From contig NZ_AUKC01000005.1 of assembly GCF_000424545.1 (NCBI RefSeq), positions 1 through 64,000 of the forward strand: DNA of 64,000 bases, given 5' to 3'. The position numbers and the translations under genes are program-made. Below are positions 1 through 64,000 of this stretch, one piece after another; position 1 is the first letter of the stretch; each line of letters starts with the position of its first letter. Source of the stretch: Butyrivibrio sp. NC3005. GTDB lineage: Bacteria; Bacillota; Clostridia; Lachnospirales; Lachnospiraceae. The notes below the pieces were generated by a model. The model made no database searches, was not told the origin of the DNA, and worked only from the letters and a program-made list of their open reading frames with translations.

Positions 1-102
<102 letters not shown>

Positions 103-337
103 ATATACCAATTATTCTCTGGTTCAGAATTACACTGACTTCTCAGAATAATTCTGCTCCGCAATTGATTTAAAATCAATTGGTGATTGGTGACTATACC
201 AATCATAATTTACCTTGTTAGGTTTTGTTCTCTGAATTTCTTTTGTTTCAATTTAATTGAAACGCTGGAATTTTCAGGGTTGCATTACTATTTAATTGTC
301 AAAGTTCTTAGTGCTGTTCCGTTCAACAGCGAAAATA
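103..337 (-). other. rrn leader with boxA-like antitermination site and processing stem
   Basis: This is the transcribed leader between the rrn promoters and 16S. At 288-310 the minus strand reads AAGAACTTTGACAATTAAATAG, here seen as AAGAACTTTG then ACAATTAAATAG, which resembles the boxA-like rrn leader element of Firmicutes. At 245-263 there is a near-perfect palindrome (GTTTCAATT / AATTGAAAC), and AT-rich inverted repeats lie around 163-182; these may be RNase III processing stems. A plus-strand reading frame at 187-534 lies in this leader and is not a gene. Confidence 0.6.
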
Positions 338-366
338 ATTTTAATACTTTTTCTGTCGCTTGTCAA
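338..366 (-). promoter_or_regulatory. rrn promoter, proximal (P2-like)
   Basis: Minus strand shows TTGACA (361-366), a 17-nt spacer and TAAAAT (338-343). The DNA upstream of the -35 is an A/T run (367-390), as expected for an UP element. The position about 235 nt ahead of 16S fits a ribosomal promoter. Confidence 0.75.
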
Positions 367-456
367 CTCTTTTTAAAAAATTTTTTTGAGACAACTTTTG
401 ATACCAACTGCATGAGAGCTAATTTGTTATCGGCGGTGCTCGCTGCGACGTGTTAT

Positions 457-485
457 AGATTACCTCTTTTTTTCCTCTTCGTCAA
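457..485 (-). promoter_or_regulatory. rrn promoter, distal (P1-like)
   Basis: Minus strand shows TTGACG (480-485), a 17-nt purine-rich spacer and TAATCT (457-462). Together with the proximal promoter this gives the usual tandem arrangement. The -10 is weaker than in the proximal one. Confidence 0.5.
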
Positions 486-740
486 CACTTTTTTTGATAT
501 TTTTTCAAAAATCGTTAATGCGATAACATTGTAACTTTTTTATAACATAATATCATCGGACAAAACACGGTCATAATCACGCTTTTATATAAGTAATGTC
601 AATATAATATGCCTGCATTCTTACAATCCTGTACTTCTACATGTACATCAAATATACTAATACTGTCTCCAAACTCTACTCGCTACATTTTTAATACGTA
701 TTCGTGTATTAAATACTATAACCTTTTTCACAAAAACATG

Positions 741-770
741 TGACAAATGTCATATCGGATAAATGACTCC
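741..770. promoter_or_regulatory. inverted repeats upstream of the ABC/two-component operon
   Basis: TGACA-AA-TGTCA lies at 741-752, and an overlapping GTCAT-(9)-ATGAC pair follows. The position, about 100 nt ahead of the ABC ATPase start, would suit an operator for the operon's own LuxR-type regulator. This is inference only. The rest of 486-867 is AT-rich and shows no gene. Confidence 0.3.
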
Positions 771-867
771 ATTCACTAACACCTTTTGGAAAATTTTTCT
801 ATGATATATTCAAGCTGATTCGTTAGCTACTACAAATCACAACCATTTAACGCAGGAGGAGTTGTAT

Positions 868-1809
868 ATGAATTCAAATATTGTATCTATCGACAATCTC
901 GTAAAAAGATATGGTGAGAAGGTTGCAGTTGATCACTTTTCACTTGAAATAAATGAAGGCGAAATTTTAGGTCTTCTTGGTCCTAATGGTTCTGGTAAAA
1001 CCACTACTATTAACTGCCTTTTATCTCTTCTTCAATACGATAAGGGTGATATTAAGATTTTTGGAAAGCCCATGAAATCTGATGCATATGATATTAAACG
1101 ACAAATTGGCGTTGTAATGCAAAATGTGGCTGTACTTGAAACTTTGAACGTATATGAAAATGTTGACTTTTTCTGCGGCCTTTATATCAAGGATAAATCG
1201 CTTCGCAAACAATATGTCGAAGAAGCTTTGGATTTTACCGGACTTACCGATTACAAAAAGTACAAGCCCAAAAAACTTTCTGGAGGGCTACTTAGGCGTT
1301 TGAACATTGCTTGCGGAATTGCACATAAACCAAAACTTATAATTTTCGATGAGCCAACTGTTGCAGTAGATCCGCAAAGCAGAAATGCAATTCTTGAAGG
1401 TATTAAAAAGATGAACAAAGAAGGCGCAACTGTCATTTATACATCTCATTATATGGAGGAAGTCGAGGAGCTTTGTTCTAGAATTGTCATTATGGATTAC
1501 GGAAAAAATATTGCAAATGGAACTTCAGCCGAGTTAAAAGCTTCGCTTACCAACCGTGAATCAATCAGGATTGGTCTTCCTGAAAAATCACCTAAAATAC
1601 TGTCTGATTTAAAGGAAATAAACCATGTTTATAAAATCGTTGAAGACGGGGATGATATTGTTATCAAATGTAATGGCGGCGAACACAACCTCGTACATAT
1701 ACTAAGTTACCTGACAGATAACAATATTCCTTTTGGTCATGTATCTACTCAATTGCCTACATTAAATGATGTTTTCCTTGAAATTACCGGAAAGGAGCTT
1801 AGAGACTGA
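868..1809 (+). CDS. ABC-2 type transporter ATP-binding protein
   Basis: This is the nucleotide-binding subunit of an ABC exporter, 313 aa and cytoplasmic at the membrane. Walker A GPNGSGKT is near residues 38-45, the Q-loop is in GVVMQN, the signature is LSGG near 137, Walker B is LIIFDEP near 157-163, and the switch His is in TSHYMEE. The C-terminal ~90 residues are the extension usual in drug and antibiotic exporters of the CcmA/NatA type. ATG at 868 is preferred over the upstream TTG at 862 because AGGAGG (854-859) sits 8 nt ahead of it. It overlaps the next permease by 1 nt and starts a five-gene operon ending in a two-component system. The substrate is unknown. Confidence 0.93.
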   Translation: MNSNIVSIDNLVKRYGEKVAVDHFSLEINEGEILGLLGPNGSGKTTTINCLLSLLQYDKGDIKIFGKPMKSDAYDIKRQIGVVMQNVAVLETLNVYENVDFFCGLYIKDKSLRKQYVEEALDFTGLTDYKKYKPKKLSGGLLRRLNIACGIAHKPKLIIFDEPTVAVDPQSRNAILEGIKKMNKEGATVIYTSHYMEEVEELCSRIVIMDYGKNIANGTSAELKASLTNRESIRIGLPEKSPKILSDLKEINHVYKIVEDGDDIVIKCNGGEHNLVHILSYLTDNNIPFGHVSTQLPTLNDVFLEITGKELRD

Positions 1810-2951
1810 TGTTTTTGAGAATATATTTTTATAAATTAAAAGAATTATCCCAAAAGCCATGGCTTGTCGGATGGAATATGGTGTTTCCTTTGGTTCTTGC
1901 CACTGCCTTTTTTCTTGGTTTCGGAAACATGATAAAAAACGATCCAAATGAATTCTCTACTATCAATGTTGGTTATGTAAATGCTGACAGTAACTCATAT
2001 TTTAAGACTGTTCTTGATGAGTTATCCAAAGATACTAAGGATAGAAAAAAAATTCTAACTGTTACTGAGTTTTGTTCCAAAGATAAAGCTTTAGAATCTA
2101 TGAATGACGGCCTAATAGATGGTTTTTACATTGACAATAATGATGACATTGAAACAATTGTTCCTTCAAATGGCATTACATCTACGACATTAAACCAGAT
2201 AGTCCGAGAATATGACAACACTCAGATAGTTATAAAAAATATCGCTAAAGATAATCCCCAAAAACTGGATTATGCAATAGCAAAATTAACCGAATCAGTT
2301 TCTTTCTTAAAAGAACATGAATTTGGAAATAACGTATCTCCTTATTTAAACTACTTTTTTTCATTATTATCCATGTCATGTCTATTTGCATCATGGATAA
2401 GTACAGCAATGCTTAACGGTTTTTGCGCCAACCTGACAAATGTAGGTATGCGTTTTGAATGCTCGCCAAGTCGTAAAATGCCTGCAATCACAGCTGGAAT
2501 TCTTGCCGGACTTACACTTCAGTCCTTTAGTAACACTATTGCTATTCTATACATGGAACATGTATTAGGTATAAACTTTGGAATTTCATTGTGGAACAGT
2601 CTTCTTATCACTACTTTGGGAAGTGGTGTAGGAATCTGCACGGGTGTTCTAATCGGAGCTGTAATAAAAAACCAAACCTTACGTGTTACTATTCCGCTTG
2701 CATTTTCAATGACCTGCTCTTTTTTCAGCGGACTTATGGTAGGACAAATCAAGCAGATTATACAATACCATTGCCCAATTATTAATAAAATCAATCCTGC
2801 TGCCCTTATAACTGACAGTTTATATATTTGTTCTGCATACGGAAAAACAAAAGAATACTATACCAATCTTTTGATTATGGTTTTGATAATTGTTCTTTCA
2901 CTATTTATCAGCAGTTTTTGTCTTAGGAGGAGAAGTTATGACAGTATTTAA
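1809..2951 (+). CDS. ABC-2 type transporter permease (first)
   Basis: Membrane subunit of 380 aa. One N-terminal transmembrane segment (about residues 15-35) precedes a large extracytoplasmic loop of about 150 residues, then five or six hydrophobic segments to the C-terminus. This is the ABC2_membrane_3 architecture of YhgE/NatB-like exporters. The start ATG overlaps the ATPase stop (TGATG). The C-terminal coding end overlaps the next permease start by 14 nt, so translational coupling is likely. With the second permease it probably forms a heterodimeric channel. Confidence 0.88.
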   Translation: MFLRIYFYKLKELSQKPWLVGWNMVFPLVLATAFFLGFGNMIKNDPNEFSTINVGYVNADSNSYFKTVLDELSKDTKDRKKILTVTEFCSKDKALESMNDGLIDGFYIDNNDDIETIVPSNGITSTTLNQIVREYDNTQIVIKNIAKDNPQKLDYAIAKLTESVSFLKEHEFGNNVSPYLNYFFSLLSMSCLFASWISTAMLNGFCANLTNVGMRFECSPSRKMPAITAGILAGLTLQSFSNTIAILYMEHVLGINFGISLWNSLLITTLGSGVGICTGVLIGAVIKNQTLRVTIPLAFSMTCSFFSGLMVGQIKQIIQYHCPIINKINPAALITDSLYICSAYGKTKEYYTNLLIMVLIIVLSLFISSFCLRRRSYDSI

Positions 2952-4104
2952 AGCAATTTTAAAATCTGTTAGAGAATACAAGATTACAATCATAATTTAT
3001 TTATTTGTCTTTATTCTTTTTGGTAATATGTCAGCACACGCAAATGCAACAAATACAAGCAGCATTTTCAAGGAAACTGTACTTAATGTTGCTATCAAAG
3101 ACGATGATAACTCAGTTATTAGTAAAGGTCTAATTGACTATCTGTCATCAACTCAGGAAGTCGAAATGATAAAGACCTCTAACTATAAAGAAATCAATGA
3201 TAATATTCGTTTTGGAATATACAACTATGCACTTATTATTCCTAAAGATTTTTCAAGCAAAATAAAGAGTGGCAACAACGAAAACACAGTAGAATATATT
3301 TCTCCTGGAAATAACGCTTCTGAATATCTTTTATCTGAGAAATTACGTACATATTTGCAGGATGTTGTGATATATTTAGATAGTGGTTATTCGGAGGAGG
3401 AGGCAATAAAGCTCACAAAAGAAAGTATGGAAGCTATTACTAAGGACTCTCCGTCAATAATACATACCAACAAGGAAAATGACATTTCTTACTTTGGCGC
3501 AATGTTCAGATTCAACGGATATACTCTTTTGATGATTTTATGCGTTTCGATTGGTTCTATACTTACCTTTATGAAAGACAAAGATGTAAAAAACCGTATT
3601 TCTGTCAGCGGAATGCATTTTGCAAAGAGAAATGTAGCTATTATCGGAGGCGTTTCTCTTATCGGATTTGCAATAACAACACTTGTAATTTTATCTGTTG
3701 TTCTTTTCAATTTATCTGCACTTAAAGATGGAAAAATATTATTCTATGCTATTAACACTTATGTTCTTATGTTAACAGGATTGGGAATGGCATATATGAT
3801 AAGCTCTATTTCTTTGAATGACAATATCATTAATATGGTTTCAAATATGACAGTTTTGTCGATGAGCTTTTTGTGTGGTGTATTTGTCGATGTAGAATTT
3901 TTATCTGCCTCTATAATTAAATTAGCACATTTTTTGCCTTTGTACTGGTATACAACCGCTACTCGCTTAGTTGATACAACTCCTGTAGGCGACATTATTT
4001 GTCCAAAATATGTATTATATTTAGTGATTCAATTTACGTTTGCACTGATTTTTGTCGCAGCAGGTCTTATTATTTCAAGGAAAAAAGAAAAATATGCTGT
4101 ATGA
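2938..4104 (+). CDS. ABC-2 type transporter permease (second)
   Basis: Second membrane subunit, 388 aa, with the same plan as the first: an N-terminal helix, a roughly 170-residue external domain, then five to six C-terminal helices. The start is placed at ATG 2938 because AGGAGG (2925-2930) lies 7 nt upstream; this removes 16 residues from the longest possible frame. It overlaps both neighbours. Having two paralogous permeases and one ATPase is common in peptide- or drug-exporting ABC-2 systems controlled by LuxR-type two-component systems. Confidence 0.88.
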   Translation: MTVFKAILKSVREYKITIIIYLFVFILFGNMSAHANATNTSSIFKETVLNVAIKDDDNSVISKGLIDYLSSTQEVEMIKTSNYKEINDNIRFGIYNYALIIPKDFSSKIKSGNNENTVEYISPGNNASEYLLSEKLRTYLQDVVIYLDSGYSEEEAIKLTKESMEAITKDSPSIIHTNKENDISYFGAMFRFNGYTLLMILCVSIGSILTFMKDKDVKNRISVSGMHFAKRNVAIIGGVSLIGFAITTLVILSVVLFNLSALKDGKILFYAINTYVLMLTGLGMAYMISSISLNDNIINMVSNMTVLSMSFLCGVFVDVEFLSASIIKLAHFLPLYWYTTATRLVDTTPVGDIICPKYVLYLVIQFTFALIFVAAGLIISRKKEKYAV

Positions 4105-5092
4105 TATCGTTATTAGATTATTTGAATTTCTAGGATTTTTGATTCTTATTAACGCAAACGGCGTTACAACTGTTACAGTTGTAATGTCTCTTTGTATGTT
4201 TTTTATTCTTGAAGTCAGCATTCTTTTTAAGAACAAAAAGCTAAGCCTAATTCTAACTCTAATTCCTTTTCTGATAACTTTTACATTTATTATCTACAGC
4301 AAAAATAACGTTCTTTTACGCAGCTTTTCTTGCATATATGTTTTATGCTTTACTCTTATTTCGCTTTATCTATACGAAAAAGTGTGTTTATTCAAGAAAA
4401 GATTCCACAAAACCTATGACGAAAGCAAAGAACAGGAATCTATTCTAAAGGAAAAGAACAAAAAATTGTTATCAAGCCAAGATGAACAAGTACACTTGGC
4501 TACATTAGCCGAAAGAAACCGGATTGCAAGAGAAATTCATGATAATGTCGGTCATCTATTATCAAGATCTATCCTTTTGCTGGGTGCGATTACTACAGTT
4601 AACAGTGACGAAAAAATCAATCCACAATTAAAAATGCTTTCAGACACTTTAGATGAGTCTATGAAAAAAATGCGTGAATCTGTCCACGATCTATATGATG
4701 ATTCTATTGATTTGGAAAAAAATATAAACGAAATTATAAACGAATTAAATGGATTTACAATATTAAGCGAAATTGACTGCGACGAATCTATTCCCAAAAA
4801 TGTCAAACTTGCTCTTATAGGAATTTTAAAAGAGGCTGTCAATAATATTTTAAAACACAGCAATGGTGACTGTGTTAAAATAATCCTTCATCAAAACTAC
4901 AGTTTTTGCAGTTTATCTGTATATGATAATGGAACTTTAACAAGTGAAGAAAAAGATAAAATATCTCTTGAAAACTGCAATGGTATTGGTTTAAATAATA
5001 TAAGACAGAGGGCAAGGCAACTAGGAGGAGATGCTTATTTTTATAGCAATAACGGCTTCACTGTATTTGCAAGACTTCCCTTTCAACTATAA
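4094..5092 (+). CDS. sensor histidine kinase, HisKA_3 (DesK/LiaS/NarX type)
   Basis: Membrane-bound sensor kinase of about 332 aa. The N-terminus has four hydrophobic segments (residues ~1-110) with almost no external domain, then a short coiled coil, then the HisKA_3 box ERNRIAREIHDNVGH with phospho-acceptor His near residue 149. The HATPase_c domain has N-box EAVNNILKH and a G-box with NGIGLNNI. Such 'intramembrane-sensing' kinases usually pair with ABC transporters and cell-envelope stress. The ATG at 4094 overlaps the permease stop by 11 nt; upstream AAGGA at 4077-4081 is 12 nt away. Its partner is the next gene. Confidence 0.92.
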   Translation: MLYDIVIRLFEFLGFLILINANGVTTVTVVMSLCMFFILEVSILFKNKKLSLILTLIPFLITFTFIIYSKNNVLLRSFSCIYVLCFTLISLYLYEKVCLFKKRFHKTYDESKEQESILKEKNKKLLSSQDEQVHLATLAERNRIAREIHDNVGHLLSRSILLLGAITTVNSDEKINPQLKMLSDTLDESMKKMRESVHDLYDDSIDLEKNINEIINELNGFTILSEIDCDESIPKNVKLALIGILKEAVNNILKHSNGDCVKIILHQNYSFCSLSVYDNGTLTSEEKDKISLENCNGIGLNNIRQRARQLGGDAYFYSNNGFTVFARLPFQL

Positions 5093-5118
5093 TTTCTGGG
5101 AGTATAAAAGGATTGATA

Positions 5119-5766
5119 ATGGACAAGAAAAGAATACTAATAATCGATGATGATGAACTTATTACCATGTCACTGGAAATGATTATTTCTGCTGATCCTG
5201 ATTTTACGATTGTTGGAAAAGGATGCAGTGGAGTTGAAGCTATATCCTTATTTGAAGAACTAAAACCTGATTTGCTATTAATGGATATACGAATGGAGAA
5301 TATGAACGGCTTAGATGCTGCTGATAAGATTCTATCTACCCATAAAGATGCCGCTATACTATTCCTTACAACTTTTTCTGACGAGGAATACATTGTTAAG
5401 GCATTAAAACTAGGTGTAAGAGGATATCTTTTAAAGCAAGACTATAAAGCTCTACCTGCTGCTATTCACGCCGCAATAGACGGACAGAGCGTTTTTGGAG
5501 GTGCTATTGTCAATAAACTTCCAACTCTTATGTCTGCAAAATCTTCCAACTCTTTTGACTACAAAAAATATGAAATCACTGAAAAAGAATTCGAAGTAAT
5601 GCAACTTGTCTCTGACGGATTCTCCAACAAAGAAATCTCGCAAAAACTCTTTCTTTCTGAAGGTACTGTCAGAAACTATCTTTCTTCAATGCTTGAAAAG
5701 CTTAATCTAAGAGATAGAACACAGCTTGCAATTTTCTATCTCAAAACGCAGAACAACCTTAACTGA
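5119..5766 (+). CDS. response regulator, NarL/LuxR family
   Basis: Receiver plus LuxR-type helix-turn-helix, 215 aa. The acidic pocket is DDDE near the N-terminus and phospho-acceptor Asp is D56 in LLMDIR. The receiver's Thr and Lys are present (TTFS; LLKQD). The GerE/LuxR HTH lies at about residues 150-210 (TEKEFEVMQLVSDGFSNKEI and SEGTVRNYLSSMLEKL). ATG 5119 is chosen because AAAGGA ends 6 nt upstream; a TTG at 5113 is also in frame. It probably controls its own operon (see the inverted repeats at 741-770). Its stop is 4 nt from the convergent GGDEF gene. Confidence 0.94.
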   Translation: MDKKRILIIDDDELITMSLEMIISADPDFTIVGKGCSGVEAISLFEELKPDLLLMDIRMENMNGLDAADKILSTHKDAAILFLTTFSDEEYIVKALKLGVRGYLLKQDYKALPAAIHAAIDGQSVFGGAIVNKLPTLMSAKSSNSFDYKKYEITEKEFEVMQLVSDGFSNKEISQKLFLSEGTVRNYLSSMLEKLNLRDRTQLAIFYLKTQNNLN

Positions 5767-5770
5767 TTTT

Positions 5771-6985
5771 CTAATTCTTTTGATTGAGTAGATGATATTT
5801 CTTTTTGTTTTCATAAAGCATATTATCAGCTTTTTTGATAAAATCACTTTTATCCATCCATGATTCATAAAAGCAATATCCAAACGAAAGAGATATCTTG
5901 TACTCGATTTTTTCATTTTTGGTATATGCTTCAAGGTAATTATTTATTTGAGTAATAAGATTATTAACTGGTTCTTCATCCTCTGCAACCATTATTATGC
6001 CAAATTCATCACCGCCAAAGCGAAAAATAAAGCATCTGTATTCTCTGTACATTCCGGCTATTTTTCGCATAGCATCTGCTATTTCTATAAGAGCCTTGTC
6101 ACCAATGTCATGACCAAAGCCATCATTTATCGCTTTAAAATCATTGGCATCTATCATAATAAGCCATAATTTTTTTCCTGAAATATTTTTAATATTTTCA
6201 ATCTGCCTTCCCATAACAAAATACATTTCTCTTTTATTAGAAAGTTTTGTCAATGAATCAAGCGAAACCTGTGATTCAACTTCATGAAAATAATACATAT
6301 ATACGCCCAATGCAAGAACTATAGAATATACCGGAATAGGATCAAGCTGAGTATTTATTAGAGCAGATATACTTATAGCAGCAGACAAAAACATAATGTA
6401 TATAACATGATACTCATTTTTTTCTCTAGTACTCATATTATTTTTAATGTATGAGTAAAAACGCATTATTACATTCCCTATCATTATTCCGTATGGAAAC
6501 AAACTTCCTAAAAGAAACAGTTCTCCTCTTTCATAATGATATGCATGGATGGTTGAATCATACACTATATTATACAAAAATCTATATTTTAAATTGAGAA
6601 CTTCCAGAAACAGTGTAAATCCAAATGGTATAAATAATAATAATTTCTTTTTCTTTGAATAAATCTGCCCACAAGAATAGTCATAATAAAGCGTCAGATT
6701 ATAATAAATCATTATATCAAAAATAAAATAAACAAAATTTACTATAAGCGCAGCTCTTTCTGAACAAATAATAATTCCAGCATCTATCCACTTCCATATA
6801 GTATTAAGCACTATCATTCCGCTTCCAAGTATCGAAACATATTTCCCATATGTCCTTCCTCTTGTATAAACAGAAGAATAACGTTCTCTTAAGGCAACAA
6901 AAGCGAATAAAGCGATACACAAAATGCTTATTACTGTATATAATTTAATAAAATTAAGTCTATAATTATCAACTCCAAAATTCAT
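5771..6985 (-). CDS. diguanylate cyclase, seven-helix membrane sensor + GGDEF
   Basis: Makes cyclic di-GMP from two GTP. About seven hydrophobic segments fill residues 1-225, followed by the GGDEF domain. The active loop is RFGGDEF (GGDEF at residues 324-328) with the substrate-binding DANDFKAINDGFGHDIGD block, so the enzyme should be active. No RxxD inhibitory site is evident just upstream. The start ATG is preceded by TGAGGATG. The PilZ protein just upstream on the same strand is a likely c-di-GMP effector. Confidence 0.93.
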   Translation of the reverse strand: MNFGVDNYRLNFIKLYTVISILCIALFAFVALRERYSSVYTRGRTYGKYVSILGSGMIVLNTIWKWIDAGIIICSERAALIVNFVYFIFDIMIYYNLTLYYDYSCGQIYSKKKKLLLFIPFGFTLFLEVLNLKYRFLYNIVYDSTIHAYHYERGELFLLGSLFPYGIMIGNVIMRFYSYIKNNMSTREKNEYHVIYIMFLSAAISISALINTQLDPIPVYSIVLALGVYMYYFHEVESQVSLDSLTKLSNKREMYFVMGRQIENIKNISGKKLWLIMIDANDFKAINDGFGHDIGDKALIEIADAMRKIAGMYREYRCFIFRFGGDEFGIIMVAEDEEPVNNLITQINNYLEAYTKNEKIEYKISLSFGYCFYESWMDKSDFIKKADNMLYENKKKYHLLNQKN

Positions 6986-7029
6986 ACAAACATCCTCACT
7001 GGGTGCTTTAATAATCTTCCCGAAAATCT

Positions 7030-7159
7030 ATAGGTTATTGTTTTCATCAGGAAAATCAATAACCGTACCAGACCAAAATTTGTCGTTAAGACAAATTTTG
7101 TCCTGCAAAGCAGGATTCTTGCTGATGATTATCCTAAATCTCAGCAAGAAGTCATAGAT
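7030..7159 (+). repeat. dispersed multi-hairpin repeat, copy 1
   Basis: First of three copies in the window (others at 20019-20148, minus, and 42132-42229). It contains four consecutive stems: GGTTATTG/CAATAACC (7033-7040/7057-7064), AAAATTTGTC/GACAAATTTT (7075-7084/7090-7099), CCTGC/GCAGG (7102-7106/7110-7114) and TTCTTGCTGA/TCAGCAAGAA (7116-7125/7141-7150). By eye it differs from copy 2 at about three positions over ~130 nt. It sits between a GGDEF gene and a PilZ gene, sense strand opposite to both. Confidence 0.85.
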
Positions 7160-7161
7160 TT

Positions 7162-7289
7162 TTGTCACTACGTTCCAAAAACTACGCAAACTGGCCATTT
7201 AAAAAGGCTTCGCCTTGGACCAGTTTGCCACTTGATTTTTGTTCTCACGAAACTCGCAGTAAATGCGAGTTTCTGAATGTAAGTGACAA
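7162..7289. repeat. three-way-junction hairpin element next to repeat copy 1
   Basis: The outer stem pairs 7162-7175 with 7275-7289 (14 bp with one bulge and a G-T pair). It encloses two arms: GCAAACTGG/CCAGTTTGC (7186-7194/7220-7228, with an inner AAGGC/GCCTT stem) and GAAACTCGCA/TGCGAGTTTC (7249-7258/7264-7273). It ends in CAAGAAGTCAT, the same end as the neighbouring repeat. No gene is convincing in 6986-7378. Confidence 0.6.
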
Positions 7290-7324
7290 GAAGTCATTCT
7301 TTTTTAAATATCGACATTTTATTC

Positions 7325-7360
7325 AAAAAAATTACTGCTTACACAATATATGTAAGCAGT
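7325..7360 (-). terminator. Rho-independent terminator of the PilZ gene
   Basis: Minus strand: a perfect 10-bp stem ACTGCTTACA/TGTAAGCAGT (7334-7343/7351-7360) followed by a T run (7325-7333). Confidence 0.8.
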
Positions 7361-7378
7361 AGTCTTTATCTTTTAACT

Positions 7379-7729
7379 TTATTCATTTTGCGGAATCAAC
7401 ATTTCAACAGTTTCGTAAACTTCAATCCTTTTTCTATCTGTATCTGGCATTCCTATAAAGATACATCCATATTTATAACCTTCTTCAAGTTTCTCTGATC
7501 TGACAATCTGTAAAAAAACAACCAGTGTTTCTTTAGTCCATATAGTCAGAGATGCTTCATAAATATCTCCAATCATCAATTGTTTGTCACATAAAAAGCC
7601 TATTCCAAAACGTGAACAGTCCGTTACTGTGATTTGAGCTTCTTCTTCGCCTCCAGTATCATCACCAAGCGCTTTTATGATAATTGAACCGGTAAGATCG
7701 AGGCGTCTAACTCTTCTTCTCTCTTCCAT
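7379..7729 (-). CDS. PilZ domain protein (c-di-GMP receptor)
   Basis: Stand-alone PilZ domain of 116 aa, predicted cytoplasmic. Both c-di-GMP binding motifs are visible: the Arg-rich start (EERRRVRRL, the RxxxR motif) and DCSRFGIGF (D-x-S-x-x-G). PilZ proteins link c-di-GMP to motility or exopolysaccharide. The GGDEF enzyme lies downstream on the same strand, separated by a terminator and the hairpin repeats, so they are neighbours but probably not one transcript. Confidence 0.88.
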   Translation of the reverse strand: MEERRRVRRLDLTGSIIIKALGDDTGGEEEAQITVTDCSRFGIGFLCDKQLMIGDIYEASLTIWTKETLVVFLQIVRSEKLEEGYKYGCIFIGMPDTDRKRIEVYETVEMLIPQNE

Positions 7730-7835
7730 ACACGATTTCCCTTCTTAGAAAAATCCATATCCAAAACAGCACTATCAAAAACGAAATTACATTTAAATTA
7801 TATCGCTTATAAGTTTTGTTGTCTATAAAAAATCT

Positions 7836-9329
7836 TTAGTATATCACAACCGGAGTCCCTATCTTTACAATTCCATACAAAGTTTTAGCATTTTGAGTCG
7901 ACATATTAATGCAACCATGAGAACCGCTTGTCTTATAAATTTTGTTTCCAAAATCCTGTCTCCATGAAGCATCATGCATTCCTACCCCTTTATATACAGC
8001 CATCCAGTATTTAACGTAGGATATATATCCTGGTCCTCTTAAATATCTGTTTCGACTCTTTGAGTACACATAATAAACTCCTGTTGGAGTGTTTCTTTTT
8101 AGTTTTTCATTTCCTGTCACTATTTCGCAATCCATTACAAGTTGCGCATTAGCATAATAGTACAAATGTTGTCCTTTTATATCAATCTCAACATAAGTCT
8201 GTCCAATATCATCATTACAATCAGCAAAAGTGTGAATAACAGATTTTGGCTCATGAACACCCTTTTTTTCTTTTAGTATGCTATCTATTATAAATTTAAA
8301 TTCAACATCCGTATCAATTATGTTTCCATAGCTTCCAATATCTGTCTGAATAATTTTTCCAAATGCAGTTCTAAAATTTCTGTTTTTGTCAATTGTTGTA
8401 TAGTGTCCACACAAGCCATCTATCTGCTCGTACAATAAAGATTCACTTATTATGATGTTAGAATTGTCATCTACTGCAAAACCATTTTCTATATGTATTT
8501 TTTTAGGAAAATTTACTTCTTTTTTATTGACTATAAAAAGGCCCTCACCTTTCCTTGACTTACGCTTTTCTTTTGAAACAATATCAACCACATCCTGAGT
8601 TACTATAGCTCCTGCAAGAATTGAATCCAATTCCTGCTCATTTCCCCCAAATTTGTAGATTATACCTGTACTTTGAGCTTTTTCTATCTTCTTGTAGGTA
8701 TTCATAACAGTTTTCATTTTAGCAGAAACAGGTAAATTTTTATAACATCCGTTGTTTTTAGTTAATTCTACTCTTTTTTTCCCTGTTATTATTGCTTTTT
8801 TTATAACATTAAATATCTGTTCTTTGTCCGGAACATCTTTGGTAGTATCTAATAGCTTATAACCTTCATCTACCAGATAAACTATTTTTATTCCTTTTTG
8901 GGATTTTTTTTGAAAAATATCCCATGAACTCACCTCTTTAAGCAACAACTCATCATTCATGGATACGTCTGGAACTATAATACTATCTTTGGGTTTATTG
9001 GTAAAATTTCCCAAAAAAGAAAATGAATTTTGATTTCTTAATAATTTTTGAAGACTTTTGGAATAGTCGAGATTAATGTTAAATTTGTGCAGATTCAGTT
9101 CATATATCTGCTTATCCTTACTTATAACCTGCAAGCTATTAACTTTAGCTGTTTCAGATAAAAGCTTCGAGGCTTCATCAAGAGTAAGTCCTGTGATGTA
9201 TTGCCCATTGGCAAATGTTCCAAATAAAAAACGGTCGCGATAATGATAGGCAAGTGTAAAATATACACTCGCCATCACAATCGTGATTGAAATTATGGTT
9301 CGTAAAAAATACTTACCAAATGTTTTCAT
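7836..9329 (-). CDS. L,D-transpeptidase (YkuD) with N-terminal peptidoglycan-binding domain
   Basis: Cell-wall enzyme of about 497 aa forming 3-3 crosslinks or attaching stem peptides. One N-terminal transmembrane segment (~residues 10-30) anchors it. A PG_binding_4/VanW-like region follows (GLTLDEASKLL), and the C-terminal YkuD domain ends with SHGCINMS, the catalytic Cys being near residue 473. The start is ATG 9329, overlapping the ilvB stop (TGATG) by 1 nt, not the TTG at 9332. It is translationally coupled to a branched-chain amino acid gene, an unusual partner. Confidence 0.92.
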   Translation of the reverse strand: MKTFGKYFLRTIISITIVMASVYFTLAYHYRDRFLFGTFANGQYITGLTLDEASKLLSETAKVNSLQVISKDKQIYELNLHKFNINLDYSKSLQKLLRNQNSFSFLGNFTNKPKDSIIVPDVSMNDELLLKEVSSWDIFQKKSQKGIKIVYLVDEGYKLLDTTKDVPDKEQIFNVIKKAIITGKKRVELTKNNGCYKNLPVSAKMKTVMNTYKKIEKAQSTGIIYKFGGNEQELDSILAGAIVTQDVVDIVSKEKRKSRKGEGLFIVNKKEVNFPKKIHIENGFAVDDNSNIIISESLLYEQIDGLCGHYTTIDKNRNFRTAFGKIIQTDIGSYGNIIDTDVEFKFIIDSILKEKKGVHEPKSVIHTFADCNDDIGQTYVEIDIKGQHLYYYANAQLVMDCEIVTGNEKLKRNTPTGVYYVYSKSRNRYLRGPGYISYVKYWMAVYKGVGMHDASWRQDFGNKIYKTSGSHGCINMSTQNAKTLYGIVKIGTPVVIY

Positions 9330-11002
9330 CAATCTTTAAGATCCTTTGCATCAAATGCTTCACTTATCGGTTTACCAGCTGGAACCATTGGAAATACTTT
9401 CTCATCTTTATCAACAACTACATCGATAACAACAGGTCCATTTGACTCTAAAGCTTCTTTTAATGCCGCATCAGCTTCTTCTTTAGTTGTAACCTTTATG
9501 GCTTTACATCCAAGTCCCTCTGCAACTTTGCAGTAATCTACTTTATCTTCAAGGACTGTCTGGCTATACCTTTTACCATAAAAGAGATTCTGCCACTGTC
9601 TGACCATTCCTAAAACATGGTTATCTATAATAACTTCTATGATTGGAATGTTATACCTACTTGCAGTAGCAAGTTCATTCATATTCATTCTAAAACATCC
9701 ATCACCAGCAATATTAATACATACCTTATCCGGTCTGCCTGCTTTAGCTCCTATAACTGCTCCAAGTCCATATCCCATTGTTCCTAGACCGCCGCTTGTG
9801 ATAAAACTTCTAGGATTCTTATATTTATAGTACTGCGCTGCCCACATCTGATGTTGACCTACATCTGTTGTTATGATAGCTTCGCCATTTGTAAGTTCAT
9901 CAATTTTCTCCATGATATAAGGGCAAGTAAGAGCATCTTTGTTATATTCAAGCGGGAACTTTTCTTCCAATCCTTTTATCTTTCTTATCCACTCATCATG
10001 GTTAAGATCTGTTAATTCTTCATTCAGATCAGACAATATGTCTTTCAAATCGCCCACTATTGAAGCGTCAGTTAAAACATTCTTGTTTATTTCTGCAGCA
10101 TCAATGTCAAACTGTACTATCTTGGCATTCTTTGCGAAAGTTTTGGCATTTCCTATTACTCTATCAGAAAAACGTGCTCCACAGGTTATAAGCAAGTCAC
10201 ACTCACTAACGCCAAAATTTGAAGTTTTAGTGCCATGCATTCCAATCATTCCAGTATACAGCTCATCATGACCATTAAATGCTCCTTTTCCCATAAGTGT
10301 ATCACACACAGGAGCCTGAATCTTATGTGCAAACTCTTTTAGTTCTTTTGATGCGCCGGAAATAATAGCACCTCCGCCAACATAAATAAACGGACGTTTG
10401 GAGCTTGTTATAAGTTTTGCAACGTTTTTGATTTCTTCCCTAGTATACTTTTTCACAGTCTTTTTTTCTGCAATTTGCTCTGGAATATACTCACATTTAG
10501 CTGCTGTAACGTCTTTGGTTATATCAACAGTAACTGGACCTGGTCTTCCTGTTCTTGCTATTTCAAAAGCCCTTCTAATAGTATCTGCCAGCTTATTAAT
10601 ATCCTTAACAATAAAGCCATGCTTTGTAATCGGCATTGTTATTCCGTTCATATCAACTTCCTGAAAGGAATCTTTACCAAGAGCTGGAAGCACAACGTTA
10701 CATGTAATTGCGACCATAGGGACACTATCCATATATGCTGTAGCTATTCCTGTTACAAGATTAGTAGATCCAGGTCCTGATGTTGCCATACAAACGCCAA
10801 CTTTTCCTGTAGCTCTAGCATATCCATCTGCTGCATGTGCTGCCCCCTGCTCATGGCTTGTCAATATATGAAAAAACTCATCCTGATGTTTATAGAGTTC
10901 ATCATAAATGTTGAGAATCGTTCCTCCTGGATATCCGAATACTGTATCAACCCCCTGCTCCTTCAAGCACTTCAACACGATCTCTGCACCGTTTAAAACC
11001 AT
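9329..11002 (-). CDS. ilvB: acetolactate synthase large (catalytic) subunit
   Basis: First common step of valine/leucine/isoleucine synthesis: two pyruvate to 2-acetolactate, or pyruvate + 2-oxobutyrate. 557 aa, full length. The catalytic Glu is E51 in TSHEQGAAH, FGYPGGTIL is the N-terminal signature, and the ThDP/Mg site is GDGCFRMNMNELATA. RBS AAGGAG precedes the ATG. It sits 22 nt after ilvD. No regulatory subunit gene (ilvN) is next to it; the following gene is an L,D-transpeptidase, so ilvN must lie elsewhere or be absent. Confidence 0.95.
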   Translation of the reverse strand: MVLNGAEIVLKCLKEQGVDTVFGYPGGTILNIYDELYKHQDEFFHILTSHEQGAAHAADGYARATGKVGVCMATSGPGSTNLVTGIATAYMDSVPMVAITCNVVLPALGKDSFQEVDMNGITMPITKHGFIVKDINKLADTIRRAFEIARTGRPGPVTVDITKDVTAAKCEYIPEQIAEKKTVKKYTREEIKNVAKLITSSKRPFIYVGGGAIISGASKELKEFAHKIQAPVCDTLMGKGAFNGHDELYTGMIGMHGTKTSNFGVSECDLLITCGARFSDRVIGNAKTFAKNAKIVQFDIDAAEINKNVLTDASIVGDLKDILSDLNEELTDLNHDEWIRKIKGLEEKFPLEYNKDALTCPYIMEKIDELTNGEAIITTDVGQHQMWAAQYYKYKNPRSFITSGGLGTMGYGLGAVIGAKAGRPDKVCINIAGDGCFRMNMNELATASRYNIPIIEVIIDNHVLGMVRQWQNLFYGKRYSQTVLEDKVDYCKVAEGLGCKAIKVTTKEEADAALKEALESNGPVVIDVVVDKDEKVFPMVPAGKPISEAFDAKDLKD

Positions 11003-11024
11003 TGATTATACTCCTTACCTTATA

Positions 11025-12689
11025 TCATTTATTCTCAAGTATCGCACCTTTGTTACCACTTGTAACAAGTTTTTCGTATCTTGAAAGATATCCTCCTGTT
11101 ACTTTTGGCTTTCTAGGCTTCCATAATGCTCTTCTTCTATCCATTTCTTCATCAGAAATCTTCACATTAAGAGTGTTGTTATTAATATCAATAGAAATAA
11201 TATCGCCTTCCTCTACAAGTGCAATTGGACCTCCAACTGCTGCCTCTGGCGAAACATGTCCAATAGATGCTCCTCTGCTGGCTCCTGAGAATCTTCCGTC
11301 TGTAATAAGAGCCACTGTTGAACCAAGTCCCATTCCAGCAATTGCAGATGTAGGATTAAGCATTTCTCTCATTCCTGGGCCACCTTTTGGTCCTTCATAT
11401 CTAATGATAACAACATCACCATCAACAATCTTTCCACCAAGAATTGCTTCGATTGCATCTTCTTCACAATCAAATACTCTTGCAGGTCCTTCATGTACAA
11501 GCATTTCAGGAGCCACTGCAGCTCTTTTTACTACACCTGTATCAGGTGCAAGGTTTCCTTTAAGTACTGCAATTCCACCATTCTGAAGGTATGGATTCTC
11601 TATAGGTCTGATAACTTCAGGATCAAAGTTAACAACATTTTCAAGGTTCTCTCCAACAGTTTTACCTGTACAAGTAATAAGATCTGTGTGAAGAAGATTT
11701 TTTTTAGTAAGTTCTTTCATAACTGCATACACGCCGCCTGCTCTGTCAAGCTGTTCCATATAGGTAGGACCTGCCGGAGCAAGGTGACATAAGTTTGGAG
11801 TTCTGGCTGAAATCTCATTTACATATTCCATATCTATTTCAACGCCTGCTTCATGTGCAATTGCAGGAATATGAAGCATGGTATTGGTAGAGCATCCAAG
11901 TGCCATGTCCACAGCCAAAGCATTCTCAAATGCCTTATCTGTCATAATATCTCTTGGTCTTATATTATTCTTAAGAAGCTCCATTATTTGATATCCTGCC
12001 TTCTTGGCCAGACGGATACGCGCGCTGTAAACAGCTGGAATTGTACCATTTCCTCTAAGCCCCATTCCGATTGCTTCTGTAAGGCAGTTCATAGAGTTCG
12101 CTGTGTACATACCGCTGCAACTACCACATGTAGGACAGACTTTTTCTTCATACTCTGCAAGCTGTTCTTTTGTAAGTGTACCCGCTGTTACCTGACCTAC
12201 AGCCTCGAACATAGATGAAAGTGAACGTCTTCTGCCATCAACTACACCAGCGAGCATTGGACCACCTGAAACAAAGATAGTAGGAATGTTGACTCTTGCT
12301 GCTGCCATCAAAAGTCCCGGAACATTCTTGTCACAGTTAGGAATCATTACAAGAGCATCAAAACCATGTGCCATTGCAAGGCACTCTGTGGAATCTGCAA
12401 TCAAATCTCTTGTAACAAGAGAATATTTCATTCCAATATGTCCCATTGCTATTCCATCACAGACAGCAATAGCCGGAACGATTACTGGCATGCCTCCTGC
12501 CTCTGCAACTCCCATTTTTACAGCCTGTGCAATACGATCAAGTTCCATATGTCCCGGGATTATCTCACTTTGTGAGCTCACTATTCCAATCAGCGGCTTT
12601 TTCTTTTCTTCTTCTGTAAATCCTAATGCATTAAAAAGACTTCTGTGGGGTGCCTGCTGCAATCCCCTCAAAACACGATCACTATTCAT
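11025..12689 (-). CDS. ilvD: dihydroxy-acid dehydratase
   Basis: Converts 2,3-dihydroxyisovalerate and its homologue to the 2-oxo acids in branched-chain amino acid synthesis. 554 aa, a standard length. Iron-sulfur cluster Cys are visible in NCDKNVPG and [17 protein letters not shown], and the C-terminal [18 protein letters not shown] block is conserved. AGGAGG precedes ATG 12689. It lies in the leuB-ilvD-ilvB run. A long reverse-strand frame within it (11002-11586) is a shadow. Confidence 0.96.
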
Positions 12690-12707
12690 AGAAACCTCCT
12701 ACCAAAA

Positions 12708-14375
12708 CTATTTTGTCAATAGAATATAACTATTGTTTTCATACGTTACATGCAGGCCACTTATTAGTGCCTTACTCTCATCCATACCTTGTTTTAACAA
12801 TACAAAATCACAATCCTGTATTGTATCGCTGCAAGGTATTTTGCCATACATAAAATCAATCATATATCTTTGTGTATCATCTAAAACATATACTTTATTG
12901 AACTTATTAGAACGCACCATCACAAAAGCCTGATACAATTCATCTGTGTCATTTTCATAAGGAATATAAAAAATCTGTCCAAATACAAGTCTAAAGAAAA
13001 AATAAATAGCAGCTAATATAGGAATCCAAAATGATGCTTTTAAGTATTTTTCGGGTATAATATAATCTTTTTCCGAATCTGCTTTTTTATTTTTCTTTGC
13101 AAAAAAACTTTTAATTATCTTTGCTTTTAGAGCCTGACATATAACAACAATATTTTTGATTACAACAACTATAGACATAGCCATACACACCCCCATATAC
13201 ATAAAGGTGCTATTCTCCGGAATATTGTTGGTAAAAATAAGTTCAAAAGGCATCCATAGCTGAACAAATATCAGAATAAGTCGTATGATTGTCCTACTTT
13301 CTTCAAAATGTCTGACACATTCAAGAAAAAGAAAAATCAGCGCTATTGCCCCAAATCCTATCAGAATCCATCCAAGTCCCTTTGCAAAATCATTAGATAG
13401 TCCGTATACAAAATTCACCCACCTCTTTGAATAGGTATCACCTTCAATTTTCTGTGCTCCAAAAGGCTGAAGAAATAAATCTGTTCCAACAGTTAGGATA
13501 CGTCCAGGTTTTTTGGGAAAGGTTACAATAGTCTTGATAAATCCAGCATCTTTTCCTAAAATACTCTGCGTCCCTATAGAAACAATCAATATAAGATACA
13601 AAAATCCGTCTATTGCAAATGCAATCATTGCACATAAAAGGATACTAAACAGCTGAGAATAATAGTTGTTATTGTACCATTTTCCGCTAACCTTTCTGGT
13701 CCTAAAACCATTAAGAAAAAGATAGAACACTACGGCTGCTGTTGTAGGTATAACCCAGCATACATTCCAGGGAAGTACATATAATGCGCATGCAATAATA
13801 CTCGTGAAGATAATGTATTGTTTCCTGTCAAAACTATAGGTTACGTTCAATCTTGTAAGCATATAAAAACACAACAGGAAATAAAAAGTTGAGAAACAGT
13901 ATCCTCTTCCAAGCACACTGCAATTATTAACTTGATAAAAACCCAAATAAAAGATTACCGCAACTATGGGAAGCCATGTATCTGACAACCTTCTCATTAT
14001 TCTGTATAAAAGAATGAGATTGCTGATTGCTGCTATACAGCTAAAGCCTCTTAGGCTTATCATAGAATTTCCTGTTAAATTTAAAAAACTACTGATAAAA
14101 TTGTACCCTACATGATTGCCCTCACTACTCCAATGTGTCATTACACGAAATGGACTCCTGCTAATAAAATAATAGTAATCGTGAAGTTCTCTATATGAGG
14201 GACTTAAATAAAACATTCTCCAAATATAATACAAGGAAAATGCAATAAGTATCAGTGTAAATACCATATTCTGTGGATCTGATATTATTTCTATGAAACT
14301 TCTTTTTTCTTCTGTAGTCGCCGTATTAGATGATACTGCATTCTTTGCTGAAACTGGATTCTCTTTTGTATTCAT
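12708..14375 (-). CDS. polytopic membrane protein, GT-C glycosyltransferase-like
   Basis: About 555 aa with ten or more hydrophobic segments. The pattern near the N-terminus (a loop after the first helix, then SLRGFSCIAAISNLILLYRI) resembles the 'alR..S.l.g...l.lY...r' signature of ArnT/PMT-like GT-C enzymes, but I cannot see a definite catalytic Asp pair. Function is therefore uncertain; lipid-linked sugar transfer is one possibility. The start is uncertain: ATG 14375 is used; TTG 14405 is in frame just after the leuB stop, and neither has a good RBS. It is wedged between leuB and ilvD. Confidence 0.75.
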   Translation of the reverse strand: MNTKENPVSAKNAVSSNTATTEEKRSFIEIISDPQNMVFTLILIAFSLYYIWRMFYLSPSYRELHDYYYFISRSPFRVMTHWSSEGNHVGYNFISSFLNLTGNSMISLRGFSCIAAISNLILLYRIMRRLSDTWLPIVAVIFYLGFYQVNNCSVLGRGYCFSTFYFLLCFYMLTRLNVTYSFDRKQYIIFTSIIACALYVLPWNVCWVIPTTAAVVFYLFLNGFRTRKVSGKWYNNNYYSQLFSILLCAMIAFAIDGFLYLILIVSIGTQSILGKDAGFIKTIVTFPKKPGRILTVGTDLFLQPFGAQKIEGDTYSKRWVNFVYGLSNDFAKGLGWILIGFGAIALIFLFLECVRHFEESRTIIRLILIFVQLWMPFELIFTNNIPENSTFMYMGVCMAMSIVVVIKNIVVICQALKAKIIKSFFAKKNKKADSEKDYIIPEKYLKASFWIPILAAIYFFFRLVFGQIFYIPYENDTDELYQAFVMVRSNKFNKVYVLDDTQRYMIDFMYGKIPCSDTIQDCDFVLLKQGMDESKALISGLHVTYENNSYILLTK

Positions 14376-14410
14376 ATAACTATCTATGATTATAAAAGAA
14401 TCCAATTTAT

Positions 14411-15505
14411 TTATCGAATTCTTTCTACAATCAAATCTCCCATTTTTTTACAACCACATATTTTATCCTGCGAAGTATCAGAATTTTTTAAATCCTGACT
14501 GCGATACCCTTCTTTAAGAACATTCTTAATTGCATCTTCAATAGCATTTGCTTCTTTTTCCAAATTAAAAGTATATCGAAGCATCATAGCTGCTGAAAGA
14601 ATTGTTGCAATTGGATTTGCAATATCTTTTCCTGCAATATCCGGTGCACTTCCATGACTAGGTTCATAAAGTCCAAAACTTGTTTCATTAAGAGATGCAC
14701 TTGAAAGCATTCCTATTGAACCTGTAATCATAGATGCCTCATCTGAAAGTATATCTCCAAACATATTCTCTGTAAGAATAACATCAAACTGAGAAGGTGA
14801 TTTAACAAGCTGCATTGCACAATTATCTACAAGCATATGTTCAAGTTCGACTTCAGGATACCCCTTTGCTACTTCATTTACAACTTTTCTCCAAAGTCTT
14901 GATGAATCTAATACATTTGCCTTATCTACACTTGTAACTTTTTTATTGCGTTTCATAGCAACTTCAAAAGCTCTTACTGCTATTCTTCTTATTTCGTGCT
15001 CACTGTAAACAAGAGTGTCTGTAGCAACTTGCTCGCCATTTATTTCTTCGGTTTTTCTTTTACCAAAATAAAGACCACCTGTTAATTCCCTCATTATCAA
15101 AAGGTCAAAGCCTTTTTCTCCTGTTGATTCTTTAAGCGGACAAGCTTCTCGAAGTTCTGGATACAAATATGCCGGTCTTAAATTGGCAAAAAGTCCAAGC
15201 GCTTTTCTTATTTTCAGAAGGCCTGCCTCAGGACGCTTTTCAGGAGGCAATTTGTACCAGGGAGAAGTAACTGTATTTCCACCAATTGATCCCATTAATA
15301 CAGCATCTGCGCTCTTTGCTTTTTCAATTGCTTCATCTGTAAGCGGCTCACCATACTTATCTATTGAACATCCACCCATCAAAATATCTGTATATTCAAT
15401 TTCATGATTGTACACACTTCCAATTTTATCTAGAACACGTTTAGCCTGATCTACAATTTCAGGCCCTATGCCATCTCCCGGTATGCATGTTATCTTTAAC
15501 TTCAT
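14411..15505 (-). CDS. leuB: 3-isopropylmalate dehydrogenase
   Basis: NAD-dependent oxidation and decarboxylation of 3-isopropylmalate in leucine synthesis. 364 aa, the family's usual length. Visible motifs are PGDGIGPEIV at the N-terminus, the substrate-binding ELTGGLYFG loop, and the NAD-site GSAPDIAGKDIANPIA. ATG 15505 is preferred over ATG 15544 because AAGGAG lies 9 nt upstream and homologues start MKxKI. It is the first gene of the run with ilvD and ilvB. leuA, leuC and leuD are not in the window. Confidence 0.94.
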   Translation of the reverse strand: MKLKITCIPGDGIGPEIVDQAKRVLDKIGSVYNHEIEYTDILMGGCSIDKYGEPLTDEAIEKAKSADAVLMGSIGGNTVTSPWYKLPPEKRPEAGLLKIRKALGLFANLRPAYLYPELREACPLKESTGEKGFDLLIMRELTGGLYFGKRKTEEINGEQVATDTLVYSEHEIRRIAVRAFEVAMKRNKKVTSVDKANVLDSSRLWRKVVNEVAKGYPEVELEHMLVDNCAMQLVKSPSQFDVILTENMFGDILSDEASMITGSIGMLSSASLNETSFGLYEPSHGSAPDIAGKDIANPIATILSAAMMLRYTFNLEKEANAIEDAIKNVLKEGYRSQDLKNSDTSQDKICGCKKMGDLIVERIR

Positions 15506-15633
15506 AACTTTTTGCTCCTTCCCATTTTGCGTATTTTTAGCCATAGCTTATTAAACTTTAGCAACAATCTTTATTACAGTTTAAATTAATCATTATTACG
15601 TTTTAACGCGTCACTGCAAGAAAGTCATTTTCA

Positions 15634-15662
15634 ATACTATCTTAATTTTATTCAAAATACAA
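15634..15662 (-). promoter_or_regulatory. candidate promoter of the leuB-ilv operon
   Basis: Minus strand: TTGTAT (15657-15662), a 17-nt spacer, and TAGTAT (15634-15639). It lies between the yajC terminator and leuB and would give a leader of about 120 nt. No T-box consensus is visible in that leader. Confidence 0.45.
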
Positions 15663-15714
15663 GGTGCAAAATTAACATTATTCTGTTTATTCTATCAACA
15701 ATTAATTTATTACT

Positions 15715-15758
15715 AAATAAAAATACAGGAAGCCTATGATTTTACATAAACTTCCTGT
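15715..15758 (-). terminator. terminator after yajC
   Basis: Minus strand: stem ACAGGAAG/CTTCCTGT (15725-15732 with 15751-15758), followed by ATTTTTATTT. It separates tgt-yajC from leuB. Confidence 0.7.
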
Positions 15759-15777
15759 TTAAAAATCTCATTAAAAA

Positions 15778-16137
15778 TTATTTCTTCTCTTTTTTGGCAG
15801 ACTCTGCCTTTACAGCATCTTCTGGTTTCTCAACTGCAACAATTGCCTCTTTATACATAGGAATACGGCAGTTTTTATTGCTTCCAAATTCAACGATAAC
15901 CTTATCATCATAAATTGCAACCAAAGTTCCGATAAATCCACCTGTTGTACGAACACTGTCTCCAACTGCAAGTGTATTCATCATAGCAGACTTCTCTTTT
16001 TCCTGCTTACGTTGCGGACGAATTGTAATGAAATACATGATAGCGATCATCACTGCTAAAACTATGAAATAGTAGCTTGTCCCAAGAGCTGCTGGTGCTG
16101 CTGCACTATCTAATGCGCTTAAGAATAATCCGGACAT
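15778..16137 (-). CDS. yajC: Sec translocase auxiliary subunit YajC
   Basis: Small inner-membrane partner of SecDF, 119 aa. One transmembrane segment (YYFIVLAVMIAIMYFITI) is followed by the diagnostic RPQRKQEKE and by VGDSVRTTGGFIGTL. A Lys/Glu/Ala-rich tail follows. It lies 90 nt downstream of tgt, the same tgt-yajC order as in many bacteria. Confidence 0.94.
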   Translation of the reverse strand: MSGLFLSALDSAAAPAALGTSYYFIVLAVMIAIMYFITIRPQRKQEKEKSAMMNTLAVGDSVRTTGGFIGTLVAIYDDKVIVEFGSNKNCRIPMYKEAIVAVEKPEDAVKAESAKKEKK

Positions 16138-16228
16138 TTTTCTTCCTCCAAAATCATTTTTGATAAAAAATCACTTTATTCATAATACACAAAAAAAGAC
16201 TATGATACAAGTTTTTTGCGTATTTATT

Positions 16229-17413
16229 TTATCCTTTTCGCCAGTTTTTAGCTATATCGCTTCCAGGCGCAGAAAGAATCTCATTATCATATTCAAGCAT
16301 TCCATCAAGCTTCTTCTTCTTGTATGAAGCAAATTCTCCATTATCAAGCGCTTCTCTTATTTCCTTCATCATTGTATTATAGAAATAAAGATTATGGAGT
16401 ACGCATAAGCGCATTCCGAGCATCTCTCCTGACTTAAGAAGGTGTCTGATATAACCTCTTGAATATCTGCGACATGCAGGACACTGACAGCCTTCTTCGA
16501 TTGGTCTTGAATCAAGCTCAAAACGGGCATTCAAAAGATTCATTTTTCCCTTATTAGTATAAACATGCCCATGTCTTCCATTTCTGCTAGGATATACGCA
16601 ATCAAAGAAATCAATTCCTCTCTCTACACCTTCAAGTATATTCTGAGGTGTACCAACTCCCATCAAATATGTTGGTTTATCCTGCGGAAGATAAGGAACT
16701 ACCTGTTCTAAAACATGATACATTTCTTCATGACTCTCTCCAACCGCAAGTCCTCCAACCGCATATCCATCAAGATTAAGTTCTCTTATTCTCTTGGCAT
16801 GTTCAATTCGTATATCATCAAAAATAGCTCCCTGATTGATACCAAACAGCATCTGATTTGGATTAACTGTATATGGAAGCTGGTTAAGCCTATCCATTTC
16901 CCTTTTACATCTTTCAAGCCATCTTGTTGTACGATCAACAGAATGTTGAACATATTCTTTATCAGCTCGTGCTGAAGGACACTCATCAAATGCCATAGCT
17001 ATAGTTGATCCAAGATGAGACTGAATTCTCATACTCTCTTCTGGTCCCATAAAAAGTTTATGACCATCAATATGTGAATGGAAATAAACACCTTCTTCAC
17101 GAATTCTACGATTCTGTGAAAGAGAAAATACCTGAAATCCGCCAGAATCTGTGAGAATAGGCTTGTTGCAGGACATGAACTTATGAAGTCCACCCATTCT
17201 GTAAACTGTCTCATCTCCTGGACGAAGATGAAGATGATATGTATTGCAAAGTACAACCTGATTGTTAATGCCTTCAAGATCTTCTGTAGATACTCCGCCT
17301 TTAATAGCTGCAACTGTAGCAACATTCATAAAAACGGGTGTCTGTATTGTTCCATGAACTGTGACAAGCTCTCCGCGTTTGGCACGTCCTTCTGTTTTTA
17401 AAAGATGATACAT
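16229..17413 (-). CDS. tgt: queuine/preQ1 tRNA-guanine transglycosylase
   Basis: Exchanges guanine-34 for preQ1 in GUN-anticodon tRNAs. 394 aa, including a short C-terminal extension. Catalytic Asp regions are DSGGFQVFSL and FDCVYPSRNGRHG. Zinc ligands follow the C-x-C-x2-C...H pattern in CQCPACRR and LCVLHNLYFY. The intergenic region ahead of it contains a terminator hairpin but no preQ1 riboswitch that I can recognise. Confidence 0.96.
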   Translation of the reverse strand: MYHLLKTEGRAKRGELVTVHGTIQTPVFMNVATVAAIKGGVSTEDLEGINNQVVLCNTYHLHLRPGDETVYRMGGLHKFMSCNKPILTDSGGFQVFSLSQNRRIREEGVYFHSHIDGHKLFMGPEESMRIQSHLGSTIAMAFDECPSARADKEYVQHSVDRTTRWLERCKREMDRLNQLPYTVNPNQMLFGINQGAIFDDIRIEHAKRIRELNLDGYAVGGLAVGESHEEMYHVLEQVVPYLPQDKPTYLMGVGTPQNILEGVERGIDFFDCVYPSRNGRHGHVYTNKGKMNLLNARFELDSRPIEEGCQCPACRRYSRGYIRHLLKSGEMLGMRLCVLHNLYFYNTMMKEIREALDNGEFASYKKKKLDGMLEYDNEILSAPGSDIAKNWRKG

Positions 17414-17434
17414 AATTCCTAACCTCTATGAAAA

Positions 17435-17466
17435 ATTAATCGAGTAGGATTATTTCCCCTACTCGA
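17435..17466 (-). terminator. terminator after the VanY-type carboxypeptidase
   Basis: A perfect 9-bp stem TCGAGTAGG/CCTACTCGA (17440-17448/17458-17466), followed on the minus strand by TTAATTTTTC. The rest of 17414-17585 shows no gene. Confidence 0.65.
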
Positions 17467-17585
17467 TTCTAAACAAAATTTCCATATGATGTGTTAAAAC
17501 AAATATTTGTTTAACTAATATCATAAAAGCATATACATTATACACGTATTTCTTTTTTAAATCAAATACCACATAAAAAACAAAT

Positions 17586-18668
17586 TTAGAATATATACTT
17601 ATCCCAAAACTCTTCAAGGCAGATGTTTTGTGCATGCATAATCTTTGCTGCGGCTGTTCCAACATATCTCATGTGCCAAGGCTCGAATTCTATTCCTGTA
17701 ACAGATTCCTTTCCTTTAAGATAACGAACTACAAAACCATATTTGTAACTGTTATTCTCAAGCCATTTACCCGCAGGAGTATCTCCAAAGCCTTCATCAA
17801 GCATGCAATAATTATCAGAAATAATGTCCATTGCAAGTCCTAGTTCATGTTCGGAAGATCCAGGAATTGTAACTGCCTGAGCAGCAAGAGTATAGGCATC
17901 CATATAATCGCAACCATTATTCAAATAATAATCAACTTTTCTATTGAATAGCATTTCTTGTCTATCATGGCTTCTATATGGCGAACAGATAACTAGATTT
18001 ATACCTTCTTTCCTTGCATCCGAAAACATTTTTTTCATTGGTTCAATAATTCTTGCATCGCAAACTTTACCACCATTTGTAACTTCTGCTGTTGGAAATT
18101 GATATCCTTCCGGAATTGGATGTTGTTTGTTTACCAGAATTAAATTCCAGTCACTAGAAGAAAATTTCTCATCTTCATCACTGTTGGCTTTTTCATCTAC
18201 CTTTTGATCATCTGATATTATTATCTGATCAAAAGAAATCTGATCATCTTTGCCTACTTTTCCGAGAAGTTCTCCATTTCCATCTACTAGAAGTTCTTCA
18301 GCATAATTGTCACTGTCTATATTTTTTTTATTATTGTTTCTATTGGAATTATCTGACTTTGAAATTGATTTTTGATTTTCTGCCAACTCTTTTTTTAAGC
18401 CTACTGGATTTTGCTCGCCTGTATCTGATTCATACGTAGGATACGAAAAACTGCTTGATGCAAAAAAGAAAAGGCACGTTATGCATATAGCTACAATTCT
18501 TTTTCTATTATCTATAACTTTCCCTCCAATTGCAGTTATAAAGAAAACAAGAATTATAGCTATTTGTCCAAGAAATTTAAATTTCTTATGCTCCCGGACA
18601 AAATTTTTAATAATCCGAACCTGCTTTTCCCTATAAGTAGGTTCAAACTGATCAACCCTTTTATTCAT
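17586..18668 (-). CDS. D-alanyl-D-alanine carboxypeptidase, VanY/LdcB family
   Basis: Zinc peptidase trimming peptidoglycan stem peptides, 360 aa. Two hydrophobic segments (residues ~35-55 and ~60-80) anchor it; a polar Asn/Asp/Lys-rich linker leads to the C-terminal LAS-type domain. Metal ligands are in SSEHELGLAMDI (S-x-H-x2-G-x-A-x-D) and the third His is in EPWHMRY, both conserved. The acidic linker is long. It is monocistronic and divergent from aroC. Confidence 0.9.
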   Translation of the reverse strand: MNKRVDQFEPTYREKQVRIIKNFVREHKKFKFLGQIAIILVFFITAIGGKVIDNRKRIVAICITCLFFFASSSFSYPTYESDTGEQNPVGLKKELAENQKSISKSDNSNRNNNKKNIDSDNYAEELLVDGNGELLGKVGKDDQISFDQIIISDDQKVDEKANSDEDEKFSSSDWNLILVNKQHPIPEGYQFPTAEVTNGGKVCDARIIEPMKKMFSDARKEGINLVICSPYRSHDRQEMLFNRKVDYYLNNGCDYMDAYTLAAQAVTIPGSSEHELGLAMDIISDNYCMLDEGFGDTPAGKWLENNSYKYGFVVRYLKGKESVTGIEFEPWHMRYVGTAAAKIMHAQNICLEEFWDKYIF

Positions 18669-18779
18669 TTCCCGCTCCCCTTATTTTCGAATTATCTATT
18701 CAAATTAACGGAAATACATAATATTATTATAATACTTTTTCGAATATTTTGAAGATTTTTTTGATTATTTTATTTTTAA

Positions 18780-18825
18780 ATTTATTTTCATTAAAGAAAT
18801 GTTATAATGGTTACTGTTTATTACA
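18780..18825 (+). promoter_or_regulatory. aroC promoter with shared 19-nt element at the start site
   Basis: Extended -10 TG-T-TATAAT (18800-18808) with a weak -35. It is immediately followed by ATGGTTACTGTTTATTACA (18807-18825), identical to a sequence just downstream of the nfn promoter (33957-33975, minus). Confidence 0.6.
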
Positions 18826-18858
18826 TTTTTGTATTGAAAATATTTTAGGAGGCATTTT

Positions 18859-19959
18859 ATGGCTGGATCAAGTTTTGGGAATCAATTACGCATTACAACC
18901 TGGGGAGAATCACATGGAGTTGCTCTTGGTGTGACTATTGATGGCTTCCCTGCAGGCATGGAGCTGTCAACAGATGATATACAAAAATATCTAGACAGGA
19001 GAAAACCAGGTACTTCTTTGCTCACAACTCCTCGAAAAGAAGATGACAAAGTTGAAATTCTTTCTGGCGTTTTTGACGCTAAAACCACTGGAACTCCTAT
19101 TACACTATTGATTCGCAATACATCTCAACATTCAGCTGATTATAGTGAAATTGCCTCATATTACAGACCAGGCCATGCCGATTATACTTTTGATCAAAAA
19201 TATGGTTTTAGGGACTACAGAGGAGGTGGACGTTCTTCGGGCAGAGAAACTGCTGGAAGGGTTGCCGCTGGAGCTGTCTGTGCAAAGCTTTTAAAACAGA
19301 TGGGAATAGAAATCTGCGCCTATGCAAAATCAATAGGACCTATTGAATGTGATATGTCAAATTTTGATAAATCTGAGATTCTGAAAAATCCTGCCTGCAT
19401 GCCTGATAAAGATGCCTCCACTAAAACTATTTCCTACCTTGAAGAATGTAAAAAAAAGCTTGATTCTGCTGGTGGTGTAATTGAATGTATTATAAATGGC
19501 GTGCCTGCGGGAATCGGTGATCCTGTATTTAATAAGCTTGATGCAAATTTTGCAAAGGCTTTAATGTCCATTGGCGCTGTAAAAGCCGTTGAAATAGGAG
19601 ATGGAATTAAAGTATCAACATTAAATGGTTCAACTGATAATGATGGTTTTACATTCAAAAATGGCAATATTGAAAAAACAAGTAATCATGCTGGTGGGAT
19701 TCTCGGAGGAATAAGCGATGGTTCACAGATTATAATGCGATGTCATGTCAAACCCACTCCTTCTATTTCCCAGCCACAGGCAACTATTAACAAAAACAAT
19801 GAGCAAATAGAAGTTGTAATTGGTGGAAGACATGATCCAGTGATTGTTCCACGCGCTGTCGTAGTTGTCGAATGTATGACAGCTATAACTTTACTTGATT
19901 CAATGATTTCAAATATGAGTGCCAAAGCTGACAACCTCATTTCCTTTTATAAAAAATAA
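18859..19959 (+). CDS. aroC: chorismate synthase
   Basis: Last step of the shikimate pathway: 5-enolpyruvylshikimate-3-phosphate to chorismate, with reduced FMN. 366 aa. Diagnostic blocks are FGNQLRITTWGESHG at the N-terminus, YRPGHADYTFDQKYG, DYRGGGRSSGRETAGRV and GGRHDPVIVPRAVVVVE. AGGAGG (18847-18852) precedes ATG. It is alone on the plus strand between minus-strand genes, with its own promoter and terminator. Confidence 0.97.
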   Translation: MAGSSFGNQLRITTWGESHGVALGVTIDGFPAGMELSTDDIQKYLDRRKPGTSLLTTPRKEDDKVEILSGVFDAKTTGTPITLLIRNTSQHSADYSEIASYYRPGHADYTFDQKYGFRDYRGGGRSSGRETAGRVAAGAVCAKLLKQMGIEICAYAKSIGPIECDMSNFDKSEILKNPACMPDKDASTKTISYLEECKKKLDSAGGVIECIINGVPAGIGDPVFNKLDANFAKALMSIGAVKAVEIGDGIKVSTLNGSTDNDGFTFKNGNIEKTSNHAGGILGGISDGSQIIMRCHVKPTPSISQPQATINKNNEQIEVVIGGRHDPVIVPRAVVVVECMTAITLLDSMISNMSAKADNLISFYKK

Positions 19960-19974
19960 TATATAAAAGCATAT

Positions 19975-20014
19975 AAAAAAGATGTCCTTTACAAATAAAT
20001 AGAGGACATCTTTT
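19975..20014 (+). terminator. aroC terminator
   Basis: Stem GATGTCCT/AGGACATC (19981-19988/20003-20010), flanked by A and T runs, so it may act in both directions. Confidence 0.8.
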
Positions 20015-20018
20015 ATAT

Positions 20019-20148
20019 ATCTATGACTTCTTGCTGAAATTTAGGATAATCATCAGCAAGAATCCTGCTTCGCAGGACAAAATTTGTCTTAACGACAAAT
20101 TTTGGTCTGGTACGGTTCTTGATTTTCCTGATGAAAACAATAACCTAT
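20019..20148 (-). repeat. dispersed multi-hairpin repeat, copy 2
   Basis: On the minus strand this is nearly identical to copy 1. Differences include CAATAACC to CAAGAACC (one stem mismatch), CTGCAAAG to CTGCGAAG (in the loop) and one loop C to T. It fills the gap between the aroC terminator and the end of the propeller-protein gene. Confidence 0.85.
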
Positions 20149-20179
20149 ATTAAAGCGAAAAATCACTTATCTAAGCTTT

Positions 20180-21247
20180 TCATCCGAGCTTATGAAATAC
20201 AATGCAATTAGGCTGATCCACTTTAATCTCCGGTCCATTCATAACTAGTGTTCCCTTCTTCATATCAACTGTAAAAAAAGTCATACTATTAGACTCATGA
20301 TTAAGTGAAACAAGATGATGGTTATCTGGGAAAAGCGCTGCATCTTTAGGATATGTTCCAGCAATAGGAAGTCCTAGGATTTTATCAAGCTTTCCACTTT
20401 CTTTATCAACCTTATAAATATCTACATCATTTTCACCAAGACTTGATGAAAGCAAATAATCATAATCTTCTGAAAAATTAAGTGCACTAGTAGCCACACC
20501 TGTTGAATCTTCACTTTCCATTGTTGAGCTTGACTGAATAAGTTCAAAGCTTGGAATATCATCCTCATCAACAAAATACTGATATACATCTACAGAATTC
20601 TTCTGTTCTGTTACAACATATAAAAATCTCCCATCTTCGGAGAACTTTAAATGGCGAGGTGCAGATTCCTGATCACAATGAATTACATCCGCATTTTCAA
20701 GTTTACCTGTTTCATGATCAAGGCGATAAACATTGATTCTGTCCATACCAAGGTCTGCTGCGCACAAAAACTTGTTATCTCTTGTCATCTTAACACACTG
20801 AACATGAGGTCTATGATTACGTCCGGCCGCAAAGCCAAGACCTCTTAAGAATATTTCATCTGTGATTTCACCTATACTTCCATCTTCTTTAAGACGAAGA
20901 ACTGTTATTTTTCCATCGTGGTATCCAGCTGAAAAAAGAAATTTATCATCATAATCAGTTGAAAGATAGCATCCACGCATTCCGTTTATAGATTCTTCAT
21001 TCAAAAACTGAAGTGTTCCGTCTTCTTTTATTCTGTATGACTCAACTCCAAAGTCTGTAATTGAATATAAAGTTTTCTCATCATGAGATTTTGCAATGTA
21101 GGAAGAGTTAGTAATTTTTACTTTTTCTTTCTCAACCATTCTTCCATTTTGAACATCCACATCATAAACTCTAATACCGAATTTATCGCCTGTTCCATTT
21201 GTATAACTTGAAACATATGCTACATAATTTGCTGTCTTTTTTTCCAT
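20180..21247 (-). CDS. lactonase/6-phosphogluconolactonase-like seven-bladed propeller protein
   Basis: Member of the Pgl/YbhE lactonase beta-propeller family, 355 aa. Repeated blade motifs are visible, such as DGRFLYVVTEQKNSVDVYQY, ALNFSEDYDYLLSSSLGEND and DNHHLVSLNHESNSMTFF. In E. coli the family hydrolyses 6-phosphogluconolactone, but many members have unknown substrates, so the exact role is open. The start is ATG 21247 (MEKKTANYV), with GGAGG 11 nt upstream. It follows a class II aldolase gene by 40 nt. Confidence 0.85.
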   Translation of the reverse strand: MEKKTANYVAYVSSYTNGTGDKFGIRVYDVDVQNGRMVEKEKVKITNSSYIAKSHDEKTLYSITDFGVESYRIKEDGTLQFLNEESINGMRGCYLSTDYDDKFLFSAGYHDGKITVLRLKEDGSIGEITDEIFLRGLGFAAGRNHRPHVQCVKMTRDNKFLCAADLGMDRINVYRLDHETGKLENADVIHCDQESAPRHLKFSEDGRFLYVVTEQKNSVDVYQYFVDEDDIPSFELIQSSSTMESEDSTGVATSALNFSEDYDYLLSSSLGENDVDIYKVDKESGKLDKILGLPIAGTYPKDAALFPDNHHLVSLNHESNSMTFFTVDMKKGTLVMNGPEIKVDQPNCIVFHKLG

Positions 21248-21287
21248 AGTAACTTGCCTCCAGATTAAAAAACGGATTTTTCCTTTA

Positions 21288-22361
21288 TCATTGCACTTCA
21301 TCTGCAATTTTTGAATAAAATAAACGATATACGCGATTAAGGCGCATACAATCAAAACTCGAAATTACATTTGCACTTCCATATCTAAATGCTGCTATTT
21401 GAGCAATGCAGCCTTTCTCCATAACTAGTGCCGCTGCAAATGCGTTTTCTTTAGTATCCCCAAGACAGTATACACCATCATCAAGCACAAAAACAGCATT
21501 TACATGCTTTTTTATTATAATTCTTTTACCATCTCTTCCACTATTATTTAGTGGTATTCTTACACCGACCCCGATGAGCTGTGCAAAATCTTCCAATAAT
21601 GGTCGCATATACGTTGCTCTTCTTGAAACTATTCTACACGCTTCAGATTTATTATGACAAATCGCCTTCACATCAGGTCTTTTACTATATATCTCTTCAT
21701 GAATTTTCTTTACACGAAGCGGAGTATCTTCTTGTTCATATACAATATTACCATCAACAAGTTCTGAATTATAGCCTTTATAAAAACCTATGTCAAAATC
21801 AATTCTGCAATACTTTCGCAAAAAATCCTGACAGGCCATTTCTAAATTTATAGTTGTTTTAAGAGCAGCCTTGGCATCTTCTCCTAGACATATAACACCA
21901 TGCCCAGACAAAATAAAGCCATTCTTTTTTATAAAGTGATTCAATGTCTCTGTTAAATTATCGGCTAATTTCTGCGTTCCACAAAGTGCATATTTTACAC
22001 ATGGAATCTTAAATTCTTTCTCTTTGAGCCGACCTTTTACAATTTTTAATCCTAGAGTTCCAGAAATAGATGCCGCCATCTGATGTGTATGAACAATAAA
22101 ATTGCAGCCCCTTCTATTTTTATAGCAGGCTGCATGTACTCTAAGTTCACTTGATGGTTTATACTCACCTTCATAACTCAAATCATTGATGTTAACCTTA
22201 ACTATCATTTCCTTTGTCAAATCTTCATATCTTATTCCACTAGGTGTAATCAGCATATGATTTTCATCAATTCTACAAGAAACGTTTCCCCAAGTTCTTA
22301 CTAGTAATTCATTTTCATGAAGCCATTTCCCCACTTCAATAAGTTCTTCTCTTTTGTCCAT
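21288..22361 (-). CDS. tandem class II aldolase/adducin-domain protein
   Basis: 357 aa made of two class II aldolase-like halves. The N-terminal half (~1-200) keeps the fold's signature (WGNVSCRID, PSSELRVHAACY) and metal ligands in HTHQ. The C-terminal half (~205-357) looks degenerate, with CHNKSE where HTHQ would be. Known members act on phosphorylated sugars such as fuculose- or ribulose-phosphate; the substrate here cannot be stated. ATG 22361 overlaps the TAA of the upstream 5-FCL gene (TAATG), implying coupling. Confidence 0.82.
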   Translation of the reverse strand: MDKREELIEVGKWLHENELLVRTWGNVSCRIDENHMLITPSGIRYEDLTKEMIVKVNINDLSYEGEYKPSSELRVHAACYKNRRGCNFIVHTHQMAASISGTLGLKIVKGRLKEKEFKIPCVKYALCGTQKLADNLTETLNHFIKKNGFILSGHGVICLGEDAKAALKTTINLEMACQDFLRKYCRIDFDIGFYKGYNSELVDGNIVYEQEDTPLRVKKIHEEIYSKRPDVKAICHNKSEACRIVSRRATYMRPLLEDFAQLIGVGVRIPLNNSGRDGKRIIIKKHVNAVFVLDDGVYCLGDTKENAFAAALVMEKGCIAQIAAFRYGSANVISSFDCMRLNRVYRLFYSKIADEVQ

Positions 22362-22945
22362 TAATATTTTGTGCCTCCCACGCTATAAAAACGGCTTTGT
22401 GTTATTATCTTATTAACAGGAATATCATATTCCATCATTGGAAAACCATCATCAAAAATCTGTTCATCGAAAGCTATTGCAAGAAGATCAAGTTCTTTCT
22501 TTGCTGATAAATATCTATCATAGTACCCGCCTCTATAACCAATTCTATTACCATTAATGTCAAATGCCACTCCAGGCAAAACAACAAGTGTTTTTCCCGG
22601 AGTTTTTTCTGAATACATTTCATTGGTCAATGGCTCTGGAATACCACGAAAACCTTCACCTATATCATCTTTCTTCCTAACTGTAAAAAACTCCATGATA
22701 TGTCTACTGCTATCAGTTATTTTCGGACAAAAAACATTAATCTTATCTTCAATAAGACGAAATATAAGATTTCTTGTTTCAACCTCGCTTCTGTATGAAT
22801 AATAAATCAAGACATTATCATATTTTTTTTCTTCTATGTAATCATATAATTTCTTGCTTATTGCTATGCTCGCATTTTTTCTATAATTCACACTTAAATC
22901 ATCTCTTTTGCGACAAGCTAAATCTCTATAATCCTGCTTGGTCAT
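22361..22945 (-). CDS. 5-formyltetrahydrofolate cyclo-ligase
   Basis: Converts 5-formyl-THF to 5,10-methenyl-THF using ATP, 194 aa. The family signature is GYRGGYYDRYL, with LPGVAFDINGNRIG just ahead of it. It is the partner in folate recycling to formate-THF ligase, encoded 13 kb away in this window. The ATG at 22945 overlaps the stop of the upstream FAD oxidoreductase. Confidence 0.93.
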   Translation of the reverse strand: MTKQDYRDLACRKRDDLSVNYRKNASIAISKKLYDYIEEKKYDNVLIYYSYRSEVETRNLIFRLIEDKINVFCPKITDSSRHIMEFFTVRKKDDIGEGFRGIPEPLTNEMYSEKTPGKTLVVLPGVAFDINGNRIGYRGGYYDRYLSAKKELDLLAIAFDEQIFDDGFPMMEYDIPVNKIITQSRFYSVGGTKY

Positions 22946-24636
22946 TATTTAATCCTTCCAAAGACAGATGTAATTGCAGATGCACTCTTTATTCCATCCA
23001 TTGCTGCAGACATGATACCTCCAGCATATCCAGCACCTTCTCCGCTTGGATATAATCCTTTTATTTCAATAGCTTCAAGATTCTCATCTCTAGTAATACG
23101 TACAGGCGAAGAAGTTCTAGCTTCTATACCTTCCATCAATGCTTCGTCGCTATCAAAGCCTTTTATCATCTTTCCAAAATGCTCCATTCCTTCATCGATA
23201 GCTTCTTTAATATCTAATGGAAGGAGTTTGTGAACAGGAGCAAAAACATACTCGCCTCTTGTACATGGCTTATTCCATGTACTTCTATCTTCAGAATCAT
23301 CAAAATAATTAGCTTTAAAATCTTTATAATACTCTACCGGAATTTTGCCATTGCCCAGTTCATATGCTTTTTCTTCTAGTCTTCGCTGAAATTCAACTCC
23401 AGAAAGTGGACCATTTCCTCCGAAATCGCTAGGATCTACAGTAACAATAATAGCACTATTTGCATTTCTACTATCTCTTGCATAGTAACTCATACCATTT
23501 ACGCAAAGTCTCTTCTCTTCTGAAGATGCATTTACCACATATCCTCCTGGACACATACAAAAAGAATATACACCTCTTTGCTTTTTAGTATTATGAACAA
23601 CCTTGTAAGGCGATGGAGGTAGTGTTTCGCAACTTTCTACTCCATATTGTGACTTATTAATCATTTTCTGAGGATGTTCAACTCTTAAACCAATTGCAAA
23701 AGGTTTAGGCTCCATATAAACTTTTTCACTTACTAGCATTTCAAAAGTATCTCTTGCACTATGACCTATCGCCAGAATAACATGATTAGTATCAATTCTT
23801 CTTTTTCCTTTTGAACTTTCGATTTCAATCCCAGATACACATTTGGTTCCATCCTTTTCAGCTAAAAAAAGCTTTGTTAATTTGTGTTCAAATAAAACTT
23901 CTCCGCCGTTTGAAATTATTTGATTACGAATATTCTCAACAACACCTATAAGTTTATCTGTACCTATATGCGGCTTTGCTTCATATAATATTTCTTTTGG
24001 TGCGCCTGCTTCTACAAAAAGTTCAAGTGTAAATCTTCCTCTGCCATCCTTATCTTTGACCATTGTATTGAGTTTTCCATCAGAAAAAGCACCTGCACCG
24101 CCTTCACCAAACTGAACATTTGAAGAGATATCCAGTTTTCCTGTTTTCCAAAAATTTTCAACATCTTCCCGTCTTTTATCTACACTCTTTCCTCGTTCAA
24201 TAAGAATTGGCTTATATCCGTTTTTAGAAAGCATAAGTGCAGCAAATAATCCACACGGCCCTGCACCTACCACAACCGGTCTATTATACATATTGTTTTC
24301 ATTAGAAACAGGGAAAATATATTTTTTTTCAATTTCAATCTGAGCATTTTTGTTTCTTGCCTTTTTGAGTATTTTCTCTTCAGTACTCTTAAGTTTTTCA
24401 TTAGGTGCTTTAATAAAAACATCAATCATATAAATATCAAAAATATCCGGTTTTTTTCTGGCATCAATTGAATGACGCATTATTTTAATATCTTCTATGG
24501 CAGTTTCGCTTATTTTCAATGCTTTTGCTGCATGAACAAACATAGCCTTTTTTAAAACTTCTGGATTTTGAACTCCATTTTCAAAACTTTTAGTATCTGT
24601 TCCATTTTTTATTTTTATATTATTTATTCTAATCAT
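22945..24636 (-). CDS. FAD-dependent oxidoreductase (COG2509 family)
   Basis: Flavoprotein of 563 aa, predicted cytoplasmic. An N-terminal ~100-residue domain precedes the Rossmann FAD-binding motif VVVGAGPCGLFAALMLS and the acidic end IERG. C-terminally, GEGAGYAGGIMSAAMDGI is typical of the FAD-dependent family annotated as 'uncharacterised FAD-dependent dehydrogenase'. The reaction is unknown. It precedes 5-FCL with overlapping ends. Confidence 0.88.
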   Translation of the reverse strand: MIRINNIKIKNGTDTKSFENGVQNPEVLKKAMFVHAAKALKISETAIEDIKIMRHSIDARKKPDIFDIYMIDVFIKAPNEKLKSTEEKILKKARNKNAQIEIEKKYIFPVSNENNMYNRPVVVGAGPCGLFAALMLSKNGYKPILIERGKSVDKRREDVENFWKTGKLDISSNVQFGEGGAGAFSDGKLNTMVKDKDGRGRFTLELFVEAGAPKEILYEAKPHIGTDKLIGVVENIRNQIISNGGEVLFEHKLTKLFLAEKDGTKCVSGIEIESSKGKRRIDTNHVILAIGHSARDTFEMLVSEKVYMEPKPFAIGLRVEHPQKMINKSQYGVESCETLPPSPYKVVHNTKKQRGVYSFCMCPGGYVVNASSEEKRLCVNGMSYYARDSRNANSAIIVTVDPSDFGGNGPLSGVEFQRRLEEKAYELGNGKIPVEYYKDFKANYFDDSEDRSTWNKPCTRGEYVFAPVHKLLPLDIKEAIDEGMEHFGKMIKGFDSDEALMEGIEARTSSPVRITRDENLEAIEIKGLYPSGEGAGYAGGIMSAAMDGIKSASAITSVFGRIK

Positions 24637-24673
24637 AAGCTTTAACCTTTTTTACAACTACACCATCATAATC

Positions 24674-25969
24674 TCAATTTTTCTTAGTAAGACCAAGAGT
24701 TGGCATCTTGTATTTGGAAAGTTTGTCAATTGCCTTATCTATCTGCTCGTCATTTAATCCGCATGCAGAAAGAGCAGCTACTACAGCGCTGCTCCATGCC
24801 CACTGCAGATTATAACCTCCACACTTACCATCAACATCTACTATTTCACCAACAACAAAAAGGCCTTTGTTATCAATACTTTCAAGATTATCATTCAATA
24901 ATTCAGGTATAATCCCTCCTGTGGTTACCTGAGCAGAATAAAAATCAGATGTAGATTTAACTTTTAATTGCAAATTTCTATATATAGACAATAATCCAAA
25001 GATTTTATCCTCAGTCAATTTACTACAATCAAGAGATAACGGGTATCCTGCTCTCTGCGCAATAAGTTTTGTTAGAGCCTGATTACCGATGCCGTTTAAA
25101 AGTTCTTCAACTGTCCTGCCATCTTTGGAAATATTAATCAGATTTTTAGTCATAGCGTTCCATTGTTCGCTGGACAATTCAGGAAAAAAGTCTACAAAAA
25201 GAATGCAGTTTTTTGAATTCTTTACATATCTTGAAAGCTGCATCACAGGTATTCCTGAAATCTTACCAGATGTAAGCTGTAGTTCTCCTATCTCAGATAT
25301 ATCGCCAATAGATACTTTTGCAAGCAAGCGTATACCACCATCTATCACCAATTCTTTATCATCTAAAATCAAAGCCGAAAGTGCAGGATATCTTTCTGTA
25401 GAATCAAGTCCAAGAGATTTTAATATATAATATCCATCACCTGTAGACATAGTAGTTTTAGGTCCAGCCATCCCACCTACTGCCACGATAACACTATCTG
25501 CCTCAAAGATATCTTTAGAAGTCTTTATTAAATACGAATCATTCTCATTTTTATCAATTCTTTTCAATTGCTGATTATAGTAGACTTTAACATTAAGACG
25601 ATTAATTTCATTTATCATAGCCGAAACGACAAGCTGTGCCTGACATGAAGAAGGATAAATATAACCATCTTCGCTTAAAAGGCTTATTCCAAGCGAATTA
25701 AAAAAATTTTTAGTATCTTCTACTCCAAACCTTTCGAGCAAAGTTCCAACTTTCTCCCTGGAATTCTCGTTAAAAGCCTCTTTTGACATTGCCTCATTTG
25801 TCAGATTACATCTACCATTCCCTGTCATAGAAAGCTTTTTTCCAGCTTTATCATTTTTCTCGATTATAAAAACATTTGCGCCATTTCGTGCTGCCATTAT
25901 GGCAGCACACATTCCTGAAGCTCCTGCTCCTATAACACAAACTTTTCTATTAATACGTACATCTTTCAT
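24674..25969 (-). CDS. NAD(P)/FAD-dependent oxidoreductase, HI0933/YhiN family
   Basis: 431 aa. The Rossmann motif VIGAGASGMCAAIMAARNG is followed by the family's own box AGKKLSMTGNGRCNLTNE, and the C-terminus has VVGEIVDVDGKCGGYNLQWA. These identify the HI0933-like flavoprotein family, whose reaction is unknown. It is only 37 nt ahead of the other FAD enzyme and 6 nt after the flippase, so all are probably one transcript. Confidence 0.92.
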   Translation of the reverse strand: MKDVRINRKVCVIGAGASGMCAAIMAARNGANVFIIEKNDKAGKKLSMTGNGRCNLTNEAMSKEAFNENSREKVGTLLERFGVEDTKNFFNSLGISLLSEDGYIYPSSCQAQLVVSAMINEINRLNVKVYYNQQLKRIDKNENDSYLIKTSKDIFEADSVIVAVGGMAGPKTTMSTGDGYYILKSLGLDSTERYPALSALILDDKELVIDGGIRLLAKVSIGDISEIGELQLTSGKISGIPVMQLSRYVKNSKNCILFVDFFPELSSEQWNAMTKNLINISKDGRTVEELLNGIGNQALTKLIAQRAGYPLSLDCSKLTEDKIFGLLSIYRNLQLKVKSTSDFYSAQVTTGGIIPELLNDNLESIDNKGLFVVGEIVDVDGKCGGYNLQWAWSSAVVAALSACGLNDEQIDKAIDKLSKYKMPTLGLTKKN

Positions 25970-25975
25970 TATAAA

Positions 25976-27601
25976 TCAATCTCCGAAACGAAATCCTGAT
26001 AGTAGGATACAGAGAAAGCCTCCGCCAGGAAACTGAGTTGCTTCATTCTCAGAAACAGCTCCTGTAATTAATAACCCTGCTATGTACAAATAAGAGCCAA
26101 CAAATACACATGCTGCAATAGTAAGTACTTCTCCAATTAAATTTATAAATGCTATATTAAGAAAATAAACAATAAGTGATGCCGCTAACGCACATATCAT
26201 TGGAAAAACTGTTGTTCTTAGTATATTACTTTGAACTCTTAAAATCTTTTTTATCTCCCATATTGTTAATATATCTAAAAACAGACAAGTAACAGCCTGA
26301 GCTCCTATTACTGCCCCCAGCGTCTTATGCATTGCACCTCCAATAATGGCAAGAGTAATAATATGAATAATCAAGCCTATTATAAAATTCAAAATGACAA
26401 TAGCATTTTTCTTCAATCTAAGCATAAAACACACAAGAAGCATCTGAAGAGAAAGAAGCGGCATCACAACACAATACTCCTGCAAAAGCCTCGTTGCTTC
26501 ATCTTTAGGTGTAACATAAACTGCTCTTAATATGGTATCAGACAATACTATTGTCCACATTCCCATAGGAAATAAAAACATCATCAAAAATCTGCTCTTT
26601 TCGTCATATTCTTCTATAACAACTTTTCTTTCTTTGCGTGAAAATGCAGAACAAATCTTATAGACACTTCTAAGCGAAAAAATAACAAAAATCAAAGCAA
26701 TTACAATAGGTACAGGTATTACTCCACCATAAAAAACTCCCCAATTTTCAATAAGATTTTTTCCTGATTCATGCCCACCGCTAAGCGACATAAATACTCG
26801 TTCATCTAAAATATTAATGAAAAATGGAAAAGCAACAATAAGTGCAATTGTTACCACTTGATTCCACATAGCATCAAACTTTCCCAAATACCTCGGTGCG
26901 CCCGTCTGCAAAATTCCAGTTATCTGCTTCAATGAAAAATGAAGTTGAATAAAAAGAATTATAAGTGAAACAAGAAGTGCTATAGCAACACCTAGTGCTG
27001 CTCCGCATGCACCATAAGCAGCTGATAAGTCTTCACGTTTTAATAGGGCATTTGCTTTCAGGCCATATTGATAACCTATTATTGACAATGTGCCCGAAAA
27101 CATAAAACTCAAAATAGCAAACAAAGGCTCAGAAATCATCGCTCGTACTGACATTCCAAAGCCCTCAAACAATCCCCTTATTGCACCCTGACAACTCAAA
27201 AAAGCTATCGCGATTCCAACTGCACAAAACGTTAAAAAACCTGCACTGCTATTAAAAATGTAAAGCGAAACAAATTTACTAAGTAGTAAAATAAATCCGC
27301 CAAAGCCAAAAGAAATTCCTATAGAATATATAATCATTCTTCTAGCATCGCCTACTGCATTATAAAAAAGTCTATGTCTTTTATAAGAAAGTATTCTCTT
27401 ACTAGTTCCAACAGTAAAGGCAATAGACAACATCCCATATGATATCAAAAATATATCCATAGGAGCAGCCAATACTCCGACTCCTTCATATCTAATAAAA
27501 CGAACCAGAAATATTCGAAGTATCATCATTATCGCCAGAGTCAAAAACATGATTCTTATAAGCATATCTGGCTTCATTTTCTGATCACCTAGTAATCTCA
27601 T
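25976..27601 (-). CDS. MOP-superfamily flippase (SpoVB/MurJ-like)
   Basis: Polytopic membrane protein of 541 aa with about 14 hydrophobic segments. GAIRGLFEGFGMSVRAMISEPL matches the SpoVB/Wzx/MurJ pattern, where a motif like 'rGilqG...m.p.avsqi.E' follows the third helix. It probably flips a lipid-linked saccharide (lipid II or polysaccharide), though the substrate cannot be told. ATG 27601 has GGGAGG 8 nt upstream. Confidence 0.82.
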   Translation of the reverse strand: MRLLGDQKMKPDMLIRIMFLTLAIMMILRIFLVRFIRYEGVGVLAAPMDIFLISYGMLSIAFTVGTSKRILSYKRHRLFYNAVGDARRMIIYSIGISFGFGGFILLLSKFVSLYIFNSSAGFLTFCAVGIAIAFLSCQGAIRGLFEGFGMSVRAMISEPLFAILSFMFSGTLSIIGYQYGLKANALLKREDLSAAYGACGAALGVAIALLVSLIILFIQLHFSLKQITGILQTGAPRYLGKFDAMWNQVVTIALIVAFPFFINILDERVFMSLSGGHESGKNLIENWGVFYGGVIPVPIVIALIFVIFSLRSVYKICSAFSRKERKVVIEEYDEKSRFLMMFLFPMGMWTIVLSDTILRAVYVTPKDEATRLLQEYCVVMPLLSLQMLLVCFMLRLKKNAIVILNFIIGLIIHIITLAIIGGAMHKTLGAVIGAQAVTCLFLDILTIWEIKKILRVQSNILRTTVFPMICALAASLIVYFLNIAFINLIGEVLTIAACVFVGSYLYIAGLLITGAVSENEATQFPGGGFLCILLSGFRFGD

Positions 27602-27647
27602 GCTCTCTTCCTCCCAAAAACAGCACTATAATAGGTTCCTGTTTTCA

Positions 27648-28151
27648 TTAATCTCTTGTAATTCCAAGATTATCCAAAATCCTACTCTGCTTTTCTTCCA
27701 TGACTTTTGCTTCCTCTTCTTCCATGTGATCATATCCGCACAGATGAAGCATTGAATGAGCAGTAAGGAAAGCAAACTCTCTTTTTTCGCTATGCCCATA
27801 TTCTAATGCCTGTGATTTTACTCTGTTAACGTTTATTACTATATCTCCAAAATATATTTTTCCTGTATCCGGATTTAAAATATCATTTCGCTGATTACCT
27901 TTAAAAACATCAAAATTACCAGGTTCATCATACTCCACATTAGGAAATGATAATACATCAGTTGGTCTATTTACATCGCGAAATTCTCTATTCATTTCCC
28001 ATATCCCATCATCATCTGTAATAAGCATGTTGACTTCAACTTCTTCAGGACAATTTTCACTTTCTAAAACTGCCTCACAAACAAGTTTTGCAACGCTTTC
28101 CAAATCAAAATCAAATTCTGCTTCAACTTCTTTTTCAACGCAGAAAATCAT
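27648..28151 (-). CDS. ybeY: endoribonuclease YbeY (rRNA maturation factor)
   Basis: Single-strand endoribonuclease for 16S rRNA 3' maturation and ribosome quality control, 167 aa. The metal-binding H-x3-H-x5-H motif is clear in HSMLHLCGYDH. RPTDVLSFP is the other family block. The start lies inside the 3' end of the upstream HD-like gene (17 nt overlap), and AAGGAG is present within that gene. The order phoH - HD protein - ybeY is the standard Firmicutes cluster. Confidence 0.95.
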   Translation of the reverse strand: MIFCVEKEVEAEFDFDLESVAKLVCEAVLESENCPEEVEVNMLITDDDGIWEMNREFRDVNRPTDVLSFPNVEYDEPGNFDVFKGNQRNDILNPDTGKIYFGDIVINVNRVKSQALEYGHSEKREFAFLTAHSMLHLCGYDHMEEEEAKVMEEKQSRILDNLGITRD

Positions 28152-29343
28152 AATACAATTTCTCCTTTTTTAAGAGCTTTCTAACATCATAAAGCTCTGC
28201 TACTGTCATCTCTGAATTTATAAATCCGTTTCCTTTGATACGTTCCTTAAAAATAGTATCTATCAGCCAGTCACTAGAAAGTTTTACTGTCCTGTCTTCT
28301 TCAAATATTGCCATTATACGTTCAACAAGTTCTTCACAAATACTAATAAGAGTTGCCTCTTTTGAAATAGGATGTTTGCTTTCGCCTCGAATATATTCCA
28401 TTAATAAATCTATAGACTCTTGAGGAAATTTATTTCTTCTAAAATATGCTTCTGAAATTTCCGGATCATCCTTTTTTCCTTCTATTATTCCAACTCTATG
28501 GTAATAAACGCAGGTCTTAATAACTTTACTATCAAGATGAAGACTTTCAGCAACGCGAACTGCAAGATATGCTGTATGAATAGCGGTATAATACTCTTTT
28601 ACATTTTTTCCTTTTATCGAAATCATAAGCGGAAACTCTGGATCGTTTATCTCCATGTAGCAGTCATTTTCCCTTCTAATAATGAAAAGACTGAAATAAT
28701 TGAGTACAACTAGCAAGATTACCACTTCAAGAACAATATTAATAATAGGCATCATAAATACTTCAAAAGTTATTTTACCCTCAGAAAATAACACTGTGTA
28801 AATACAAAGCAGTAAAAAAAGCACCATCATTGAAACAAATACAGGTAGTCCGAATTGAAGTCTTTCAGCACAAAGACTTAGCAAAAGTATAGCAACAAGA
28901 CCGCTAGTCATATATATAAAAAACGGCTGAAAAGAGTTATCTGCATTTATCATAAGTAATGAACTTGTCAAAAGACAACACCCAGTTACAAAACCAATAA
29001 GTCTATTGGATAGTAAAAAAAACAACACAAAAACGGCTACAAATGGCCAAAATACTACACTTATAAGTGGAAACATCATACTAATAACAAAGCATATTAT
29101 GTAAATCACAAAAAAACGTTTTTTATGATTCTCATTTTTAAACAAATATGTGTTTCTAATGTCAGCATCAGCATGAAGAAAGCAAATAATTCCGGTTCCT
29201 ATAAGTACTGTAACAATATTTCTAAGAGTTTCTTCCATGCTTTTCCCAGTTAACGTACATACTGTATACATTACAAATGCTATTATCGCAAACAAACCTA
29301 TAACACAAACCAATTGCTTTTTATTATTTTGCAGATGCTCCAT
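28135..29343 (-). CDS. PgpH-like membrane protein with degenerate HD domain
   Basis: 402 aa in the place where Firmicutes carry PgpH, the c-di-AMP phosphodiesterase, between phoH and ybeY. It has about seven hydrophobic segments (residues ~12-240) and a cytoplasmic HD-like domain. It is much shorter than typical PgpH (around 700 aa) because the N-terminal extracellular domain is missing. The catalytic H-D pair is replaced: VYYHRVGII stands where PgpH has YYHDIGK, and the later His ligands are also gone (DPEISEAY; MEYIRGES). I infer it is a non-catalytic relative; it could still bind a nucleotide or serve as a sensor. Confidence 0.8.
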   Translation of the reverse strand: MEHLQNNKKQLVCVIGLFAIIAFVMYTVCTLTGKSMEETLRNIVTVLIGTGIICFLHADADIRNTYLFKNENHKKRFFVIYIICFVISMMFPLISVVFWPFVAVFVLFFLLSNRLIGFVTGCCLLTSSLLMINADNSFQPFFIYMTSGLVAILLLSLCAERLQFGLPVFVSMMVLFLLLCIYTVLFSEGKITFEVFMMPIINIVLEVVILLVVLNYFSLFIIRRENDCYMEINDPEFPLMISIKGKNVKEYYTAIHTAYLAVRVAESLHLDSKVIKTCVYYHRVGIIEGKKDDPEISEAYFRRNKFPQESIDLLMEYIRGESKHPISKEATLISICEELVERIMAIFEEDRTVKLSSDWLIDTIFKERIKGNGFINSEMTVAELYDVRKLLKKEKLYYDFLR

Positions 29344-29357
29344 TATAAGCTCCTATG

Positions 29358-30386
29358 TTAATTTTTATATTGTTTTTTTATACTGTTTTTTCTCTTCTTT
29401 TTAGCTTCTTCTTTCTTTTCATATTCTTCATAGGCCTTTACAATCTTCTGAACAAGCGGATGTCTGACAACATCTCTACTTGTAAGATTCATAACTGCAA
29501 TTTCATCAACATTTTTCAATACAGTTTGAGCAACCTCTAAACCTGATTTTGTATCTGGTGAAAGATCTTTTTGCGATGAATCACCTGTTATAACAACCTT
29601 CGAACCAAAACCAATTCTTGTTAAAAACATTTTCATTTGTGCTGGTGTGGTATTCTGTGCTTCATCTAGAATAATGTACGCATTATCCAATGTTCTTCCT
29701 CGCATATATGCAAGAGGAGCAACTTCAATAAGACCTTTTTCCATATTAGCCATAAATCTTTCAGCACCCATTATTTCATATAATGCATCATATAGAGGCC
29801 TAAGATATGGATCAACTTTGCTTTGCAAATCACCAGGTAAAAAGCCAAGCTTTTCTCCTGCTTCTATAGCTGGTCTTGTTAATATGATTCTGCCAACTTC
29901 TTCCTTCTGAAAAGCTGTTATTGCCATTGCCATTGCAAGGTATGTCTTACCAGTTCCAGCCGGTCCAAGACCAAATGTAATCATATGGCTACGAATTGCA
30001 TCCACATACTGTTTTTGACCAAGAGTCTTAGGTTTTATTGGCTTTCCAGATGTTGTATGACAAATCAAATCTGAATCTATTTCTAATAAAACATTATCAT
30101 TATCTTCATCAGCAGATTCATTTTCACTCTGTTTTAAAGAAATCGCATAATCAACACTTTGCTCTTCAACATAGGTGCCTTTACTGGACAACTGTGCAAG
30201 CTGTCTTATGATTCCCGATGCTTTCCTAGTGCCCGCTGCCTCACCAATAATACGAAGTTCTCCATCTCTATCAATTATTTCAACTCCGCATCCTTTTTCT
30301 ATCTTTTTTAAATAGCTGTCATTCTGACCGAAGATATTCATCATCTCGTCAACTGTTAATGCCATTTTAATCTCTGTTTCATTCAT
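29358..30386 (-). CDS. PhoH-family ATPase (PhoH/PhoL)
   Basis: 342 aa. A small N-terminal KH-like region is followed by the PhoH P-loop domain: Walker A GPAGTGKTYLAMAMA near residue 140, Walker B AYIILDEAQN, and the sensor region VVITGDSSQKDL. PhoH proteins act in RNA metabolism, commonly next to YbeY. A Lys-rich C-terminal tail fits RNA binding. ATG 30386 overlaps the rlmH stop (ATGA). Confidence 0.94.
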   Translation of the reverse strand: MNETEIKMALTVDEMMNIFGQNDSYLKKIEKGCGVEIIDRDGELRIIGEAAGTRKASGIIRQLAQLSSKGTYVEEQSVDYAISLKQSENESADEDNDNVLLEIDSDLICHTTSGKPIKPKTLGQKQYVDAIRSHMITFGLGPAGTGKTYLAMAMAITAFQKEEVGRIILTRPAIEAGEKLGFLPGDLQSKVDPYLRPLYDALYEIMGAERFMANMEKGLIEVAPLAYMRGRTLDNAYIILDEAQNTTPAQMKMFLTRIGFGSKVVITGDSSQKDLSPDTKSGLEVAQTVLKNVDEIAVMNLTSRDVVRHPLVQKIVKAYEEYEKKEEAKKKRKNSIKKQYKN

Positions 30387-30862
30387 TTATGATATGGCTC
30401 CCCCGAAATAATCTTATAACCTCTATAAACTTGTTCAAGCAAAATAACTCTCATCATCTGATGGGGAAATGTCATATCTGAAAAACTGATTTTTCTATTT
30501 GCCAAACCCAATACTTCATTTGAAAGTCCAAGCGAACCTCCAATAATAAATTGAATGTGACTAATGCCGTTTACTCCATCTTTTTGAATTTCTTTTGCAA
30601 AACTAACTGAATCATATTTTTTTCCATTGATTGCAAGTGCCACTACCATTGCTTTTGAATCAATGTGGGAAATAATTTTTTTCCCTTCTTTTTGTTTTAT
30701 TTGTTCTTCTAATGCTGGTGGTGCATTTTCAGGTGTTTTCTCGTCTGCCACTTCGATTATCTCAATTTTGCAGTAACGAGTTAATCTTTTTTTATATTCT
30801 GCAATTGCGTCATTCCAATATTTCTCTTTTATCTTCCCGACGCATAATATTGAAATCTTAAT
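30383..30862 (-). CDS. rlmH: 23S rRNA (pseudouridine-1915-N3) methyltransferase RlmH, apparent ATT start
   Basis: SPOUT methyltransferase acting on helix 69 of 23S rRNA. The SAM knot FIIGGSLGLSNEVLGLAN and the C-terminal EPYHK are diagnostic. Homologues begin M-K-I; here the matching codon is ATT (30862-30860) in ATT AAG ATT, preceded 5 nt upstream by AAAGGAG, which itself directly follows the upstream gene's TGA. This start gives 159 aa, matching family length (155-159). The alternatives are ATG 30910 or a TTG at 30889, both inside the upstream gene and giving unusual N-terminal extensions. Confidence 0.88.
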   Translation of the reverse strand: MKISILCVGKIKEKYWNDAIAEYKKRLTRYCKIEIIEVADEKTPENAPPALEEQIKQKEGKKIISHIDSKAMVVALAINGKKYDSVSFAKEIQKDGVNGISHIQFIIGGSLGLSNEVLGLANRKISFSDMTFPHQMMRVILLEQVYRGYKIISGEPYHK

Positions 30863-30881
30863 AAAATCTCCTTTCCAAATA

Positions 30882-31361
30882 TCATTCAAATAATCTTGAA
30901 TAATATTCATCTACAAGTCTATCTAAAAATCCTTCATCAAGATTTAAATATTTCTCTGATATCTTCTTCTTGATAAAAAGTGTTCGTTCAAAATAGTGTG
31001 TTTGTTCACTATCTTGAACTTCAAGTGAATTATCATCTTGTTTTGAAACCGCATCAAGAATGATTTCTTTAGTCAGGTTATTATCGCAAAAGCCGACTAT
31101 TTCTTTTTTTAAATTATTCTCCTTTTGAGCTTGTAACAGAAATCTCTTGGCATTTCTAAGTGACAAAACTCCCATGACCATAAAAAGCACAAACAAGCAT
31201 CCCATGATACCAGTTGTCAAATATCTGTTGAACAGTGGCCATCCAAGTGGATTTTTGAATAGAAAAATAAGGTCAAGAATAAAGCCTACTCCTCCTACAC
31301 TCAAAAGTACAATTGCCGATGAATGATTATCTTGAGCCTTTTCCTCTGTACTTTGATACAT
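30882..31361 (-). CDS. small membrane protein of unknown function
   Basis: 159 aa, not recognised. Two hydrophobic segments (residues ~15-35 and ~48-68) form a hairpin, followed by a ~90-residue charged cytoplasmic tail with alternating Lys/Glu and Asp. The 3' end sits next to the rlmH start, so it is likely co-transcribed with rlmH-phoH-ybeY. The start ATG 31361 has a weak AAGG upstream. Confidence 0.7.
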   Translation of the reverse strand: MYQSTEEKAQDNHSSAIVLLSVGGVGFILDLIFLFKNPLGWPLFNRYLTTGIMGCLFVLFMVMGVLSLRNAKRFLLQAQKENNLKKEIVGFCDNNLTKEIILDAVSKQDDNSLEVQDSEQTHYFERTLFIKKKISEKYLNLDEGFLDRLVDEYYSRLFE

Positions 31362-31532
31362 CTTTCATTTAACCTTCCTATTATTTTTTCTTTGGAATTA
31401 ACAACCCGACACATTTATTTTATCACAAATACTTGCCATATTACAGTGTGAAACACTCTAATTCGTTGCAGCTTGCGCGCTTACATTTTTTATATTACAT
31501 ATCACATTTTTAGTTAATTAAGAACTATAACT

Positions 31533-31574
31533 ACGAAAAAGGCACTGCTACAAATCGCAACAATGCCTTTTCGT
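31533..31574 (-). terminator. terminator after nfnB
   Basis: Stem ACGAAAAGGCA/TGCCTTTTTCGT on the minus strand, 24 nt beyond the stop codon at 31598. The T run is part of the 3' arm. Confidence 0.65.
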
Positions 31575-31597
31575 TAATAGTTCATATCAGATATTTA

Positions 31598-32995
31598 TTA
31601 GTCAAGTGTCTTCAAATACTCATCAATAGCTTTTGCTGCAGTCTTACCAGCACCCATAGCAAGGATAACTGTAGCAGCTCCTGTAACTGCATCTCCGCCT
31701 GCAAATACGCCAGTCTTAGATGTAGCACCTGCTTCATCTGCCACAATACACTTACGCTTATTGATTTCAAGCCCCTTCGTGGTTGAACTTATAAGCGGAT
31801 TTGGACTTGTTCCAAGTGACATAATAACTGCATCACATTCAATATCAAATTCGGAACCCTCAACTGGAACAGGACTTCTTCTGCCAGATGCATCAGGCTC
31901 ACCAAGTTCCATGCGAATACACTTGCAACCTTTTACCCATCCTTCTTCATCAGAAAGAATCTCTACTGGATTAGTAAGCAAGTCAAAAATAATTCCCTCC
32001 TGTTTAGCATGCTCTACTTCTTCCTTACGAGCTGGAAGTTCCTCTTCACTTCTTCTATATACAACATGAACTTCAGCTCCAAGACGAAGCGCTGTTCTAG
32101 CTGCATCCATAGCAACGTTACCACCGCCTACAACTACACACTTTTTAGGACGCATGATAGGTGTTGTAGAATCTTCTCTAAATGCCTTCATAAGATTTGA
32201 ACGAGTAAGGAATTCATTTGCTGAGAATACGCCAAGTGACTGTTCACCAGGAATATGCATAAATCTAGGAAGTCCAGCTCCAGATCCAATGAATACAGCA
32301 TCAAATCCTTCATCTTTCATAAGAGAATCAATTGTCACAGAACGTCCAATAACAACATCTGTTTCAATCTTAACTCCAAGGGATTTTACGTTTTCAATCT
32401 CTTTTTTTACAACTTTTTCTTTTGGAAGACGGAATTCAGGAATACCATATACCAGAACACCACCAGCCTCATGAAGTGCTTCAAAAATATGAACATCATA
32501 TCCAAGTTTTGCCAGATCACCTGCACATGTAAGTCCAGAAGGACCAGATCCTATAATTGCAACCTTATGATTCTTCTTTTCTTTTGCACCTTCAGGTTTA
32601 ATGCCCATTTCTCTAGCTGTATCAGCTACAAAACGCTCAAGTTTACCGATTGAAACTGGCTCTCCCTTGAATCCTCTGATACATTTTCCTTCACACTGAG
32701 ATTCCTGAGGACAAACACGTCCGCATACAGCAGGAAGTGCAGAAGATTCACTTATAATCTGATAAGCTTTTGCAACATCACCATTTTTAACTTCCTGAAT
32801 AAATGCAGGAATATCTATTGCAACAGGGCATCCCTTCTGGCACTGAGGATTCTTACAATTAAGACATCTTGTAGCCTCAGCCATAGCCTCTTCTTCATTA
32901 TATCCAAGACATACTTCTTCAAAATTTGTAGCACGAACTTTTGCTTCCTGCTCACGAACCGGAACTCTTTTTAAAACATCAACTTCTATAGCCAT
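31598..32995 (-). CDS. NfnB/SudA-type NADPH oxidoreductase (GltD-like, 'NADPH-dependent glutamate synthase')
   Basis: 465 aa iron-sulfur flavoprotein. N-terminal Cys clusters (CLNCKNPQCQKGCP; CGRVCPQESQCEGKC) bind 4Fe-4S; then come FAD motif VAIIGSGPSGLTCAGDLA and NADPH motif VVVGGGNVAMDAARTA. Such proteins are often named gltA, but paired with the FNR-like subunit just upstream they form NfnAB/SudAB, the bifurcating NADH-dependent reduced ferredoxin:NADP+ oxidoreductase. AAGGAG precedes ATG 32995. The pairing makes NADPH supply from ferredoxin more likely than glutamate synthesis, and no large glutamate synthase gene is nearby. Confidence 0.9.
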   Translation of the reverse strand: MAIEVDVLKRVPVREQEAKVRATNFEEVCLGYNEEEAMAEATRCLNCKNPQCQKGCPVAIDIPAFIQEVKNGDVAKAYQIISESSALPAVCGRVCPQESQCEGKCIRGFKGEPVSIGKLERFVADTAREMGIKPEGAKEKKNHKVAIIGSGPSGLTCAGDLAKLGYDVHIFEALHEAGGVLVYGIPEFRLPKEKVVKKEIENVKSLGVKIETDVVIGRSVTIDSLMKDEGFDAVFIGSGAGLPRFMHIPGEQSLGVFSANEFLTRSNLMKAFREDSTTPIMRPKKCVVVGGGNVAMDAARTALRLGAEVHVVYRRSEEELPARKEEVEHAKQEGIIFDLLTNPVEILSDEEGWVKGCKCIRMELGEPDASGRRSPVPVEGSEFDIECDAVIMSLGTSPNPLISSTTKGLEINKRKCIVADEAGATSKTGVFAGGDAVTGAATVILAMGAGKTAAKAIDEYLKTLD

Positions 32996-33034
32996 GATTT
33001 ATCTCCTTTTTCAGTTAATAGCAGCTTTTTTTAA

Positions 33035-33913
33035 TCAATCAGAACAGATACCACAGCCGCCCTTATGAGTCTTTCCTTCCTCCTGGGCAAGCTTTAATCT
33101 TCCTTCTTCTGTTTTATACTGCTTCATACGAACCATAGCCTGATCGAAGTCAACCTTATGTCCGTCAAATTCAGGTCCATCTACACATGCAAACTTAACT
33201 TCTCCGCCCACTGTAAGACGACATGCACCACACATTCCAGTTCCATCTACCATAATAGTATTCATAGAAACGATTGTTGGAATATTAAGTTCCTGTGTAA
33301 GTTTACATACAAATTTCATCATTATCATTGGTCCAATTGCAATACAAAGATCATAATGATGACCTTCATCTACAAGATCCTGAAGACACTTTGTTACCAT
33401 ACCACTTCTACCATAAGAACCATCATCTGTTGTTATATACAAATTGGAAACCTCTTTAAAACGCTCTTCCAAAATAACAAGATCTTTATTCTTGGCGCCA
33501 ATAATAACATCAGCTGTTATTCCATTTTCCTTGAGCCATTTAGCCTGAGGATAAACAGGTGCTGTACCAACACCACCAGCAATGAAAACTATTTTTTTCT
33601 TCTTAAGCTCTTCAAGATTCTCGTGAACCATATCAGAAGGATTTCCAAGAGGTCCAACTATATCAGCAAAAGAATCTCCTGCCTGCATCTTTGCAATTTC
33701 ATTTGTTTCAGCACCAATTGACTGAACTACAATTTCAACTGTTCCCTTTTCTCTATCATAGTCACAGATAGTAAGCGGAATACGTTCTCCTTCTTCATCT
33801 ACTCGAACAATTAAGAACTGTCCCGGAAGGCAATTTGCAGCCACACGAGGAGCCTCAACTACCATCTGATAGATATGGGCAGCCAGCTCATTTCTTTCCA
33901 AAATTTTGAACAT
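33035..33913 (-). CDS. NfnA/SudB-type ferredoxin-NADP+ reductase subunit
   Basis: 292 aa FNR-like subunit. FAD-binding block RIPLTICDYD, NAD-binding IAGGVGTAPVYPQAKWL, and 2Fe-2S Cys in MCGACRLTV and FACVDGPEFDGH. With the downstream gene it forms the electron-bifurcating transhydrogenase of many anaerobes. AAGGAG precedes ATG. The promoter lies at 33983-34011, and a perfect palindrome sits at the start of transcription. Confidence 0.91.
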   Translation of the reverse strand: MFKILERNELAAHIYQMVVEAPRVAANCLPGQFLIVRVDEEGERIPLTICDYDREKGTVEIVVQSIGAETNEIAKMQAGDSFADIVGPLGNPSDMVHENLEELKKKKIVFIAGGVGTAPVYPQAKWLKENGITADVIIGAKNKDLVILEERFKEVSNLYITTDDGSYGRSGMVTKCLQDLVDEGHHYDLCIAIGPMIMMKFVCKLTQELNIPTIVSMNTIMVDGTGMCGACRLTVGGEVKFACVDGPEFDGHKVDFDQAMVRMKQYKTEEGRLKLAQEEGKTHKGGCGICSD

Positions 33914-33952
33914 AATGCTGAATCTCCTTTTTTAAAAAATGCCAATTTGATC

Positions 33953-33971
33953 TTACTGTAATAAACAGTAA
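33953..33971. promoter_or_regulatory. palindrome at the nfn transcription start (candidate operator)
   Basis: TTACTGTAATAAACAGTAA is a perfect inverted repeat (7-nt arms, 5-nt centre). It sits directly downstream of the -10 of the nfn promoter, a usual place for a repressor. The overlapping 19-mer 33957-33975 is repeated at the aroC promoter. Confidence 0.5.
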
Positions 33972-33982
33972 CCATGCTTCTA

Positions 33983-34011
33983 ATAATACGACAAACATCA
34001 AATCATTGCAA
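33983..34011 (-). promoter_or_regulatory. nfnAB promoter
   Basis: Minus strand: TTGCAA (34006-34011), 17-nt spacer, TATTAT (33983-33988). It lies about 70 nt ahead of the nfnA start. Confidence 0.55.
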
Positions 34012-34060
34012 CAGTGTAACACATTAAAGTGTTAAAAATAATATTTTTTGAAATAAAGTT

Positions 34061-35401
34061 TTAATTTAGCTGTTTAAGAAAATAGTTTCCTGCAATGTCA
34101 GTGCCTAATCTGTAAACTTCTCTTGTATGAACATTTACTCCATATAAAAGGCCTGTCATAGTCTGTGTTCCATTGGAATAAACATGATTTTCAACAAGGA
34201 CATAGTAGTCGCCACTATTAATAGTTACAGACTTAGCGACAATGTACAGATAATATCCGTCAAGTCCGGTAGCTCTACCGTAACCATCTAAAAGATATCC
34301 TTTTTCAATCAATTTCTCAAGTAAAGCTGAAACAGCCTGTTCATGCGATACTTCAACGGAATAATGAAGCGAATAATTACACTCTACAACATGCGAGTAT
34401 CTACTGTTTTGTGCATTGTAAGCTATAAATTTAAATTTACTCTCACCATACGGCATATGGATAGGTCCTGTATATCTATTAGACGATGTCGAAGGTTTAC
34501 TTCCATCAACTGTATAATAAATACTACATCCATTATCCGTAGCAGCAACAATTTGAGTATCTGTTGTATAATTGCCACTAGCCTCGAGTATCTTTAATGA
34601 TGGAAGGTTTTGAGCTATCTCGTATTTTATAGTTGCAACATCAGAAAAAAGCCCAAGTTCATTTTCATATACTGCCCTTATTTCATATACTCCATCATCA
34701 TCCAGCTCTATAGGTTCTGTATCATCATATACTTTATCTTCTATAGTCGGATCATCTTCATTAATTGTATAATATATTTTCCCCTTACCTGATGTTATAT
34801 GAATGAGCTGAGACTTATCATATATTCCCTGAGCAAGAGAATATTCAGGCATATTGGGCAGATATTTTCCTGAATATTCATCTAATATCCCAGTATCTGT
34901 AGTTTTCTTAAGAATTCTTTGAATTTCTTCATAGTCTTCCAAAGCTTCAAGCTCCTTGATTTTGTCTTTTAATCCTTTAGGAGCTGTTATAGCCTGACTC
35001 GAACTATCAGAAACAACCACTTTTTTTTCTTCAGATTCTTCTTGTACAAAGAGTTTTTTTATACACAAAAAACCACATATGCATATAACAAAAAGCAACG
35101 CAACCATACATGTTACTGTAATTTTGGTTGAATTAAAAATGCGGCCTTCTTCATTGCTGTCAAAGTCATCTTCAGTAAAATCATCGCCATTTTCTTCAAC
35201 GTCTAATGCTTTACCGTTACTGACTTCAGCAAGAGAATGCTTTCTAGCATCCTCAATACTTTCAGCCAGTCCCAAGAGAGATTCATCTATCTGATTTTCT
35301 ATTTCAGGATCAAATTCCGGAACTATCTTAATCTCTTCACCGCATTTTGGACAGTAAAGCGAACCTTTTGGAATTTCATCTCCACATTTGGGACATTGCA
35401 T
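34061..35401 (-). CDS. membrane-anchored zinc-ribbon protein with CHB_HEX_C domains
   Basis: 446 aa. An N-terminal double CPxCG zinc ribbon (CPKCGDEIP, CPKCGEEI) lies on the cytoplasmic side, followed by an acidic stretch, one transmembrane segment near residues 95-118, and an extracellular part. That part has two copies of the chitobiase C-terminal-like fold (YYTINEDDPTIED; YYTVDGSKPSTSSNRYTGPI) and a final ~90-residue domain. It is probably an envelope sensor or scaffold; I cannot name a function. It shares its layout with the zinc-ribbon/TPR protein at 51260. Confidence 0.75.
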   Translation of the reverse strand: MQCPKCGDEIPKGSLYCPKCGEEIKIVPEFDPEIENQIDESLLGLAESIEDARKHSLAEVSNGKALDVEENGDDFTEDDFDSNEEGRIFNSTKITVTCMVALLFVICICGFLCIKKLFVQEESEEKKVVVSDSSSQAITAPKGLKDKIKELEALEDYEEIQRILKKTTDTGILDEYSGKYLPNMPEYSLAQGIYDKSQLIHITSGKGKIYYTINEDDPTIEDKVYDDTEPIELDDDGVYEIRAVYENELGLFSDVATIKYEIAQNLPSLKILEASGNYTTDTQIVAATDNGCSIYYTVDGSKPSTSSNRYTGPIHMPYGESKFKFIAYNAQNSRYSHVVECNYSLHYSVEVSHEQAVSALLEKLIEKGYLLDGYGRATGLDGYYLYIVAKSVTINSGDYYVLVENHVYSNGTQTMTGLLYGVNVHTREVYRLGTDIAGNYFLKQLN

Positions 35402-35439
35402 TTTTTTCTCCTTAACTATATATTATTGTTTTTTATTAT

Positions 35440-37110
35440 TTAGAATAATCCAACAATATTGCCATCATCATCAACATCGATGTCGAAAGCAGCTGGTCTT
35501 TTTGGAAGTCCAGGCATAGTCATAATAGAACCTGTAAGAACTACTACAAAACCCGCACCGGCGCTTACATATGCCTCTCTTATTGAAAGTTCAAAACCAC
35601 TAGGTCTTCCAAGCGCCTTAGGATCATCTGACAATGAATACTGTGTTTTGGCCATGCAGATTGGAAGATTTCCGAATCCCATTTCAGTAATCTGCTTGAG
35701 CTGCTTTTTGGCTGTCTGTGAGTAGGATACGCTTCCAGCTCCATAAATCTTTGTAGCAACTGCTTTCACCTTATCTTCAAGAGAAAGATCAAGTGAATAT
35801 ATTGGTTTAAAATCACTCTTTTTGTTCTCAAGAGTATTTAAAACCATCTTTGCAAGATCTTCACCACCTTCGCCGCCTTTTGCCCAAACATTTGAAAGCG
35901 CAAAATCACAATCTCTGTCTTTACAGAATTTTTCTACATAAGCTATTTCTTCTTCTGTATCAGTCAAAAATGAATTGAGAGTTACAACAACTGGAATTCC
36001 ATACTGTTTGAGATTCTCGATATGTTTCTCAAGATTTACGATTCCCTTCTCTAGTGCATCGAGATTTTCTTCTGAAAGATTATCTTTGGACACACCTCCA
36101 TTATATTTAAGAGCACGTATTGTTGCAACCAAAACAACAGCGTCAGGCTCAAGGCCAGCAGCTCTGCACTTAATATCAAGAAACTTCTCTGCTCCAAGAT
36201 CAGCACCAAAACCAGCCTCAGTAATAGCAATATCACCTAAAGCAAGAGCTGCCTTTGTAGCGCGAACAGAATTACATCCGTGAGCAATGTTGGCAAATGG
36301 GCCACCATGAACAATAACAGGATTATGTTCAAGTGTCTGAACAATATTTGGCTTCATTGCATCTTTCAAAAGTGCTGCCATCGATCCAACTGCATTTAAC
36401 TGCTTTGCAGTAACAGGCTCTCCTTTTCTATTATATGCAACAATAATCCTTGAAAGCCTTTCTTTCAAATCTTTAAGATCGTTTGCAAGGCAAAGTGCAG
36501 CCATAATTTCTGTTGCAACAGTGATAACAAAGTGATCTTCTCGAACAAAACCATCAACTTTTGCACCAAGACCAATTACAATATTACGAAGAGAACGATC
36601 ATTCATATCAAGGCATCGCTTCCAAACTATCTGTCTTGTATCAATATCCAATTCATTTCCCTGCTGAATATGATTGTCCAAAAGAGCAGCCAAAAGATTA
36701 TTTGCAGAAGTAATCGCATGAAAATCGCCAGTAAAATGCAAATTCAAATCTTCCATAGGCACAACCTGTGCATATCCGCCACCTGCTGCTCCACCTTTGA
36801 TTCCAAAACAAGGTCCAAGTGAAGGTTCACGAAGAGCTGCTACAGTCTTAACTCCTAGACGGTTAAGTGCATCAGCAAGGCCTATACTGGTGGTTGTCTT
36901 ACCTTCACCTGCCGGTGTCGGGTTAATTGCAGTTACTAACACCAGCTTCCCCTTAGGCTTTTTTTCAAGACTCTGCAAAAAAGACTCTGAAATTTTAGCC
37001 TTATACTTTCCGTACATTTCAAGATCATCCTCAGAAATGGAAACTTTGCTGGCAACCTCTCCTATCGGCAACTTAACTGCTTCCTGTGCGATTTGAATGT
37101 CTGTTTTCAT
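35440..37110 (-). CDS. fhs: formate-tetrahydrofolate ligase
   Basis: ATP-dependent formation of 10-formyl-THF from formate, 556 aa (full length). The P-loop is [14 protein letters not shown], and the folate-binding [19 protein letters not shown] block is intact. The C-terminus carries the [15 protein letters not shown] signature. RBS GGAGG precedes ATG 37110. Present in acetogens and many anaerobes for one-carbon supply to purines; with 5-FCL in this window it points to active folate one-carbon metabolism. Confidence 0.97.
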
Positions 37111-37178
37111 AAATAGTGCTCCTCCTACAAATAGAAATACTGTTACATATATGTGAACAAAAAATCATAGATTTTTGT

Positions 37179-40100
37179 TTACAACCCCTGATCTTTGCAA
37201 AACTGGTCAAACTGTTGTCTGTTCATAAGTATTTTTCTTGGTTTTGTACCTTCGCCATCTCCAACTACTCCCGCATCACAAAGCTGATCCATAATTCTGG
37301 CCGCTCTATTAAATCCAATCTTGAAAACGCGTTGAAGAGTACCAATTGAAGCTTTTTCTTTTTCTATAATAAAATTGCCTGCTTCTCTAAAATATTCATC
37401 ACGATCATTATTTTTACCAAAAATACTACCGCATCCTCCTTCGATACTTTGCATCTGTTCCTGTATCGAAGCATCATAGTTGTCATCACTATTTTTCTTG
37501 ACAAAATCCGTAATTTTCTGAATTTCTGAATCCGACACAAATGCCCCCTGTATTCTAATTGGTTTACTCATGCTCTGAGGATAGAATAGCATATCGCCTT
37601 TTCCTAATAGCTTTTCCGCTCCATTCATATCAAGGATGGTACGGCTATCAGTACCGGATGAAACCGCAAATGCAATTCTACTTGGCATATTTGCCTTGAT
37701 AAGTCCTGTAATTACATCAACAGATGGGCGCTGTGTCGCAATTACCAAATGAATTCCAGCTGCTCTAGCAAGCTGAGCCAAACGACATATAGCATCTTCA
37801 ACTTCATTGGCAGAAACCATCATTAAATCCGCAAGCTCATCTACTATTACCACTATCTTAGGCAATTTTTCCAAATTTTCATTTTCTGAAGCATTGGCCA
37901 TAACATACTCATTGTATCCCTTTAGGTCACGAACCTCTGCATCTGCGAAAAGTTTGTAACGTTTGGTCATCTCCGCCACAGCCCAGTTAAGCGCTGCTGC
38001 GGCTTTCTTTGGATCTGTAACAACAGGTATTAATAAGTGAGGTATTCCGTTGTAAACAGATAACTCAACAACCTTAGGATCAATCATAATCATTTTAACA
38101 TCTTCAGGTGATGTCTTATATATCAATGACAAAATCATAGTATTAATACATACTGATTTACCTGAACCTGTAGCTCCGGCTATTAGAACATGAGGCATCT
38201 TCGCAATATCTGTTACTATTGTCTTTCCCCCAATATCTTTTCCAACAGCAAAAGACAATCCGGCTTTTGATTCTTTGAATTCTTTCGATTCCAAGAGTTC
38301 GCGCAAAGTAACTGTAACTGTTTCTTTATTAGGAACCTCGATACCCACCGCGGGTTTTCCCGGTATTGGTGCTTCAATTCTAATATCTGTGGCAGCAAGA
38401 TTCAGCTTAATATCATCAGAAAGATTAACAATCTTTGATACCTTAACACCTACTTCTGGCTGCAACTCATATCTTGTTACTGCCGGTCCCTGACTAATAT
38501 CTGTAACCGTTACATTAACACCAAAAGTCTTTAATGTTTTCTCAAGTTTAAGCGCTGTTTCCTTTAAATCCTTCGCAGAATCTGTGTTAGCATTCTTGTC
38601 TCCCTGTTTTAGTAAATTAAGTGGAGGAAAAATATATTTCCTTGGTCTTTTTGGTTGTGGTCTTTCATCCAAAGATTTAGCAGGTGATTGCACTACTTTT
38701 GTATCATTGTTATTAGCTATCTTTGTGCCATTATTATAACTAATCTCTCCAGGCATATATGAAGGTGCCTTTGCCAAAGAAGAAATTTTCTGTTTCTCCG
38801 AACTTGCAGAGATATGATCTTGCGAATGAATTGCGTAGCCTTCATCGGAAAAGCCATTACCCTGATCCTTCATAATAGTCTTTCCGCCTGCATGAATAGG
38901 AATATCTGGCAATTCTTCTGCTTCATCATTTTTAGCCAATCTTGCAACAGGCTTTTTTGATGTAAAATCATCTGTGATTTCGACCATATCTTCATCGACA
39001 TCCTGAATTTTATCATAATAATCATCATAGTCTGAATCAATATCTTCTGAAATTTCCGGAATGTCATATTCCTCTTCCAAGTAAGAATCATCGAATTCTT
39101 CGTCATCTGTTTTTGATAAATTACCATTATAATCAGAAGGTGTGTTTTCAAAACAAGAAGTTCCTCGTAGATTTGTTTTCTTAACTTCATCAAGCAAAAC
39201 ATCACGCATCTTTTCGTAATCATCTTCATTTTTATTTACATCTTTGCTTGGTATAATCTCATCCTGGCTTTCATTTGGCTCTTCATAGAAATTATCATAA
39301 GAGTCCTCTTTAAAGCCATCATTATTACGAGTTTCCTGGTCAAAAAAGTCTGAACTATCGTCCATATATCCATGAATTCTTGGACCATCCAACATGATTT
39401 TTTCTTGTCCATTTGATTCCTCTTTAAGCGGAAGATATTCTTCACCTTCATTTAATATAATCTCATGAATATCATCGCAGGCGCTTTTTCCATCTGGAAT
39501 AAACAAATCATCATTTCCGGAAATCTGAAGAGCTTTCTCAAATGATACTTCATCTATATTTTCATCAATATCATCAGATATTTTCAGATTGATGTCACCT
39601 ATTCCATGTGCTTTTCTATTAAGTCGAAGAAGTACTTCATCTTCTTTAAGCTGCGACATCATTCTCTTTTGATGTTCTAATTGCTTTCTCTTTTCTTCTA
39701 TTCTTGAACAACGTTCTAGAGCCTGATTTTTATAATAGATTGCATCTTCTCTAGCTCTTTCTCCAAGGATAATCCCGCCCTTTTTCAGTTCGCTAATAAG
39801 AGATCTTTGTGACAAAATAACTATACAAATTGCTGCTAATACAAGTAGTAAAAGGATAGTTCCTACTATAGAAATAGAATGTCTCAAAAAATATGCTACA
39901 GAACCAAAAATAACGCCTCCACCATTTTTATTCTCAACTGCAGTTTCAAATATTCTTGCAATATCATAAGAAGGCTCAAGTGTCCTACCTGTAGACAATT
40001 CAAAAGAAATTCCAATATCAAAAACAAGTCCAAGACCTGCAAGTATTTTGCGTACAGCAAGTGTAGAACCTTCATTTGAAATATAAAAAACAGCAGCAAA

Positions 40101-40436
40101 AGAAATAATTGGAGGCATAAGATATGCCAGCGCTCCGAACATTCCGAACATTACCTGACTTAGTGCTGATCCAATTACTCCGCAAATCCCGAAATTACAT
40201 AAAAAGAAATAAATAGCAACCGTAATAAGGACAAGAGCAAGTATTTCACTTTTAAGTTCATATCCTTCTTCGCTGACTACCCCAAAAGATCTTTCAGACT
40301 TGCTCTGAGCAGCCTTTGACTCAATTCCTTTTCTCCTTGATGAATTCCTTGATGTAGCATCACTCTTTTTTCTAGCCGAGGATCTGGCTGTTGTTGACCG
40401 ATTATTTGAATTAACACTCAATTTGTCATCTCCCAT
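37179..40436 (-). CDS. ftsK: DNA translocase FtsK/SpoIIIE with an unusually long acidic linker
   Basis: 1085 aa chromosome-segregation motor at the division septum. Four hydrophobic segments lie within residues ~65-210. A linker of about 400 residues, very rich in Asp/Glu/Asn/Ser, follows (~residues 215-620). The motor has Walker [14 protein letters not shown] near 750 and Walker [14 protein letters not shown] near 863. The winged-helix gamma domain that reads KOPS-like sites is at the C-terminus ([20 protein letters not shown]). Most SpoIIIE proteins are near 780-800 aa, so the linker is expanded. No good RBS is visible at ATG 40436. Confidence 0.95.
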
Positions 40437-40567
40437 AATTGTATTTTTCTTAGAGCGTCAAAATAAATTTTTATGCACTCAGATTAGTATATCATTTTAA
40501 AGATTCTTATGCTATACTTTTACTGTCTTATGTTCGCCACAAGAATATGTTTGTTATTAATATCAAA

Positions 40568-40606
40568 AAGCAGGTAGCAAAGCTATAGATTTTTTGCTAT
40601 CCTATA
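40568..40606 (+). repeat. hairpin in ftsK / unknown-gene divergent intergenic
   Basis: AGGTAGCAAA/TTTGCTATCCT forms an imperfect stem around 40570-40606, with CTATAGATTTTTT between; this resembles the TCATAGATTTTTG end of repeat copy 1 and may be a decayed fragment. The rest of 40437-40641 is AT-rich and probably holds divergent promoters for ftsK and the next gene. Confidence 0.3.
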
Positions 40607-40641
40607 TATTGTTTTTTTACAGATTTAACAGGAGTAGAAAC

Positions 40642-41217
40642 ATGGAATTTAAACAGGTTATTGATTCAAGTGCACTTAAACAGGTTGGAAACGATACTTC
40701 CGCCTTCAAAATCGGAGATGTTGCTTCTAAGTGCCGACTTATGAAAACTGAAAATGGTATCAAGGTCGATTTCAACTACACCGGTCCTAATGCTAGCAGC
40801 TATCTTCAATATGTTGAGAAACACAGAGAAGAACTCACCGAATATTTAATGAATCCTGATGTGGCTGATTTCTACGAGTGGATGGAACTTAGCCATCAGA
40901 CACCTCTTACGCTCAAAAAGCATGAAAAGGAAAATCTTATCCTCTTCGTTGACTTCAATCCTAATACATGTGTTATGGAAACAGGTATTTCAGATGAAAA
41001 CATCACAATGAAGCTTGGAGCTCCTCTCGTTCACATGAACATCGGCGAGATGTCACGTAATGACTTTAAGCTTGGAATTTACAATATGCTTCTTCTTGCT
41101 GATGAAATTGCACTTGCAATGGGAAATGAAAATCTTCGCAAGATGGCTAACATTGAGATGGTTAAAACATATCTTGCTGAAATCTATGACAAATATACAG
41201 AACAGCCTGAAATTTAA
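40642..41217 (+). CDS. conserved protein of unknown function (191 aa)
   Basis: Not recognised. A soluble 191-aa acidic protein with no signal peptide or membrane segment; predicted mixed alpha/beta. The codons favour C-ending forms (AAC, TTC, CTC) more than neighbours do, which suggests strong expression. The start ATG 40642 has CAGGAG 9 nt upstream. It is monocistronic, with a strong terminator. The C-terminal half is rich in Met/Leu/Ala helices. Confidence 0.82.
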   Translation: MEFKQVIDSSALKQVGNDTSAFKIGDVASKCRLMKTENGIKVDFNYTGPNASSYLQYVEKHREELTEYLMNPDVADFYEWMELSHQTPLTLKKHEKENLILFVDFNPNTCVMETGISDENITMKLGAPLVHMNIGEMSRNDFKLGIYNMLLLADEIALAMGNENLRKMANIEMVKTYLAEIYDKYTEQPEI

Positions 41218-41262
41218 TTATTGCTGGCAAATAATATTTGTATGAACCCTAAAATTAAAAAT

Positions 41263-41306
41263 TCCCCTTATATTCGTATTATCTACAGAATATAAGGGGA
41301 TTTTTT
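41263..41306. terminator. bidirectional terminator between the 191-aa gene and proB
   Basis: A perfect 13-bp stem TCCCCTTATATTC/GAATATAAGGGGA (41263-41275/41288-41300) followed by T6. An A run on the other side lets it serve proB on the minus strand too. Confidence 0.9.
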
Positions 41307-42102
41307 AATTCTTTCCAACAAAAAGTGTTCCCACTACCTTCTTATCAGCAATATCATATAATAATTCTGGTTTCTGACCATTTACTATCAAAACATCAAT
41401 TCCATGACTTGTTGCAAGTTTCGCTGCTTCAAGTTTGGTAATCATACCGCCTGTTCCTCTGTTAGAACCTGACCCTCCGGCATTTCTCATCAAATTATCA
41501 TCTATTTCTTCTACACGGCTTATAAGCTTTGCGCCTGGATTCTCATGAGGATTAGAATCATAAAAGCCCTCAATATCCGACAGTATAACAAGCTTGGACG
41601 CATTGGCAAATACTGCTACTATAGCTGATAACTTATCATTATCAGAAAAAAGTTTCTGATCTGATTCAATCTCAGTGTGGCTTATAGAGTCATTTTCATT
41701 AACTATAGGAATTATATGGTTTTCTAACAAAGCCTCAAGAGTATTCGTTAGGTTTTCTCTTCTTTCAGGAATCTGAACATCTTCATTACTAAGAAGAATC
41801 TGTCCGACCATTCGATTATATTCTCCAAAAAGCTTATCATATAAATGCATTAGTTCAAGCTGTCCTACAGAAGCTGCTGCCTGCTTCATTCTAAGTTCTT
41901 TTGGTTTTTGCGCAAGTCGCATCTTATTTGCTCCAACTGCTATTGCACCAGAACTAACTAATATAAGATCGTACCCAAGATTCTCCATTCCAGATAATGC
42001 TCTGCATAAAAGATCCATTTCGCGAATATTTATATCACCGTTCTCATTAGTAAGTGTGGATGTTCCGACTTTTACAACAATTCTTTTTTTAGAAAGTGCC
42101 AT
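41305..42102 (-). CDS. proB: glutamate 5-kinase
   Basis: First step of proline synthesis, ATP + L-glutamate to glutamyl-5-phosphate. 265 aa: the amino-acid kinase domain only, without the C-terminal PUA domain found in E. coli ProB. Motifs: KRIVVKVGTSTLTNENG at the N-terminus, NENDSIS, GSNRGTGGMITKLEAAK. ATG 42102 is chosen because GGAGG lies 6 nt upstream and homologues start here. proA is not adjacent. Repeat copy 3 lies upstream. Confidence 0.93.
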   Translation of the reverse strand: MALSKKRIVVKVGTSTLTNENGDINIREMDLLCRALSGMENLGYDLILVSSGAIAVGANKMRLAQKPKELRMKQAAASVGQLELMHLYDKLFGEYNRMVGQILLSNEDVQIPERRENLTNTLEALLENHIIPIVNENDSISHTEIESDQKLFSDNDKLSAIVAVFANASKLVILSDIEGFYDSNPHENPGAKLISRVEEIDDNLMRNAGGSGSNRGTGGMITKLEAAKLATSHGIDVLIVNGQKPELLYDIADKKVVGTLFVGKN

Positions 42103-42131
42103 TTTTTCCTCCATCAGCTCCAAATTAAAAA

Positions 42132-42229
42132 CTATAACCGTACAGACCAAAATTTGTCGTCAGATAAATTTTGTCCTTCGAAGCAGGATTCTTGCTGATG
42201 ATTATCCTAAATCTTAGCAAGAAGTCATA
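42132..42229 (+). repeat. dispersed multi-hairpin repeat, copy 3 (5'-truncated)
   Basis: Shares the last ~100 nt of copies 1 and 2 but lacks the 5' arm of the first stem. In stem 2, GATAAATTTT replaces GACAAATTTT, and in stem 4, TTAGCAAGAA replaces TCAGCAAGAA; both changes turn G-C into G-T pairs on this strand. One position in the small third stem is mismatched. Confidence 0.8.
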
Positions 42230-42306
42230 TTTATTCATATTAACATATTTATTTATACGCAACAAGGAATTGAAATCTGCATAAATACATTTATGTCCAT
42301 TGCAAA

Positions 42307-42338
42307 ACTCCCGCAAATATCAATATACTTGCGGGAGT
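42307..42338 (-). terminator. flgE terminator
   Basis: A perfect 10-bp stem ACTCCCGCAA/TTGCGGGAGT (42307-42316/42329-42338), followed on the minus strand by a short T run. Confidence 0.75.
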
Positions 42339-42394
42339 TCTCTATTCTTTTATTCTTTTATTTTTTCAATCTTTTATTCAAATCATTTGATTTT

Positions 42395-43654
42395 TTATGC
42401 TTTCTTAAGCTGTTTCAATTCCTGTAGCATTGAATCTGACGTTGTGATAACTCTGCTATTAGCCTGAAATGCCCTTTGAGCAGTAATCATCTTTGTAAAC
42501 TCATCTGCAAGATCAACATTAGATGACTCGAGAACACCTGTTGTAATCGATCCTCCTTCTGCATCAACTGTGCCATATGTTGGTTCACCCGACGCTGCAC
42601 TTACCGAATACAGATTATCTCCTTCGCTTATAAGACCGCTTGAATTAGCAAATACTGCCGTTGCAATCTGTGCAATATCGTTGCTATTTCCATTAGAATA
42701 TACAGCTGATACTGTACCATCTTTTGATACAGCAATATTAGTTAGAATTCCTTCTGGTTTTCCAGTTCCTTCAAATACTCCATCATCATTGCTTGTACCT
42801 TTTATCAACGATAAATCAGATTTTCCGCCATTAGCATATGTGGTAAGCTTATCTAAATTAACCGTAAGTCCAGTTGTGCCAATCGTAAAATTAGCCGTAG
42901 CAGCACTTGTTAATTTTCCTGTAGCTGGACTAAATTCAAGTTCAGCCGTTCCAGTAACATCTACTGTTTCTCCTGGTTCTTTTGGATCTATTGCCTTTTT
43001 TGCTTCCAACGTATAATGGTTATCATCCTGTTTTTTAATATTAAAAATCAGTGTATACTGTCCACTTTCTCCATTATAATACATCGAACCGACTACATCT
43101 TTTCCTTCAGCACCAAAGCTATCATCTCTTGCATCGATATTGCCATAGAGCGTAACTGATGCTGTTGCTTCGCCTGCACTCTTTAACAGTGCTTCACTCT
43201 TTACTTGTATTCTGTCACCAATTCCTCCACCGGCTAAAGGCTTTAGATATAATCCTTTTGAATTTACAAGATAACCTTCATTATCAACTTTAAAGGAACC
43301 ATCTCTAGTGTAGTAGGTTTCTGTATTAGCCAAATCTCCTACTACAAAAAAGCTGTCGCCATTAATCATCATATCAAAAGGCTCACCTGTTGTCTGATAA
43401 TTACCCTGTTTACCTATATTAGCCTTAATAGCAGAAACTCTTCCTCCAAGACCAACTTGTTTTGCATTAACTGCAGCAGTATTAGGTGTCGCCGCTGTTG
43501 CTCTAGACATGTTCTGATATAAGACATCTGAAAATGTAGTCGAACTAGATTTATACGCATTCGTATTGACATTGGCAACGTTATTTCCTATTACGTCCAG
43601 TTCCGTCTGATGAATATTCAAACCGGAGACGCCTGACCAAAGTGATCTAAGCAT
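42395..43654 (-). CDS. flgE: flagellar hook protein FlgE
   Basis: Structural hook subunit, 419 aa, secreted by the flagellar type III apparatus (no signal peptide). The N-terminal rod/hook/filament motif MLRSLWSGVSGLNIHQTELD and NNVANVNTNAYK, and the C-terminal SNVDLADEFTKMITAQRAFQ, define the family. The start is ATG 43654 (homologues begin ML/MM-RS-L); AGAGG lies about 5 nt upstream. Unusually it is not inside a flagellar operon here: the neighbours are unknown genes. c-di-GMP genes elsewhere in the window fit a motile organism. Confidence 0.94.
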   Translation of the reverse strand: MLRSLWSGVSGLNIHQTELDVIGNNVANVNTNAYKSSSTTFSDVLYQNMSRATAATPNTAAVNAKQVGLGGRVSAIKANIGKQGNYQTTGEPFDMMINGDSFFVVGDLANTETYYTRDGSFKVDNEGYLVNSKGLYLKPLAGGGIGDRIQVKSEALLKSAGEATASVTLYGNIDARDDSFGAEGKDVVGSMYYNGESGQYTLIFNIKKQDDNHYTLEAKKAIDPKEPGETVDVTGTAELEFSPATGKLTSAATANFTIGTTGLTVNLDKLTTYANGGKSDLSLIKGTSNDDGVFEGTGKPEGILTNIAVSKDGTVSAVYSNGNSNDIAQIATAVFANSSGLISEGDNLYSVSAASGEPTYGTVDAEGGSITTGVLESSNVDLADEFTKMITAQRAFQANSRVITTSDSMLQELKQLKKA

Positions 43655-43779
43655 AAAAACCTCTTTTCTTGTATGCATCCGCCTGTACATCCTTGTAGCG
43701 TCGCCATCCATGCTTTTATAGTTATGTCATCATCCTTGAAAACATCTATACTTTCTCTCTATACAAATTATCGGATAGA

Positions 43780-44067
43780 TTATTTGTTTTTCTTATAATT
43801 TTTTCCATCCTGAAGAAAAGCTTTCAAAGGATTGACATTTTTGGCCATATCAAGTATGACTGCTTTCTGATTGTGCATATATGCAGTTAATACAGCTTTT
43901 TCTTCATCTGTAAATCCGTTGTTACTAGTAATAATTCCCGAAAAAACTTCACCTTCTGCCTCTCTCTTACCATCTGAAAAAATTACATAAACAGATTTTT
44001 CACCTTGCTTATTCCTTACTATTCCAGAAACTGACATTTGCATTTCTGCAGGTATTTTTGCACTCAT
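43780..44067 (-). CDS. small protein of unknown function (95 aa) next to flgE
   Basis: Not recognised. A soluble 95-aa protein; SVYVIFSDGKREAEGEVFSGII suggests a small beta-rich fold, and the C-terminal 40 residues look helical with a Lys-rich end. It ends about 125 nt before the flgE start on the same strand and may be co-transcribed with it, so a flagellar role is possible but unsupported. Confidence 0.6.
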   Translation of the reverse strand: MSAKIPAEMQMSVSGIVRNKQGEKSVYVIFSDGKREAEGEVFSGIITSNNGFTDEEKAVLTAYMHNQKAVILDMAKNVNPLKAFLQDGKNYKKNK

Positions 44068-44253
44068 TGTTTTCTCCCATTATTATTATTTTATTTACAA
44101 TAACTCTTTTTATTTTTCGGCAAAAAAATGGAAAGTTTTTATACATTAAATCATTATTTTTTTATCAAAGATTAGTTAATTGTTTGTAAAAAAAAGACGA
44201 TATAGCTTTTGATGCTGAATATGATTTTTATTCTTTTCTAGAAAGGAGATAGT

Positions 44254-44415
44254 ATGGATATTTATATTTGTGGACCGTGTGGTTATGAATATGATCCAAT
44301 TGTAGGAGATCCTGAACATGGTATCGAACCTGGTACACCATTTGATAAGCTTCCTGACGACTGGGTATGTCCTGTATGTGGTGTAAGCAAAGATATGTTC
44401 GAAAAGAAAGAATAA
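44254..44415 (+). CDS. rubredoxin
   Basis: 53-aa electron carrier with one mononuclear Fe(Cys)4 site. The sequence has the two CxxC knuckles, C6-x2-C9 ([12 protein letters not shown]) and C39-x2-C42 (WVCPVCGV), with the typical spacing and the [11 protein letters not shown] block between. RBS AAAGGAG (44242-44248) precedes ATG. It is monocistronic with its own terminator. In anaerobes rubredoxin supplies electrons to rubrerythrin or oxygen-detoxifying flavoproteins, but none lies adjacent. Confidence 0.96.
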
Positions 44416-44440
44416 ACATATAAAAATACTATACTCAAAA

Positions 44441-44495
44441 AATGCGTGAATTTTTGTTTCCAAACTTCAAAAATTCACGCATTTTTATTTTTTAC
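44441..44495. terminator. rubredoxin terminator (bidirectional)
   Basis: A long stem (44441-44456 with 44468-44483, TGCGTGAATTTTTG paired to CAAAAATTCACGCA) followed by TTTTTATTTTTT. Confidence 0.9.
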
Positions 44496-44500
44496 CATTA

Positions 44501-45091
44501 TCATCCAGATATATCAATGTGTTTACCAATTTTGGTTTCCTCTTCTAATAATTCTTCCTCATTTAATATTACAAAAAGAGTAAATGAAACGCTTTTTTCT
44601 ATCTGTATTCCATAACCTTTAACTTTTTCTTTAGGAAGAGTTTTCTTTGGAACAATACTGTGAATACTTTTACGTAGTATCTCATCTATCTTAGATGCAT
44701 ACATTCTATTTACAGCCATTTTTTCCACTATTTCTTCTTCAAGAAGAATCATCATTATGCCTTGTCTTGCGAAATTGGCTGATTTTTTCTTGGCTTTTTC
44801 TTTGTACTTTTCCTGAATAAGAATAAATAAAAGCTCTGGATACTTTTGTTGAAGCTTATTATAAAAAGAAACAGCCCGACTACTTAGTTTGGGAATTCCA
44901 ATAAAATTTCCAAGAATATAATCAGAATTATCAGAATACTGCTTTTGGTCCTTATTCTTATCTTCGCTCTTCGAGTCCATTTCGTTTGAAAACTTTTCTT
45001 TGGTATTGGCGCTAGACAAAACAGGACTAGCCGCATATATCCTACTGGCTGCAGATACTTTACGAATTTTTCCAGAATCAAAATTTGTCAT
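44501..45091 (-). CDS. protein of unknown function (196 aa)
   Basis: Not recognised with confidence. Soluble and Lys/Glu/Ser-rich, with a disordered N-terminus (residues 1-60) and predicted helices after it. LSSRAVSFYNKLQQKYPELL recalls the DUF6033-type pattern seen in flagellar regions of Lachnospiraceae, but this is a weak impression. The ATG at 45091 has GGAGG 9 nt upstream. Confidence 0.65.
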   Translation of the reverse strand: MTNFDSGKIRKVSAASRIYAASPVLSSANTKEKFSNEMDSKSEDKNKDQKQYSDNSDYILGNFIGIPKLSSRAVSFYNKLQQKYPELLFILIQEKYKEKAKKKSANFARQGIMMILLEEEIVEKMAVNRMYASKIDEILRKSIHSIVPKKTLPKEKVKGYGIQIEKSVSFTLFVILNEEELLEEETKIGKHIDISG

Positions 45092-45207
45092 ATTTTTACC
45101 TCCATGTAAAAACACTGCACATCCTTGTGCTAATATTACTACTTCTTCTAATAAGTAACTTGATGTTATCAGACAATAATAGTCTTCATTAAATATATCG
45201 ACAATTA

Positions 45208-46107
45208 TTATAATTTCTGAATATACTGATTCATCGTATTTAAAACTCTTTTTTTATCAGCACTCCATAGCGGTGCAATAAGAAGCTTTTTGGGACCATC
45301 ACCTGTTATTCTGTGTATTACTATTTCCTTTGGCAACCTTTTTAGGCACTCTCCAACTACATAACAGTATTCTTCCAAAGTAAAAACTTTGAAAGGATTA
45401 TCCATAAATCTTCTTCCAAGTTCAGTTCCTTTAAGCACATGCAAGAGCTGCAGCTTAATGCCATCAAGTCTTGGTGTAAGTCTTGCAAGGTAATCTACTG
45501 TTTCAAGCATTTCATCTACTGTTTCATCAGGCAACCCCAAAATAACATGTACTATAACAATTGCACCTATCTGCTTTAATCTTTGGTATGTCTTATCAAA
45601 AACAGAGAGTTCATATCCTCTATTTATAGCCTTGGCACTTTTTTCATGAATGGTCTGAAGTCCAAGTTCAATATAAACATCTCCCTGTACCACAAGTTCT
45701 GAAATCATTTCATATATTTCGTCATTAAAACAATCTGGTCTTGTACCAATTGACAGCGCTACAATTCCAGGCTCATGAAATGCATCCATATATAGCTTTT
45801 TCAATCTGTCTGCATCGCCATAAGTATTGGAATAAGATTGAAAATACGCTATATATTTCCGTTCATTAATACCAATATTCTTCGGAAACTTAGCATCAAC
45901 TTTCTTTTTGGCATCTTCAATCTGTTTTCTTATATCATCCCCTTTTGATGCAAAATCTCCAGAACCACCTTCTGAACAGAAGGTGCAGCCTCCTGTAGAT
46001 ATTGTTCCATCCCTATTAGGACAACTGCACCCACTTGAAAGAGACAATCTATAAACTTTTGTCCCGTATCTTTGTTTAAAAAATTCTGACGCACTTGTAT
46101 ATTTCAT
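45208..46107 (-). CDS. radical SAM protein, TIGR01212/YhcC family
   Basis: 299 aa. The Cys-rich motif binding the 4Fe-4S/SAM is CSCPNRDGTISTGGCTFC, characteristic of the TIGR01212 family, followed by YIELGLQTIHEKSAKAINRG and VHVILGLPDE. The reaction is unknown. ATG 46107 is preferred over the TTG at 46122. It is 18 nt after hflC and may be in the hflKC operon. Confidence 0.9.
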   Translation of the reverse strand: MKYTSASEFFKQRYGTKVYRLSLSSGCSCPNRDGTISTGGCTFCSEGGSGDFASKGDDIRKQIEDAKKKVDAKFPKNIGINERKYIAYFQSYSNTYGDADRLKKLYMDAFHEPGIVALSIGTRPDCFNDEIYEMISELVVQGDVYIELGLQTIHEKSAKAINRGYELSVFDKTYQRLKQIGAIVIVHVILGLPDETVDEMLETVDYLARLTPRLDGIKLQLLHVLKGTELGRRFMDNPFKVFTLEEYCYVVGECLKRLPKEIVIHRITGDGPKKLLIAPLWSADKKRVLNTMNQYIQKL

Positions 46108-46125
46108 TATCCATACATCCAAAAA

Positions 46126-47010
46126 TCACTTACCATAAAGAATTCTTGCTAGCTCTGAATTCTTGTCCAGTATAATAGTCTTATTGCCTTTCAAAGACTT
46201 TTTGAGCATATCAAGACCTCTAAGATAGTTATAAAAATCAGCTTTTTCCGGTGAATCGTAAGCCTTTTTCAAAGTCTTCATATATTCAGCTTCACCTTCA
46301 GCCTTAAGCTTTTCTGCATCTTTTTGCGCATTAGCCTTAATTGTAACTACTTCTTTGTCTGTTTCATTCTTTATTTTCTGTGCCTCCGCCTTACCTTCTG
46401 CTGTAAAAGAAGCCGCGATATTATTTCTTTCAGAAATCATACGATCATAAACAGCCGCTTTGTTATCATCTGGAAGATCGAGAGCTTTAATCTGTGCCTG
46501 AACAATTTCGATTCCATAGCCATCCATATCTTCTCTGGCTTCCTTAGTTATAATCTGCATCAAAGCTTCACCCCTTGCTTCAATGACCTCATCCTGATCC
46601 ATCGAAGAAATAGCATTCTTTGTTGCATTATATACTGATGCTTCTATTCTTTCTTCTGCCCTTTCATTAATTGCATTAAGAGTCTTGAGAAATTTCAAAG
46701 GATCTGAAACTTTCCAAATCACATAGGTATCTGTAATCATAGACTTTTTATCCTTTGTAATAACATCTGAAGCCGGAATATCATACAAAATCATTTTAGC
46801 ACTGATACTCTGAGCGTCATCAACAAATGGAAGTTTTGCATGAAGACCCGTTTCTTTTTCAATAGAGACAACCTTACCAAAACGCTTTACAACTACATAT
46901 TCATTTGGACTTACTGAAAAAAGACATCCATGAAAAACAATGTACAAAACGCCAATAACAACTGCAAGAAAAATATAAAACTTCATCTGATTAACTTTTT
47001 TAGTTTCCAT
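46126..47010 (-). CDS. hflC: FtsH protease modulator HflC
   Basis: SPFH/prohibitin-domain membrane protein, 294 aa, with one N-terminal transmembrane segment (residues ~8-28) and the band-7 domain facing outwards. Forms a ring complex with HflK that regulates FtsH. EVIEARGEALMQIITKEAREDMDGYGI is the family's conserved coiled-coil entry. ATG 47010 is 2 nt from the hflK stop. Confidence 0.93.
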   Translation of the reverse strand: METKKVNQMKFYIFLAVVIGVLYIVFHGCLFSVSPNEYVVVKRFGKVVSIEKETGLHAKLPFVDDAQSISAKMILYDIPASDVITKDKKSMITDTYVIWKVSDPLKFLKTLNAINERAEERIEASVYNATKNAISSMDQDEVIEARGEALMQIITKEAREDMDGYGIEIVQAQIKALDLPDDNKAAVYDRMISERNNIAASFTAEGKAEAQKIKNETDKEVVTIKANAQKDAEKLKAEGEAEYMKTLKKAYDSPEKADFYNYLRGLDMLKKSLKGNKTIILDKNSELARILYGK

Positions 47011-47012
47011 GA

Positions 47013-48062
47013 TTATTCACCATCCTTTTGGTTTTTGTCTTCTTTTTTGCCTGATGATGATTTATCTAAAGAAGATGAATCTGACGAAAAGCTTTCAAGC
47101 GGCAACATCTCCTGAGTTTTCCCATCAGTAATAATCACCTTCAAATCAGGAAGAATATCTTCCATTGTCTCATAGAAAAGCCTTTTCTTCGTTATATCCG
47201 GTGTAAGCTTGTACTGTTCGTACATTTCTTTAAATCTTGCAACCTGGCCTTCTGCCTCTGCAATACGCGCATCCTTGGCTGCTTCTGCTGCTTTGACTAT
47301 TCTGTCAGCTTCTGCCTCTGCACCTGGAAGTTGTTCGTTCTTATACTTTTTGGCATTATTTATATTAGTTTCTTTTCCCTGCTTTGCAGTTTCAACAGAT
47401 TTAAAGGCGCTAACAATTTCATCGGTAGGTGGTTCTGCATCCTGTATAGAGAGATTAACTATCTGAATACCCACTTTTTTAGCTGATAATTCTTTGGACA
47501 GATTATCTTTTATTTCAGACTGAATCTTGCCTTTGGCTGTAGTCATCACATCATCTACTGTATATTTCACTACAGTATTTCTTATATTAGCAAGGGCAAT
47601 GTTCTTCATTACTGCATAGGGATCTTCCGAATTAAAGTAAGCAGCAATCGGATCGCTCACCTTATATTCAACATAAAAATCAATGTCAATAAAATTGAAA
47701 TCAGAAGTTATCATCACTCCCTCATCTTCAACTGTAATATTCTGGCCATTTTCAATAACATACCCAATACCAAAACCGTGAGTAGTCATATCTACCATAT
47801 GAACCTGCTGCAGAAATGGTATCTTAAAGTACAGTCCTGCTGTATCAGTTCTTACAACGTTACCGAACATTGTTACAATTGCCTGTTCCTGCTCCTTTAC
47901 AGAATAAGTGCAGTTTTGGACCAGAAAAAAAACAGCAATAACTAAAACTGCTCCAACAACAAATCCCCTCTTCTTGAAAAAACCTTTAAAGTCGATAGGA
48001 TCTCTGAAATGTACTACCTTTTCATATTCTTTGCTGGATTTCTTTGAATTTTTCGAATCCAT
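47013..48062 (-). CDS. hflK: FtsH protease modulator HflK
   Basis: 349 aa. One transmembrane segment (residues ~33-50), then the SPFH domain and a long coiled coil, with a Ser/Asp/Lys-rich C-terminal tail. It precedes hflC on the same transcript, the order seen in many bacteria. GGAGG precedes ATG 48062. Its partner ring and FtsH target are known in E. coli; the Clostridia version probably acts similarly on membrane protein turnover. Confidence 0.92.
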   Translation of the reverse strand: MDSKNSKKSSKEYEKVVHFRDPIDFKGFFKKRGFVVGAVLVIAVFFLVQNCTYSVKEQEQAIVTMFGNVVRTDTAGLYFKIPFLQQVHMVDMTTHGFGIGYVIENGQNITVEDEGVMITSDFNFIDIDFYVEYKVSDPIAAYFNSEDPYAVMKNIALANIRNTVVKYTVDDVMTTAKGKIQSEIKDNLSKELSAKKVGIQIVNLSIQDAEPPTDEIVSAFKSVETAKQGKETNINNAKKYKNEQLPGAEAEADRIVKAAEAAKDARIAEAEGQVARFKEMYEQYKLTPDITKKRLFYETMEDILPDLKVIITDGKTQEMLPLESFSSDSSSLDKSSSGKKEDKNQKDGE

Positions 48063-48257
48063 AGTTTCTCCTCCATACCTTGTTCAAACTAATTGAGCCT
48101 TCAATAAAATATTCTAACTTATTTACCATTTTTATGCAAAAACTTCAGTAAATTAAATCTAAAATCAATACTTAAATCCAAATCATTTTTATACTATAGT
48201 AATGATGTTTTAATTATCAACAAATTTTCTAATGATATCCTCGTGGAAAAAACAGCA

Positions 48258-48293
48258 TAAAAAAAGAGGCTTAAATAAATATTCAAACCTCTT
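48258..48293 (-). terminator. terminator of tRNA-Met unit 1
   Basis: Minus strand: AAGAGGTTTGAA/TTTAAGCCTCTT followed by T run at 48258-48265, just after the tRNA 3' end. Confidence 0.75.
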
Positions 48294-48301
48294 ACACATA
48301 A

Positions 48302-48375
48302 TAGCGAGAGGGGGATTCGAACCCTCGACACCATGGGTATGAACCATGTGCTCTAGCCAACTGAGCTATCTCGCC
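48302..48375 (-). tRNA. tRNA-Met (CAT), copy 1
   Basis: Cloverleaf on the minus strand, 74 nt. The acceptor stem is GGCGAGA/TCTCGCT, with discriminator A; the D-arm is AGCTCAGTTGGCTAGAGC, the anticodon loop TT-CAT-AC, and the T-arm GGGTTCGAATCCC. It matches elongator Met of Firmicutes. CCA is not encoded. A second identical gene lies at 50609-50682. Confidence 0.97.
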
Positions 48376-48421
48376 ATATATTCATTTGCTGTTTGCGGCG
48401 CCTGTCGCAACCGACTTAGAT

Positions 48422-48451
48422 ACTATAACCCGAAACGTATGTATTTGTCAA
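48422..48451 (-). promoter_or_regulatory. promoter of tRNA-Met unit 1
   Basis: TTGACA (48446-48451), 18-nt spacer, TATAGT (48422-48427). A small TTGCG/CGCAA hairpin in the 5' leader is shared with unit 2. Confidence 0.75.
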
Positions 48452-48590
48452 CACTTTTTTTTATTTTTTTGTTATAATAATAAAGTAATTAGCAAATCAC
48501 CCTCAAAACACGAAAAAGGCACTGATTATTAGCCATTTTCCAATCAATAACCAGTGTTTAATAATGTAAGATAATCAATTGGAGCTTTAC

Positions 48591-49454
48591 ATGTCACAAT
48601 ATATAGCACTTCCACAAAACCAAATATTCAAATATGTTTATACAGGAAAATTCAAAGCACTTTCCGATAAATGGAAACACGAACGTTTTCCGCTTAATGA
48701 GTTCGAACTTATAACTCTAACTGAGGGCGAGCTTTATATAACATACCAAGACCAAAACTTTCATATAAAAAAGAATGAATATCTGCTACTTCCGCCTAGC
48801 AGTTCTTTTCGTCTTGGATATAAAGAAGCCTATTCAGAGTTCTACTGGCTCCACTTTATATCACCAGCCACAGATTTACCATATACAATCACTAAAACTA
48901 TGATAAACACTCTTGATTGTGATTCAACGTTAGTAATTCCTCAAACAGGAATTATACCTAGACCAGAAAAACTTATCGTTTTAATGAAGCAACTACAGGA
49001 TCTAGTTAAAAATCATTATCCTCAAATATCTGTAAATACCATGACTACCTGCATCATAACAGAACTATATGGACAGCTCCAAACTTTTTCTACCAACGCT
49101 GTCCCTATTAATCAAAAGCAAATTTACAACGACATGCTTGATTATATTGAAAAAAATTTAAGCAGAAATATAAAAGTTCAGGACATAGCTGATGCTTTTA
49201 AATATAATCCAAAGTATTTGTCGCACCTTTTTTATAAGTTATGCGGAACTCCGCTCAAACAATTTATTCTAAAAAGAAAAATAGAAACTGCAAATTTCAT
49301 GTTATCAGATAAAGATATGCCTATAAAAGAAATCGCATTCAATCTAGGTTTTAGCGATGTTCACAACTTCACAAGAGCATATAAAAAGCAAACTGGAATT
49401 TCTCCTAGCGAATACAGAAACGCATTCTCTAAAAGGCTGCTTTTTCACAAATAG
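48591..49454 (+). CDS. AraC family transcriptional regulator
   Basis: 287 aa. An N-terminal cupin-like sensing domain (residues ~25-100) precedes the two HTH motifs at the C-terminus: IKVQDIADAFKYNPKYLSHLF and MPIKEIAFNLGFSDVHNFTRAYKKQTGISPSEYR. GGAG (48581-48584) precedes ATG 48591 by 6 nt, so the TTG at 48579 is rejected. It is convergent with and overlaps the patatin gene's 3' end by 26 nt. The target is unknown; sugar metabolism is common for the family. Confidence 0.9.
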   Translation: MSQYIALPQNQIFKYVYTGKFKALSDKWKHERFPLNEFELITLTEGELYITYQDQNFHIKKNEYLLLPPSSSFRLGYKEAYSEFYWLHFISPATDLPYTITKTMINTLDCDSTLVIPQTGIIPRPEKLIVLMKQLQDLVKNHYPQISVNTMTTCIITELYGQLQTFSTNAVPINQKQIYNDMLDYIEKNLSRNIKVQDIADAFKYNPKYLSHLFYKLCGTPLKQFILKRKIETANFMLSDKDMPIKEIAFNLGFSDVHNFTRAYKKQTGISPSEYRNAFSKRLLFHK

Positions 49455-50310
49455 GATACAAATACTTTTTAAGTTCATTAATTCGCTCTTCCATAGTTTG
49501 CACGCCTATTTCATATACTCGGCGAAGTTCTGATGGTTCATGTTCCATACTGCCTATATTAAGTTCATGTGGAGGTCTTATAACAAAAAGCTCTCCTGTA
49601 AGCTCTTTTTTTCTGATATATTCAAGTGTTTGGTTGTAGTATATATGTCTTTGACCTACTGTTTCAACAAATTCTGGATATTTTTTATACATAAGCTTAA
49701 TAAGAGGTAGTATTTTGTTAGGCTTTTTTACATATCCTAGAGGCTGTGTTAACACTACTACATTTTGGTTATACCCTTTACCTTCCCAAAATTTTACAGG
49801 TATAGAGTCAGCCACTCCTCCATCTAGCAGTTTTTTTCCATCTACTTCTACAATCCTTGACACAACAGGCATAGATGCAGAAGCAATAAAATATTGCATA
49901 TCTTTGCCTTTACCATTAGAAAATTTGTGATAATAAGGCTTTCCAGTTTCAACATCAGTGCATACTCCATAGAATTCCATGCGATTTTTATTGAAAGTTT
50001 CAAAATCCATAGGATCTAATTCATATGGAATAGTCTTATAACAAAACTCTGCCCCATAAAGATCTCCAGTTTTAAACAGTGACTTCCAACTAGAGAATCT
50101 CCAGTCGTTACAATATTTCGTCGCATATCTTATAACTCTACCTATCTGTTTTGACTTAATGTTACAGCCAAAAGCTGAACCGGCTGAAACACCTATTGTT
50201 CCGTCAAAGTCAATATTTTCTCTCATCATCACATCTAATACACCCGCAGTAAACATTCCGCGCATGGCGCCGCCTTCAAGAATGAGACCCTTTTTAACTT
50301 TCTGATCCAT
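49429..50310 (-). CDS. patatin-like phospholipase
   Basis: 293 aa, the RssA/YjjU-like family of lipid acyl hydrolases. Catalytic dyad: GVSAGSAFG (nucleophile Ser in GxSxG) and DGGVADSIPV (Asp in DG[A/G]). The oxyanion-hole motif GGAMRGMFTAGVLD is at the N-terminus. No signal peptide, so cytoplasmic. AGGTAG precedes ATG 50310. It lies alone between two tRNA-Met units. Confidence 0.92.
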   Translation of the reverse strand: MDQKVKKGLILEGGAMRGMFTAGVLDVMMRENIDFDGTIGVSAGSAFGCNIKSKQIGRVIRYATKYCNDWRFSSWKSLFKTGDLYGAEFCYKTIPYELDPMDFETFNKNRMEFYGVCTDVETGKPYYHKFSNGKGKDMQYFIASASMPVVSRIVEVDGKKLLDGGVADSIPVKFWEGKGYNQNVVVLTQPLGYVKKPNKILPLIKLMYKKYPEFVETVGQRHIYYNQTLEYIRKKELTGELFVIRPPHELNIGSMEHEPSELRRVYEIGVQTMEERINELKKYLYPICEKAAF

Positions 50311-50563
50311 ATGCTACCTCCCTAATATATTCAACAGTATACTACAAAGTTAAAAAAGTTGCACTTATTACTTGATTTAGGATGCATCTACTCACGAAAT
50401 TTGATATTTTATTAAATCTATTAGCCTATTATACTCAAAAAATTCATAATCATATTCTTTTTGGACATTTCTATTTACCTTCAATCAATTCAGTTTAAAG
50501 ACCTTTTAGCAAAATTCACTCTCTATTTTCGAGTCTTTGAGCTGAACTTATTCGTAAACCACA

Positions 50564-50602
50564 ACAAAAAAGTGGTTTAAATAGAACATCTAAACCACTT
50601 TC
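50564..50602 (-). terminator. terminator of tRNA-Met unit 2
   Basis: Minus strand: AAGTGGTTTA/TAAACCACTT followed by T run near 50564-50570, after the tRNA. The rest of 50311-50608 is AT-rich and holds nothing I can identify. Confidence 0.8.
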
Positions 50603-50608
50603 AAATAG

Positions 50609-50682
50609 TAGCGAGAGGGGGATTCGAACCCTCGACACCATGGGTATGAACCATGTGCTCTAGCCAACTGAGCTATCTCGCC
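50609..50682 (-). tRNA. tRNA-Met (CAT), copy 2
   Basis: 74 nt on the minus strand, identical in sequence to the copy at 48302-48375. The 5' flank is also closely related for about 90 nt, and the downstream terminator is different in sequence but similar in place. CCA is not encoded. Confidence 0.97.
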
Positions 50683-50728
50683 ATATATTCATTTGTTATT
50701 TGCGGCGCTTGTCGCAACCGACTCGTAT

Positions 50729-50758
50729 ACTATAACTCCTACCCCTATTAGTTGTCAA
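50729..50758 (-). promoter_or_regulatory. promoter of tRNA-Met unit 2
   Basis: TTGACA (50753-50758), 18-nt spacer, TATAGT (50729-50734): the same elements and spacing as in unit 1, with a diverged spacer. Confidence 0.75.
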
Positions 50759-50805
50759 CACTTTTTTGGATTTTTTTCAAAAAAGTTTTTTCCCGCCAAA
50801 AATAG

Positions 50806-50833
50806 TTGCATTTTTCCTGATTTTTATTATAAT
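50806..50833 (+). promoter_or_regulatory. promoter of the structured noncoding RNA
   Basis: TTGCAT (50806-50811), 16-nt spacer, TATAAT (50828-50833), giving a start near 50840. Confidence 0.65.
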
Positions 50834-50839
50834 GAAATC

Positions 50840-51116
50840 AAGAAGACATCTTGTTCTGAGGAACAAGTGAACCTGGGATGTGCGTTAAACCTGTACATTT
50901 TTGAACCTACATTTACTTTAAACGGGAATCCTAGATCACTGTATTTCCAATGTCACGCCTTCGGTTTCGTTTTTACGATAGCTACGGGAGAGGAAGGCAG
51001 CGGCTACAGTTGCGGTAACCCACCTGGCGTTAGCTAGGAGTCAAAAAACAGGAGACGGCACCTTGGGATGTACTCGAAATAAAACGCTAGTCACATTTGT
51101 GGCTAGCGTTTTTTAT
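50840..51116 (+). ncRNA. structured noncoding RNA (raiA-motif or 6S-like candidate)
   Basis: A free-standing RNA of about 275 nt with its own promoter and a strong terminator, and no ribosome binding site or coding frame that makes sense. Long-range pairing is visible: GTGC/GCAC (50880-50883/51058-51061), CCTGT/ACAGG (50890-50894/51048-51052), TTTTTGA/TCAAAAA (50898-50904/51041-51047), TCCTAG/CTAGGA (50929-50934/51034-51039), ACGCC/GGCGT (50955-50959/51026-51030); all are nested. A local 7-bp hairpin opens the 5' end (50850-50867). AACCTGGGATGT near 50870 and CACCTTGGGATGT near 51060 look like related ends. Large GC-richer conserved-looking blocks suggest a defined RNA family; raiA motif is my first guess and 6S RNA the second. 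It is not SRP RNA, tmRNA or RNase P RNA. The family name is uncertain. Confidence 0.65.
51082..51116 (+). terminator. terminator of the structured ncRNA
   Basis: Stem AACGCTAGTCAC/GTGGCTAGCGTT with a 4-nt loop (51095-51098) and one G-T pair, followed by TTTTT. Confidence 0.9.
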
Positions 51117-51259
51117 TCCATAATTCACTTATAACATGAACATCAGGTAAAAACCACCTATATAGTTTTAAAAAAATTGCAGCTAATAAAAATGAGGAAT
51201 GATTCAATAACCACTCCCCATTTTCATCACTTAAACTTTTATTAAAATGAAATTATTTT

Positions 51260-52843
51260 TTAAAACCCTTCTGGAACATCAACTTTTTCAAGTTCACCTA
51301 CTTTAGTAAAATCAATTTTAAATTCCATACTTTTAAATGTTATATTTACATCATCTACCTTAAGCGCTGAATTCATTTCTTTGGCTGCACCAGAAGCATC
51401 AATTCCTGATACTGTTATAATTTCCTGTACAGCTTCTTTTGTCTCTTTTGAAATGTAAATTTTTACTGTAGCTGTGCAGTTTTCCGAGCTAACTCCTTTT
51501 GTGAAAGAGCTATATAATAATCCAATCTTGCCTAAATCTTTAGCTTCAGAATAGGGAAGATCAGTTGTAATAACATAGCATTCTTTACCATCTATATTTT
51601 CCGTATTCTCTGATAAAGTATATGTTGCATTCGGAATTCCCTTGTAAATCGCCTCAAAATTTGTAAGGGTTTTTCCAAGTTTATCATTTTCTTTCCAATC
51701 ACTTCCATCCATTTTAGCATAGCCCTTTCCTTGAGCATCGCTGTAATATAGATTTGTAAATTTTTTAGATTTTTCATTTGCAGAAACGTTTACATTCTCT
51801 GAAAGTGTATATTCACCTCCTGCAACCTGATAAACAAGTTTCCCATCGCTTTTAAGAGTTGTACTAAGATTTGCCGAACTAGAAGTAATATCATAATCCT
51901 GAGTAATAGCAATATTTGTCTCAATAGAAGATGCTTCTGTAAGTGCATCGTTTGCGGCCTTACATAGCTCTTCAGCTGTTGGAACAATGTTAGGAGCAAT
52001 TTCATTATCAATACGTGTCTGGAAGCTTGAATCTCCTGTTGCATTAAGAGCATCCTGCGCATCAGTATTTGCCTTTTCAAAATCGCTAGCTGCGATATCA
52101 GCATCCACCTTGGCATTATAGGCTTTTGTAATGCCTTCTTTTGCATCTTTATTATCTTTGTGCTGGCTAAGGATTGTCTGGAAACTTGAAATAGCATTAT
52201 CATAATCTCCGCTATCAAGATATCCTTTTGCTGTCTTTAAATCTGATTCAAGCTGCTTGGACTTTTTTCCATCCTGAGCATTCTTCTTTCCATTTATAGC
52301 ATCTTCATTGTCAGGATTATCTTCAAGAATTTTATCAAAAGCAGAAATTGCATCTTCATACTTTCCAGCCTTAACAAGCTTATTTGCATTTGCTATCTTT
52401 AATCCAAGTTCTGCTTTCTTCTTACCATTTTTAGCTTCATCATTTTCTTTATCAAGCTTAAGAGCTTTTTCATACTCAGAAATTGCTTCTTTATACTTTT
52501 CATCTTTATAATCTTTAGCAGCAGTTTCAAGTGCAGTTTCAAGCTTCTTGCCCTGATACCATCTATATCCAAAGAAAGAGCCAACACCACAGACAGAAAG
52601 TGTTACTACCAGTACGCATGCAATAATTGCTCCTTTATGGCTCTTTTTCTTAGGCTTGTTATCTACAGGATTTCCATTTTGTACATACGCACCCATTTGC
52701 ATATTTGGGTTTCCATTCCCCTGGTACTGATTATACCCTCCCATCTGCATATTTGGATTTCCAGATTGACTAACTTTAGTACCACAGAACTCGCAAAACA
52801 ATGCTCCGTTCTTCAACTCTTTTCCACACTTTTCGCAAAACAT
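51260..52843 (-). CDS. zinc-ribbon, membrane-anchored TPR protein
   Basis: 527 aa. N-terminal zinc ribbon (CEKCGKEL...CEFCGTK), then a Gln/Asn/Gly-Met-rich stretch with a direct repeat (NPNMQMGGY, NPNMQMGAY), a single transmembrane segment (residues ~70-95), four or five TPR repeats in residues ~105-260 (YKEAISEYEKALKLDKEN; YEDAISAFDKILEDNPDN; YDNAISSFQTILSQHKDN), and a ~200-residue C-terminal domain of beta strands similar to lipoprotein families such as DUF6612. Function unknown; possibly an envelope assembly factor. GGGAG precedes ATG 52843. Some internal repetition of Lys/Asp/Ala-rich blocks reflects the TPRs. Confidence 0.85.
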   Translation of the reverse strand: MFCEKCGKELKNGALFCEFCGTKVSQSGNPNMQMGGYNQYQGNGNPNMQMGAYVQNGNPVDNKPKKKSHKGAIIACVLVVTLSVCGVGSFFGYRWYQGKKLETALETAAKDYKDEKYKEAISEYEKALKLDKENDEAKNGKKKAELGLKIANANKLVKAGKYEDAISAFDKILEDNPDNEDAINGKKNAQDGKKSKQLESDLKTAKGYLDSGDYDNAISSFQTILSQHKDNKDAKEGITKAYNAKVDADIAASDFEKANTDAQDALNATGDSSFQTRIDNEIAPNIVPTAEELCKAANDALTEASSIETNIAITQDYDITSSSANLSTTLKSDGKLVYQVAGGEYTLSENVNVSANEKSKKFTNLYYSDAQGKGYAKMDGSDWKENDKLGKTLTNFEAIYKGIPNATYTLSENTENIDGKECYVITTDLPYSEAKDLGKIGLLYSSFTKGVSSENCTATVKIYISKETKEAVQEIITVSGIDASGAAKEMNSALKVDDVNITFKSMEFKIDFTKVGELEKVDVPEGF

Positions 52844-52904
52844 AAATACTCCCTTCCCTCACTCGTATATCTTATTTATTATAAAAAAATGAAAATCAAT
52901 AGAT

Positions 52905-52968
52905 AAAAAACGTCAAAAACCAAAAGTAGTAACATTTTATGGCTATTACTCTGACTTTTGACGTTTTC
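52905..52968 (-). terminator. terminator after the aminopeptidase P gene
   Basis: Minus strand: AACGTCAAAA/TTTTGACGTT with nested GTAATAG/TTACTAC-type pairing, then T6 at about 52905-52910. Confidence 0.75.
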
Positions 52969-53076
52969 TAATATAATAATACTACTCAAAATTTCAAATA
53001 GTACAAAAACTGACCAATAAACAAAACCACATGACAAGTGGTATATCGAAAAATTATTTCCCTATTCCTGTTTCTT

Positions 53077-54897
53077 TTACTCAACTTCTCTAGTAGCTTC
53101 TTTAAGCCACTCAACAATCTTCTCATCATCTATAAGAGGTGAAACTTTCTCAAATACCATCTTATGATAATTATTTAGAGCCTCAATATCTTTTGGCTGC
53201 ATATACTTAGTATCAATTGCCTCTAAATCAATTGGTGCAAATGTAAGCTGATTAAAGTGCAAAAACTGTCCATCATCATTCTTTACACCTTCTACTACTT
53301 CAAGAATATTTTCAATTCTAATTCCATGCTTTCCTTCAACATATACTCCAGGTTCATCTGATACTATCATTCCAGCCTGAAGTACTGCATCTGAAAGTCC
53401 CGGTCTAGAAGCCCATCTGATATTCTGAGGACCTTCATGGACATTTAACATATATCCTATTCCATGTCCTGTACCACACTTATAATCTCGATCCATAGCC
53501 CAGATAGGGCCTCTTGCCATAATATCAAGATTTCTACCGTAACAACCTTTCAGAAAATTGCAATTAGCCAGCTGAAGCATTCCAACGCAGGTTGCTGTAT
53601 AGTGCATCTTAACTTCATCGGATATTTCTCCAAGAACAATAGTACGAGTAACATCAGTTGTTCCACCCATATATGTTGCCCCTGAGTCAACAAGAAGCAT
53701 TCCCTCGTTCTTTAATACAGCAAAATCATCTTTAGTAGCTTCATAATGCATCATTGCAGCATTTGATCCATAGGCGCTGATTGTTGGGAAAGAAAGTTCA
53801 ATAAATCCTGGAATTTCTTTTCTCATTGAATCAAGCTTCATAGCTGCAGAATACTCTGTAATCTCTTCTTTTCCAATGCTGTTTTTAAGCCAGTAGATGA
53901 ATTCGCAAAGCTTAGCACTATCTTTAAGATAGATATCACGGATATTTTTTAGCTCTGTCTCATTCTTTACAGCCTTCATGATTTCTGTTGGATCTTCAAC
54001 ATTTTCCAGTTCAACATTACTTCTTTTTGCACACGCAAGAAGTGACCTGTATGTAGAATAATTGACATTTCTCTTATCATACATGATATTGCCGGATAGT
54101 CTTGTTTTCTTTAAGAAATCAGCAACTTCAAAATAATCATGAAGAACCATATCATTATCGCTACAATAATCAAATACATCATCTGTAACTTCTTCCATCT
54201 GTACAAAAAGGTGGAATTCTTCGTCTGTAATAAAAGCGTAGGACAAAGCTACAGGATTGCACTCCACATCATCACCTCTAAGATTTGTAAGCCACATAAT
54301 ATCATCAAGCTTGCAAAGAAGATATGATGTACAGTTATTTTCTTTCATCTTCAAGCGAACATCTTTAAGCTTTTCTTTAAAACTTTTACCACATAATTCA
54401 TCAGTAATAATGTACATATCATGACATGGAAGGCTTGGTCTGTCTTCCCAAACTTCATCTGCTATGTCTCTGTTATAAGAAATGCTGGCACCTTTTTTGG
54501 AAAGAAGCTTCTCTAAATCATTTCCTAATTCGGTATTTATAACTCTTCCATCAAAGCCGAGCACTTGACCTTTTTTCATATTAGAAGAAAGATATTCCTT
54601 AATAGTAGGAACATTCTCATTCATCATCTTATAAAGAGTTACTCCTGTTCCTTCCATTTCCTTCTCAGCCTGAATAAAATATCTTCCGTCAGTCCACATT
54701 CCTGCCCAGTTTTCGGATACTACTACTGTACCATTAGAGCCTGTAAAGCCTGTAAAGTATTCTCTTGCTTTAAAAAAATCTGCTGCATATTCAGAATTAT
54801 GAAAGTCAGATGTTGGCATCATATAATAATCAATACCATGATCTTTCATCTTTGCACGGAGTTTTTTAAGACGTTTCATAATTGTTCTGTTTTCCAT
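53077..54897 (-). CDS. aminopeptidase P family protein (M24B, Xaa-Pro aminopeptidase)
   Basis: 606 aa, two creatinase-like N-terminal domains followed by the M24 catalytic domain, as in the long eukaryote-like/Firmicutes form. Metal ligands: D...D in LLVDSGATYMGGTTDVTRTI, His in GTGHGIGYMLNVHEGP, and Glu in SDEPGVYVEGKHGIRIEN. Cleaves N-terminal X-Pro dipeptides. AGGATA precedes ATG 54897. It starts 55 nt after the deoC stop and may share its transcript. Confidence 0.94.
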   Translation of the reverse strand: MENRTIMKRLKKLRAKMKDHGIDYYMMPTSDFHNSEYAADFFKAREYFTGFTGSNGTVVVSENWAGMWTDGRYFIQAEKEMEGTGVTLYKMMNENVPTIKEYLSSNMKKGQVLGFDGRVINTELGNDLEKLLSKKGASISYNRDIADEVWEDRPSLPCHDMYIITDELCGKSFKEKLKDVRLKMKENNCTSYLLCKLDDIMWLTNLRGDDVECNPVALSYAFITDEEFHLFVQMEEVTDDVFDYCSDNDMVLHDYFEVADFLKKTRLSGNIMYDKRNVNYSTYRSLLACAKRSNVELENVEDPTEIMKAVKNETELKNIRDIYLKDSAKLCEFIYWLKNSIGKEEITEYSAAMKLDSMRKEIPGFIELSFPTISAYGSNAAMMHYEATKDDFAVLKNEGMLLVDSGATYMGGTTDVTRTIVLGEISDEVKMHYTATCVGMLQLANCNFLKGCYGRNLDIMARGPIWAMDRDYKCGTGHGIGYMLNVHEGPQNIRWASRPGLSDAVLQAGMIVSDEPGVYVEGKHGIRIENILEVVEGVKNDDGQFLHFNQLTFAPIDLEAIDTKYMQPKDIEALNNYHKMVFEKVSPLIDDEKIVEWLKEATREVE

Positions 54898-54952
54898 TAC
54901 TATATCCTCTGTTTTTTAAATCTTAGATTTTAACGTCGAATTATCAATTGCA

Positions 54953-55612
54953 TTACATATTGTACTCTTTGCCGATAAGCTGAGCTACAGCAGAAGAACC
55001 AAGTCTAAGTGCACCAGCATCAAGCATAGCCTTAGCATCCTCTATTGTGCGGATTCCACCTGCTGCCTTAATCTTAACTCCATCTTTAATATGTTTTGCA
55101 AAAAGTTTCACATCTTCTACCGTTGCACCTGCTGTACCAAAACCAGTAGATGTCTTAATAAAATCAGCTTTAACATCTGATACGATTTCACATAAACGAA
55201 TCTTTTCTTCCTCGGTAAGGTAGCAAGTTTCAATAATAACTTTAAGGACATAACCTTTTGTTGCTTCACGAATCTGAAGAAGTTCATTCTTGACTTCATC
55301 AAATCGGCCATCTTTAACATCTCCGATATTTACAACTGTATCAATTTCTGTTGCACCATCTCTTATTGCATCTTTAGCTTCTAACACCTTAGAAGATGTA
55401 GAATTATATCCAAGAGGAAATCCTATAACTGTACAGATTGTGAGATTATCTTTATATTTATCTTTTACTCTTTTAATATATGACTGAGGAATACAAACAG
55501 AAGCTGTACCATATCTTACAGCTTCATCACAAAGGTCCTCAATATCCTTCCATGTAGCAAAAGCTTTAAGCTGTGTGTGGTCGATGTACTTCAAAATATC
55601 CTTGTTTTCCAT
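54953..55612 (-). CDS. deoC: deoxyribose-phosphate aldolase
   Basis: Splits 2-deoxyribose-5-phosphate to glyceraldehyde-3-phosphate and acetaldehyde, 219 aa. Schiff-base Lys is in FIKTSTGFG, and the second catalytic Lys/Asp region is KAAGGIRT. The start is ATG 55612 (MENKDILKYIDHTQLK); GAGG lies about 10 nt upstream, and the longer ATG at 55642 is rejected since homologues start here. Other deoxynucleoside genes are not next to it. Confidence 0.95.
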   Translation of the reverse strand: MENKDILKYIDHTQLKAFATWKDIEDLCDEAVRYGTASVCIPQSYIKRVKDKYKDNLTICTVIGFPLGYNSTSSKVLEAKDAIRDGATEIDTVVNIGDVKDGRFDEVKNELLQIREATKGYVLKVIIETCYLTEEEKIRLCEIVSDVKADFIKTSTGFGTAGATVEDVKLFAKHIKDGVKIKAAGGIRTIEDAKAMLDAGALRLGSSAVAQLIGKEYNM

Positions 55613-55708
55613 AATTATTACCTCATTTCCGTTTAATACCATTATTACATTTCTTTGTAATATCTAGGATCAAAAACATCCACACAAAATTTTATCACAA
55701 ATGTTCAA

Positions 55709-55743
55709 AAAAAAGAACCCTTACCAAATAAGGGTTCTTTTTC
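55709..55743 (-). terminator. terminator of the thrC-citrate synthase unit
   Basis: A perfect 11-bp stem AAGAACCCTTA/TAAGGGTTCTT (55713-55723/55729-55739) with a 5-nt loop, then T8 on the minus strand. Confidence 0.92.
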
Positions 55744-55768
55744 TAAATCAGGATAAAAGTAATGAAAT

Positions 55769-57142
55769 TTACATTCTTTCGTCAAGCGCTTTATAGTGAA
55801 GATGTGGTCCTACCGACTTATATGCAGGACGAATAATCTTGCCATTATTTGCAAGCTCTTCAATTCTATGTGCACTCCAGCCAACAATACGTGCCATTGC
55901 AAACAAAGGTGTATATAACTCCATCGGAAGTCCAAGCATCTTGTATACGAAACCGGAATAAAAGTCCACGTTTACACTGACTCCTTTATACATCTTTCGA
56001 CGTTTAGCAATAACTAAAGGAGCAAGCCTCGAAACTTTGTCATATAATGCGTACTCTTTGTCAAATCCTTTTTCATGAGCCATCTGTTCAACGAATTTCT
56101 TGAATACTCTTGCTCTTGGATCAGATTTAGAATAAACCGCATGTCCTACACCATAGATAAGTCCTGCCTTGTCAAAAGCTTCACCATTCAATAGTTTTTC
56201 AAGATAGTCGCATATTTCATCTTCATCTTCCCAATTCTTAAGATTTTTTTCCATATCATCAAACATGCGCATAACCTTAATATTTGCTCCGCCATGTCTT
56301 GGACCCTTTAACGAGCCAATTGCTGCAGCCATGACAGAATAAGTATCCGTCATACTAGATGAAAGAAGATGTGTTGTAAAAGTCGAGTTATTACCACCGC
56401 CATGCTCCATATGAAGAATAAGACATATATCTAAAAGTCTTGCTTCAAGTTTTGTATACTGTGAATCTGGTCTAAGCAGGTACAAAATATGTTCAGCTGT
56501 AGACAAATCGGTTCTCGGTGGATGGATAAATAAGCTATTTCCTTCATGATAATGATTATATGCCTGATATCCATATATAGCTAATAGTGGAAACAAAGAT
56601 ATCAGCGACATGCATTGTCTCAAAACATTAGGAAGACTGGTATCATCAGGATTATCATCATACGAATATAGTGTGAGAACTGAGCGAGACAGCGTATTCA
56701 TCATATCTCTACTAGGAGCTTTCATTATTATATCTCTAACAAAGCTAGTAGGTAGACTACGATAAAAATACAAGCTCTTATTGAAGTTTTCAAGTTCCTC
56801 ACTATTGGGTAAATTTCCAAACAAAAGAAGATAAGTCACTTCTTCATACCCAAAATGATCATCGCTTACACATCCTTTAATCAAGTCTTCAACATTATAT
56901 CCCCTGTAAAATAGTTGTCCATCTGCTGGTACTGACTCACCGTTCACCTCTTTTGTTGCGACAATATCAGAGACATGAGTAAGTCCTGTAAGAACACCTT
57001 TACCATTAAGGTCTCGAAGTCCTCTTTTTACAGCAAACTTAGTATATAGTTCAGGTTCAATATAGTCTGAATTCCTACAAAGATTAGATAATTTTTCAAG
57101 TTCCGGTGTGATTTCTGAATAAATGTTCTTGTCTTCTGCCAA
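55769..57142 (-). CDS. gltA: citrate synthase
   Basis: Condenses oxaloacetate and acetyl-CoA, 457 aa. Active-site blocks: EHGGGNNSTFTTHLLSSSMTD, GSLKGPRHGGAN, GVGHAVYSKSDPRARVFK. The start is probably TTG 57142 (TTG-GCA-GAA), because AAAGGAG sits 6 nt upstream; the frame continues 6 codons upstream without a better site. In such anaerobes it feeds an incomplete TCA branch to glutamate. Its stop lies before a strong terminator. It follows thrC by 25 nt. Confidence 0.92.
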   Translation of the reverse strand: MAEDKNIYSEITPELEKLSNLCRNSDYIEPELYTKFAVKRGLRDLNGKGVLTGLTHVSDIVATKEVNGESVPADGQLFYRGYNVEDLIKGCVSDDHFGYEEVTYLLLFGNLPNSEELENFNKSLYFYRSLPTSFVRDIIMKAPSRDMMNTLSRSVLTLYSYDDNPDDTSLPNVLRQCMSLISLFPLLAIYGYQAYNHYHEGNSLFIHPPRTDLSTAEHILYLLRPDSQYTKLEARLLDICLILHMEHGGGNNSTFTTHLLSSSMTDTYSVMAAAIGSLKGPRHGGANIKVMRMFDDMEKNLKNWEDEDEICDYLEKLLNGEAFDKAGLIYGVGHAVYSKSDPRARVFKKFVEQMAHEKGFDKEYALYDKVSRLAPLVIAKRRKMYKGVSVNVDFYSGFVYKMLGLPMELYTPLFAMARIVGWSAHRIEELANNGKIIRPAYKSVGPHLHYKALDERM

Positions 57143-57167
57143 TATACTCTCCTTTCTCAATGTAATC

Positions 57168-58664
57168 TTAGTCGCAAATACCCAAAAACTCCTTAACTGC
57201 TTTTTCCATATCTTGAGTTTCTACAACTTTATCATGACGAACTTCAGCGTTTCTAATAGATGTTACAGCCTCAGGAATCATGATATTAGCTTTTTGTGAA
57301 AGAATATCAGCAAGTTCAAAGTCATCAGCGTTATCGTCTGCCTTGTCAATAGCTTCCATAACGGAACGAGTAAATTTGAACGGGCTGGCTGTAGAAGCTA
57401 TAACAGTAAGAGTTTCATCTCCTGTTTCTTTTCTGTACTTTTCATATACTTTACTTGCTACTGCAGTATGTGTATCAATTACATAACCTGTAGATTCATA
57501 CAAAGATTTAATAGCATCTTTTGTTTCTTCTTCTGTTGCGTAGTTTCCATAAAAATCTACAAGCTGGCTTCTCATGCTATCTGTAATAGAATACTTACCG
57601 TCTTGACTAAGACTAGTCATCAGCTCAGAATCCTTCTTTGCATCATTTCCTGCAATATGATAAATAAGTCTCTCCAGGTTAGAAGAAATCAAAATATCCA
57701 TTGACGGAGATGATGTAAGCACAAATTCACGATTTCTATCATAAGAACCACTTTCAAAGAAATCATAAAGCACTTTATTGGAGTTACTTGCGCAGATAAG
57801 CTTTGCTATTGGAAGCCCCATCTGTTTTGCATAATATGCTGCAAGAATATTTCCGAAATTTCCTGTAGGTACTACAACATTAATTTTCTGACCATCTGTA
57901 ATTTTCTTCTGTGCCAAAAGTCTAGTATATGCATACACATAATATACTATTTGAGGTACGAGTCTTCCGATGTTGATAGAATTAGCTGAAGAAAACTGGA
58001 ATCCTGCATTATTCATAATCTCGGCAAGTTTTTCATCTGTAAAGAGCTTTTTCACTCCAGACTGAGCATCATCGAAATTACCTTCAATACCAATTACGCA
58101 AGTGTTGTCACCCTTTTGGGTTACCATCTGCTTCTCCTGAATTGGAGATACACCATGCTTTGGATAAAATACAATAATACGTGTTCCCTCAACATCTGCA
58201 AATCCTGCAAGAGCTGCTTTTCCGGTATCTCCACTTGTAGCTGTAAGAATAACTATTTCATTTTTAACATTGTTCTTCTTAGCTGCTGTTGTCATGAGAT
58301 AAGGAAGTATTGAAAGAGCCATGTCTTTAAATGCAATCGTTTTTCCATGATACAATTCAAGATAATAAGCATCTCCCGCCTTAGTAAGCGGTGCTATTTC
58401 CTTAGTATCAAATTTGGAATCATATGCATGCTCAATGCAATACTTTAGCTCATCTTCTGTATAATCTGTAAGCAGAAGCTTCATAACTTCATATGCTGTC
58501 TGCTGATAATTCATTTTTGAAATATCTTCTAATGAATGCTCAAGATGCGGAACATGATCTGGAACAAAAAGTCCACCATCTGGTCCAAGTCCACGCAAAA
58601 TTGCCTCTGATGCCTTAACTTTTAATGCATCACCCCTTGTACTTGAATAGATTACGTCTCTCAT
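57168..58664 (-). CDS. thrC: threonine synthase
   Basis: PLP enzyme converting O-phosphohomoserine to threonine, 498 aa, the long (yeast/E. coli-like) class. The PLP lysine is in HGKTIAFKDMALSILPYL, and the phosphate loop is TATSGDTGKAALAGF. GGAGG precedes ATG 58664. It is the first gene of the thrC-gltA unit. The candidate promoter is at 58728-58756. Confidence 0.95.
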   Translation of the reverse strand: MRDVIYSSTRGDALKVKASEAILRGLGPDGGLFVPDHVPHLEHSLEDISKMNYQQTAYEVMKLLLTDYTEDELKYCIEHAYDSKFDTKEIAPLTKAGDAYYLELYHGKTIAFKDMALSILPYLMTTAAKKNNVKNEIVILTATSGDTGKAALAGFADVEGTRIIVFYPKHGVSPIQEKQMVTQKGDNTCVIGIEGNFDDAQSGVKKLFTDEKLAEIMNNAGFQFSSANSINIGRLVPQIVYYVYAYTRLLAQKKITDGQKINVVVPTGNFGNILAAYYAKQMGLPIAKLICASNSNKVLYDFFESGSYDRNREFVLTSSPSMDILISSNLERLIYHIAGNDAKKDSELMTSLSQDGKYSITDSMRSQLVDFYGNYATEEETKDAIKSLYESTGYVIDTHTAVASKVYEKYRKETGDETLTVIASTASPFKFTRSVMEAIDKADDNADDFELADILSQKANIMIPEAVTSIRNAEVRHDKVVETQDMEKAVKEFLGICD

Positions 58665-58727
58665 TACTTCCTCCTAAAAGCACAACATTTTCATGCTGTG
58701 TCACTTCATTGATTTAAAGTTTGAAAC

Positions 58728-58756
58728 ATTATACCATACTTTTATTTATTACGAAA
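58728..58756 (-). promoter_or_regulatory. thrC promoter
   Basis: Extended -10 TGG-TATAAT (TATAAT at 58728-58733) with a weak -35 TTTCGT 17 nt upstream. The region 58665-58887 otherwise shows no gene. Confidence 0.5.
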
Positions 58757-58887
58757 CCCAGAACAATAAGAAAAATAGATTTATATTAATATTTTACCAC
58801 ATAATTCAAGTGTTTTTGCCGATATAAAATATAGGAATAATCAAAATATAACCAGTAACATAATTATTCATTTCAAAGGGAGTAATT

Positions 58888-59709
58888 ATGAGTCCAAAAA
58901 CAATCTCGCAAAATTCCGAAAAAAGACTTACAGGTGTACATGCTTCAATCAAAAAAGATGGAAGCACTTTTTTTCGCGCATCTATTACCTATCAAGGAAA
59001 ACATATTGCTCTTGGAAATTACAAAAGCGAATTTGTAGCTCATAAAGCTTATCTCGAAGCAAGAAAAATACTTGATAATAATGATATTACACTCTCAGAT
59101 TATTCCCATGTTCTGGTATTGTCTTTTTCTAAATACGTAAGTCTGATCAATTTTCGTGATAATAAATTTTATATTTCAACTCCTATTATTCTAAAAAAAG
59201 GATATTTTTTGTATTATTTATCAAATAGAGATGTATACACTTTTGATATTGATGATTTATTCTATTATTCTAGTCATACTATCCAAAAAAGAGGTAGTCA
59301 TCTATTTGTTGCTGACTACGGAAGTCAAATAAGTATTATGACAAGATACGGTATCCCTCCATATGCTGTAGCCGGAAGAGATTACATTTTTATAAATGGT
59401 GATTCAACTGACCTAAGATATGCCAACATTCAGATTATTAACAGATATCGTGGTGTTCGTCTCTTCACAGAAAAAGGATTCCAAAAATATAAAGTTATAA
59501 TTCATGTTAAGAGTAACTTTGTAGTTGGAGTTTATGATTCTGAAATAGAAGCTGCAATAGCATATAATAAAGCAGCTGATTTATTAATAAAACAAGGTAT
59601 TACAAAAAAATTCGAACCTAATTACATTGAAGATCTTCGTCCAATGGATTATGCTGATATCTATACACGTATTAAAATTTCCCCTAAAATAATCAATTGG
59701 AAAGGTTAA
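58888..59709 (+). CDS. AP2/ERF-like DNA-binding protein, AP2-HNH remnant-AP2
   Basis: 273 aa, soluble. Two AP2-like domains: residues 15-60 (GVHASIKKDG...GKHIALGNYKSEFVAHKAYLEA) and 187-235 (YRGVRLF...VVGVYDSEIEAAIAYNKAADLL). Between them, residues 162-186 (GRDYIFINGDSTDLRYANIQ) resemble the HNH signature of HNH-AP2 homing endonucleases (DHINGDxxDNRxxNL), but the catalytic His is replaced by Phe and the Asn by Leu. It therefore looks like a domesticated homing endonuclease that may now act as a DNA-binding regulator. GGGAG precedes ATG 58888. It ends 5 nt before apbE, so the two are likely one transcript. Confidence 0.75.
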   Translation: MSPKTISQNSEKRLTGVHASIKKDGSTFFRASITYQGKHIALGNYKSEFVAHKAYLEARKILDNNDITLSDYSHVLVLSFSKYVSLINFRDNKFYISTPIILKKGYFLYYLSNRDVYTFDIDDLFYYSSHTIQKRGSHLFVADYGSQISIMTRYGIPPYAVAGRDYIFINGDSTDLRYANIQIINRYRGVRLFTEKGFQKYKVIIHVKSNFVVGVYDSEIEAAIAYNKAADLLIKQGITKKFEPNYIEDLRPMDYADIYTRIKISPKIINWKG

Positions 59710-59714
59710 ACAAA

Positions 59715-60782
59715 ATGTACTCAAATTCTTTTAACATCAAAAAAATCACCTGCCTGATTGCTGCGTCAATCATTTTAGTCCTTACATCCTGCAAGGATAC
59801 TTCTTCCACCTTATCTGATGTTTTAGTCGGTGATGAAGTTGCGAGCAGAACTGGATTCTATTTTGATACTGTTATTTCGATTTCTATTTTTTCTCTTGAA
59901 AAAGATGGAAACTATAGTTTCAAAGAAAGAGCCGATAAAATATTAGATGGATGCATGCAGATATCCGATAGATATGATAAACTATTATCAGCTGAAAAAG
60001 AAAATTCTGATATTTGGAATATCAATAACTCAAACCAAAAAGAAACTGTTGTTTCCAAAGATACTTTTGAACTGATTGAAACATCGATAAAATATGCAAA
60101 TCTTTCAAATGGTGCTTTTAATCCCTCGCTCGGAAGTATTATTTCATTATGGAATTTCACATCAAATGATAATCAAATAATTCCAGACAAAAAAGACATA
60201 GAAAAGAATATAAAACATACAGATTTTTGCAATGTAATTGTAAATAAAGACAAATCAAGTATAATTATAAGCGACAATGATACCAAAATAAACCTCGGCG
60301 CTATAGCCAAAGGTTTTATTGCAGATAAAATAAAAGATTATCTTTGCAAGGAGAAAGTAAAAAGCGCCATTATCAATCTTGGCGGAAATGTCCTTTTAGT
60401 TGGTTCAAAACCAAATGGCAGTGATTTTAAAGTTGGAATAGAAAAACCTTTTGAAGGATCCTCAACATATGCTTGTGTTGTAAATGCAAGTGATAAATCA
60501 ATTGTTACTTCTGGAGTATATGAAAGATATTTCGAAAAAGATGATAAGATTTATCATCATATTTTAGACCCAAAAACAGGATATCCTGTAGAAAACTCTC
60601 TATACAGTGTTTCAATTATATCTGACAAATCAGTTGATGGTGATGCTCTTTCAACAGCCTGTTTTGTTCTAGGACTTGATAAAGGAATGGAATTAATAGA
60701 AAAAACTAAAGGTGTTGAAGCTGTTTTTATAACTAACGACTATAAGCTTCATACCAGTTCAGGATTTCCTAAAATAAAGTAA
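59715..60782 (+). CDS. apbE: FAD:protein FMN transferase ApbE (lipoprotein)
   Basis: 355 aa. N-terminal signal with lipobox LVLTSC (lipidated Cys near residue 25), so it acts outside the membrane. It transfers FMN from FAD to Thr/Ser of target proteins, classically RnfG and RnfD, whose genes lie convergently next door. VNLGAIAKGF-like INLGAIAKGFIAD and the C-terminal DGDALSTACFVLGLDKG are the conserved FAD/metal-binding sites. ATG 59715 has AAAGG 9 nt upstream; the frame from 59697 overlaps the AP2 gene and is rejected. Confidence 0.94.
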   Translation: MYSNSFNIKKITCLIAASIILVLTSCKDTSSTLSDVLVGDEVASRTGFYFDTVISISIFSLEKDGNYSFKERADKILDGCMQISDRYDKLLSAEKENSDIWNINNSNQKETVVSKDTFELIETSIKYANLSNGAFNPSLGSIISLWNFTSNDNQIIPDKKDIEKNIKHTDFCNVIVNKDKSSIIISDNDTKINLGAIAKGFIADKIKDYLCKEKVKSAIINLGGNVLLVGSKPNGSDFKVGIEKPFEGSSTYACVVNASDKSIVTSGVYERYFEKDDKIYHHILDPKTGYPVENSLYSVSIISDKSVDGDALSTACFVLGLDKGMELIEKTKGVEAVFITNDYKLHTSSGFPKIK

Positions 60783-60789
60783 AAAAATA

Positions 60790-60829
60790 GGACTTTGCTT
60801 TACTTTTTTGTAAAACAAAGTCCCTTTTT
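60790..60829. terminator. bidirectional terminator between apbE and rnfB
   Basis: 14-nt arms GGACTTTGCTTTAC/GTAAAACAAAGTCC (60790-60803/60810-60823, one mismatch), with T runs on both strands. Confidence 0.9.
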
Positions 60830-60830
60830 A

Positions 60831-61634
60831 TTATCCTACAATCTCTATTGCTTTCTTAGGACACTTTTGTGCGCATAATCCGCAATGTGTACACTTGGAC
60901 TGATCAATAGATGCTACATTATTTTCAACCTTAATAGCTCCTACCGGACAGTTCTTTTCACAGATTCGACATGCAATACATCCAACTTTACAATACTTAT
61001 TAACCTTCTGACCAGGGTCATTAGATTTACATCTTACAACTTCTGTAGATGAGTAAGGTATTAAATCAATAAGATGTCTAGGACAAATCTCAATACACTT
61101 TTTACAAGCTTTACAAGCTTCTTTATCAACGACTGCAACTCCATTTACTATATGAATTGCATCGAACTGACATACGCTTACACAACTGCCTCCACCAAGA
61201 CATCCATAGGTACATGTTTTAGGACCATTACCCGGAAGCTGATTTATAACCCGACAATCCATAGCTCCAGAATATGTATACTGAGATGATGCATTCTCAC
61301 ATGTTCCATTACAATGAACATATGCAACTTGTTTCTCCTCAGAGCCTGCATCAGTTCCCATAATTTCAGCTATTTGCGCTGCAACTGGGGCTCCTCCTAC
61401 AGGACACTGATTAACTGGTGCTTTCCCACTAGCAATTGCTGCCGCACAACCACTACATCCTGGGAAACCACATCCACCACAGTTATTTCCAGGAAGAACT
61501 CCAAGAACTGCAGCTTCTTTTTCATCAACATCGACGTGCAGCTTAATATTGGCTACTCCGAGAACGACACCTATTAGTATTCCCGTTCCTGCCACCACAG
61601 CTACAGCGATTAGTACTCCTAATCCATCTATCAT
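60831..61634 (-). CDS. rnfB: Rnf complex subunit RnfB
   Basis: Ferredoxin-like membrane subunit of the Na+/H+-translocating ferredoxin:NAD+ oxidoreductase, 267 aa. One N-terminal helix, then the 4Fe-4S motif CGGCGFPGCSGCAAA, then several C-x2-C-x2-C-x3-C motifs (CKACKKCIEICP; CIACRICEKNCP; CTHCGLCAQKCP). AAGGAG precedes ATG 61634. Last gene of the rnf operon, ending just ahead of a terminator. Confidence 0.96.
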   Translation of the reverse strand: MIDGLGVLIAVAVVAGTGILIGVVLGVANIKLHVDVDEKEAAVLGVLPGNNCGGCGFPGCSGCAAAIASGKAPVNQCPVGGAPVAAQIAEIMGTDAGSEEKQVAYVHCNGTCENASSQYTYSGAMDCRVINQLPGNGPKTCTYGCLGGGSCVSVCQFDAIHIVNGVAVVDKEACKACKKCIEICPRHLIDLIPYSSTEVVRCKSNDPGQKVNKYCKVGCIACRICEKNCPVGAIKVENNVASIDQSKCTHCGLCAQKCPKKAIEIVG

Positions 61635-61659
61635 AATCTATCTCCTTTTTTACCGTCTT

Positions 61660-62244
61660 TTAGCGAAGAACGGAAAATCCAGTAAATGCTATAGCCATAA
61701 GACCTGCTGTAATTACTACTATTGGTGTTCCTTTCCATGATTCAGGAATATCATTATATTCTATCTTTTCACGAATGCCTGCCAATATTGTAATAGAAAT
61801 TGTAAAGCCAACAGCTGTTGCAAAACCGTTAACGATACCTTCAAGAATACTGTACTCGTTTGTGACATTCAATAAAGCTACACCAAGTACTGCACAGTTT
61901 GTTGTAATAAGAGGAAGATATACGCCAAGGCTTTCATACAATGGCTTTACAAACTTCTTCAAGAACATCTCTACAAACTGAACAAGCATAGCAATTATCA
62001 AAATAAATACAATTGTGTTCAGATAAGTAAGGTCAAGTGGAACAAGTATAAACTTGTACAAAAGACCGCATACCAAAGATGCAATGGTAATAACAAATAC
62101 GATTGCACCGCCCATTCCAACAGCTGATTCAACTTTCTTGGAAACTCCTAAGAATGGACACAGTCCCAAAAACTGTGATAATACTACGTTATTTATGAGA
62201 GAGGACATGATCAGAATGCCCAAAAGTCCGCTTATAGTCTGCAT
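61660..62244 (-). CDS. rnfA: Rnf complex subunit RnfA
   Basis: 194 aa integral membrane subunit with six hydrophobic segments; it binds a 2Fe-2S cluster at the centre of the membrane with RnfE. Conserved NNVVLSQFLGLCPFLGVSKKVE is typical. GGAGG lies 10 nt upstream of ATG 62244; the GTG at 62247 is the alternative. It overlaps the rnfE stop by 1 nt. Confidence 0.95.
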   Translation of the reverse strand: MQTISGLLGILIMSSLINNVVLSQFLGLCPFLGVSKKVESAVGMGGAIVFVITIASLVCGLLYKFILVPLDLTYLNTIVFILIIAMLVQFVEMFLKKFVKPLYESLGVYLPLITTNCAVLGVALLNVTNEYSILEGIVNGFATAVGFTISITILAGIREKIEYNDIPESWKGTPIVVITAGLMAIAFTGFSVLR

Positions 62245-63029
62245 CACTCCTTCTCCTCCTTTCCTGCCTTTGCAGCTTCTCTTTTAGCTTTATCGGCAGC
62301 AATAGCACCAGCCATACATGTGCCGCCTTCTTTGAATTTAGAAGTATCTTTACCTTCCTCTTCAAGCTTTCTCTTCATTCTGTTACGAGCTGCCATTAAA
62401 GTTCCCAAAACAAGGAATGCACCTGCCTGAAGTACGAAAATACTAATTGGTGTGTACATAGCAAAAGTCTTGCCGATTATGCCTTTTACTACTGTTCCCT
62501 CGCCTAAAATCTGTACTCCAAATCCAGTTCCTGCTCCAATAAGTTCTCGAACAAGACCAATAATTGTAATAGAAGCAGTAAATCCAAGTCCCATACCTAT
62601 TCCATCAAAAAAAGAAGGAACTATGCCATGCTTGCTGGCATATGACTCTGCACGACCAAAAATGATACAGTTAACAACGATAAGAGGAATATAAACTCCA
62701 AGTGCTTCATTCAACGCTGGAAGATATGCCTGCATAAGAAGCTGAACAAGCGTTACGAAAGACGCTATAACTACGATAAAACTTGGAATTCTTACTGTGT
62801 CCGGAATAACTTTTCTCAAAAGTGAAATAACTGCATTTGACAAAGCAAGAACGAAAGTTGTAGCAAGTCCCATGGACAAACCATTTATCGCAGATGTTGT
62901 AACTGCAAGTGTTGGACACATACCAAGTACTAAAACAAGTGTCGGATTCTCGACAATTATACCATTTGCCAAACGTTCTCCTGGAGTATTAGCTGTAAGT
63001 CCAAGAGCACCTTTTTTCTGACTACTCAT
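62244..63029 (-). CDS. rnfE: Rnf complex subunit RnfE
   Basis: 261 aa, six hydrophobic segments, homologous to RnfA, with which it forms the membrane core. Signature NPTLVLVLGMCPTLAVTTSAINGL is present. It has a longer C-terminal tail than typical (charged, Lys/Glu-rich, about 50 residues). GAGGT lies 6 nt upstream of ATG 63029; the longer frame to 63041 is rejected. Confidence 0.95.
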   Translation of the reverse strand: MSSQKKGALGLTANTPGERLANGIIVENPTLVLVLGMCPTLAVTTSAINGLSMGLATTFVLALSNAVISLLRKVIPDTVRIPSFIVVIASFVTLVQLLMQAYLPALNEALGVYIPLIVVNCIIFGRAESYASKHGIVPSFFDGIGMGLGFTASITIIGLVRELIGAGTGFGVQILGEGTVVKGIIGKTFAMYTPISIFVLQAGAFLVLGTLMAARNRMKRKLEEEGKDTSKFKEGGTCMAGAIAADKAKREAAKAGKEEKE

Positions 63030-63037
63030 TATTGACC

Positions 63038-63694
63038 TCATTTCAGAACCTGCTGATAGTATAGAAGGCCTGCATTTACACCTGCTGTAATTGCTTTGGA
63101 TGTAATAGTCGCTCCTGAAATAGCCTCGATTTTCGTATCAGTTGCATCTGATTTACCTGAACCGTCTTTTACTACCTCGTATACCTGATCTGTAGGAAGA
63201 CCTCCATCGACAGAATACTGAGGAACAATATCAACCTCTGCATTCATACCAAGACCAGGAGTTTCAGCAATGCTTATAAGTGAAATCCCATTAAGAATGC
63301 CGTCTTTTGTAACACCTAAAGAAAACGAAACATTGTCGTTATATCCTTTATTAGTTACCTGCATTACATATCCAATTACATTTTTGTTTTCATCATATGC
63401 TTCACGGACTTCATTAATTGTTGCACCTGCAAAATCACTTTTAGCAAGCAATTCAGAAGCTTTTTCAGAATCAACTATATTATCAAGTCCAAACTCTTTA
63501 GCATCAGGATAAACTGCTAAATAAGCTCCCTTTACTTTGTTAAGTTCCTGCTCTTTTATTGGATTTTTGGTTATTTGATAAACCAATCCAAGAAGTATTC
63601 CGGCAATAAGAGTGATTACAAAAAGGATAGCCGCATTATGAATCATCTCGCCGGTCTCACTTCTTTTTACCGGAGTTTTAGCCTCACTACTCAT
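63038..63694 (-). CDS. rnfG: Rnf complex subunit RnfG
   Basis: 218 aa, one N-terminal transmembrane segment and an extracellular FMN domain. Covalent FMN-attachment motif SGATITSKA is present; the Thr is the expected ApbE target. GGAGG precedes ATG 63694, which overlaps the rnfD stop (ATGA). Confidence 0.96.
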   Translation of the reverse strand: MSSEAKTPVKRSETGEMIHNAAILFVITLIAGILLGLVYQITKNPIKEQELNKVKGAYLAVYPDAKEFGLDNIVDSEKASELLAKSDFAGATINEVREAYDENKNVIGYVMQVTNKGYNDNVSFSLGVTKDGILNGISLISIAETPGLGMNAEVDIVPQYSVDGGLPTDQVYEVVKDGSGKSDATDTKIEAISGATITSKAITAGVNAGLLYYQQVLK

Positions 63695-64000
63695 GCTTTT
63701 GCCTCCTTTTTAGACTTTTTAGGAATACCGAAAGCTCTTGGAAGTGTCCATCTCTCGATAAGTGGAACTAAAAGGTTTCCAATAATAATTGCATAGGAAA
63801 CTCCCTCTGCTCCTGTACCAAATATACGGAATATTCCAGTCAAAATTCCAAGCACTATACCATAAACATATTTACCGGCATTTGTAATTGGACTTGTTGT
63901 GTAGTCAGTTGCCATAAAAAAAGCACCAAGCATAAGTCCACCACCTGCAAGCTGTGCTGAAAGATATGTCAAATTTAGTCCATGACCGCCGAAAATAAGA
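63691..64000 (-). CDS. rnfD: Rnf complex subunit RnfD (partial, N-terminus outside the window)
   Basis: The C-terminal ~103 residues of RnfD; the frame stays open to the right edge (GGHGLNLTYLSAQLAGGGLM). Several hydrophobic segments remain. MATDYTTSPIT matches the MATDPVS-type motif near the C-terminus. The full rnf order would be (rnfC) rnfD-G-E-A-B, so rnfC is expected beyond the window. Confidence 0.93.
   Translation of the reverse strand, partial: LIFGGHGLNLTYLSAQLAGGGLMLGAFFMATDYTTSPITNAGKYVYGIVLGILTGIFRIFGTGAEGVSYAIIIGNLLVPLIERWTLPRAFGIPKKSKKEAKA

Follow-up and report, generated by a model that had tools for sequence, protein, structure and literature searches.

Three intergenic spaces in a stretch of DNA from Butyrivibrio sp. 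NC3005 carry copies of a short repeat that folds into a row of hairpins. The question they raise is what the fold serves: the host, at each place where a copy stands, as a small regulatory RNA would, or the repeat itself, as part of a mobile element without genes. A preliminary description of the stretch (64,000 nucleotides, here called the window) entertained both possibilities. It located three copies of about 130 nt, and all three are present there; the repeat proper is now refined to a unit of 122 nt, AGGTT...AAGTC, with an AT on each side, as many aligned copies define it (family A). Four stem-loops had been ascribed to every copy. Copies 1 and 2 do have four, and copy 3, from which most of the first is missing, has three complete. 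Copy 3 is indeed shortened at its 5' end, homology extending only from about 42134 to 42226. The 3' end common to all three stands as well, corrected to CAAGAAGTC and the AT that flanks it. A unit that had been overlooked, a member of a second family, B, abuts copy 1 on its 3' side. It is 140 nt long and begins at the AT that closes copy 1; the end common to A and B is again CAAGAAGTC with its flanking AT. A search of the window for the right-end pattern places the CAAGAAGTCAT of this B unit at 7287-7297. The features are as follows.

7030..7031, no strand: AT flanking copy 1 on the left, read from the sequence
7032..7153, + strand: copy 1, a full-length family A unit (122 nt), its boundaries set by 62 aligned copies; fold z = -9.2
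7033..7064, + strand: hairpin H1 of copy 1, whose outer arm is the unit's left end
7074..7100, + strand: hairpin H2 of copy 1
7101..7115, + strand: hairpin H3 of copy 1, TCCTGCAAAGCAGGA
7116..7150, + strand: hairpin H4 of copy 1, whose outer arm CAAGAA continues into the right end GTC
7154..7155, no strand: AT common to copy 1 and the B unit, read from the sequence
7156..7295, + strand: full family B unit, with right end CAAGAAGTC followed by AT as in A; fold z = -7.4
20025..20146, - strand: copy 2, full-length A, with AT at 20023-20024 and 20147-20148
about 42134..42226, + strand: copy 3, an A unit minus most of H1, then AT; scored as 5'-shortened

The three copies lie between GGDEF and PilZ genes, between chorismate synthase and lactonase-like genes, and between amino acid kinase and flagellar basal-body rod genes. 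The open reading frame of the last starts with TTG, and would overlap the start of copy 3 by a few bases. The window also holds a separate repeat of 222 nt, at 48249-48470 and 50556-50777, the two copies of which are 83% alike and contain a tRNA-Met gene each.

The whole 3.87-Mb draft genome was searched for further copies, and there are many: roughly a hundred of family A. At least 45 are near-full (40 of 240 candidates were scored). Right ends, CAAGAAGTCAT, number 196 genome-wide against 5 for the reversed pattern, and left halves (a 34-nt piece with at most three mismatches) number 105 against none for the reversed control. Together with the z-score of the fold of copy 1, these numbers exclude chance. 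The first 100 of the 196 right ends, from contigs 1-13, were sorted: 39 close full A units and 31 full B units; 10 A and 3 B units scored as 5'-shortened; 7 are interrupted by N or by the end of a contig; and 10 are short or belong to no unit. Within the set of 10 shortened A units, one (L110) is really an internal deletion that keeps H1, and another (L108) is a chimera with B. Of 88 left halves examined, 77 belong to full units, 8 are 3'-shortened and 3 are cut by the end of the sequence. Smaller pieces occur too. Units of H1 only, about 33 nt long, stand between two ATs (L009, L119 and L126), and remnants of right ends, 10-30 nt long (e.g. AAGTGACAAGAAGTC followed by AT), stand between unique sequence and an intact unit (L016, L020, L141, L261 and L271).

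The ends of the units are fixed, and so is what adjoins them. AT is found on both sides of 71 of the 75 copies here for which both flanks are present, and on one side of the remaining four. The 42 copies from relatives divide into 37 with AT at either side, four with it at one side, and a single copy flanked by GT both left and right. In flanks free of end-like 9-mers, a pyrimidine (T or C) precedes the left AT in 95% of cases, and a purine (A or G) follows the right AT in 97% of cases here and 92% in relatives; weaker preferences for A/T occur 4-5 bases out. Of the 75 copies here, 37 carry an end-like 9-mer, belonging to another unit or to a remnant, in the left flank and 38 in the right; of the 42 in relatives, 6 and 5 do. 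The units have terminal inverted repeats: an inverted hexamer, TTCTTG/CAAGAA, is common to the left end, AGATTCTTG, and the right end, CAAGAAGTC. Joined units, whether tandem or back-to-back, have a single AT in common. Six right-to-right joints with one AT (CAAGAAGTCATGACTTCTTG) occur among the first 100 ends, and these read CATG, not CATATG. A cut after AT without duplication does not fit, because CATATG would be expected at such joints. Duplication of AT, and insertion between A and T, yield identical letters, and a cut between A and T would be compatible with these joints. The base that follows the right AT is not always A, and the TA duplication typical of IS630 is not seen at these flanks.

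Copy 1 folds with an energy of -49 kcal/mol, the z of -9.2 being relative to shuffles. Its opposite strand folds equally well (z = -9.6), so folding energy alone cannot choose between the strands. Covariation was assessed in an alignment of 46 distinct sequences: relatives supplied 37, including four of a further family, E, and a selection of 9 came from this genome. The four hairpins have 93.6% of their cells paired, a share that drops to 39.7-54.2% when the partners are slid, and 23 of 39 pairs have changed on both sides, against 15.6 in shuffles; neither value was reached in any of 500 shuffles. The number of further pair types shows no excess (42 against 39.7, with 96 of 500 shuffles as high). 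Pairing is lower in H2 (83.6%), which is misregistered between subfamilies; the inner hairpins, H2 and H3, covary too. One group has the inner stem of H1 turned from TTTTT/AAAAA to AAAAA/TTTTT, with the direction of the loop, CATCAG, unchanged. Position 6 and its partner occur in this genome in A-T, C-G and T-A forms, and are mismatched as A-G in six of the 47 distinct rows. The pairing-preserving change that the preliminary description had surmised from two G-U substitutions is borne out well past G-U.

The repeats extend to related genomes. A core sequence, TCCTGCRAAGCAGGATTCTTGC, was found in at least 56 stretches of named genomes; among the matches listed, all are from Butyrivibrio or Pseudobutyrivibrio except one (L229), a lone match to the core. 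A combined A and B query matches 21 of 61 genomes of the same genus, the source genome included, mostly via B, relatives of which occur in about a third of the 61; matches to the A part are listed for two (G020 and G023). Family E has the same four-hairpin plan as A and different sequences. Another family, C/D, is 200-330 nt long with long imperfect inverted ends, and adjoins A and B at many loci (e.g. L056, L023 and L053), none in the window. The two ends of a C/D copy are often, but not always, of the same variant (ACTTTATTG, AGGTTATTG or AGATTATTG). Four B-like places occur on one plasmid of Butyrivibrio fibrisolvens. No match to the repeats was found in phages, and none of the viral contigs has the one exact B hairpin pattern that was searched. 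For one locus of strain LC3010 (L226), a query made of the two flanks with the element taken out has matches in 26 of 79 genomes. In two of these (G054 and G005) the alignment runs through the site and the element is absent; they are too diverged to give the exact joint, and LC3010 has some extra letters there. In a comparison with L294, the insertion (L226, 3886-4006) lies in the loop region of what is, in the relative, a terminator-like hairpin, and it adjoins a 17-nt hairpin between two ATs.

A gene for the mover was sought in this genome among Y1, serine recombinase, DDE_3, IS110 and TnpB proteins. Wherever their ends were read, none resembled the repeats, and no gene-bearing element with these ends was found. 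Of 11 matches to Y1, the domain of IS200/605, the loci of 10 were read; they look IS200/605-like, have different starts and no AAGAAGTCAT end, and are rejected as the source. Serine recombinases gave 12 matches. They include an IS607-like element in five copies (L168-L172), which breaks the assembly at five contig ends; its copies start GGTTAATAACTG, with GG, unlike the repeats, and it too is rejected. DDE_3, characteristic of IS630, has no match in this genome, and occurs in 8 of the 61 same-genus genomes, including the repeat-carrying G007 and G020. IS110 gave one frame of 144 aa and one match under the cut-off. TnpB gave 11 matches; five loci were read on both sides and three partly, and their surroundings differ from the repeats. 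The four reverse transcriptase matches are group II introns (L278-L281), three of them identical-scoring copies and one partial. One C/D half stands beside a gene for a small resolvase (L163), and a second half was not found there; downstream of that gene, at about 2330-2440 on the - strand, is a run of GGGGTTGGGGTTGGTGTT repeats.

The next matter is the strand that the fold concerns, and the level at which it is maintained. Between lineages, in an alignment of 34 distinct rows from relatives, 73 cells are G-U and 1 is A-C; one doubtful pair accounts for 33 of the 73, and two pairs of H1 for most others. In the 46-row alignment, some rows of which are misaligned, the bias is weaker: the cells number 61 and 19, and the pair types 13 and 9. 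This excess of G-U over A-C points to the + strand, and is the weaker half of the claim because cells count sequences, not independent events. Within this genome, the corresponding numbers are 13 and 10. Restricted to rare alleles (those present in no more than two of 62 copies), they are 10 and 8, and the rare alleles are spread evenly: 26 fall on 84 paired columns and 14 on 38 unpaired ones (0.31 and 0.37 per column, p = 0.70). The preliminary description had suggested, from two G-U changes in copy 3, that RNA of the sense strand is or was selected at these loci. The equality of rare changes in paired and unpaired columns, and of G-U and A-C among them, goes against this. Rare G-U and A-C being about equally frequent, the two changes in copy 3 are what drift is expected to produce; on these counts they are indistinguishable from it, and so are no evidence of selection. 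Because stems and loops decay alike, and because copies have no orientation bias (below), the fold appears to be kept in mobile lineages rather than at single loci. We read this as selection on lineages that move, acting via the folded + strand, with drift at each landing site. The sense-strand signal between lineages fits a requirement for the folded + strand in movement. The evolution of the family suggests that the fold is of use in jumping, and not in serving the host.

Our reading, then, is that these are families of non-autonomous mobile elements, MITE- or REPIN-like, moved in trans via the folded + strand, and we give it a probability of about 0.65. The mobile nature that had been offered as one of two possibilities is upheld by the copy number, the fixed ends, the AT flanks, the tandem and back-to-back joints, and the site that is empty in two related genomes. 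A unit would end in short inverted half-sites, RNNTTNTTG, which make up the outer arms of its terminal hairpins and which a putative enzyme supplied in trans would recognize. The unit would be joined to the chromosome at the AT within a YATR site, leaving one AT on either side. The folded + strand would be needed for a copy to move; we infer a single-strand step, in which single-stranded DNA is the likelier substrate than RNA. Once inserted, copies would decay neutrally.

A quite different role, as a host regulatory RNA or a cis-acting RNA element such as a terminator, an attenuator or a processing site, would account for the covarying structure and for the intergenic positions, none of 57 copies in this genome lying inside a long open reading frame. 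(Among 35 copies from relatives, two, L224 and L259, lie within an open frame of at least 110 codons, which is possibly not a gene.) Against it, rare changes strike stems and loops equally, and orientation is indifferent: of 56 copies with both neighbours present, 19 are sense, 17 antisense, 14 between convergent genes and 6 between divergent ones, and the 35 from relatives include 17 sense and 12 antisense. Copy 1 has no more promoter-like sites than shuffles do. Rfam recognized only two tRNAs in the window at gathering scores, and returned only chance-level matches to the copy 1 region at a relaxed threshold, in keeping with the earlier statement that no named family matches. A role of this kind is highly improbable, and the small regulatory RNA first proposed is rejected on the equal decay and the 19 to 17 split. 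Nor is a lagging-strand bias apparent among the 56 copies, 30 of which lie on the majority coding strand around them and 26 on the opposite, a weak proxy for replication direction. That the covariation arose without selection, the arms of hairpins being copied onto each other by template switching in replication, we consider barely credible. Arms of H1 that match again without fault in A-T, C-G and T-A forms within one genome, and some remnants that resemble inverted hairpin pieces, are what it would produce; the G-U pairs kept between lineages, the swapped H1 stem around a loop of unchanged direction, and the persistence of A-G mismatches are not.

Copying through an RNA intermediate, SINE-like, with reverse transcriptase supplied in trans, would suit the bias to the + strand, the 5'-shortened copies, and the presence of group II introns that encode such an enzyme. 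None of 40 left-half matches scored had looked 3'-shortened (one was cut by a contig end), and the model was dropped once the wider set gave 8 in 85, compared with 10 in 49 A copies that are 5'-shortened (one being the internal deletion). With both kinds of shortening found, the main reason for it is gone; the left ends of full copies are, moreover, exact, and AT stands on both sides. We regard it as very unlikely. A less distant competitor, doubtful all the same, is an ordinary double-strand MITE, cut with a 2-nt stagger at AT by a DDE transposase or a small serine recombinase, in which the hairpins merely reflect nested inverted repeats at the ends. The palindromic YATR site with AT on both sides, the common AT of right-to-right joints, and the end-like 9-mer in half of the flanks, as if existing ends were targets, are all natural to it. 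A double-strand mechanism has no need, however, of covariation in the inner hairpins H2 and H3, nor of the great excess of G-U over A-C between lineages, and a matching transposase was not found among the few families searched. Lastly, A/E, B and C/D may constitute a new class of mobile DNA, moved by one enzyme outside the known IS families that reads the folded + strand with its terminal hairpin and joins it at the AT core within YATR, a tentative suggestion with the odds against it.

If the repeats are moved in trans via the folded + strand, as we favour, Butyrivibrio and Pseudobutyrivibrio, rumen degraders of fibre, gain a repeat system that bears comparison with REPINs or BOX. Structure kept for the movement of an element and structure kept for a host RNA at its locus are often confused, and can be told apart here. 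The test, in which lineages that keep pairing are contrasted with copies that decay freely, is applicable to other structured repeats. And an end rule common to several families predicts one mover, which can be hunted for.

How do these repeats compare with those already known? No published description of them was found in the open-access papers searched, and their absence from print extends as far as that search. The structured intergenic repeats bcr1, of Bacillus cereus, and ERIC are regarded as mobile, and are comparable in kind only, by description. Elements derived from IS200/IS605 have hairpins at both ends, specificity for the + strand, a target like the right end, and tandem copies. 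The Butyrivibrio repeats resemble them in their end hairpins, + strand signal, targets that resemble the right end, and tandem copies, and differ in their right-to-right joints with a common AT, which speak against a cut after AT without duplication. BOX, RUP and SPRITE, of Streptococcus pneumoniae, are likewise small structured intergenic repeats, of other sequences. Of these, SPRITE is also partnerless by its ends, as described in PMC3049150. RUP is linked to IS630-Spn1, a member of a family not found in this genome. Stem-loop families of 40 genomes are listed in parts of PMC2267715. A further parallel is with REPINs, which, as portrayed in sections of PMC3116915, have a hairpin at each end in inverted orientation, many copies and compensatory changes, and are read as mobile miniature DNA. 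The present repeats, like REPINs and BIMEs as there portrayed, are short gene-less units in many copies, with inverted terminal hairpins (H1 and H4) that carry compensatory changes. The consensus of family A contains neither GTAG nor CTAC, however, and has four hairpins instead of a doublet. Its flanks are AT, where cleavage sites of TnpA_REP are given as CT/CA in parts of PMC8266576. A partner RAYT was not recognized; the 10 Y1 loci read look IS200/605-like and have no AAGAAGTCAT within them. Because GTAG is absent and no partner gene was recognized, we do not file the repeats as REPINs; we class them as new families within a kind already known, mobile repeats without genes.
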